DNA from: Arenicola marina
Lineage: Eukaryota; Annelida; Polychaeta; Arenicolidae
Assembly: GCA_964019135.1 (NCBI GenBank)
Contig: OZ025248.1
Location: 14,453,574 to 14,517,573, forward strand
DNA length: 64,000 nucleotides
Direction of reading: 5' to 3'
The position numbers were made by a program, and so were the translations under genes. How positions within the stretch are numbered: position 1 is the stretch's first letter; every line of letters begins with the position of its first letter. Under the pieces are notes generated by a model, which saw only the letters and a program-made list of their open reading frames with translations, was not told the DNA's origin and did not search any database. Shown one piece after another: positions 1 through 64,000 of this stretch.

Positions 1-1298
1 TCACCGGATGTCGACCATTACACGGAACATTTGACGGGGTTTTCCGTCATACATAACGCTGACAAAGGCGGCCGCTTCGACAACATATCAACAACAAAGT
101 AATAGGGCCAGTCGTCGATCTATGAGACCAATCAGCAACAAGTTATGTCAACATACACCGAGTTACCATGCAGCGTATATTATACGTACATATACACCAA
201 CTTGGGCTGCACAGAGCAGTCCGTTCGAGTCGCAAGGAAAATTATCAGAATACGAGTTTGTTATGCCATGGCGTAATCCAGACGTAATACTAGTGTAAAA
301 CATAATGTAACATAATTTAACATAATTTAAAATAAAATCTGCCAGACCTAGGGTTCACTATAAATCGTATTTAAGAAACTAGACGAGGGTTATCGCATTT
401 CAAAGAGGTTGCCACCAGTTTCTGTCGTAACCAGCACCCAAACCCCACCAACGTCTCCTCTCCCCTCACCCGCCCTTTCTGCCCTAATTGCCCGTGACCC
501 ATGGAAGCACCCCATACGTTCACCCAACATCGACGGGCATGGTGGCTAGACGGTTTAGCAGAGGGGACGAATGACACAAGACAGAAGAAGTGGCAGAAAC
601 GCTCCTTCGTATCCCGGAAGTTAATTGGCGGTTTCATCACGCGATTGCTCCCGGCAACAGCCACACGTCGGCAAGGGGACGGTGTCTCGGGAGGAAACCG
701 ATGGCGTGCACAGGGCCCCGGGAAGAAGGGGAAGGCGATGTAACGCCGGCCCAGGGATACCACAGCGATCCCATCACAACGACGGGTCAATTTGTTGCGA
801 AAAAAAAGGCGGTACTTTTTTCTTTTAAGTGCCCCTTTTTTCGTCAAACACTCTTGGGTCTGGCTAGCGTCAATGCCTCCTTGGTATCGGCTGCACGCAT
901 GAACAGGAATTGTTCAGACTACAGAACCAGATGTATCTTATTCCTTTGTCCAACATGTTGTTTTTAGGCAGTAAGGTCAGGGTCATTGGCGAGATGAACA
1001 TAAAGGCCTCGACGTTCGCCATTGTTATATGGCACCATGCAGCTTGGTGTACGTGCTTATATTGCCTTTCCACAAGCTAAAGATACGTTATCTTTGTCTG
1101 GTGAAGCTCCTGGCGCTAACTTGTTTGAGCGGGTTCATCTGAGTTTCTTTTTTCTCGCGCAACGACTGGGTTGAGCGGGCAGTCATGGCGACGATAATAA
1201 GATTAAAGAGGCTCTGATAGTTGGGAGGAACATTGAGCAGTTGAGGGAAAGGGCGGGAGAGGGCCCAGAAAGTCGAGTGTATTCTCTATGCTGCCGCT
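1..1298. other. Spacer without a recognisable gene
   Basis: Both strands were read. Open frames of up to about 158 codons (371-847, minus) overlap others on the opposite strand, have low-complexity composition and show no motif or splice context I recognise. I see nothing I can support here. Confidence 0.5.
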
Positions 1299-1790
1299 TC
1301 AATGACATATTGATGCTGCTATGTTGATGCTTTCATGTGAATGTTGCCATGTTAATGCTGCCTTGTGGATGCTGCCATATTGATGCTGCCATTTGGCTGC
1401 TGCCATGCTGATGCTGCCTCGTGGATGCTGCCATGTTGATGCTGCCATATTGAGGCTGCCATGTGGATGCTGCCTTGTGGATGCTGCCATGTGGATGCTG
1501 CCATGTGGATGCCGCCATATTGAGGCTACCATGTGGATGCTGCCATGTTGATGCTGCCATATTGAGGCTGCTATGTGGATGCTGCCTTGTGGATGCTGCC
1601 ATGTGGATGCTGCCATGTTGATGCTGCCTTGTGGATGCTGCCATGTTGATGCTGCCATGTGGATGCTGCCATATTGATGTCGCCATATTGAGGCTGCCAT
1701 GTGGATGTTGCCATGTTGATGCTGTCGTGTTAACGCTGCCTTGTGGATGCTGCCATGTGGATGCTGCCATGTTGATGCCGCTAGGTTCCT
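1299..1790. repeat. Minisatellite, about 15-bp unit (ATGCTGCCATGTTG-like)
   Basis: About 33 tandem copies of a 15-bp motif, variants of GGATGCTGCCATGTT, run through this stretch. The unit length is a multiple of three, so several frames stay open and give artificial His/Ala/Ser-rich reading frames on both strands. It ends just before a G-rich run (1820-1850). No adjoining exon is visible, so its origin is unknown. Confidence 0.9.
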
Positions 1791-4700
1791 CTTATATCCA
1801 AACAGGCGCCGTAAATTAAGGGGGGGGGGGGGCTGGGTGGGGGGGGGGACCCTTTCCCAACCCGCCGCTGATTTACGGCGCCGGTGATTTCTGTGTATAG
1901 TCCTTTAACTTGGCCATAAGATTAATAGTATCCTTCCGTTCCCTTTCTCAGTCAGGGGGAAAAGGCACACATAATAAATTAGCGCTTAACTTATATTAGC
2001 TTGTCTCAGATTATATTGTCATGAAAATACCATTTTGAGTAAAATATAGTTTCCTAAACTGAGTCGAACGACAGGGTCTTGTATTGTGCCACTCCTGTCG
2101 TCGCCGTGGCGGGCAAGTTGTCCGCGGATCCCGTTAACACCATCCTGCGTCCATTAAGCCCGTGTCGCCATCACCCTTGCTTAAAGCGACCAGCCACACG
2201 TCTCGAGGGCGTCTGTGTTTATGCAACACATGGGTAAAACATGTTCTTCCTGTGGTCAGGGTTACAGCCTCGAGCTGATACCAAGGTCGCCAAGGCCACG
2301 AAGCCTGGCGGGTGACTCACGAATTGTTTCGGCGGGGTCACGTACCATGAGTATGACGTGAGCTGCGCGAGGATTAAAGTAATCTCGTAGAAAGTCGCAA
2401 AAGCAGGTTCTTCAACAGATGGCGACATACCATAAGTAAAACTCAAAATAGCATTCGCCTTTGTGCTGGCGACTGCCCATAAGACCATCAGCTTCAGTAC
2501 TCATTGATTGTCTCACCCCGTATTTTGTTGTGTATATATTATATGCCAGGCCTATACAGACATAAACATCAGACAGGGACAAAACCGGTGATCCTGCAGT
2601 TTCTGACCCTATTATCGCCCACACAAGAAAGATTAAAACCTAAAACAAAAGGAAACAAAAACCTAAATACAATACGCACGTTTTGCAACTGAAAATTTAG
2701 ACCATCGATCTGGGGTGTGGTCCACCCCCCCCCCCCCCTCACAACCTTGGTTGATCCCCCCCCCCCCTTTTTGAAACCTTAGGACCTTGGTTGATCCCAC
2801 CCCCCCATAGACACACATTTTTCAGAGCCCACTGCACCCCCCGCCCCCATTACATATGAATGATAGATATTGTTTCAATTGATGTCCCCTTTTGCATAGT
2901 GCAACTGGCATGAGCAGATGCTGCAACCCACACCAACACCTCTGGGCTGTAGGTGTGTGCTCTACCGGTTACAATAGTGAAGGATAATGACGGATATGGA
3001 CCCGTTATGACAACATGGTGCGTATCCTCAACTACGTCTACAGATCTAAGGAATAATTCATACCAGATATGTCATGCTTCACGCATAACAGGACTATATG
3101 TGGTTATGTATCCCCCCCCCCCCCAGTCCCGCTTTATAATGTAAATAGATGCATGCTTCAACACATTTAAAAGATTTTTGTCCCGATTTGTAACGTAGGC
3201 CTACATATGACGAGACATTATTAAATCTAATTCAACCGTAGACACCATGTAAAAATATTACATTACCTCACTTTTAGCAGCTCCGATCAATCTGAAGCGT
3301 GGCTGGTAGTAGCTCCGCCTGGCGGTAGAAGCTTGAATCTCAAGCAGTCAGTCCACACAAAGGCGCGTGGTTCTGACACAGTTTTTGTTCGTTTTATCGC
3401 GCACAGTGCACACAGTGGCGCCAAGCAACGTTCAAACAGTACAAAACGCACTCAAAAGTTCTCTTTCTGGATTCAGCACGTGTATCTCCCTCTTCCTCCC
3501 TCTATCCAGGCAGGATTTAATATTGAGCGTATATAAACGGGAACAGTTTGTGTATGTGTCACATCCATGCAGCGCTTCGCTGCTGATAGTTCAAAACGCA
3601 GCTAGAAGTCCACATAAGACTCACCGCAACTGATCCAGAAACATAGAGAGAGTGTCGATCCAGAAAAACCCTGATGACACAGGCCGTTACTCACGCGGGC
3701 CGGTGAGTTGGCCTGGCTCACAGGATGGCTCGGTGAGTGGGTGAGAGTGGTGGGGGGGGGGGGGGGTGAGGAGGGAGAGACAGGATCCGAGGCAGGGATA
3801 CTTTAGTCTGGATCTCACACCGCCTTCCACGTCCCTCTCTTCCCCAGCCACGGGCCCAACACTCCCGCCTGTCAGGCTTCAGGATACCCCGCCAACGGCT
3901 CCCGGACCCAGGGACGGGGAAGCCGAGAGGGGAGGGGAAGGCAGTGTAGCACAATATGTTGCACGAAAACAGGGGGTTGCGAAAAGAAGCTCACTTCACC
4001 GCCGTCTTCGCCCTCCTGCCTTCACCTTTAGGACATGTATGTACATAGCTTGCTGGGTCGAGGAGGTGAAACTGCTCCGATTTCTTAGGTTTTAGCTTTA
4101 GCTGACTAGTGACGGTGGCTACTGGAGTAGGGTGAGTTATGTATCACGCAGCAAGCTCTCTCGTGGACGGCAGGACAAAGGGGACTTTTCAAATCCCTGC
4201 AAAACGAGGCCGACAGATGGAACAGACGTGAGGCACAACAGACGTGAAAAATGCACAGTTGTCATCGGTATCGACGGCGAAACAGTATGCACTGTAGGAA
4301 GGAATCCATTTAAAATAATATTAAACAAGTCTAGAGTATTTTTCGCTTGTTTGTATAATGTCACAAATTAGAAAGCAACAATCTAGTTGGCCACGGTACT
4401 AGCTAGCAAGAAGGTATTGTGTGCAACCTTGATACCACTACTAAAACGTGCTTTGGACTATGCAGCAAGAAGTCACAGACTGAGGTGATCGGTCTTAGAT
4501 TACGGTCATCAGGCTGCGGACAGTGCGATCAAGACCGATCGAGAATACACACAAATCGGATTGTCCACAAACGAAGGAGGTGTCAAGAACTACAAATATC
4601 CGCATTTATTACAATATAAATACATGTATAGGTTACTGGCCAGTTACTGAGGAGGGTTAGCGTAACAGCTACAGTTTTACTCATCGTAGAAAGCCATAAC

Positions 4701-7550
4701 TTAAATTATCGCATGGCATCCGTCTATCTGCGTAAGACGATGAATATGACAACTGTTCAAGGTCAAAGTCAAAATACAAATAAGAATCAGTCCTTGGATC
4801 ATCCAAGATTTCTCTTGTCTATATTCCACGCATAGCAGACTGCCAAATGGACTCCTAGCCTTGCCCGTGATATCAATTTACCACATGTTTTCAACTTAGT
4901 GGTAAACGCCATAAGTTCGTGTGCTTCGCGATGCTTTGTTTTAGGGTAGCAGTGCCGCGATAGAGTTCTGTGGTGTCCAGGGATAGACACGTTTGCCGTA
5001 TGTTTATTAGGTTTCTGAATTTATAGACTGAAACAATCGAGTTTTCTGCAAATTGTGGTATATATGTGGCCTGGGCTTAGTTTTGGCGGCAAAGAGCTCG
5101 ATATACAAATTTAAGTATTTCTGGCTAATTTGTTTTGCGGCATTTCGGCTGATTATATCTTATTAAATAAACTTACTGAAATGAACTTATAATTATCAGT
5201 TTCCCCTGTTGCTAAATTGCAAGCGAGGCGCCCACTCCATCAGGTACACAAAGCAGGCCTTTAAGAACAGCCAGATGTCAGTTTAGCTGTACGTTAGCCT
5301 GTATACAGAGACCATAAGCTGCTTATCAAATGACGCATCATCGACAGTCTGCCTATATATTATATACCGCTTATATATGTTATATACCCTGCATCATCAG
5401 CTGGAAAACATAGACTGGGATGCATCAGCTGGATCACCATCAGCTAGAGCATATCGACTGGAATTATAAGATATATGCCCGGCGCGCGGAATAGGCCCAG
5501 TAATAATTATAGAACGTATCAGTGAAGTTAATGCTCTTTCACTACCGCACGGGAACCGTGGGACGTAAACGAAATTGTGTTGATCTGCTCCAGTTGTGAG
5601 GATCAAAGCCACTGCTCTAGATGACCGCTGCAACTGATGAAGCCTACTTTGTTTGTTTCCCGACACATGCGGTTGACCACGATAAATAAGCACGACTGGA
5701 AGCCCAGGCAGAAAGCGACGCCTGGCGGCCGTCATGACGCATTTATAGGTTACATCCGGGCACTTCCCGACCAGCCCGTTCTCGCGGTAGGGGGCGCCCC
5801 GTTTCCTCTGTATGCCACTGCGGGGCGTGCATTTTCCACGAATCCATAAAAATAGGCCGATCGTTTGATACTTCTGTTAGTGTCATAGTTTGTACGCTAA
5901 ACCACGAAAAAGGATGAGTCAGATATTGAGACGTACAACCAATACGTTATGTCAAACACCCCGAGCTTAGGCAGAGTGGGAAAAAACTATACTAGACTTG
6001 CTGGAGTGACTCCGCACGACCCCCCAGGATTGTCGCCACATACCCTCCAAACTCAATTCAGTCTCTCTCCTCCGCCCCACTCGTCCCCTGATATATGTAT
6101 TATATATTCACCATTAAATACTTTAATACATTATTACTTTTAGTCTTGATTCTAAAATGTAACAAATGTAAGATAGCGCATGTAAGTATATTGCTTTGAG
6201 TCTCAAAACTTAACTTCCCAGTTCCCTTCTGGCAAAGGCTGCCTTTGAAGTTGTCTTTGAGTAATGAAGTAAAGCTCATTAACTCATTATCGCGTCACTT
6301 CGAAGCTGAAGGTAATGGCCGACAGCAGTAACACACCGGGAGGGACATCATGGTCTTCTTGTGCCCCAGGGTTAAGTGCCTTTAATGTCCATCGTTGGGC
6401 GCAGCACCATCTGCCTCTCATACCAGCAGCACGCCGCCAGGAAGGTTAACACTACCTCAGTGTTAAGAGTAGGGATTGTCAGGGAAAGGAGAGGAGAATG
6501 TACTTGACATCTAACGACTCATAAAGTTTCAAGTTTCAAGCTAAAAGCCGAGAAACACTCGCAGCTGGCGGTATGATGGCATATATACAGCTGACCTTGA
6601 AACAAACAGCGACTGCTAAATCAGTTCCAGATTGAGAATTACAAGGAGATGGGAGCTCGAGATATCAGATCAGGTCCCATGAGAAAATTGATATTATATG
6701 CGAGATCTGGAAATGTCTACTTTGAAAAATACTGACAAACCAGACCCCGTTTATTTTTCTCATTTTGACAATTACTACAAACAATTTTTTTCCCAAAAAA
6801 TTGACCATTCTCGCTTTTGAGACCCTTGGCCCCAGGTATTTATTTTTTTGCCGCTTGTATGATGTTTTGTACTGGATGGGGGTTCCAAAATGTACAACTA
6901 GATCAAGAACTAGAGCCGAATGTAGAACATGCTCCTGTTTATATCTATTTGCCGACCATTTCATTGGCACATTTCGGTGTCGCAACAAGGATCGCTTGAC
7001 AAATATTCCCCCACCCTCGTACGTGTGTGCGCCCCAGGTGTGACGTCATGCCAGACGTAAGAAGGAATGTAAGGTGTTCACAAATAAGTGATAACTATCA
7101 AATTGCATGCCGCTTCCAGCATAGGTCGCGCCAAATAGTTCACTTTGCAAGCCCTTCGTCTGCTTGAGGGATTTTCGCACTCGGCTTTTCAAGCAATAAT
7201 ATGATACCTATAGCTAACGAGTTAGGGAATAGAAGAAAAGTAATATCAACTGATAAATATAATGTGATCACATGCTGAAATGCAGCTGTTCATGTTGCTA
7301 TAGGCACCAAATCAGTTGATTAAGACAGATCTGGCACTGCGCCAAACCTGGAAAGCACATACGTGTAGCCATTTTTCTTGCATCCAGTAGACTAACGTCA
7401 ACTATGTATCCATGAGTTGTAGAAACCCCAAATTATCGTGTTTACGGGCATGTCGCGAATTTTCAATTTTCGCCACTGGTTGGAGTCTTATTATTCGTCA
7501 TATGTCAGTTGGTCGTCTTTGTTTGTTCTGACGAAAATTTATTTGTTCCA
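1791..7550. other. Spacer with poly-C/poly-G runs, no recognisable gene
   Basis: Contains several homopolymeric G or C runs (about 1820, 1840, 2727, 2755, 3111, 3756) and AT-rich stretches such as 5350-5395. Open frames at 2219-2488 (minus), 5397-5735 (minus) and 6665-7043 (both strands) were inspected; none has a recognised motif, codon pattern or convincing splice context. Confidence 0.45.
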
Positions 7551-7551
7551 C

Positions 7552-7850
7552 CATATTGGAAAATGCAGAGACACCGTCTGGTGCAGACAGAGCCACCGTC
7601 TGGTAAAGAGAGGAACACCGTCTGCTGCAGACAGGGCCACCGGCTGGTGCAGACAGACACCGTCTGTGCAGACAGGGACACCGCCTGATACACAGACACC
7701 GTCTGGTACAGACAGGGAAACCGTCTGGTGTGGTACAGACAGGGACAGCGCCTGGTACAGACAGCGACACCGTCTGGTCCAGACAGAGGAACCGTCTGGT
7801 GCAGACAGAGACATGCAGTGTTTGGTGCAGACCGGGACACCGTCACAATG
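7552..7850. repeat. Minisatellite, about 20-bp unit (CCGTCTGGTGCAGACAG)
   Basis: About 14 degenerate tandem copies of a unit containing the imperfect palindrome CTGGTGCAGACAG. Copies vary in length (18-22 bp). Open frames across it on both strands are by-products of the repeat. Confidence 0.85.
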
Positions 7851-8693
7851 AAGCAGACGACCGACCCAACCAGTCCCCGAAGCGCGGGAAACGGCTCGCG
7901 CAGTCGGCGGCACGGGGGCGGAAAGACCAACAATGACTCACACATTTCGGTTCAAGATAAATAAATACAAGTTTTGACACAAAATAACGGATTACGACGT
8001 TCTTGCAAAACGCAAAGAAAATACTCGATTTGCCGGGACCGGCAGCAGACGACCAAGCACTGTGGTGTGGATGATCGAGGCTTCTCCCAGTGTTAATGTA
8101 TGAACGCTATCTCGCAGAGAAACATGTGGTCATTAAAACGTCATAGAAAAACCGGAGGCAAGTTTTTCCCGTGGTATCGTATTTTGTTATTCGTGCACGG
8201 AACAACAATGCTAATTCAGATAACTTTTTTTCGAGGAAAAAGACTGCACTCGTTTTATATTGTGCCCAGAGCCGTTCGTTCCCCTATATTGACCTAGGTT
8301 CTTTATGGTTATCGAAATTACTTTGTGAGGCATTATGACGACAACCTTCCATTATTTTGTTTTAAACCATTTTCAGTCCGGGGTAACAACTTAGTGTTGT
8401 ACTTTCGAACAACATGATGGGCCAAACGGAAAATCACACCTCATGAGCCGCATCTATACATATATCACGCATATAAAATGCCTTTACAAAGTTGCAGAGG
8501 AGCTGTAATCATTAAACAATAAAATTCGCCCGTGGCCCCAAGTTAGAGCCGGACGTAAGAAGAAAAGACATACATGACCAACAGGTAGGATCATAAGTGG
8601 TATGCAACATTAATGCATTCTCTATATGATAAATACAAATATTAATACGTAAAGAGAAATACACAAAACACTGCACGGATGCGTTCTGACAAG

Positions 8694-9345
8694 TTTATTT
8701 TTTTCATGAATTTTTATTTACAGGACATAGGGGACACAGCACAGGCAAGGTAACAGACTGAACCAGTCTCACCAAGGTGCAAACAGCTTTGATTTTGTAA
8801 CCGTTCAAGATGTGTACTTTAAACCCCCCCCCCTTTCCACCCCCGGAACCCATTCTGCCCACTCATACATACCTCACTACACAGACCTCACACACAACAT
8901 ATTGCCTATGCAATGACCTTAATTTACGAATTTTCTAGCTCACTGTTAATGGGCAAAGAAAATTCACCATTTTTCTTTTCATGTAGGACAACAGTACTAT
9001 ATTATTTTATCGTATAGATATCCTGTTCACCATGAACAAATCCTTTATGTCGGAGACCCCTCGTGACCATGGGGTGTGTCACGTGAGAGCCAAGACCGTT
9101 TAGTGTTTGCCTGAAGATAGTTGGTCTGTGTTACACGCGCCACGCCGGCCAGAGTCAGAGCTAGCCAGAGGGGGATGTCGTCCCGATATACGGTAAGAAC
9201 CCATATCTAAAAGATGATAATTTAGTCTCTTGTCGATTTCGCCCTAAGAGCAAGTTCGCAGAAACAGTGAGAGAAATAATATAGAGAAACAGGACTACAC
9301 AAAACACAATGTACAATATGACCTTGGATTGAGATACAATGTCGA
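8694..9345 (-). other. SEC13: Probable SEC13 3' UTR with poly(A) signal
   Basis: Downstream of the SEC13 stop on the minus strand the first good AATAAA is at 8694-8699 (TTTATT on the plus strand), about 650 bases after the stop. The UTR extent is inferred from this signal only; splicing in the UTR cannot be excluded. Confidence 0.4.
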
Positions 9346-12300
9346 CTAGGATGCTATGTCTGCTGTGGAATCTAAGAGTTGACCTTGACCTTTGTTGACG
9401 TCACTGACGCATACCCAGTTGCCCTCCATGGTTTCTTTCCAGAGGCTGACCTGGAACGAGAGGGAAAGTCGTGATTAGTGCCGACAAGCCTTAACACGCA
9501 GTGCACAGGTGTTTGTCATTTAACAGTCAGCTAACATTCATAAGGTAATGACTGTGTCCAATTGTAATTATCACGCACAGCCATTAAATATACCACGTTT
9601 AGGCAGCTTTAACCGGTAAATCGGATTTGATCACTTTAGAGAAGAAAGCAGATTGCTCCCGCCTAGACATCCCCACCTTATTGTCGCCCCCGGAGACGGC
9701 CAGAAGGTTGCATGCCCCTCCCCTCCTCATCCCCTTTCCTACCTTTCCCCCCGCGGAGACGGCCAGCAGGTTGCCTGCCCCTCCCCTCCTCATCCCCCTA
9801 CCCACCTCTCCCTCCCGGAGACGGCCAGCAGGTTGCCTGCCCCTCCCCTCCTCACTCCACTACCCACCTCTCCCTCCCGGAGACGGCCAGCAGGTTGCCT
9901 GCCCCTCCCCTCCTGATCCCCCTACCCACCTCTCCCTCCCGGAGACGGCCAGCAGGTTGCCTGCCCCTCCCCTCCTCATCCCCCTACCCACATTGTTGTC
10001 GCCCCCGGAGATGGCCAGCAGGTTGCCTGCCCCTCCCCTCCTCATCCCCCTACCCACCTCTTCCTCCCGGAGACGGCCAGCAGATTGCCTGCCCCTCCCC
10101 TCCTCATCCCCTTACCCACCTTGTTGTCGCCCCCGGAGACGGCCAGCAGGTTGCCGGTCACCGACCAGCTTACATGCCACACGGCGGCCGCTGATTTGTG
10201 GAGCGTCTTGGGCGTCCACGCTGTCCCGCTGCCGTCATTGGTCCAAATGATCACCTGACAATCCTGTCAACCAATCAAAACACATATAGTCTTTCCTGTC
10301 GGCCTAAGACTTTGAGGAACATGTTTAGCTCTACACACAGTTGGATCATAAGGTTCATTTTTTCAAATGAACAATATCTGCGTCGAAGCAAGAAGAAAAA
10401 GGTTGACATAAAAGATGATAGCGTTTGAATATTAACTGACATACATCTATCTAAATCACCTTCATATCAGATAGAGAACGTTCGTTTACGCACTAATAGA
10501 TACAATGCCAGAGAATGCTCGTACACCTACTAATACATTCTATGTTGAGTATCCTGGTATATAATTAGATAAAGAGATGGCAAAGATGAAAGGTAAGACA
10601 ACGCACTGACCTGAGAGCAACTGGCAATGACACTTCTGGGCAGACCGATAGAGGGCGCCCATGCCACATCCCTCACCCAATCACAGTGCCCCTCCAGCTT
10701 GTGTTCCTCCACCCATTGGCTGTCCTCCTCCCTGGCGGACAAATACGGAGATTCTCATAAAAATCACTGGTTCCCGACATACTTCAATGCGGTACAGTAT
10801 CCAGCCTTAATCCCGCAGCGAATGATACAAACTTCAAAACTACAAAATTTGACACAGTCTGAAAAATATTGACTGCATCATTTGGTAGATGTAAAATATA
10901 TTAATTTTCAATATGTGCCAAAACATACCTAAATTATGGTATATAGCTAGACGACACTTGAAAGTAAAAAAGTAAAAAACAGAAGTGCGCAAATAAAACA
11001 CAAGCTCTCACCTCAATACAAAATATTAAGCTTTTGGGAAATCCACGTATATCGGTGACTCACTTCCAGATTTTGATGAGGTTGTCGCAGCCTCCGGAGA
11101 CGAATCTCCTGACAGTTTTCTGGCTTCCGGACGGGTCGAGAAGGCCCCCAGGATGGACAGCGGGACCCCAGCTCACCGCGTTACAGCCAATCTAGATCAC
11201 AACGCGAAGCAATCAAACGGGGGTTCCACAGGAAGACCCAACGAAGCACGCTTCAGTTTTATCGTCCGATATGATGACAATACAAATTTCGAAATTCTGC
11301 ACAATAATGTCTGGTTTGTACGACGCTTTAACCTCTATTGTCATGTCACGACAATGCGAAGGGTCGAGGTTGTGAGAAGCCATGTCTCCGGGAGTAACCC
11401 CTTACTCTTTGCGAAGAAAGAAAACAGACATTCGCGGGCGGGAAACGAGCAACGCACCGGCTGCTTGGGTTACCTAGCAAAGCACACTCGACAAGAAACT
11501 CGGAAGGGCTGTGCTTCCGCAACCTGTGGTTGGTCCGCAGTTACTCACGGTGTGTGCATTGTTGATCTTCTGGTTGTTCCAGGTGCCATCCCCGCTGCTG
11601 GAGATGACGGAGATGGCTCCATCGGAGCTGCCACACGCCAGCATCAGGCCGAACTCGTGCGGCGCCCACGACACAGAGTTAACTGAAGCACAGCACAATC
11701 TTCTCTGATCAACAAACGTCCATCGCTTCATGCCAAGACATTTAATTATAAAACTAAAAAGATTTCTCTAAAATATGATGTTTCATGAGGTATGACGCAA
11801 TTTTATTTCCAAAGGATGTTAAATGCACAACTCACAAGTTGTTGATAAGATGGTTAACAATACAACAACAGTTTTGCTCATCCATTCCGGTTCTCACCTG
11901 ATGAGTCATGGTTGCTGTACTCGTGAAGTTTACCCCATGTGCCATTGGTTTCCTTCCAGAAAATGACTTTACGATCATAGCCACAGGAGGCAAGCAGGCT
12001 ACCAAACATGGGGTGCGCCCAGGCCACCTGCCACACTGGTCCCTCATGGCTGAAAAGATTTCACTTGAATAATGTACATGTATAAAGTTTACATCAGCAG
12101 AAAAAATATTGCAAAGCACAAGACAGGAAAAAATGATCACAAGTGCTTATACATCATTTTAAACCATAACAACATTTAATTCTAGACACCCGATTATAAG
12201 TTGCTGTGGTCAGATTTTATAAGATACAGTTGATATATAACCTACCCTCTCAGGTCAGCAATTAATACTTGTTGTCCATTTCTAACATCAAAGAGTTTTA

Positions 12301-14359
12301 CTGATCTGTCAGATGAACAAGTAGCCAGTTTGGTCCCATAATAATCCAACTGTGCATCATGCTGGAAGTGGAAGCAGTAGCTAATTAAAAAAGAATACTA
12401 GTACATTAATAAAAAACATGACATCAGTACTTTTTTACATTAAATCTTATTATGTAGCATCGTAAGTCTAACATTATCTTAATACAAAATAGATATATTT
12501 GATTTTTTTTCAACCTACTATATATTTAGCATGGCAGTAGAAAATAATTGGTATAGATCATTTTAATATCTAATTTTAAAGTGTTTTTTTATATCTAATT
12601 TATTATATTTTATATAAACAGATCAAACGATACATACTATCATATCCTCATGGGTGGTATCAACTGAATTGATCACAGACACCTGTAAGATAAATACATT
12701 TTAAATTTAAATATGTTGTTTATGATTTTGTAAACAGGTTTTTGAATACTGATATAAAATAGATTGCACCCTAATAATCACAGTATAATGCTTTTACTGC
12801 CTGGTACATCGTGTGTGAGAGAGTATATCTATGTGTAGCCAGTTTCGTGTGTACTTAATTAAACAAAATCTGAGCTTTCAACAGCGACAAGATTTAAACA
12901 ATCGTAATGTGGAAAATTGCTGTATAACCGTTTCTTGTAAAATTATGATTTGTTAATAACTTAGTATATAAAAAATATTATCTTTTTGGCACGTTGCATT
13001 TGACGTTTTGCTCTGAATGTTGTGAAATACACAGAAGGGGTAAAAGCAAGATAACTCATTTCTATAGAAAAGATGAGCCGAGCTTTAAGAGCTTGCAACT
13101 TAGGCCATGCCTATTCATATTATTAGCTATTTAGTGCAAGTGCCCTCAGGCAAGCCCGCTTTTCTAGGGGCACAACGGTACCCATGCAAAGTTCTTTAGA
13201 CGCCAGTCGAGAAACGACTGTAGCTTTTATCATAATGTGTGCGTGCATAACTATAGTGTTGACGTATTCTATATACCTTGTTTTATCTTCTGACATCAAG
13301 AAAGTGTGTCAACACTATTTGTTTCGGTTACATTTTCGTGAAGAAATGTTGAAGCACACAACTTTTTCCGACCAACTGTCCGCCATATTTATTTTTAACG
13401 GATGCCGGTACCTGTGAATGCAACTTGGTTCCCCGCTCCGTTAGCATATGATTCTCAGCTAGAGGGCGTTATCAGTCGCTCACTTTGAACTTAAGGACAA
13501 TAGCAACACCCTTTGTCACAGGTAATTCACGGTTACAAAGTTCGGGACCTAGGCTACAAATGATTAAAATAATGGCGGGACTCGCCAGATGGCGCTGCAT
13601 ATGCATCATGGTTGGTTGGAAAAAAGGCTATGCTCCAACATTTCTTCGAGAAAATATAACCAAAACAATTTAGTGTTGACATACTTTCTTTATGTCAGAA
13701 AATAGAACAAGGTATATACAATACGTAAACACTACGATTGTACGCGCACACATTATGATAAAGGCTACAGTCGATTCTCGACTGGCGTCTAAAGAACTTT
13801 GCATGGACACCGTTGTGCCCCTAGGAAGCGGGCTTGCCTGGGGGCACTTGCGCCAAATTAGCTAGGCCTATATAACACATGTCACATGTCAGACTGGTGG
13901 GGTAATGTTGGACCTTTTTTTTTATATATATATATAGGGTATATACAGGCCATAGGACTTCCATCTCACGAACCGAGTGCCCGTGGTTAGGCCTATCAAA
14001 CAATGTCAAAAGTAGAAACCGCCAAACCACCTTATTATCGCCCAGTTTAAATCTAGGATGTTGGTGTCTAAAAGATTGCATTTACTATAAATTTGGCATC
14101 TAAAAGGGCTAGTAAATCACCAACATGTATTTTAAAATGAACCTGCACAGCTCACGGATGACAACCTAAAACTTTACAAAAGTTTAGGAAAATTGAAATA
14201 ACTTATTATCCAGTCGCCAGTTTCTCAGTAGGCACTGCCTTGAGTAAGTAAAGTTTGAGCACGGTAAGAAATGGTCGCTCTTCAATCAGGTCATACATTA
14301 TGTAATAGCCCGATTGTGATATTATTCAGCGCTTTAGAAATGGTACACCAACTTACCAT
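9346..14359 (-). CDS. SEC13: SEC13, COPII coat and nuclear pore WD-repeat protein
   Basis: Nine coding exons on the minus strand, in transcript order: 14359-14357 (only ATG, followed by GTAAGT), 12682-12638, 12361-12246, 12049-11898, 11682-11549, 11191-11064, 10731-10611, 10263-10120, 9450-9346 (TAG at 9348-9346). Total 948 nt, 315 aa; the human protein is about 320 aa. Conserved blocks include VSVINSVDT at the start, [72 protein letters not shown] and [17 protein letters not shown]. The family forms a six-bladed open beta-propeller completed by a blade from SEC31 or NUP145/NUP96, and acts at ER exit sites and in the Y-shaped nuclear pore complex. All junctions keep frame. Residue V2 is encoded in exon 2, so the initiating exon carries just the start codon; this first exon is the least certain part. 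The donor of the 10263-10120 exon is tandemly multiplied (separate entry), and intron 1 holds a fold-back element. Confidence 0.95.
9679..10161 (-). repeat. SEC13 donor-junction minisatellite, 62/66-bp unit x8
   Basis: The GGCCAGCAGG core (plus strand) starts at 9699, 9761, 9823, 9885, 9947, 10013, 10075 and 10141: steps of 62 bp, twice 66 bp. Read on the minus strand each unit holds the end of the SEC13 exon (coding GNLLAVSG), a splice donor (GTGGGTA-like) and about 25 bp of intron. The copy at 10141 belongs to the real exon. The copies at 10013 and 9699 also keep GGDNK or a near-identical end, while the 62-bp copies lack 4 bp there. Confidence 0.93.
11345..11432 (-). mobile_element. Fragment of SINE family 1 (unoccupied site)
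   Basis: The stretch around 11380-11420 (ccgggagtaaccccttactc on the plus strand) matches the body of the tRNA-derived SINE at 30.8-31.8 kb. It lacks the Harbinger-like insert and so shows the intact TTA target. It lies in a SEC13 intron. Confidence 0.6.
13124..13864. mobile_element. Fold-back element with about 250-bp inverted arms
   Basis: Left arm 13124-13372 and right arm 13612-13864 are inverted copies, about 85-90% alike by eye, separated by about 240 bp of unique sequence. Shared blocks include GGCAAGCCCGCTT, TGCAAAGTTCTTTAGACGCC and the CATAATGTGTGCG region. The tips read TAGCTA on both sides. No clear target duplication was found and there is no transposase frame, so this is a non-autonomous fold-back or large MITE-like element in SEC13 intron 1. 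Confidence 0.8.
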
Positions 14360-14530
14360 AATGACGTGTATTTGTTAATAATTACACAAATATACACGAC
14401 ACCCTTTTCAAGAAGCCGGTCTGCGTAACGTCAATGGACGTGGCCGGAAGTTGTGATCATTCCACAACTAAATTGCGAATCTATGGTTTCTGCAATAGAT
14501 GGCCACAAGGGGGCGCTACCGACCCATCTT
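14357..14530 (-). promoter_or_regulatory. Probable SEC13 promoter/5' end with ETS and CTCF-like motifs
   Basis: Upstream of the ATG-only exon there is a CCGGAAGT ETS/GABP core (about 14441-14448) and the sequence CCACAAGGGGGCGCTA at 14503-14518, a good match to the conserved core of the CTCF motif. ETS sites are typical of housekeeping promoters. The transcription start is not visible. No TATA box stands out. Confidence 0.4.
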
Positions 14531-17500
14531 CATATGAGCAAGGTCTTTAACAGGTTGGCAGCCGCCGTGAGTATGATCACCGAAGTAATACCACTCTGGG
14601 AGAGTTGGGTATTTTGACAGATGTTTCCAGGATCCATAAAATAATGAGCGATCTGAATTTTCACGACAGTGATCCGCTGTACGAAGAGGCTTACTTTAAT
14701 GTATGTACGGGGCCTGGTAAGAATTGACAAGGCTGGTCAGAATCGACAACCACATACCTACGTGTTACCAAATGTTACTGAGTAACGGGAGTGACGGAGC
14801 AGCGGCGGATCCAGGGGTACGTACCACACTCGCCATTTTTGTGATCGGGGATATTTATTTCCTATGCAAACTTACGCCAGCTTAGGTGCCCCCACCATGC
14901 CCCAGTCCGATGGATTTTTCGAAACTACCGAAAGGTAGACCTCCCGCAGTTTTTCTGGCGTGAGCGTGAATTATGAGCGTGAGCGACATATATGACCAAC
15001 ACGTGTACTGACGACCGGGGCGGGAGTGGGTTGGAAGTAAGTAGGGTAGGGGAGAGTAGAAACGGTCTCTACCTACATATAGACTTGCAGGATAATTGTA
15101 GCTTCTTCATGCAAACTGTACGCAATGCTGTGGACCGCGGTTTTAAACCAGAGCCTGAAAACAATTTAAACTGAGTTGTTGATTTCGTTGAGAATTCCCC
15201 TTACCGTCACAATTAAGGAAATTGAACAATTTAATTCAAGTTTAACTAGCTGGTACATGCTGGTACATGCATGCAAAAAGTAAAGTAAAACGATCTGCGC
15301 CTGTGTCTGTGCCGTATTATAGTAGAGCGAGCGGAAGCGTAAGAGCGGGGTACCAGCCTAGCGGGTCACATGATCGTTAGTCAACGCAGGATGTAAACAG
15401 TTTGCTACCGAGCCGGATGCCAGTGCATGTTGTTGTGCAGGTTCCTGTCAAAAGTCGCCGTAATATTCTCCAAAGGAAGACTTTAGACGGACGTTAAGAC
15501 GAAATACACATTCCTAAAGGTAACGCCTGCTGGTTATCAAGGTGTCGTGTGTTAACAAATTCATGACAATAGAATTAAGTTTATGTTTCATTATTGATGC
15601 CATGCCCATAGCTAATAGGCCTAACATTTTTCCCAGAATACTGGAGTCTTTGCTTCTGTGACATTGTGACTGGAAACCGAAACCGAAAGTGAACGGAAAT
15701 TGCGGCATCTTTTCCCATGAAATTTGCTTTTCTTTTGTAATTTACTTCATGCAAATTTGGGCATTTTTTTTACCTTTGTAATCAATTGATATATATGAAA
15801 TCTCGGCTAGGCGGATAAAAGACACCAAGAGCCTCTGCCTCTGGTCGGATGTGTATATTCCCTTTGGTCTAATGTGTTTGACCTGGATGTAAAGGGTCAC
15901 TGGATCGAATCCAGTCAGTTTGAACGTTCAGCATAAGTCAGATTGTAGGTTAAATATGCTGTATTTGCTGTCCTGCATCATTTATCATATAAATGTGTCA
16001 AATGACACTTTTCATTGAGCTGTGTGGGGACACTGTGACAAATTAATGTTAATATTTTGCATAGGAGATTTAAAGTTACTCATCCAGCAATATTTTTCTT
16101 AAGAAATGTAGAAACTATTTTGATTGGAAATGATGTAAGCTTATTTATATTTTTAGCATAGAAGTACACCTATTGTATGCTGTAAAAACCCAGATATGTT
16201 GTTAAGCCTATTTTTGTTGGCAAAATTAGTGCATCCTATGTGAAAAAGTGTAGCTTTCTTGTGTACTATATCATCAAAATATGCCTATTGCGGCAGTTTT
16301 ATACCTTTCATCATGCAATGGCATATCTATTTTTCATGAAGGTTATATTTATAAAGTCAGACAATGTTTACTTACATGCATTTCCAAAAAATTTTATGTA
16401 ATGAATTTTAGTGACAAGATCGAACAGATAATCCTGTCCCTAGTAAGTTATTTCATAATTAAATGATAAAGTAATTATGCTTCCATTCATTAAGCCATTT
16501 GGTGACAATGTTGCCATACTGCAAAGAAGGAAAGTTACTCTTTGGGACAGACTGGAAAATATTTCTTTTCACAGACAGCAAGAGGGAGAGTACTGAAAAC
16601 TTGCGGAGCACATTTTTTTAAGGGCTTTATTTTATTTATTTATATAATTTAGCAGTACATGCTGATTGGGGAGGGAGGGCTGCCACTGGGCACCCCTTGG
16701 TTAACCTTGGTAGTTGGTGATCATTGCAGAAAACAATGACCTGTATACATAATACACTTAAACACATACAGTGTGGTATGGATGTGGGGGTTGGGGTTGG
16801 CAGAATCATTTCCAAGACTGCTCCAAATGTGAGATTCAGAGATGGATATATAGGGGAAGTTGGGAGTGGATCAAGTTTAACATGTTTAATAAGTTGAAGT
16901 ACCAGTATGTAGTCCATTATTGGGTGAGCTAGGGCAGAACATGTTTAGTGCATAGCTACTGATTTATTATACAGTAGTGGATTCAAAGCTTTGTTTTGTC
17001 TAGAAAGTGGTTTCTGCATGCACTCCATGGCTGGAGATGTAAAAAAATGACCAGTAATATCACAGCTTCAGCATTCCTGTCTGGTTTGTCTGCAGGAGTA
17101 GGGGTGGTTGGTGCTAATGCACTTCGGGTTCTCAGCATGAAATTGTATTGGGTGGAGCTTCAACCATATTTAGAATGCAAGTGATTCATATGTGGACTGC
17201 CCTATGACTCTGTCCACATAGTCATACCTCGATCCCAAACTACATACGGCCATGTGTTTTCAGTATTGCAGTACAGGAACCAAGGGATCATCTTGTATTA
17301 GAAGAAGTAGAGGGTGATTTCCTCCCCACTTTTTTTTTTCAATGCAACATCCTTGACATCTTTTCAGGTGGACCCCTGCCTGTTCTTTGCATAAGACCAC
17401 CCCCCTCCTTCTTCTCTTGGACCTGCTCCTATTTGACCTATCATCTTGGATCTGATGAGCATAGGCAATATTATCTGGCTCTCCCTAATCGGGATACTCA

Positions 17501-17984
17501 GCTTACATTAATTTTACCTGCTCCAGACTGAGACAGAATGAGGGAGGGGCCGGCAGGGGGGCCTTTTTGAGTGTGGGGGCCAGTTTTTTTGCGCAGAAAG
17601 TACTTCTGTTGAGGTATGGGTTACCTTTTTTTTTGTTCTGAATCTCATGCACATCAGTTGTTTTTGGGAGAACTTTCTTTATCCAAAATCCTTGTTTAAC
17701 ATCCTGTATTATGTGTTGAGGAGGCGTTTTGACTGCATCACTAACTGGTGTAGGCATGTGCCTGGCAGAAGGCCTCCCTGGCCTGCTCACTGGAACAGTG
17801 TTTGCCAGGCTGTTGTACTGGAGTCTGTCCAAGGCCAACACATCCGACTTAGCTGTTTCACATGGTCCAGAAATTACAGAACGTGAATCCTTAATTAACA
17901 CTGCTACTGTATGGTCTAGTCTCTTTTGCCCATTCAAAGTCTTGCCACACAACAATTTATTTACTCTGTTTGTAATGCAGTACG
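14531..17984. other. Divergent intergenic region between SEC13 and the membrane-protein gene
   Basis: AT-rich over most of 15.9-17.2 kb. A 210-codon minus-strand frame at 18135-17503 crosses the next gene's first exon; I do not recognise its product and treat it as chance or decayed. The start-codon exon of the downstream gene is preceded by an acceptor-like TTTGTAATGCAG (to 17980), so an upstream 5' UTR exon is likely somewhere in this interval. A GGCGGATCCAGGGG motif at 14803-14816 recurs at 31.9 and 32.1 kb. Confidence 0.4.
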
Positions 17985-20900
17985 ATGGCAGGACGTAACT
18001 CACCTGTGAGCTATGAAGCTTTCCCGGCTGCACCTGCAACAACCGCTCGGACCTACTTTGGAAGAGTAAGTGTACGATTTTGGTTATGATAAATCCGTAT
18101 TTTATTTCAACTTCACGTTGCGGACATGTGTTCATGTTTAAAGGTCATTCCTCCGTATATTACTAAGCTCTATTTCATCGTATTTCTCGTGGTACGTAGC
18201 TAATGGCACATATGCAAATGTTACCCATTTTTCTGAAATCCTTAGTGAAGAAAAACGATTCAGCCATTTGATCCTGTAACTTATTCGTTAGAAGCTTCGT
18301 TATCCTCTTATGGCAAGAGAGGTTTAATATTGTTTAAGCTCCCCGAGTCATTGTATCGTGTGATCTCTTATAAATAAACAAGAGCTTCGTAACTTTATCT
18401 GTGTGTTCCATATTATTCTATATAGATATCCCGTTGTTCTATAGTCGATATATTTCATTGTGCATTTGTTTGTATAACTACCATGTTTAAATGGTTCTTC
18501 ATCCAGTGCTTTGATCTGTTCTTGTTATCAGCGTAGAAGTTTTGCCGGTCTCCACCTGCTGGAGTGGTTGTTCCTGCTGATCTCCATCGTCAACATCCTG
18601 GGCACGATGGGCATGTCTATATACTCCCTGGTCCGGATAATAAAGGCTGATTCCACATCCCCGGACGTCACACTCACGATCCTGCTATTGGTGAATGGAG
18701 GCAAGTATAGGTCAAGTCATCTATGAATCGTTGGAAAGGTATGAGACAGCTAGGGTTGCTATTACATGTAAAATAATGTTTTGCTTGATTAGATGAAATG
18801 TTTATCCACGACGATGCATAGGAACAGAGAGATAAGGGACGTTGTGAATTGCGACACAGCTAGCGTCATGTTACCATTTTATTTTTATTTATCCTCTGAT
18901 GGTGTAATTATTTCTCTGTTTGCAGTGTTTTGCTTGTTCTACGTCATAAATGGGTTGTTTCGTGAAAAAGAATTCGAAATATATGCGCTGGTGGCAGCCA
19001 TTTTGTTCGTTTTGATCTACTGTATTCTGGAATACGGCACAAACGCGGATGATAGGACCACGTTGAAATTGGTGAGTTTTAAATCCCACGAATGTTAAAA
19101 TACCAGTTACCAGTGACATGGCACGAAGCAGTGCATCTGACCATACGATTTACATTAAGCCGCGTATGATTGCAGCTCCTTGTCCTTTGGAAGACCTGAT
19201 TCGCATTATTATGAATGGAAACCTGGATAACTTAATGGATGAATTAACATTAGACGAGCGTCATCCACACCAGATTAAGTCTGGACCGATATGACAAATG
19301 ATATATGAAACAAGAACCAATTGTGAAGTAGCAATATTGATATATGATGGGTGATTATGTATGGCTTTACTTGCTGTGTGTCCCAGACTCGACTGATTGC
19401 AGCCTGCATCCTGGCACCAGCCAACGTGGTGCTCGCCATTCTCGTGGCGCGAGAGTTTGGCTGGCTCGAGTTCAACGTTGTGGGGGCTTCCGAGGCTCTT
19501 CAACGTAGGTCATGGCAGGTCCTTGGGTCCTCTGCAATCTCTCCACAAATGTTGGAATACCTGCGAGCTAAAAGCTAATCTCTGCCTCATTTAAACGGAA
19601 AATTGCTCGAAGTGAGCATCGTTTGGACGTTGGTTGGTTGTATCTTCAGGACGCTTAAACCACTTTTTCGCGTTTGAACGTACACCATTTAACTGTTGAA
19701 AGCTATGTAATAATAGTCCACTTCCTGGGAGGGTCTGTGTTTTACAAGATTGCGCCGTGACACACTGTTCTGTTTGGGTAAACGATGAAGCATAATTCTG
19801 TGAATAATTTGTTACTTCTTTTAAGTGTTGTATGTACAAATGCTATGTGTGTAGCATGCGTTTACAATATCGAGATGTTATATTATGGTAATGGATGGGA
19901 ATATTAGGCTATAACGCTTACAGGTATTAATATAATTACGAGGTTTTGTTTCGTGCTATAGTCTCAGCGTTTTCTTTCAGGCATGTATCGTGAAGCGGCA
20001 CTATTTGCGTCTTTGCTGACATTTGACTTACAAGTTATTGTACGTATTACGTTTGAAACACGATTTTTCATGTTCAACGTTTCGGTTTTCATTTAGATAT
20101 TTTTACATATTTTGTACAACATATATCACACAAACTCGTGCATTTCAAATTGGATTTAAGTATTTCTTCTTTGGTGCATAAATATGTTACCCTTAATCAC
20201 AGCTTATGCGGAACAGCTAGCACAATGGAGTGGCTACCTATGTGCCGTTGTATCTCTTCTCACAGGTTAGCTTCGTCATCCTGGTGCTGAAGAACGGATT
20301 GTCCGTGGACACCATCTATGAGAAGGTGGCACTGGGGGTTGGACTTCCCCTGTCTTTCCTGTTGTGTGGCCTGGGATATTTTTCAGTGAGTCATGCGACA
20401 CTTCAGCAATTGTTTCTGTCAAATTCCTGAGGAGGTTGATATCATTGGAGGTTAATATCTGTACCATATCCAATTTGGTGATATGATGTGGTGTCACAAC
20501 GGTGAAAACGAAACCAAAACATGTCAATGAAGATGATTTCTTTTCTTAGAGACGTAATGTACACACATCTATGTTCTAGATGCTTCGGGAGAGTCACTGG
20601 GGAATGGCTCTCTATGTCTGTCTCGGGCTCTTGGCCCCCGGGTATGTGTTCTACGTCATGTATCGGGTAAGTGACTGTTCGTCAATATGCGTCTTACATA
20701 CGTCATGCACGGGGGCGACTAGTGATATGCCGTGGGTTTGTTCTACGTCACTGGTTGGGCTAGTAGTGAGTCCAGGTTACAGTTGCTGACAGTGGTAATG
20801 GGAGTCTTATGTGCAATGTATGGAGTGATAGGTGTGCTACGTCTTATGAGTAATGAGTTCGAGATATGTGTGCTACGTTATAAATTGTGCGAGTAGTGAC

Positions 20901-22087
20901 TTCGCGATGTGCGTCATACATTGTACGGTTACGGATATTAGTTCAACGCAGGCGTGGAGACAGCGAAAGGGGTGGGATCATCCAGAAGGCCTGTCCCCCC
21001 CCCCCCACCCCCATTTGTGCGAAAATGTCCCGTTCAACCGTGATTGTATGCCATGTAAAGTGTAGATCCCTCCCCTTTTTTATACTGGAGCCCCGATATT
21101 ATTTTGTGAATCCACGGTTTTGGTACAAAGTCCCCCCTACCCTACCCCCTAGATCCGTAGCTGCAACGTCATGATCTCCTGATAACGATGTCTTAGTAAA
21201 CGTGTTGCTCTGATGATGGTTGATGTGTGGTTTGTATCACCTACGGTAGGGTGCGTCTACCGCAATCATCACCTTCAGGTATACATATAACGTGTAACGA
21301 ACAATGTTATGTTTACAGGTGAACAATATTATATACCATGGAATGGAGGACACCCCAACAAAGATGCTGGTGTATGGGACCATTGCTGCTGGTAAGCCAT
21401 TTATACGTAACAAAACTGCACAAACTGGCCTAGCTATGCATGTATACAAATTGCTAAACCATTTTCCAACTAATTTCTCTCTTGGTTATAACCTTATGCT
21501 CGGTTGATCTGTTTTGTTTTTAGTTTGTTATTGCTCATTTCTGCGTCTTAAATTTACATTGGAATTTCCGGCTGAATCTATTATTGATATAATTTGATTG
21601 TTTTAAATATCTGCAAACGGCTATATATGTTCGTTGTCGCGATAGTTGTGTGACTATCACGTGACTTTCACTTGATCTATCGCAGGGGTGGCTGTCCTCG
21701 TGGTCCGCATTGCCATCTACATCAGTAGCTGGAGGGTGTTTAAGAACTTTAACATGGGTCTGCGGCAAAGAGGTGAGCGCCATTTTGTATAGTAAGGAAA
21801 CCTGGCTGGTTGGCTTCAATTCTTGTGCGCGAGGCGATGGATTTGCATGCAACGCATCTATTTTACGTCTTGTTCGTGGTTGATATTATCTATGTATAAG
21901 GTTATTTTTATTTATCTATTTATGGATGATTTCATATATTTACATAAAATTATTATTATTAATAGTTGAATATCTTGGATGGCCTCCTTCTTTTCCAGTT
22001 GTCCATGTGTATATTTATGTGTTTTCAGCGTTCAATGATGAAGTAGACGAGACTTCAAATTTGCTGTCTGCTTCAAACCGTCGATAG
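17985..22087 (+). CDS. Uncharacterised multi-pass membrane protein, about 8 TM helices
   Basis: Ten coding exons: 17985-18065, 18532-18700, 18926-19071, 19387-19504, 19981-20039, 20266-20385, 20580-20666, 21319-21391, 21686-21772, 22029-22087. Total 999 nt, 332 aa. The N-terminus (MAGRNSPVSYEAF...) is polar with no signal peptide, then about eight hydrophobic segments follow, for example LEWLFLLISIVNILGTMGM, IYALVAAILFVLIYCILEYG, ALFASLLTFDLQVIVSFVIL and MLVYGTIAAGVAVLVVRIAI. The C-terminal tail contains ETSNLL, which fits the acidic dileucine pattern [DE]xxxL[LI] for endosomal/lysosomal sorting. I do not recognise the family; a transporter- or receptor-like role is not shown. Intron 2 starts with GC instead of GT (AG/GCAAGT) and the frame only continues if that GC donor is used. 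The exon 5 donor could be 20033 or 20039 (both in frame). Other junctions are canonical. Confidence 0.88.
19622..19690 (-). mobile_element. Tail fragment of SINE family 1
   Basis: The segment GGTTGGTTGTATCTTCAGG followed by ACGCTTAAACCACTTTT (plus strand) matches the tail of the SINE copy at 30.82-30.86 kb. It lies in intron 4 of the membrane-protein gene. Confidence 0.65.
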
Positions 22088-22261
22088 TTCTGATATCTCT
22101 GTCACGCCTCCAGGTCCAAACCAAGTAATCCCGGTGTATGTATACAACCTAATTGTTTATCATGTCTTGCCCTGTTGAACTGTGAAAGAGGCTTCCAGCG
22201 GGCTATAGTGAACCCAGGCCTTTTGTCCATGCAATTGGCCACATTTGGTGCGACTGACAGC

Positions 22262-22880
22262 CGGGGTACGAGTGACTGAGGTCTGTGGCACCAGTCCCCA
22301 CCACGGCCGATACGGGTGGCTGAGGTCTGTGGCACCAGTCCCCACCACGGCCGATACGGGTGACTGAGGTCTGTGGCACCAGTCCCCACCACGGCCGATA
22401 CGGGTGGCTGAGGTCTGTGGCACCAGTCCCCACCACGGCCGATACGGGTGACTGAGGTCTGTGGCACCAGTCGCCAGCACGGCCGATACGAGTGGCTGAG
22501 GTTTGTGGCACCAGTCGCCACCACGGCCGATACGGGTGACTGAGGTCTGTGGCACCAGTCTCCACCACGGCCGATACGAGTGACTGAGGTCTGTGGCACC
22601 AGTCGCCAGCACGGCCGATACAAGTGGCTGAGGTTTGTGGCTCCAGTCGCCACCACGGCCGATACGGGTGGCTGAGGTCTGTGGCACCAGTCGCCACCAC
22701 GGCCGATACGGGTGACTGAGGTCTGTGGCACCAGTCGCCAGCACGGCCGATACTAGTGGCTGAGGTCTGCGGGACCAGTCGCCACCACGGCCGATACAAG
22801 TGGCTGAGGTCTGTGGCACCAGTCGCCACCACGGCCGATACAAGTGGCTGAGGTCTGTGGCACCAGTCGCCACTACGGCA
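22262..22880. repeat. Minisatellite, 44-bp unit x about 14
   Basis: CCAGTCNCCACCACGGCC recurs every 44 bp (22291, 22335, 22379 and so on) up to about 22863. It begins about 175 bp after the stop codon of the membrane-protein gene, probably in its 3' UTR or just beyond. Because 44 is not a multiple of three and the unit lacks stops in one direction, three long minus-strand frames stay open; they are artefacts. Confidence 0.92.
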
Positions 22881-24555
22881 GATGAGACATTGAGGCGTTC
22901 AAGAAGCATTGCGCGGTCTGGTGTTCGATATTGCGTAGATAAGTTAATCTTCTAAACTGCGATAGACATGTATATAACTATTTTTATGAGACTTGTAAAA
23001 GCTATAAGAGGTGGCTATAATAGTATGGATGCTATAAACATATATATCGTTCAGTGTACTATAGTAGTATAGGCACGGCTTCGCTTTGCACGATGGCATT
23101 TCTGTTCGACGTGGATAATGTATATATCAGATGTTTTATATCAAAACACAATATCAATCAATTGGTCGGATGTGTGGTTAGAGTAAGAGACTGCCACAGA
23201 TATTTACGACCGTGTATAAAACGACTTCAGTACCCATGATTGAAAAACCATTATTAGTAGAATCTTATATTTTTATCATCTTTTAAATACTCATTTTACA
23301 GCGGCTTGCAATAGCCGCTTGCCCAAGCTAGAGCTTTGAGAAGTTTGATTTCGTCCTTCGTGCGGAGCCCATTGCGTATGGCTGTCTACTTTAGTATTAT
23401 TACAATGACAAACAAATTATGGGGAATTGTGGCCCCTGATGACTATACCGTGCCCACTTAACGGATTCATACTTGACTCTTCTATACAACATGTGACATA
23501 TACCACAACCATATATATATATGACATCTCTGACTCGGAGTTGACACTGTGTGACCCGGAATTGACCCTTACCCGATTCAGAATGGGCCCTTACCCGACT
23601 CGGAATGGACCCTTACCCGACTCGGAATGGACTCTTACTTGGCCGATAACATATGACGTCATTGACGATTATTAATTTTATGATTGAATATTAGGGAAAT
23701 ACATTTTATATAAAAGAGTGATCGCTGTTTTAGGTTTGTATTTAGGGAAGACACTTAGCATGGAAGTAGTTTATGTGTAATGTTTCGAATCACTGCATAC
23801 AAAGTAAAACGTGTTTTATACAGTTGCGACTGCTCTCATTTTATTGTCTTCTTTTGTTGCATGCGTATTTGGTGAATGAGTATTTTATTGCTGTATCGTT
23901 TGTTGACCAAATGATTGACTCTCCTTAACTTTGAATGCGTTTAGGGGTTTTATGTTTGCTGGCAGAATGATGCAAAGCGTGGATGAGCTGTTGATGATTG
24001 GTATGAATCTGCAATGAAATGCCTCAGTTATATCCCGTTTCATGTTTCACTGTCCGGTTAGGACCTAATCACGTGGGGTTCTGCACATGTTTTGCCATCC
24101 TTTAATTTATTTTGACATGCGTTTTGTTGATAGATAGGATGTGACAAAATTGATAAACCAGGCAAGATTTGTTTATATATATAGGTTAATCGCACAATGT
24201 GTGTCACAGACATCATCATATGACCTGGCTAATCAAAGGTATGGGAACAGGAATACATGCTTCAGCATTATACACGGATCATGGCTCAAAGAGCAGTTTA
24301 TGTCTTTGTATGACATTCTGGTGTTGGGCGTAGTTACGAGTACCATCTAATTGTATTGTTACTCAGAGAACGTGATGCTTCATGATTTTTTTGTAATATT
24401 TTTTTACGTACTGCCATCTGCCATCCATAAAACCATATTCAAGGTGCACGTGTGTTTGGGTTTTTTTATGGAATGAACATTTTACCGAATACACGCAGTG
24501 GTACGTCAAGGAAATGAAGTGAAAAGAAATGAAAAACGACAGACACAACTGTATC
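22881..24555. other. AT-rich spacer between convergent genes
   Basis: Contains a short tandem repeat of about 26 bp at 23535-23645 (core TTACCCGACTCGGAATGGA, 4 copies). No gene, RNA or element that I can support otherwise. Confidence 0.5.
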
Positions 24556-24828
24556 TGAAATATGTATTTGTTGTAACATGCAATATGTACGATGCGTAAG
24601 GCAGAATTAAATATCAATTGCCTTTGCGTATTACAGTTACTTAATTGAGCTGAAACAAAGCCGCGACACATGTAAATGGATTATCATAGACACAACTATA
24701 AAATATATATAAAATTAGTATTTTTTGTAACATGCAATATGTTCGATGCGAGAGGCAGAAATAAATAGTAATTGCCTTTACAACAAAGCCGCGACACCTG
24801 TAAATGGATTATCACAGACACAACTATA
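24556..24828. repeat. Tandem duplication, about 150 bp, 2 copies
   Basis: TTGTAACATGCAATATG followed by the CGATGCG block and, later, AAAGCCGCGACAC plus TGTAAATGGATTATCA occur twice, starting near 24562 and 24718. The second copy ends exactly where the fold-back element begins; the first copy therefore shows the uninterrupted sequence. Confidence 0.75.
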
Positions 24829-25332
24829 CTCAAATTCATTAATGCCGTTCACACTCCTTTTTGCCGATATCTTCGTTAATATTAGAGCAATCACCCAGAT
24901 TTAGACTTACTTTCCTCTCTTTGCGAATTATTTCTTTCTGTGTTATCCAAGGTAATATTCCATATGATGAAGCTCCATTGACCACAAACGTCAGCCATTT
25001 CACAAACTAAAACAAGGAGCGTGCGCGAAGCGTTGCCTGGCAATGGTTGCCATTGGATGCAATTGAGACAATGAATACAGTACACGTCATAACAAGCACG
25101 TGCTCCTCCTTTTAGCTTATTAGGAGGCAGACATTTGTAGTCAATGGAGCTTCATCATATGGAATATTTCTTTGGACAACACAGAAAGAAATAATCAGCA
25201 AAGAGAGGAAAGTAAGTCTAAATCTGTTGGGTCTTAGTTCAGTGCAGCCAGTCAGAAAATATCTGGGTGATTGCTCTAATATTAACAAAGATATCGGCAA
25301 AAAGGAGTGTGAACGGCATTAATGAATTTGAG
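24829..25332. mobile_element. Fold-back element flanked by TATA
   Basis: Left arm 24829-24996 and right arm about 25127-25332 are inverted copies (tips CTCAAATTCATTAATGCCG) around a 130-bp centre; the right arm carries about 40 extra bases. TATA lies directly outside both tips (24825-24828 and 25333-25336). The tandem partner copy near 24689-24700 carries the same CACAACTATA without the insert, which supports TATA (or TA) as the target. No coding capacity. Confidence 0.8.
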
Positions 25333-25525
25333 TATAGTCATTATCCCATGACCGGGTTAGATGCCGTGTCGTCAACGATATGTATATTTCGGCCTTCCAT
25401 ACTATGCATATATTTCACTGAAGTAAACCAAGCGTACGCCCTGATCGAGCTTCAAGCCACAATTAAATGGTGCTGACGCTTTAAGAAAGGACGCCACTGT
25501 CACAACCGAGCTGGCTCCTGTCATC

Positions 25526-28500
25526 TCACTGGAAGGTCATGTTGGTGTACGTCACGAGTTCTTCTGGCGTCACGTTGCCCCCGGTGATTACCACAACAAC
25601 CTTTTTTCCCGCCGCGTCCGGTACCTTCTTGTGGTAGAGGGCGCTGAAGGCGGCTGCGCCAGACGGCTCCACCACCAAACCGCCCCTGTATAGAGCCATC
25701 ATGGCCGACACCAACTCCTCTTCTGACACCAACAGAATGCCGTCCACGTGCTCTTTGCAATGTTTGAACGCGTTAGGACCTGTGAAAGTTAACAACACCA
25801 AAATATTACATTATATTAAATAAAAGCCTAGATCTAATTAGTTTGTATTCTATGCCTACATGCAATTGTTTCATTTGTTAATGCTTTATGGCATGATTTA
25901 TGATGAATGATACAAGTCTAGAATCCTTCATCCCAAACCTTCAAACCTCACCAAGACCGCCATACACACACACTTTCATTTAGCATTCATCGGGCACGTC
26001 TGACATGTGGCATATACCTGTGTAAGGTGGACAGAGGCCGCTTGCGATAGACTTCACTGGGTTTCCCACGGGGTGGCCTAACCGAAGGCTGTCGTACACG
26101 TTCCGCGCTGAAGGATGGAAGCATCCCAGAAACATTGTGAAAGTACACCACAATCGAACTTCGATCAAGCGCAACTTACGCTTAATCCCAAAACCGAACG
26201 CCATTTCCTATACTGTCCCATACGTTAAAAACTTCGGTTCATCGCAATTAACTTCGGTGTGTTTAATTCAAGTACAAACTATATATGTATATTGTATATA
26301 GGCCTATATTTACGGTCAGTATTGGCTATATATGTCTATATCTAATTCTATTATTTTACTATTATGTAAAATGAATGTCATATTAAATTATATTATGTAT
26401 ATATCTAAATTTATAACATGTACATAACGGCCTCTAGATGACTTACAGCCTTCAGGTTGTACGCCATATATGCGACAGTTGGTATGTCCAGAAAGTTTGA
26501 TTGCTGCAGCGGTTCCGGCCAGCACCGCACCCCCTCCGCAACAGACCACAACGATATCGGGATCTGAGACCTGCTCAAGGATCTCTAAACCTAAACTGTG
26601 TACATACACATTAACGTACAAAGCTTCAGCTCGGATAGTCAGATACTCGCGGATACCCCGCCCCCCCCCCCACCCTCCCTGAAAAACGGAAAGGCAACTA
26701 TATATTTAGGCCTTCATCCTCACCATGGTACAAAAATATAAAAGTACACGCATTTGGCAGGGGGTCAGAGAACCCCATGCTATTGGCTATTGTTGGCACA
26801 GTCATATTTCACCAGTCGATGTCAGTTTGTCTGGGTGTGGGGGGGGGGGGGGAGGGGGGGGGGTAGGCATGAAGCTAAAATATGATGAAGCTGCTTCTTC
26901 TTTCCCTGGGCAAAGTTTCGATGTCTAATATTGAGCTGACAAGAGTTGATATTAACTAAATAGCCTATGAGTGCTTGAGTTCTATACTAAACATATCACC
27001 CATTTATATTATCCTTTATAATATATAATTTATTCAGGAATATCCTGCATATCCGGAATATCTAATGTGTTCCAAAGGTTCTCATAGTAAACATATCACC
27101 CATTTATATTATCCTTTATAATATATAATTTATTCAGGAATATCCTGCATATCCGGAATATCTAATGTGTTCCAAAGGTTCTCAAGTGCTTTTGACGAAA
27201 AAATTATTATTTCCACACTTGGTCTACAGGCCACTCGTTCATCGGGCACGTTGCAGATATGCTCTGTAATATCGCAGTCCAATTGGGCAATCACATATAT
27301 GTCATATAGATTGGTTGGTTCCGGCGAAGATATCATAATTGTAAAGCCGTTGCGCCCTCTGCAGGTTAGTTCATATATAGATTCGGTTTTGCCAGTTCCC
27401 ATGTTTATATTTTCTTGTAATATATAGCCGCTTTAAGAATGTTTTTGAACGTTTGAGGGTGGCAGAGGTCTTAATTTATGCATGGAATGCAAGGGAGAAA
27501 ATTTTAACACGAACTGAAGGAAGGAAGGTTGCACTGTGAACAATTATTGTACTTACCTCCCGTGTCCTGCAATGAGATGAGTGTCATCGAAGGAGTGGAC
27601 ATAAAGCATGTTCTGTTCTTTGACGTATTTGTCTGCTGTGGGCTGTAGTTCCGACGACGGCATTCTCTCTGTTTCAGCCCCGAAGCTCTGGAACCGTAGT
27701 CCGTACAATGATGCCAAATGTCCACAATACTACGAATTACGGACCAATAAAAAAAATGATGGATCAAAAATGTGGTCTACATTTTGAAGAAATTCTAATT
27801 TACAATTAATTCAGCTCATCACTTATGTCTGAAACACGTGTACACGTGAGAAGTAATCTTCCTGATAAGCTTCCTATCAGTATGTGGCTTAAGTGTGTGG
27901 AGGGCGAACACTGACCTCTATGACTTTGGCCCTATTCGGAGGCGCTGTGTTGGGCATTAGGACCAAGGCCTTCAAGCCCATCTCTCCCGCCAGAAAGGCG
28001 AAGGCCTTGCCAAAGTTGCCAGCGGACAAGGAGACGAGCTTCCGGTCGGCAGTTCCACAGACTTCCGGGATGTGACACAGCTGGTTGATAACGCCACGCA
28101 CCTTGTAGGACCCTGAAAGAAAGAGCTCCGCTTCGCTAACACGGTTTCGAACATTGCGCTCGTCCTTAAATATGGTGCACCCTTGCCTTAAAAGGCAACG
28201 GCGAAGCCCCGGGGGGGGGGGGGGGCTCGGTCGGGGCGTTTTACGGTCAATATCCGCTCGGAAGGGGTATTGTGTTGCCGCAACCCGCTTTATGAACGCA
28301 CATTTTCAGAGCCCCCCCCCTTACTTTAGAGCGGATATTTTAAAACTAAAAAGATACCCATATAGAGTATATAAGGGTATGTTTTTCATCATTATTCTCT
28401 GCTCCCTGAGGCATCACGGGGCACCCGCGGAAACCCCCACCAGATTCGTATAACAGTGCCCCTTCTCCGAGGTGAAGCATGGATATATATGTTCAGAACC

Positions 28501-28697
28501 GTAGTATGTCGTCACTTTTTCTCACCGGTAACTTGCATATTCTCCAACTTCAGATAGAGTTCGACGTCCTTCATACCGAAGACGTCCTGGATGCCGTGGA
28601 GCATGGGGGTTCGACGCACGTTAGGACTCTTCTCGAGCACAGAACGCGCGCTCTGAAGGTCGTCAAAGGTGACCAGAGGAGCATCGGGGTCGTACAT
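25526..28697 (-). CDS. PLP-dependent L-serine/threonine dehydratase family enzyme
   Basis: Six coding exons on the minus strand: 28697-28526, 28112-27916, 27687-27557, 26595-26447, 26107-26018, 25779-25526 (TGA at 25528-25526). Total 993 nt, 330 aa, about the size of serine racemase and short threonine dehydratases (fold type II PLP enzymes). SYKVRG holds the expected Schiff-base lysine (Lys61); SAGNFG (87-92) matches the Asn loop that contacts PLP; CCGGGA (185-190) matches the glycine loop that binds the cofactor phosphate. PVGNPVKSIASGL and EPSGAAAF are further family blocks. There is no C-terminal ACT regulatory domain. Expected reaction: deamination of L-serine or L-threonine, or of a related beta-hydroxy amino acid, probably in the cytosol; exact substrate (threonine, serine, phenylserine-like, or racemase) cannot be told from the sequence. 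ATG at 28697 is the first Met of the exon and gives the expected N-terminus; a 5' UTR exon upstream is possible because TTTGCTACAG precedes it. Confidence 0.9.
26990..27188. repeat. Near-perfect tandem duplication, about 99 bp, 2 copies
   Basis: The block starting AAACATATCACCC and ending CCAAAGGTTCTCA occurs at about 26990-27085 and again at 27089-27184 with almost no differences, so the event is recent or an assembly duplicate. It is in an intron of the dehydratase gene. Confidence 0.85.
28200..28445. mobile_element. Interspersed repeat family B, copy 1
   Basis: Shares CTCGGTCGGGGCG, TTTTACGGTCAATATCCGCT-like text and the end GGGGCACCCGCGGAAACCCC with copies at 33.46 and partial copies at 30.68 and 31.8 kb. 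The two ends are roughly inverted (TTCCGCGGG-type), which suggests a small non-autonomous DNA element. It lies in intron 1 of the dehydratase gene. Confidence 0.5.
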
Positions 28698-29625
28698 GAC
28701 GCAGGACTTTGTTTCCTTACTACTGTAGCAAACCGTATATTTACAAGAACCTGTCAAACAAAACAAAACGACAGAAGATAATGTGGAACGGATTTATGAT
28801 TTGCATTCAGGACGTGATTGGGGGTTGGTGTGACTCCGGGTGGGGGGGGGATTTTACGACGATTTATTAAGTCGTAAAACGGAAGGACCCCCCCGCCTCC
28901 CCCGACACACACACACACACCAAAGGGAACGTACTAAAAAAAATTAAATCATTTATTTTATATTTATTTACGTTTACGCTGATGGGCATAATGTTGTGTA
29001 GAGTGTAATGATTGGGCAAAATGGTATCTGTGAATATTATTTATATATAATTTTACGCGGGCATAATATGTTGTCTCTGGTGACAATCTCTGGGCATGAT
29101 GTTGCCGCTGGTAACAATGTCTGTGCATAATCTAGCCTGGGCGTAATCATGCGGGGCCGGTATTCTAAATTCCAGCTTTACGCCATGCAATTCTTCTTTA
29201 CGCTACCTACAAAATTTGGACCATTTTATCGAGAAAAAAAATCCGTTCAACAAGTGCCTTTTAGAATACCGAAAACAAATTTCAAAGTTTCAGACAACAT
29301 GTTGAGAATATGTAACCTAATTTTTTTTTATAATAGTCACTTGTTACTTGTATAATAAAATATAATCAAACAATATAATAGAATATAATTGAATTTAACT
29401 GAACAATATTATATTGATCATTTGTAATCTCACTCAGTCTACTATTATTATATGCAGATATAACCATGCTATCCATGAAAGACAAATAAAATATTTATCA
29501 TTTGTAATCTCACTTAGTCTACTATTATTATATGCAGATAACCATGCAAACCATGAAAGACAAATAAAACATTTAGAACATATAACGTACATCACTGAAT
29601 GCGACAGGTCGGGTTGGACTCCGAG
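28698..29625. other. Spacer upstream of the dehydratase gene
   Basis: Holds a poly-G run (28842), a (CA)n microsatellite (28902-28920), and a direct duplication of about 80 bp at 29418-29575 (core TTTGTAATCTCACT, CTACTATTATTATATGCAGA). No gene recognised. Confidence 0.5.
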
Positions 29626-30088
29626 CAGGGTTCATACAGGCAACGGTCCATCAAATTCAAGCCTTTTTAAGGCAAGTTCTAGAAAAATTCAAGGACTTTT
29701 CAAGGACAATTTTTACCACTTTTCTCTGGTCTATTTTAAGCATACAAATTGCAAAACTTAGGAATAAATTTTATGCATACAATTTTGATATGCGGAAGTA
29801 AGTGTGCACGTTTATTTATTTCCAGCCAACAGCATTTATTGGAGTTAATCACTTTACTTTTATTAATTGCTACTTCTTTAATTCAGCCAGCTTTTGTTCG
29901 ATTTTTTTCTTTGCCAGTCTTTGCCAGTGCCCAGTCCAGTTTGAAATCAAGCACTTTTCATTGTAACTGCCCTATTTTCAAGCATATGCAAGTACATTGG
30001 ATCGACCTCAAGGCCCATTTCTGTTTTTATGACCTTTTCCAGGCATCAGTCAAAATTCAAGCACCTTTTTAAGCCTGTACGCACCCTG
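29626..30088. mobile_element. Non-autonomous DNA transposon, CAGGGT ends, 6-bp target duplication
   Basis: Left tip CAGGGTTCATACAGGC and right tip (reverse complement) CAGGGTGCGTACAGGC form about 16-bp inverted repeats. The element is flanked by TCCGAG at 29620-29625 and 30089-30094. Inside, TCAAATTCAAGCC and AAATTCAAGCACC lie next to the two tips. At 463 bp with no coding frame it must depend on a transposase elsewhere. A hAT-like origin would normally give 8-bp duplications, so the superfamily is uncertain. Confidence 0.78.
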
Positions 30089-30679
30089 TCCGAGCCATGA
30101 CGGGTATCAAACTTTCTGGTCAGTTCGTGACCCTTGAACCCCGCATGCAGGGATAGGTCCCACGCGAGTCTACGGAGGACAGGGCTAAGAGATATCACAG
30201 TACGACAGGCATTTTGCATGCATAAGTTATGACAGGATCCTTTCAACAGGTTCCTAATGACAAAATCCTTACAGGATTCTTTCGACCGGATACCGAATAC
30301 TATATAAGTGTCTATTGTACGTACCAGGTGTCCCTTGGCAACGGATATGTTTTTTTTCGGCTGCCTAGCGATCGAATCCTCACTGTAGGCTTACCGGCAT
30401 ATACGTATTATTACGGCCATGTTTCTTATCGCAGCCTACAGACTGGACCAGACCGTATATAATATATAGACCTATACGTGAACCTTGAACCTCTCGTGGT
30501 GACTCGTCTGATCGGCGGCTCTCAGCCTATCGTATCAGTATTAAATACGTCACCAAGTGACCTGCAGTGCCGAGGTTCAGCCTAAGAACGTACAGTCCTT
30601 GGCCTCACAGAGATCCCGGGTTAGGGAGGGGGGGTGGGGGGGGGGGGGGGCGGGGACAATGCAATGTTGGGTTTGGGAG

Positions 30680-30800
30680 GGTTCCGCGGTAAGCCCCTCC
30701 CTTTTCACGTCCAAGATCCGCTCGGAAAGGGCCGGGTATCTTGGCTCCATTGACCAGCTCCATGTCGCCGCTCCTTGCAGACCCGCTCGGTTAATTTTTT
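30680..30800. mobile_element. Interspersed repeat family B, partial copy
   Basis: GGTTCCGCGGTAAGCCCCTC and CCGCTCGGAAAGGGCCGGGT match the left part of family B at 33.47 kb. It abuts the SINE tail at 30.81 kb. Confidence 0.4.
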
Positions 30801-30811
30801 TCCCGGCGAAC

Positions 30812-31790
30812 GATTGTTGTTGGTTGTATATTCAGGACGCTTTAACCACTTTTGGTCATATCGCGTCAATGGGATAAGGGAGGAGAGTGGAGCCATGTCC
30901 CCGGGGGTAACCACTTAAGCAGCGAACACACGATGCGTTTTTTTGCATCCGTCGCCTCTTGCATCCGCCGCCGGGTCCGCGAGCGTCGTGCGTCGTCCGT
31001 GTTAAAGGGATCCACTATAATTCAATGGAGCGAACACGCGAGTCCGCGTCCTGGTCCGCGTCCTTCTCCGGCTGCGTCGACTTCGGTCCGAGACCGAACT
31101 TGACGCAAGCGGAGACAAAGGCGGACGATTAATTACGCTGGAGTGAGGTTATCCAGTTGGCTTTGCTGGCTTTGCTGGAATTTGCACCCCAGGTTTTGAA
31201 TTAACCCAGCGTAGAACATGGAAACTGGGTATGGAGAGGCATTTAGAACTTAGTACAAATCATAGGATTTCAGAAAAAATGAAATTAAGTAATTAGGTGA
31301 TAATTAGCTGAATTTCCTCCAAGTCGTTTTTGCTGTCATTTTAATTAGGTTGCTAAATGGAGTCAATGCCAGTATATTCCGTGATGATATATAATGACAT
31401 GACGCTCTGTAGTTTGATTCGGCCAGAATTTATGGGCTTACTGGCCTGGAATGACCTGGAACAACAGCTTCCATATGGAAAAGTGGGCCGGGCGACGGAC
31501 GTGAAGACGAACACATGTGTTCGCAACAGACGCACGACGCACGACGCACGACGCACGCGGACGCGGCGACGTATGCAAAAAAACGGACCGTGTGTTGTGT
31601 TTGTGTGATGTGTGTTCGCTGTTTTACTCTTTGCGAAACGGGACATGGGATATTTATCCTGCGACCACACAGACATATGCCCACAGCGGGGCTCGAACTA
31701 TCGATCCACCTGCCGTTAGGCTCTCATGTATCCAGAACACTCAAGGCGAGCGATCTAGCCCACTGGGCTAGCGGGCCGGCCCACCCCGGG
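30812..31790 (-). mobile_element. tRNA-derived SINE family 1, split by a DNA transposon
   Basis: Read on the minus strand: a tRNA-like head with an A-box-like TAGCCCAGTGGG (near 31760) and a B-box-like AGTTCGAGCCCC (31688-31699), a body with GGTCGCAGGATAAATATCCC, then the tail part ending GCGTCCTGAATATACAACC. The body is interrupted at 30918-31623 by a Harbinger-like element. Partial uninterrupted relatives are at 34790-34965 and 11345-11432. Confidence 0.75.
30918..31623. mobile_element. Harbinger-like non-autonomous element, copy 1 (706 bp)
   Basis: Begins AGCAGCGAACACACG and ends with its inverted counterpart (GTGTGTTCGCTGTT), flanked by TTA on both sides (30915-30917 and 31624-31626). 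A 3-bp TTA/TWA target is characteristic of PIF/Harbinger. Subterminal repeats such as CGCGAGCGTCGTGCGTCG follow. No transposase. The same element is at 41670-42326. Confidence 0.85.
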
Positions 31791-31795
31791 CGAAC

Positions 31796-31925
31796 TATGG
31801 ACCCACATTTTCAAACGAGTCGCCCCCCCCCTCCCCCATCCCCCCGTTCATAAAAAAAATCTTTTTCATCACAAATCAACGATCCGCTCTCAGGCATCAA
31901 GGGGCACCAGCGGAACTCTCCCAGG
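31796..31925. mobile_element. Interspersed repeat family B, partial copy
   Basis: CCGCTCTCAGGCATCAAGGG and CACCAGCGGAACTCTCCC match the right end of family B copies at 28.4 and 33.68 kb. It is followed by AGGGGCGGATCCAGGAATTG, a motif seen again near 32147. Confidence 0.4.
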
Positions 31926-33440
31926 GGCGGATCCAGGAATTGTAAAAGGGGGGGCGGGGGGTCCAAACTTGCGACCGGGACATCCACCAATTTTTTGACG
32001 ACCGGCGGTGGGGTGGGGGGTGGGGGGGGTCCACTGAAAACTTGCGACCGGGTGGGGAGGGGGTCCACGCCTCAGATGGGCTAAATTTTGCATTGAAAAA
32101 CGGCATTCCTCCTTGCTCTAGCTCCGATCAGATTTGGGAATTTATCAGGGGCGGATCTAGGAGCAGTGGGAGTCATGCAGGCATCTCTTTCGAGCAACAT
32201 CAACAAGTTCTCCAAAGTTAAAATCACATTCTATTTAATTTAAAGGTGATGCACGATTGTCAGTGCTGCTGCAATTAATTATACTTTCATACTTAATTAT
32301 ATAATCGCTTTGAATATATATCTTCTTTTATACTTTACATCTACGTGTTTCTTATGAATTTCAGGGGGGATAGGGAAAGCTAGTTCGTAATGGAGACCGG
32401 GGATTCTTGAAAATAATTAATAGATGTTAGAATCGTAATCCTAGTGGTCAGATCGAAATTAGTTCTAGAAAGAGTGTGGGTCTGTCAGAACCCAAAACGT
32501 CCGACTGCCCAAAACGGGCCAGGATCAGGACTTTCACACCTATAACATAATGCACAGTTAGACGCCGATTTTTGTCCAAGCACAAAACGACCATCAAAGA
32601 ATATATATGTCCCCAGATTTGTTTCATACCCTCCTAATCTCGCAATAAATATTGTTTATAATAGGTAGATCTAGGTTCGGAGGGTGTGACAATTAAGTCC
32701 CATAGGGAGCGAAGAGGCCAAGGCTGTAACGTACTGCTAACGCATTTTCCGTGCCTTGTTACGCACCGTTCGCATAGTAAGTAAGTAAGTAATTTGTTCA
32801 TTATAGTCACTTATGAGGAATACAACTGATAAGTTATCAGTTAAACATAAACAACCGGGTAAACACACAATATAAATCCTCACCTAGCCCTACTGGGCTT
32901 ACAAGTGACTGTGAAATTTACGGTCTTAGGACTGCCGCATATATCGGCGTAAGAAAAAAAAGTAACGGAAACAAAAACATATATATATATATGTAATAAT
33001 AATAATGACCCGAAGAAAGAAAGAACAAAAACCCAAAAAAACAAACAAACTTAGAAATGGAGAAAAATAAAATGAAAAAAATAAAAAAAAATAAAAACGA
33101 TACGAAATAGCAAAACTAAATGATAGTATACGGAAGCGCACACGTCCACCTCCCACCCCCCCCCCCCCCCCCCCAACCTCTCCAGCTTCTCAAAAATCCT
33201 CAATGTTATTCGTATATCGCTAACTAAGAGCTACAAAACGAGCGTATCGCGGCTTCATATCGGCAGAGTGTAGGATCGCAACGTCAAATATAACTGTTAG
33301 TTTATTCTTAGTTATATAGGACGTTGTGGGCAGTCGGACGTTTTGGGCCCCAACATGTTTCAGCTGTTAAATTCAAGGTGACGGAGTGAGTGGTGCCGTT
33401 CTTTCCGTTGCCTACATAGGTTTGACTAACTCCCGGTGGG
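31926..33440. other. Repeat-derived and low-complexity spacer
   Basis: Two GGGGCGGATC(C/T)AGG motifs (31925 and 32147) look like ends of an unidentified element. There is a GTAAGTAAGTAAGTAA run at 32777-32792, an A-rich stretch 32945-33115 and a poly-C run at 33157. The minus-strand frames over the A-rich stretch are simple-sequence artefacts. Confidence 0.4.
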
Positions 33441-33454
33441 GGGTACTTAATACA

Positions 33455-33705
33455 TTGCTGCGGGCGGGGGTTCCGCGGGGGTTCTCGGTCGGGGCGATTT
33501 AAAACCAAAATCCGCTCGGTTGAGGCCTTTTACGGCCAAAATCCGCTCGAAAGGGGCCGGTATTTTTTCGCGGCAACCCGCTAAATTAACGCTAAATTTG
33601 TTCGCAAGTTTTCAAATGTCCGCTCTATTGGGAAATCCTCAAGTGTTCATCACAAATGTCCGCTCCCTCAGGCATCAATTAAGGGGCGACCACAGTACCC
33701 CGCGC
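33455..33705. mobile_element. Interspersed repeat family B, most complete copy
   Basis: Contains GGGGGTTCCGCGGGGGTTCT, CGGTCGGGGCG, CAAAATCCGCTCGAAAGGGG, GGCAACCCGCTAAATTAACG and CCTCAGGCATCAATTAAGGG. Comparison with 28.2-28.4 kb shows the same order of blocks, so these are dispersed copies of one small element. Confidence 0.5.
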
Positions 33706-33831
33706 CACAGCACGATCAACTGCCCTGGAACAACAAAATTCGCGCCAAGAGCACCATTTGGCTGTGACAGCGCAACCAGGGACATCCCTGGACAGTGGCG
33801 TCATTTATCAATTGGCCGTACCCCCCTATAG

Positions 33832-33929
33832 AGCCCAATTGCGGATGCTCGAGGAGGCCATTTCATCGCTTCTGCGCAGCCGGATGTGCAAATTTGTTGA
33901 AATTTAGCTTGATTTCTCGCATTACTTCG
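33832..33929 (+). other. Candidate non-coding first exon of NRF1
   Basis: GC-richer island with GAGGCCATTTCATCGC, TTCTGCGCAGCCGGATGTG and a strong donor ATTACTTCG/GTAAGT at 33929/33930. It is the best plus-strand 5' UTR exon candidate upstream of the NRF1 start exon, which has a TTGTTGTAG acceptor before its ATG. This is an inference from splice signals only. Confidence 0.3.
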
Positions 33930-34399
33930 GTAAGTTTTACTATTTATTATGCCACTAATACAAGTACAAACTATTCAGGTTTTATTTCTTTCAAGCCTAT
34001 AATCCATTTCTGGGCTGATTTTGTCACAATGAAGTGATCTGTTGGGGCCCTATCGCGAACCAAACTATTGTTCTGCGCAGTCGCAATGGCGACCCAACCA
34101 TGTTCGCAAACGAAATTCAGGATATGCCTCGACAAACTGCCTTTGTTTTGAAAATTCTGCGCCTTAAATTCATCCGTGAAGTCTAAAACCGAATGTAGAC
34201 ATAGCCTTGTTTGCCGTGCAGTGAATTTAGTCTAAAATAAATATTCTTTATGGCATAATTATGTGATCACTCTGCCCACCTAACTGAATCTGTCAGTCAT
34301 CACGCAAAGAGAAAATTTGCATGCACGGCGCAAACTCAAGCGCAGCCGCACGAAGGGTCAACAATCTCAATGTTGTTTGGCGCTGTTCAAGTGAAACAT

Positions 34400-36680
34400 C
34401 ACTCCAGATTTAGTCACTGTTAATGTCCAATAATTAGACAAGAAAGTAATGATAGAATTATTCGCCGTAACCATGCAAGGAGCAAATAAATTATGAATGA
34501 AACATGGCTTTCCGTTATAATGACATTGACAATCTTCGACCAATCCTTGTCGATTTTCTCCGTCATGACATCAGAATGTTGGCGCAGTGGTCCACTTTCT
34601 GCATTAGCTTGTTCATGGACCATTTTATAATATTTAACAAAGTCCTCAAAGTTTGTCAACAAATCCTTCTACGGAGAGTTCTCTCTGTGGAAGGTTTTGT
34701 TGACAAAGCTAAGTTCATGAATGCTTTAGCCTAAGTTTAGGCTTTATTTAACTTAGATTTTAGAATTTTTCTCCTTAGCCTAGGCTTAGAAATGCTGCCC
34801 TGCTGTTGCCATGTCTGTGTTGTCGCAGGATAAAGATCCCAAGTCTTTCTTTGTAAAGAGTAGGGGGTTACCCCTGGGCACTGGGTACATGGCTTCACTC
34901 TCCCTTCCTTCTTCCATTGACGTGATATGACCAAATGTGGTTCAAGATATGAAACAGATATCAGAAACTGTAGACTGATTAAAGCACTGCCCAACATTAC
35001 AAACAATCTTCGCTTCCTCTACCTTAATTTCATATCCTATAGGCTGAAATGGCAAAATAGAACTGAGATACCCTTAATGATATTGTAACTGTATTAGCTG
35101 CTTCCACTCTGGAGTGGTAGGTGATCGTATACAACTCTTGAACAAATGTTTACTTGGCTGTTATTTAAACTCTCAACTAGACATATGACAACCTTAAGAT
35201 ATGTCATCCGATGGAGGGACTTCTACCTCCCTGGACCCTTACTCTAACTGTTAGTGTCAGGATCTAGCCATCTCACATTTAGGTTTTGTGGAAATCCGCT
35301 ACTCCCTGAGACTTACTGTCTTAGTCATTCATGCAACACCCCATCAGATTTTGTGGAATACCACTATTTCCAGGTAAAACCAATCACATACTGATGTACT
35401 CTGTAGGTATCTTTCAGAAAGAGCTTAGGGAAAGCTACATACCGTTTGCCTGTGTTGAATAAAAGTGAGTTCTTCTGCAGCTTTTGGCACTGCTGCACAT
35501 CAGCATCTCTTGCCTGTAAATAGTATTTTGCCAATGACTTCGTGTGCAACAATACAAAATTTGGCAGAATTTAACAGAATTGAATTTAGGCACATTGGCG
35601 ATTTTAAATTTGGGAAGAGAAGAAGGCAGTGCATTTGACAGGTTTGTGCATGGGTAGGGGGAAATGAAACTCTGCCCACACCTGTTATTGTAGACCAATG
35701 ATTAGGAAGCCACGTTGGGTGGTGTAACTTTATTCAGGTGCTGTCCTCACACTAACTACAATAGGTTAATCAGAACAGATAGAAACTTGATACTGGGTAG
35801 GCGCAACAGTTATTCATAAATATGCAGTAAGTGCCAGGAGTGCCAGACACAGGTGGGACACTTGTAATGTCAGAGGAAGATGTGAATGTGGTAGTCATCA
35901 TGACTGCTTGTATAAACAATTGATGCCAGAGTAATTGCCTTGCTTTACCAGATGGGATTATAATAAGCAGGAATACGGGCAAGGGTACTGGATAGCTGGG
36001 ATGGTGGCGGGGGTGGGGCTAAAGTCCAAGTGCAGCTGATAATATGTAGGTTTCTGGAAAGTGTTCTGGGTGCATGCCAACCCATTTTTTAGGCCAAAGT
36101 TGAAGTGCAGCTTCTAATATGTATGCTGCTTCAAGAAAGCAATTTACAGTGCTGCATGTCAGCGATGGCAATTAATGGCTTGTAGAAGGTTTAGGTTGAG
36201 AGACAATTGAGGGATGGTGCTAACTTTGGGGTAGACAAGGGACTGTGGGGAGGTGAGGCAATTGATATGAGATAGTGAATGTCTAAGCGTATATAGAGGT
36301 GGGTTGGGGGGCAAGTTTGATGTGTTGCATGCCAGATCAGGTTTCAGGGTTCTTATTCAGATATTCAATATGTATTGTAAGCCAAAAATAAATTGAAATC
36401 ACAGAAAATCTGCATATTGTGTTATTAAAACAATAATTGGGTATCAAAATTAATGGAATAATGAGTAAATGTGCAGGTGTTGTAGCCATGGTTAAATGTT
36501 GTTCTTGGTGTAGCATTTCCTCAACCTGGCTCCTCTTTGGCTGCCTCTGCCCACCCCCCACTCACATCTGGAGGATGCCACCTTGGTGGTAAATTTCTGC
36601 TAGCTCCTTTATATGTATTTCTCTGTGAACAGTTTATCGTGCATACAAGTATGCCTTTTGTATATCTTGTTGTAGTATGA
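34400..36680. other. Presumed NRF1 intron 1 / spacer
   Basis: Contains the SINE-1 copy at 34790-34965. A minus-strand frame at about 34640-34490 encodes protein-like text (NFEDFVKYYKMVHEQ) with no match I know; a decayed gene or element fragment is possible. The rest is AT-rich without recognisable features. Confidence 0.35.
34790..34965 (+). mobile_element. SINE family 1, body and tail, unsplit copy
   Basis: TGTTGTCGCAGGATAAAGAT, AAGAGTAGGGGGTTACCCCT and CATGGCTTCACTCTCCCTT match, in the same order, the two halves of the interrupted SINE at 30.8-31.8 kb. The tRNA-like head is missing or unrecognisable. Confidence 0.7.
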
Positions 36681-36692
36681 AGAACTTTAAAG

Positions 36693-39600
36693 ATGATAAG
36701 TGCACAGCAAGTAGTCATCAACAGTGGTATGAATGCCTCTATGTCTGCAAGCATCATGAGCGATGCGATGAGCGAACCCAGCTCCCCAGAAAGTACAACA
36801 TTCGATGATTCTGATCTCATAGCTGTCCATGATGATGTCACAGCTCAGCTCGTCAATGCAGGTAAGATATGATGATTCTGATCTCATAGCTGTGCATGAT
36901 GATGTCACTGCTCAGCTCGTCAATGCAGGTAAGATATGATGATTCTGATCTCATAGCTGTGCATGATGATGTCACTGCTCAGCTCGTCAATGCAGGTAAG
37001 ATATGATGATTCTGATCTCATAGCTGTGCATGATGATGTCACAGCTCAGCTCGTCAATGCAGGTAAGATATGATGATTCTGATCTCATAGCTGTGCATGA
37101 TGATGTCACAGCTCAGCTCGTCAATGCAGGTAAGATATGATGATTCTGATCTCATAGCTGTGCATGATGATGTCACAGCTCAGCTCGTCAATGCAGGTAA
37201 GATATGATGATTCTGATCTCATATCTGTGCATGATGATGTCACAGCTCAGCTCGTCAATGCAGGTAAGATATGATGATTCTGATCTCCTAGCTGTCCATG
37301 ATGATGTCACAGCTCAGCTCGTCAATGCAGGTAAGATATGATTGAGGGTGTGCACATTGTCCAGTCAATAAGATATGATTGAGGGTGTGCACATTGTCCG
37401 GTCAATAAGATATGATTGAGGGTGTGCACATTGTCCAGTCAATAAGATATGATTGAGGGTGTGCACATTGTCCAGTCAATAAGATATGATTGAGGGTGTG
37501 CACATTGTCCGGTCAATAAGATATGATTGAGGGTGTGCACATTGTCCAGTCAATAAGATATGATTGAGGGTGTGCACATTGTCCAGTCAATAAGATATGA
37601 TTGAGGGTGTGCACTGTGTCCAGTCAATAAGATATGATTGAGGGTGTGCACTGTGTCCAGTCAATAAGATATGATTGAGGGTGTGCACTGTGTCCAGTCA
37701 ATAAGATATGATTGAGGGTGTGCACTGTGTCCAGTCAATAAGATATGATTGAGGGTGTGCACATTGTCCAGTCAATAAGATATGATTGAGGGTGTGCACA
37801 TTGTCCAGTCAATAAGATATGATTGAGGGTGTGCACATTGTCCAGTCAATAAGATATGATTGAGGGTGAGCACATTTTCCAGTCAATAAGATATGATTGA
37901 GGGTGTGCACATTGTCCAGTCAATAAGATATGATTGAGGGTGTGCACATTGTCGTCAATAAGATATGATTGAGGGTGTGCACATTGTCCAGTCAATAAGA
38001 TATGATTGAGGGTGTGCACATTGTCCAGTCAATAAGATATGATTGAGGGTGTGCACATTGTCCAGTCAATAAGTCCCATCCCATGCATGCCCAGCCTGCC
38101 GTTTAGGAGAAATGGTATAACTCCCCCATGTTTTTCTGATGAGAATTTGCTTTTTCTCACTTGGCATTTTTTTTTTTTGCATTAATATGCATTACATGGT
38201 TTGTTTTCTGTAGTAGTGGCCTGGGGTAAGGTATTTCATTGTTGGTGGCTGTATAATAAATCTATTTCATTATTTAGGGACTATTGGAGTTGCTGCTGCT
38301 GCTGCCATAGCAACAGGCAAAAGGAGAAAAAGACCTCATTCATTTGAGACCAACCCTTCTGTACGAAAACGACAGCAAACTAGGCTACTAAGGTAATCAA
38401 ACTTAACAGTTGGTTCAACTGCTAATTGTTTCTTAAGAATTTTGTTTCATTTTAGTTTTTTTGTATAGGTACTATACTATACAACATAGTTAAGAAGGAA
38501 GTACCGGTACATACATCCTTATTGCGACTTATACCCCGGAAATTATGGTACTCATTTATGTGCACATGGGTTGCTTTACAGTTGCACTTGTCTTTATTTC
38601 TGATTGATATAGAACTCCATCCAAAATTTGACCCGTGGTCACCCGTTAACATCTACTGAGTGTGATGATTTTGAATTGCTATTGTGGGTAATTTAATTCA
38701 GGGTTCCTAAAAAAAGTACTAGAAAGAAAATTGTTTCAAGTCATCAAATCCTACTCCCCCCCGCCCCCCCCCCCACCCCACCATTCATTTTTGGATGTGT
38801 GTCTTTCTTTTTGTGTAGGTTTAGTGTCACAATCTTGGTATGGAAGTTTTCTAAGTTGCAAATTTGGAAAGGTTACAATACTCCCCTTGCATACTTTGCA
38901 AATAACAAGTGCATTAGGTTTTGGGACATGTATGTGTAGTTGGTGTAGTGTAGTTGAAGAGTCCATATGCCTTTATAATAAATACAAAAAAGTGGGTGAA
39001 TAGAATGGCTATGAGAGAAGGACCAGGCCACCTTGCATAAATGGTAACGTTTTTCTGATCTGTACCTGTCAATGGCTTTTATCATTACGGTGAGTAATCC
39101 ATATTATACATGCTACAAGGAAATCTGCATGAATCACGAATGTCATGGAAAACTTATGAAATGGTTTAACCAGAATTGTATGGGAATCCTGAAACTGTTA
39201 CTATGGTTTGGTTTGTCTTGTTTGACAGGAAGCTGCGAGCCACAATAGACGAGTATACAACCCGTGTTGGGCAGCAAGCTGTCGTTTTAACTTGTACACC
39301 AGGCAAGACGCAACAGATCCATGCTTACAGAGTCTTTGGCTCCCAGCCCCTGGAGAATGTGGTGAGTAGGAGCTGTCAATGTACATGCTAATTATATTAT
39401 GTCTGTGATAAAATAAAAACCAAAATTGTCCATAAGCGAAAGTGCTAAAGAAATGTCTATAAGCGAAAGTGCTAAAGAAATGTCTATAAGCGAAAGTGCT
39501 AAAGAAATGTCAAAACCAAGTTGATAATTTTCAAATTTTTCAGTTGTGAGCGAATACACATGCATTGAACAGCCGCATATGAATATGATGGTAATGACTT

Positions 39601-42600
39601 ACGGAGGGTTGATCAGTGACTTTGAGAGTGACTGACTGCCTCGTCAGCCAGAGTGACTACCTTTGTGAATGGTGATAATCGAGCCAATGAACGCTGTTGA
39701 CGTGCCGGGTTGTTGTGACTCCCCAGATGCGAGGCCGGCGGGGGGACATCATGGGGGACCTGGAGGGGGCTCTGGTGCACCAGGCCCCGCCCCCACAGAG
39801 GGTCAACAACGCGCTCCACGAGCTGCCGCCCCTTGTCATAGACGGCATCCCCACCTCCGTCGACAAAATGACTCAGGTGAGTTAACCAGTCGCGCTGAGC
39901 TCAGTGTAACAGTAAATGAACACTTCCTGATTAGTTATTTAAAGTTTGTATGTCGTTCGCCAGATGTTGGTGCTGACACAGAGGCCGATTATGTTTATAG
40001 TTATTGGCGCCAGTCTTGGCACAGCCAGCTGTGTGTAAGCTCGATGTACTGTGGCAAGTACAAAATAGCAAAAGTTAAGGATGGTTTTGCTTGTTGCATC
40101 TATTACACTCAGGTGACATAATGTCGTTTTTTGTGACACGTCGCGATATAAAACGCTTTTTCGCCTCTCTTTGTTCGTATTGTAATATTGAGCTTGACAC
40201 AAGCTAAAGTCGGTGTGATAGTGTATGGCTGTTTTTCGTTCGTGACCAGGCACAACTACGCGCCTTCATCCCAGAGATGCTCAAATACTCGACGGGGAGG
40301 AGCAAACCTGGCTGGGGCAAGCCGGAGTGTCGCCCCCCCTGGTGGCCGGATGACGTACCGTGGGCCAATGTGCGCAGCGACGTGCGCTCTGAAGACCAGA
40401 AGAAAAAGGTGCGACTGTCGGGGTGTCACTGTCGTTGGGTGTCACTTCAACGATATTAATTCAGCATTTGCCGCGTAGCCGAGACAGGACTACTTTGGAG
40501 CATTCTCCATGATGGTTGTAGTATGTCGGCGTGTTGCTGGAGTGGAGTCGTTCTGTTATGTTGCTTCCATTCTGGGCATGATTTTTAAGAAACTTCAGCT
40601 CTTGAACGATGTTATTTTATGTGATAATCACATTTCGGACGATATTATTTAAAATAAAGATTGAAATGGCACTTCTGATACTATGAACTTTGGAAAATTA
40701 GAAAAAAATACACCAGTTAAACAAATTATGACCATAGCAGTGACACTTCCCAAAATCGTTAACGTCGATATATTCGCAATAGTGATTTCTGAAGAGACGT
40801 TTTCGGGTTTTGTTTTTTCGACAGGTATCCTGGACGCATGCGTTGCGTACGATCGTGCGCAACTGCTACAAGCACCACTGTCGGGACGACCTGCTTCCCG
40901 ACTTCCACGATGAGATGGTGCCCCAGCAACATGTGGGGGGCGGCGGGGCGACGGTCCACGCCGGACAGTTCTCGCACCAAACCATGGTCCAGACTATCAA
41001 CAACCCGGACGGATCCATCTCGGTGATCCAGATTGACACTGGAGACGGCGGCAACCCCCAGGTGGTGACCCTGGCGGACGGCACCCAGGCCACTGTGGTC
41101 CACACGGTGAGCGAACCGGAGTCCCCGTCTCTCTTGGTCCTGGGCGGAAGGTTGAGTCCACTCGGCGGAGTGATATGACCAAGCCAGTCAGGACCAATTT
41201 AATTGGATGTGCGTTCTGGACATTCCAAAGCATAGTCCTTTTCGTTTTTTTTGTTTTACCTTAACATGGGTTCGTCGGATTGGTATGCACTAATGGTTGA
41301 ATCTGCTCAGTTCTGTTTTATCTCTTAATGTATATCGTCTATAGATCACGTGTTTCTATGTGTGACCTGACCATGCTTCAGATCCCCAACGGGCTGCACC
41401 ACCCCGGCCACCATCATGAGGCCAACCAGGCCGTTCACACGCTGGCCGATGTGGCCGCCAACCACCACGACATGACAGGGGGCCACGCCGTAAGCGTGGA
41501 GGTGAACGAGGGCTCCGGGCATGGGGGGCACACGGTGGCCACCCTGACGGAGGGCACCATCAACCAGGATGGACAGCTGGTACTCACCGGGGATCACACA
41601 ATAGCAGGTAAGTGGCAAGCGGGGCGGAGGTGGCAAAACTAAAAGATTTTCCTAGTCTGCGTAGGCTTAAGCAGCGAACACACGGTCCGTTTTTTGCATC
41701 CGTCGCCGGGTCCGCGAGCGTCGTGCGTCGTCAGTCTTTTTGCGAACACACGTGTTCGTCTTCACGTCCGTCGCCCGGCCTACTTTTCCATATGCAAGCT
41801 GTTGTTCCAGGTCATTCCAGGCCAGTAAGCCCATGGATTCTGGCCCAATCAAACTACGGAGCGTCATCTCATTATATATTATCACGGAATATACTGACAC
41901 TGACTCCTTTAGGCGCCCTAATTATAATGACAGCAAAAACGACTTTTCTGGAAATTCGGCTAATTATTACCTAATTACTTCAGTTCATTTTATCTGAAAT
42001 CGTCGGATTTGTACTAAGTTCTAAATGCCTCTCCATACCCAGTTTCCATGTTTTACACTGGGTTAATTCAAAGCCTGGGGTGCGAAGTCCAGCAAAGCAA
42101 GCAAAGCCATCTGGATAACCTCACTCCTGCGTAATTGATGGTCCGCCTTTTTCTCTGCCTGCGTCAAATTCGGTCCCGGACCGAAGTGGACGCAGCCGGA
42201 GAAGGACGCGGACCTGAGCGCGGACTCGTGTGTTCGTTCCATTGAATTATAGTGGATCCCTTTAAGACGGACGACGCTCGCGGACGGGGCGACGGATGCA
42301 AAACAACGGACCGTGTGTTCGCTGCTTTATCCGATACTCGTCAATTTGAAGAGAAAAAAAAGGAAATTGTGATGGCCAACTAAGGCACAAGAGTTTGGAA
42401 AAACAAAAAGTATGTGCATTTGGTATAGCGCCTCTAAGTAGTTACGGTTACTGGTCCCAGATGTGAATGTTTTAGTACCATTAAGACCGTTGCAATGTGC
42501 TGATGATCTCTTTGTCCCCACCCTCCCCCCTCCCAGGCATGGTGACCATCCCGGTGTCGATGTACCAGACGGTGATGACGGGCCTGGCTAACCTGGGGGA

Positions 42601-42940
42601 CTCGCAGAGTGGGGGGCTGGGCATGTCTGCCGGCACCATCCAGGTCATCGCGCCCCACTCGGGCGCGTCCACGCTGCCCCACGGCGTGCAGGTCATCACC
42701 CCGGGCCACGCCGCCCAGCTCGTGTCCGTCGAGTCGCTGCAGCACCAGCACCAGCACGTGCACGGCCACCACGCCGTCACCATTGGCGACGCCATGACGA
42801 TGACGACGTCGGCGGAGGAGTCCGAGTCCCAGGAAGGCGAGGACATCAAGCCGCTGTTCACGACCCACGTGTCGGCGGGCGGCGACGTGCCGGACGCCAC
42901 CCAGGCCGTGGAGGTCATGAGCGTCGACCAGCAGTCATGA
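36693..42940 (+). CDS. NRF1: NRF1 (nuclear respiratory factor 1 / P3A2 / Ewg family)
   Basis: Eight coding exons: 36693-36861, 38278-38392, 39229-39361, 39727-39876, 40250-40408, 40825-41106, 41382-41607, 42537-42940 (TGA). Total 1638 nt, 545 aa; vertebrate NRF1 is about 503 aa. The N-terminus has an acidic Ser/Asp-rich stretch (SSPESTTFDDSDL), then an Ala-rich segment and the nuclear localisation/basic region GKRRKRPHSFETNPSVRKR. The DNA-binding/dimerisation region follows with KLRATIDEYTTRVGQQAVVL, PPLVIDGIPTSVDKMTQAQL, RAFIPEMLKYSTGR, GWGKPECRPPWWPDDVPWAN and ALRTIVRNCYKHH. The C-terminal half is rich in Gln, His, Val and Thr, as expected for the transactivation domain. NRF1 binds GC-rich palindromes (TGCGCATGCGCA type) as a dimer and activates respiratory-chain and housekeeping genes in the nucleus. 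The start ATG (36693) has an in-frame stop just upstream; a later Met is possible. The donor of the first coding exon is present 8 times in tandem (separate entry). Intron 7 carries a Harbinger-like element. Confidence 0.96.
36804..37339 (+). repeat. NRF1 donor-junction minisatellite, 67-bp unit x8
   Basis: GATGATTCTGATCTC recurs at 36804, 36871, 36938, 37005, 37072, 37139, 37206 and 37273, exactly 67 bp apart. Each unit is the last 58 bases of the first NRF1 coding exon (DDSDLIAVHDDVTAQLVNA) plus the donor and start of intron (GTAAGATAT). The first copy is the real exon end. Copies differ at only a few positions. 67 is not a multiple of three, and reading past the first donor meets TGA after four codons. 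Confidence 0.97.
37330..38072 (+). repeat. Minisatellite, 37-bp unit x about 20, NRF1 intron 1
   Basis: Unit GATTGAGGGTGTGCACATTG plus TCCAGTCAATAAGATAT, about 20 copies. It starts directly at the last 67-bp unit: AAGATATGAT is common to the NRF1 donor and to this unit, so the second array seems to have grown from the end of the first. A block of four to five central copies carries CACTGTGTCC instead of CACATTGTCC. Confidence 0.95.
39430..39512 (+). repeat. 30-bp tandem repeat x3 in NRF1 intron
   Basis: ATAAGCGAAAGTGCTAAAGA plus AATGTCT occurs three times, nearly identical. Confidence 0.85.
41670..42326. mobile_element. Harbinger-like non-autonomous element, copy 2 (657 bp)
   Basis: Begins AGCAGCGAACACACGGTCCG and ends with the inverted CGGACCGTGTGTTCGCTGCT; TTA flanks both ends (41667-41669, 42327-42329). 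It is the inverted-orientation relative of 30918-31623: shared interior includes CATATG, GGTCATTCCAGGCCAGTAAG and CTCCATACCCAGTTTCCATG blocks. No coding capacity. Located in NRF1 intron 7. Confidence 0.88.
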
Positions 42941-44206
42941 CCCTTAGCCCCCTACGCCACCCCGCAACCAGCGACCTCGCCCTATAGACTGGTGAATCTA
43001 TGCTTTAACCGACGGCGCCGGGAGTTTTAAGATACGAGACGGTGTGAAAGGGTTTGTGTTGTGTTGTTTCTCGTGTGATTGACGGGGCGGTGTGGGGTTC
43101 GCGCCCCTAGTGTACATGCGTTTGGTAAAGGCCGAAGGACACGTTAGATACAGTCACGTATCCACAGTGGCTCGTCGATTCCGCTTGTCCATTGGCCACG
43201 CCGGGATCCGTATCATCTTACCCAGCCGTGTCGCCATCTAGCGGTGACGGTGGGCACTGAAGGCACGGCTAAGTGCTGGCGCGGAGCCCAGACCTGGGTG
43301 CGAGACGGCGCTGCCGGCTGTTGCCTCAGTGTGGTGTGGGCGCGTTATGATGGACCGACCAGACCATTGAGAGTGACGTGGGGGGTCCGGCCCGAGACAG
43401 AATCCGTCATAGCAGATTGGTTGAGCGAATCCACAAACACGTCCGTCATGTTCTTATTAAAACTATGGTACTCAAAAACAACTCACATTGGCGGTGTCAC
43501 ATTGATGTCCGATCTGCCGCTATAATATGTATTAACTGCAGACGGCTCCTCGTTATGTTGTCCTGTCCTCTGGCGGTGTGAAAGGCGCCTTCTCTTTGTG
43601 TGTGTGACGTCAGGAGGTAGGTGTGAGAAGGGGTACCGCTGTGCAGTGTCGCCATCGGCCCGAATACCGATATGCACAAAACACGTCTGGCAATATGCCA
43701 CTGGTCTGTATGCCCTGTGTATAAATGTGTCTAGCGATAGCATATTGGTGTATATTCTGTATATATACAGGCGTCTAGCATTAGGGTACCTACAGGTGTA
43801 TATACGGTAAATTATTTGTCCGCGCGTTTCTTGTTGCTATTAGACTTGATTGACGTTGGTCCCGAGTGTAGCGTCCCATCTCCAAACGTTCCACACTTGT
43901 AAGTGCGAGACTGCATGAAATCCCAGTTCATGCGCTTGAAGGCGAAACAAAAATTCTCAATCCATCGCAACGTCCGATGGAATGTGTGTTTTGTCAGAGA
44001 CGCGTTTTACTGATACCCTGTTCAAGACTGACGTTTGAGGGGGGTATTTTTTAACTGATCAGCTGTGACCAGCCAGAGATATGCTTGCCTGTGTAAAGTT
44101 TCCCTGTGACGAGAAACTAGTCGCTCCTTGTGCAAAAATCGGATTACCTCACGCATCTTTGCAAGTAATTCCATAGTTGTACAGCATCTGTGTCACTTGA
44201 AATAAA
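42941..44206 (+). other. NRF1: Probable NRF1 3' UTR with candidate poly(A) signal
   Basis: GC-rich until about 43400, then mixed. The first convincing AATAAA after the stop is at 44201-44206. The UTR end is inferred; earlier variant signals (for instance ATTAAA near 43457) are alternatives. Confidence 0.35.
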
Positions 44207-44221
44207 AGTATTGAAACCAAT

Positions 44222-44390
44222 AGGAGTCCTTGTTTATCTTGTTGACAGCCCCCAAGAGTAATTGTTTTGCTTGTTGACAGCCCCACGAGTCGTTGTGTAG
44301 CTTGTTGACTGACCAGAGTCGTTGTTTAGCTTCTAGACAGCCCCACGAGTCATTGTTTAAGCTTGATGACAGTCCCAAGAGTCTTATATT
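44222..44390. repeat. Degenerate tandem repeat, about 36-bp unit x4-5
   Basis: GCTTGTTGACAGCCCCACGA plus GTCGTTGTTTA recurs with differences. Open frames over it are by-products. Confidence 0.7.
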
Positions 44391-46893
44391 CGGCCTTTAC
44401 AATCGCAAAGCAACCAACAACGCCAGGAGGTGGATTAGCGATTTTTTTTATTCGTTATTGCTTTACAGCTCGTCTAAGTGCGAATCAACAACGTCGCAGC
44501 GTGCGACAGTTCTCTTCCAGTGATGTCACGAGATTTCGGTGAGAGGTGGTGCCACCTACCGGAACTGTTATTCTACTACATTTGCCAGTCAAACTTCTAT
44601 AACAGAATTAAACTCTTCACGAAAGCAAAAGGAAATATATCTTGCACTAGTTGAAGAAGAGCAAACTTTTGTTATGAAAGCAGGAACTAGAATACATACA
44701 TGGTGGTATATATCGCTACATACCACTGGTGTTCGGGAACCTACACCAATGGACTCGACAGCTGGTTCAATTGTCATACAGAGAAGAAGAAGATTTGGGA
44801 ATAATCCCTCCCCAAGTTGTGTTTGTGAAACGGAAGAAAGAACTTGGATCTCGACGTCGGCGGACCCGGTTTGAAATTATTGAGCCGCCAACTGCACAAA
44901 GTTTGGCTTTCGTTAAATAAATGCACCATCTTTAACTGAATATTATGAATACAAATACCGTGTCCAATACACCGGTTGTAGCAGCATAAAACTCGCTATT
45001 GTTTATCCTAACATTGATCATAATACTGGTAAGTGGCTTTGTGTTCATGTGCTTCAACATCGTTAGACTTTGGCTATTCTGTAGAAAGATGGGAACTCGG
45101 TTATACTGAAACCAGAGGTGTCCCCCCTTTCCCTCATCACACACACACACACACACACACATACATACGACATACAGTGACTATCTCTAGCACTGAAGAA
45201 CTAAAGGGTGTCCCACTAATATATCTGATCCGTGAAAATGTGTGATTTCAGAGCAATCTTTGTTATTGATAACCTGGTCACATATTCTAAATATCTTCGT
45301 TACCCATAAAATAGTCATATGTTCCAGGGATCTTTGTTAATGATAACCTAGTCAAGTTTTTCAGGGATATTTGTTAATGATAACCCCTGGCCACGTTTTT
45401 CAATGACATTTGTTAACAATAATCGGGTTACTCTTTCCAGTTTTCTCGCGCAATTCATTTACACTGTATTAATTTAAGTAGCGCTTTGCAGCAGGGGTTC
45501 ACAGTTAATAACGGCGTCCGTCAAAACATTCCCTTCATAACAGATCAATATTTACACCATTATGGTCGTCAGACCTGCCAAGTGTGGTGAGATATAATCA
45601 CACGACTTCATGATAATGTTCTATATCACAAGACGGTTTCTTCTCCTGAAAGTTGGTTTGTCAAACCTGAGCTAAAAAGTCTTAATTATTTACACAAAAC
45701 TTTAAGCGTTTTCGCCTGAATGGAGATATAACCTAAACCTTCGGATTTCGCTTCACCGTAACGATGCATCTACCGTATATCAGACTTTGACTGAAGAAAC
45801 TCCCAGGCTACAACCAATATTCCGGTTAACCGCAAATATGAAAAGCAACACCGACCAATATATACCAAAGAGAAAGAGAAAACCCCCACATACAAATATG
45901 TTACCATACACACGATGATATAATAACGACTTGTTCTGCATGGAACTCGAGGTAGCGTGCACTTAGTTTCAATATCTATTGCCATACGAAGTGGCAGCAA
46001 ATGCTTCACAAAGAGGCAATGCACAAAGTAAATACCAATCAAAGAAGTTTGCGCTGGGCAATCTAGTGTACATATCCGGGGTTTCTCTAGCTCCTTGAAC
46101 CTATATACTAGCTACATTACAAGTCCTACACTCTTATTGAAATTGTTTCTTCAATTAGTTTAGCCTTGAACGTAAAGCAATTTGTCTACAGGTTGACTAT
46201 GTTACAGCATTCGCTAAGACTATACTCGATAAACATGCTGCTCTACTGAAATCTGGCTATACACCGTGGAATCGAACCCCGAACCAGACCGACAACACGG
46301 ATAATAGTACAACAGTGGCCTTTACTCCAATCTGTTGTTGTCAGTCTCCATAGCGACATTGTAAATGCGCGGTCCACAGGCTATCACCACAGACACTTTA
46401 TTACAGGTTATATCAGAGAGTTCCAGTGAGGCTGCTATCATACACATACAACCCTCCGTCCCCCAACTCACAGACACATCAACATGTGGATACCCATCCC
46501 GGGGCGATGAGAACCCGGCCATCTCTTAACCCTTTACGACAGTCGCACAGTGAACTCCAACACCAAGGGTTCGTCTTTGATTGACACAATCTTACTTACA
46601 TTGGATTTCACGAAGACCCTTTAAACAGCTGTAAACTGGACACCAAACATTTTTTGGCCCAACGCAAGGATATGCTAAAGGAAAAGTACGGGGTTGGCAT
46701 TGATCGTTGTATCTAGGGCTGTGTGCTCACGGCGATGGGGACAGTTCACAACAACTAGAAGAGACCCCTCCCCCAACAGGGGCCGAAAGAGATCCCCCCG
46801 GCCACAGCCTGACGGGGTGAGCGCAGCGAGGGTCGCGGCACTGACAGAGGGGACGTCGTCAAGCCGGGTAGCATTGCCTAAGCTGTATATTAC
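44391..46893. other. Spacer between convergent NRF1 and AHCYL
   Basis: A plus-strand frame at 44729-44920 ends in basic text (FVKRKKELGSRRRRTRFEII) but has no recognised family. A (CA)n run lies at 45139-45162 and a degenerate repeat of about 50 bp at 45250-45435 (TTTGTTAATGATAACC). On the minus strand an AATAAA at 46402-46397 could end the AHCYL transcript, making 46.4-46.9 kb its 3' UTR. Confidence 0.4.
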
Positions 46894-63679
<16,786 letters not shown>

Positions 63680-64000
63680 CTGCAATTGAGAACCAATCGT
63701 TCAAGGACGTACAAAGCAACAGGGTATTAAAGAGAGATGAAAAGACACGCTTAACGCGTAAAGGTGGTTGATATTTGATACCCATACAATAGTCACTTTG
63801 GGGATAAGAGTTCCTTACAAATGTGTATTGCTTACATTTAAATTAACGCGCCCTATCCGCGATTATATATAATACAAATCTGTTATTCGAACCATCTCAG
63901 CGTCCTAGCTCACTCCGGAAAACCCACGCAACTTTCACCATATAAAGATAGGTGCCTGTCTGTCCCCATCTCATCCCGCAAAGGGGCTAAGCGGGAGCAC
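63680..64000. other. AHCYL intron, window end
   Basis: Upstream of the KFDNLY exon. I looked for the preceding AHCYL exon on the minus strand and did not find it, so it lies beyond the window. Confidence 0.5.

Follow-up and report, generated by a model that had tools for sequence, protein, structure and literature searches.

Minisatellites templated on exon edges and splice sites in unrelated genes of the annelid Arenicola marina

A stretch of 64,000 nucleotides from the annelid Arenicola marina (contig OZ025248.1, positions 14,453,574 to 14,517,573; hereafter the window) raises the question of how tandem arrays in three unrelated genes came to have as their unit the edge of a flanking exon together with its splice site, and whether such arrays cover exon-intron junctions more often than random placement would have them do. 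The assembly has 762 contigs with a total length of 867 Mb. Five genes with 40 exons and 75 junctions were modeled in the window. The joined exons of SEC13 (minus strand), NRF1 (plus strand) and an AHCY-like protein, AHCYL (minus strand), translate without stops and match relatives; a DUF7789 membrane protein (plus strand) and a PALP-type dehydratase (minus strand) were named by Pfam. In the model of the membrane-protein gene, exon 2 ends at 18700 (plus strand) on a GC donor (ATGGAG/GCAAGT, the slash marking the exon-intron boundary here and below). No tRNA genes or Rfam families were found within the window. The best named relatives of NRF1, among the best 120 of 1778, come from Capitella, siboglinids and nemerteans, with Capitella as the nearest row in the tree. 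SEC13 is 78% identical to the Capitella protein versus 74% to that of Branchiostoma belcheri, and a 99% identical protein, standing in for the window SEC13 in the tree, groups with Capitella and Ridgeia, with support. Annelids do not form one group in either tree, Owenia being placed elsewhere in both and Helobdella also in that of SEC13.

The SEC13 array (9689..10155, minus strand) lies at donor 7 and has exon 7 (10120..10263) as its template. TRF and the splitting of the array into units, read against the gene model, bore out the eight copies of the original prediction, with units of 62-66 bp that consist of the exon-7 tail (GGCAACCTGCTGGCC..), a GT donor and the beginning of the intron, which is rich in G. 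GT is present in 8/8 copies and AG/GT in 7/8. By splice-site score, four of the seven decoys reach 8.1 compared with 7.6 for the real site, and the remaining three score 3.2-4.9; given the unit lengths, use of a decoy would shift the frame. The last copy is nearer to the exon sequence (0.89) than most of the inner copies. A 315-aa SEC13-like protein, for which the longest contig has 1,535 bases and may derive from RNA, agrees with SEC13 at 258 of 260 residues, and its sequence across this junction is the one that splicing from the exon-side donor would give. This joined junction is the only hint from a possible RNA, and it may indicate that the copy next to the exon is the one that is spliced.

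In NRF1, the array (36804..37342, plus strand) sits at donor 1, with the first coding exon (36676..36861) as template. The eight copies predicted were recovered both by TRF and by unit splitting, with a unit of 67 bp; each unit joins 58 bp of the exon 1 tail to 9 bp of intron (CAG/GTAAGATAT). Site scoring found the donor to be identical in all eight copies (CAG/GTAAGA), AG/GT being kept in 8/8, and reading on into the decoys meets stops. A second array of 37 bp x 20 (37343..38073, plus strand; TRF) directly adjoins the first, and its unit begins at intron base 2 (TAAGATATGATT..).

AHCYL carries arrays at both kinds of junction, again delimited by TRF, unit splitting and site scoring. The acceptor array (47691..50033, minus strand) stands before exon 7 (47565..47712), its template, at acceptor 7. 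Here the 54-bp unit yields 43 exon-like heads (GGTCGCCTTGTCAACCTGAGTT), in agreement with the roughly 43 copies proposed. The AG end is kept in 40/42 upstream units, which mostly score 7.5-8.1 against 8.1 for the real acceptor, and reading on from the last unit meets stops. Opposite this array, on the plus strand, lies an open frame of 891 aa (47425-50100), probably an effect of a stop-free opposite strand and a 54-base unit divisible by three. The donor array (50632..51349, minus strand) follows exon 4 (51339..51409) at donor 4 and repeats a 19-bp unit (ACGTGTACCG/GTCAGTACC) about 27 times, as predicted, in two blocks; splitting gave 28 exon-like pieces, with a recognized GT donor in 25/28. 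These copies score 10.0-11.2 compared with 11.1 for the real donor, and they lack AG before the GT. A 28-base pattern modeled on this array had 0 exact matches in the genome, the window included, and is therefore uninformative. The two blocks are separated by a SINE-like insertion (51055..51244, minus strand; sequence by eye) with tRNA-like boxes that were seen by eye, although ARAGORN calls no tRNA in it. The tail of the insertion was also found beside the exon at sample locus L050, so the element is probably dispersed.

Two further two-copy events had been proposed in AHCYL. Both exist, but they are weaker than the four long arrays. The edge of exon 2 (63237..63300, minus strand) recurs once together with its donor (..GGGTACGGAGAG/GTTAGCC) at 62951..62991, where 19/24 bases match 275 bp downstream in an ungapped scan, and an intronic array detected by TRF (63012..63228, minus strand) lies between the two edge copies. 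A run of 200 N occupies 62371-62570 in AHCYL intron 2. The exon-8 case is weaker still: the exon tail has a partial second copy (47061..47115, minus strand), recognized by eye from an identical piece of 23 bases, in which the splice site is changed, and the donor 8 edge reaches only 13/24 in the ungapped scan. The statement that the membrane-protein and dehydratase genes carry no such repeats at their junctions held, as none of their 28 junctions reached 18/24 in the ungapped scan, in which two boundaries were one base off.

We then compared the number of junction arrays with random placement. In a per-event test, each array was reduced to a single unit, which could fall at any position not wholly exonic; the window arrays were merged by hand from the TRF output, and this merging and the rule of a 5-base overlap were fixed after the window had been seen. 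Among arrays of at least three copies, 4/18 spanned a junction compared with 0.71 expected (P 0.004). When only the 12 genic arrays were considered, 1.21 were expected (P 0.024). Lowering the limit to two copies made 29 arrays, again with 1.21 expected (P 0.030); for the 19 of these that are genic, the expectation was 1.95 (P 0.12). The six cases in one window, put forward as suggesting a mechanism, are not strong evidence taken alone, because arrays occur at about one per 3 kb in a 200-kb sample of the same contig and, with 75 junctions, between 0.71 and 1.21 arrays would be expected to span one in any case. Per base, junctions are not over-represented in the window arrays: arrays make up 16% of the window and contain 4/75 junctions, and an edge-repeat scan at 19/24 bases scored 5/75 junctions compared with 17% of random positions. 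The per-event view suits the history of the arrays better, since expansion followed the first duplication.

Because the window had been picked for its junction arrays, we took an independent sample of exons, each with 1.5 kb of flank at either end, from PF00118, a family selected in advance. Of 30 loci of this family, two (L023 and L041) were excluded as long single open frames; the remaining 28 exons and one myosin exon (L051) made a sample of 29. A splice-site matrix applied around the profile match set the exon ends, and some weak acceptors (e.g., that of L050) are probably wrong. After the donors of L026, L038, L044, L045 and L048 and the acceptor of L028 had been dropped, 52 junctions were kept. 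In this sample, 4/21 arrays crossed a junction with an overlap of five bases or more, compared with 0.60 expected (P 0.002). Three are chaperonin donor arrays, at L025 (82 bp, 7 copies), L034 (55 bp, 11 copies) and L043 (about 30 bp, about 40 copies), and the fourth is a donor array at L024 (41 bp, 38 copies) that takes in five exonic bases only. A chaperonin acceptor array at L040 (1361-1527; 34 bp, about 5 copies) overlaps its exon by 4 bases, one short of the rule; its unit joins pieces of intron tail and exon at an ACCTGT repeat, as if a duplication had been followed by a deletion. When the required overlap was varied between 3 and 10 bases, P ranged from 0.0003 to 0.012, the 8-base rule, which loses L024, giving 3/21 arrays and P 0.012. 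With window and sample combined, 8/39 arrays spanned junctions compared with 1.31 expected (P 0.00003; 0.00001 to 0.00004 under rules of 3 to 10 bases). Thus the excess is repeatable and about sixfold over uniform placement in small samples (39 arrays), and by count alone 7/8 of the arrays passing the five-base rule sit at donors. Profile searches of the genome also returned 77 myosin (PF00063) and 133 kinesin (PF00225) matches; kinesin matches on contigs C390, C504 and C536 contain several in-frame stops and are possibly retrocopies or DNA of another organism.

To describe the background, we used 20 stretches of 10 kb (L001-L020) from 0.7-14.0 Mb of contig C1 and recorded units of 13-150 bp with about three copies or more. 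Minisatellites make up 23.7% of this 200-kb sample, in 62 arrays or one per 3.2 kb; this is no genome average, because all 20 stretches come from the first 14 Mb of a 77-Mb contig. In the PF00118-based blocks, 13.3% of bases lie in arrays. The sampled region is minisatellite-rich, as perhaps is the genome, and the junction arrays are one face of this.

The breakpoints of the units were scored in four arrays, namely the 67- and 37-bp arrays of NRF1 and the 19- and 54-bp arrays of AHCYL. All four share a few bases: GAT (3 bases, P about 0.06 versus random breakpoints) and TAAG (4 bases, P about 0.02) in the NRF1 67- and 37-bp arrays, CACGT (5 bases, P about 0.008) in the AHCYL 19-bp array and GTTGCT (6 bases, P about 0.003) in the AHCYL 54-bp array, where the overlap is seen with array copy 4 and one altered base, and not with copy 1. 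We also compared the opening 40 bases of the intron between 7 array donors and 50 others, the two two-copy AHCYL donors having been dropped from 59. Array donors had 2.1 GGG runs compared with 0.38 at the others (P 0.002) and a G fraction of 0.44 compared with 0.25 (P 0.0002), a comparison that takes in bases of the array itself where units are short. Within the intron part of the unit, GGG runs occur at 5/7 array donors; the arrays at the NRF1 and AHCYL donors are without G runs. A repeat family shared by the arrays was not seen: among nine units (36 pairs) there was no long match, and the three pairs that beat shuffles at p < 0.05 reached alignment scores no higher than 11-12. As a general rule, growth from the exon end was rejected, having been seen in 2/7 arrays only (L025 and L034).

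Taken together, these data make it probable that the arrays originated from microhomology-driven tandem duplications across exon edges, followed by ordinary minisatellite growth and tolerated with an intact exon-side copy. The process would start with a tandem duplication whose two ends lie on either side of the exon-intron boundary and are joined where they have a few bases in common, and the array would then grow by slippage or unequal exchange, as may be the case for the other minisatellites of the genome. What would make the duplication tolerable is that a full exon edge and its splice site remain beside the exon; the other copies would lie in the intron and be removed with it. Outside SEC13, too, we would expect the exon-side copy to be the one used. 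The proposal that some process favors, or is tolerated at, exon edges is likely to be right, as the arrays are templated on these edges and the independent sample carries an excess of its own.

A plainer account holds that minisatellites arise uniformly, that exons purge those wholly inside them and that some of the remainder happen to cross an edge, with no preference for junctions. It draws on the density of arrays elsewhere on this contig (62 in 200 kb, making up 23.7% of the bases), the lack of a base-wise excess, the P of 0.12 for genic arrays down to two copies and the fact that the window was picked after the fact. We consider it unlikely, as it conflicts with the excess in the PF00118-based sample (P 0.002) and in both samples joined (P 0.00003). 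Misassembled or inflated repeats at exon ends are a further alternative, and there is a run of 200 N in an AHCYL intron, but the copies differ among themselves, one array contains a SINE-like insert and unrelated genes elsewhere, on other long contigs, show this structure too, making an artefact of assembly highly improbable.

The arrays might instead have a function, with decoy donors or acceptors that regulate splicing or AG/GT copies that act as zero-length recursive splice sites. Many decoys do score like the real site, and AG/GT is retained in all NRF1 copies and all but one in SEC13. However, the units, lengths and genes are unrelated, the AHCYL donor copies have no AG before the GT, and splicing at a decoy would introduce stops or shift the frame; we judge such a role very unlikely. 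Hardly credible at all is the insertion of introner-like or transposed minisatellite units at splice junctions, since the exonic part of each unit is the host gene's own coding sequence and no sequence is common to the units, even if the repeated association with junctions and the second array adjoining the first in NRF1 are what such insertion would leave.

Returning to microhomology-driven duplication, a wider form of it can be put forward only tentatively, and we are inclined to doubt it. A junction-seeking duplication process of this annelid lineage, favored by G-rich intron starts (through R-loop or G-quadruplex stalling) and by microhomology, might keep making donor minisatellites throughout the genome. 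Several per cent of exon edges would then carry decoy arrays, which would supply intron gain and splice-site shifts as well as a natural assay of how the spliceosome chooses among identical sites. Apart from this wider form, G-rich intron starts may promote arrays at donors, and a part for R-loops or G-quadruplexes is conceivable. Should the bias towards donors and the G-rich signature prove to be genome-wide, they would tie the origin of minisatellites to DNA structure where introns begin and would offer a source, open to measurement, from which new introns could be made. The genes with junction arrays are natural tests of the cell's choice among many copies of a splice site. Splice-site strength alone cannot decide in NRF1 or AHCYL, because decoys score like the real sites, and the eight identical donors of NRF1 and the 43 acceptor-like units of AHCYL make position testable as a rule of splice-site choice.

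Minisatellites overlapping exon-intron boundaries, termed mirages, are said to have been described at amphioxus Adh, and the original prediction drew a likeness to them. The likeness in structure stands, as an analogy only, the host here being an annelid and not a cephalochordate; we regard the two as the same kind of structure and the amphioxus cases as a parallel, with no claim of shared descent. In amphioxus, mirages are known at donors and acceptors (PMC3087553, PMC3902484), and, as far as the available portions of these accounts go, their tandem units span a donor or acceptor, many copies keep the AG or GT and regular splicing is reported to be undisturbed. The acceptor version, which had seemed notable, is therefore not new, since donor and acceptor mirages had already been described in amphioxus globin genes (PMC3087553). 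Among the annelid arrays, units span the boundary in the four window arrays and in L025, L034 and L043, with 5 exonic bases in L024 and 4 in L040. Both types of splice site are represented, by donors in SEC13, NRF1, AHCYL and the chaperonins and by acceptors in AHCYL and, with its 4 bases, L040, and the splice dinucleotide is retained in many copies, if not in every one (40/42 at the AHCYL acceptor, 25/28 at its donor). Copies at the edge of an amphioxus cluster escape homogenization according to the accessible text; here the last SEC13 copy is closer to the exon than most of the inner ones. Copy numbers of 6 and 3 are given there for the two BflGb6 haplotypes, compared with 43 in the annelid AHCYL array. 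Junction arrays occur in 3/5 window genes and in 4-5/29 sampled exons of the annelid, and breakpoint microhomology and G-rich donors, measured here, are absent from the amphioxus accounts in their available portions.

Other systems share part of this pattern. In the Rogers model of intron gain by tandem genomic duplication (PMC4974935, PMC3443670), a segment with an AG/GT-type site is tandemly duplicated, as here, but the annelid copies sit inside existing introns. Human internal tandem repeats in segmental duplications (PMC2812944) are likewise minisatellites, some of them at exon-intron boundaries and linked to new introns; in the accessible text they are variable, lie in recent paralogues and average 30-bp units x 4, and units templated on splice sites are not reported there as a rule. 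An earthworm metallothionein gene (PMC12783039) is that of another annelid with long intronic minisatellites and has exon-4 duplications that are absent from the transcript; the available part of that report does not describe junction-spanning units, and it is possibly a related case. Among the open-access papers listed by our searches, which in two cases showed the top matches only (20 of 36 and 15 of 196), there was no annelid report of such units. What appears to be new is the lineage, how often junction arrays turn up in a small sample, the size of their excess and the signature at donors, the mirage structure itself being already known from the amphioxus accounts. The 4 to 5 of 29 sampled exons indicate that junction arrays can be frequent, their commonness being an extrapolation. 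The available amphioxus texts describe mirages in a few genes; with the annelid arrays, which lie in unrelated core genes, structures of this kind arise in more than one phylum.
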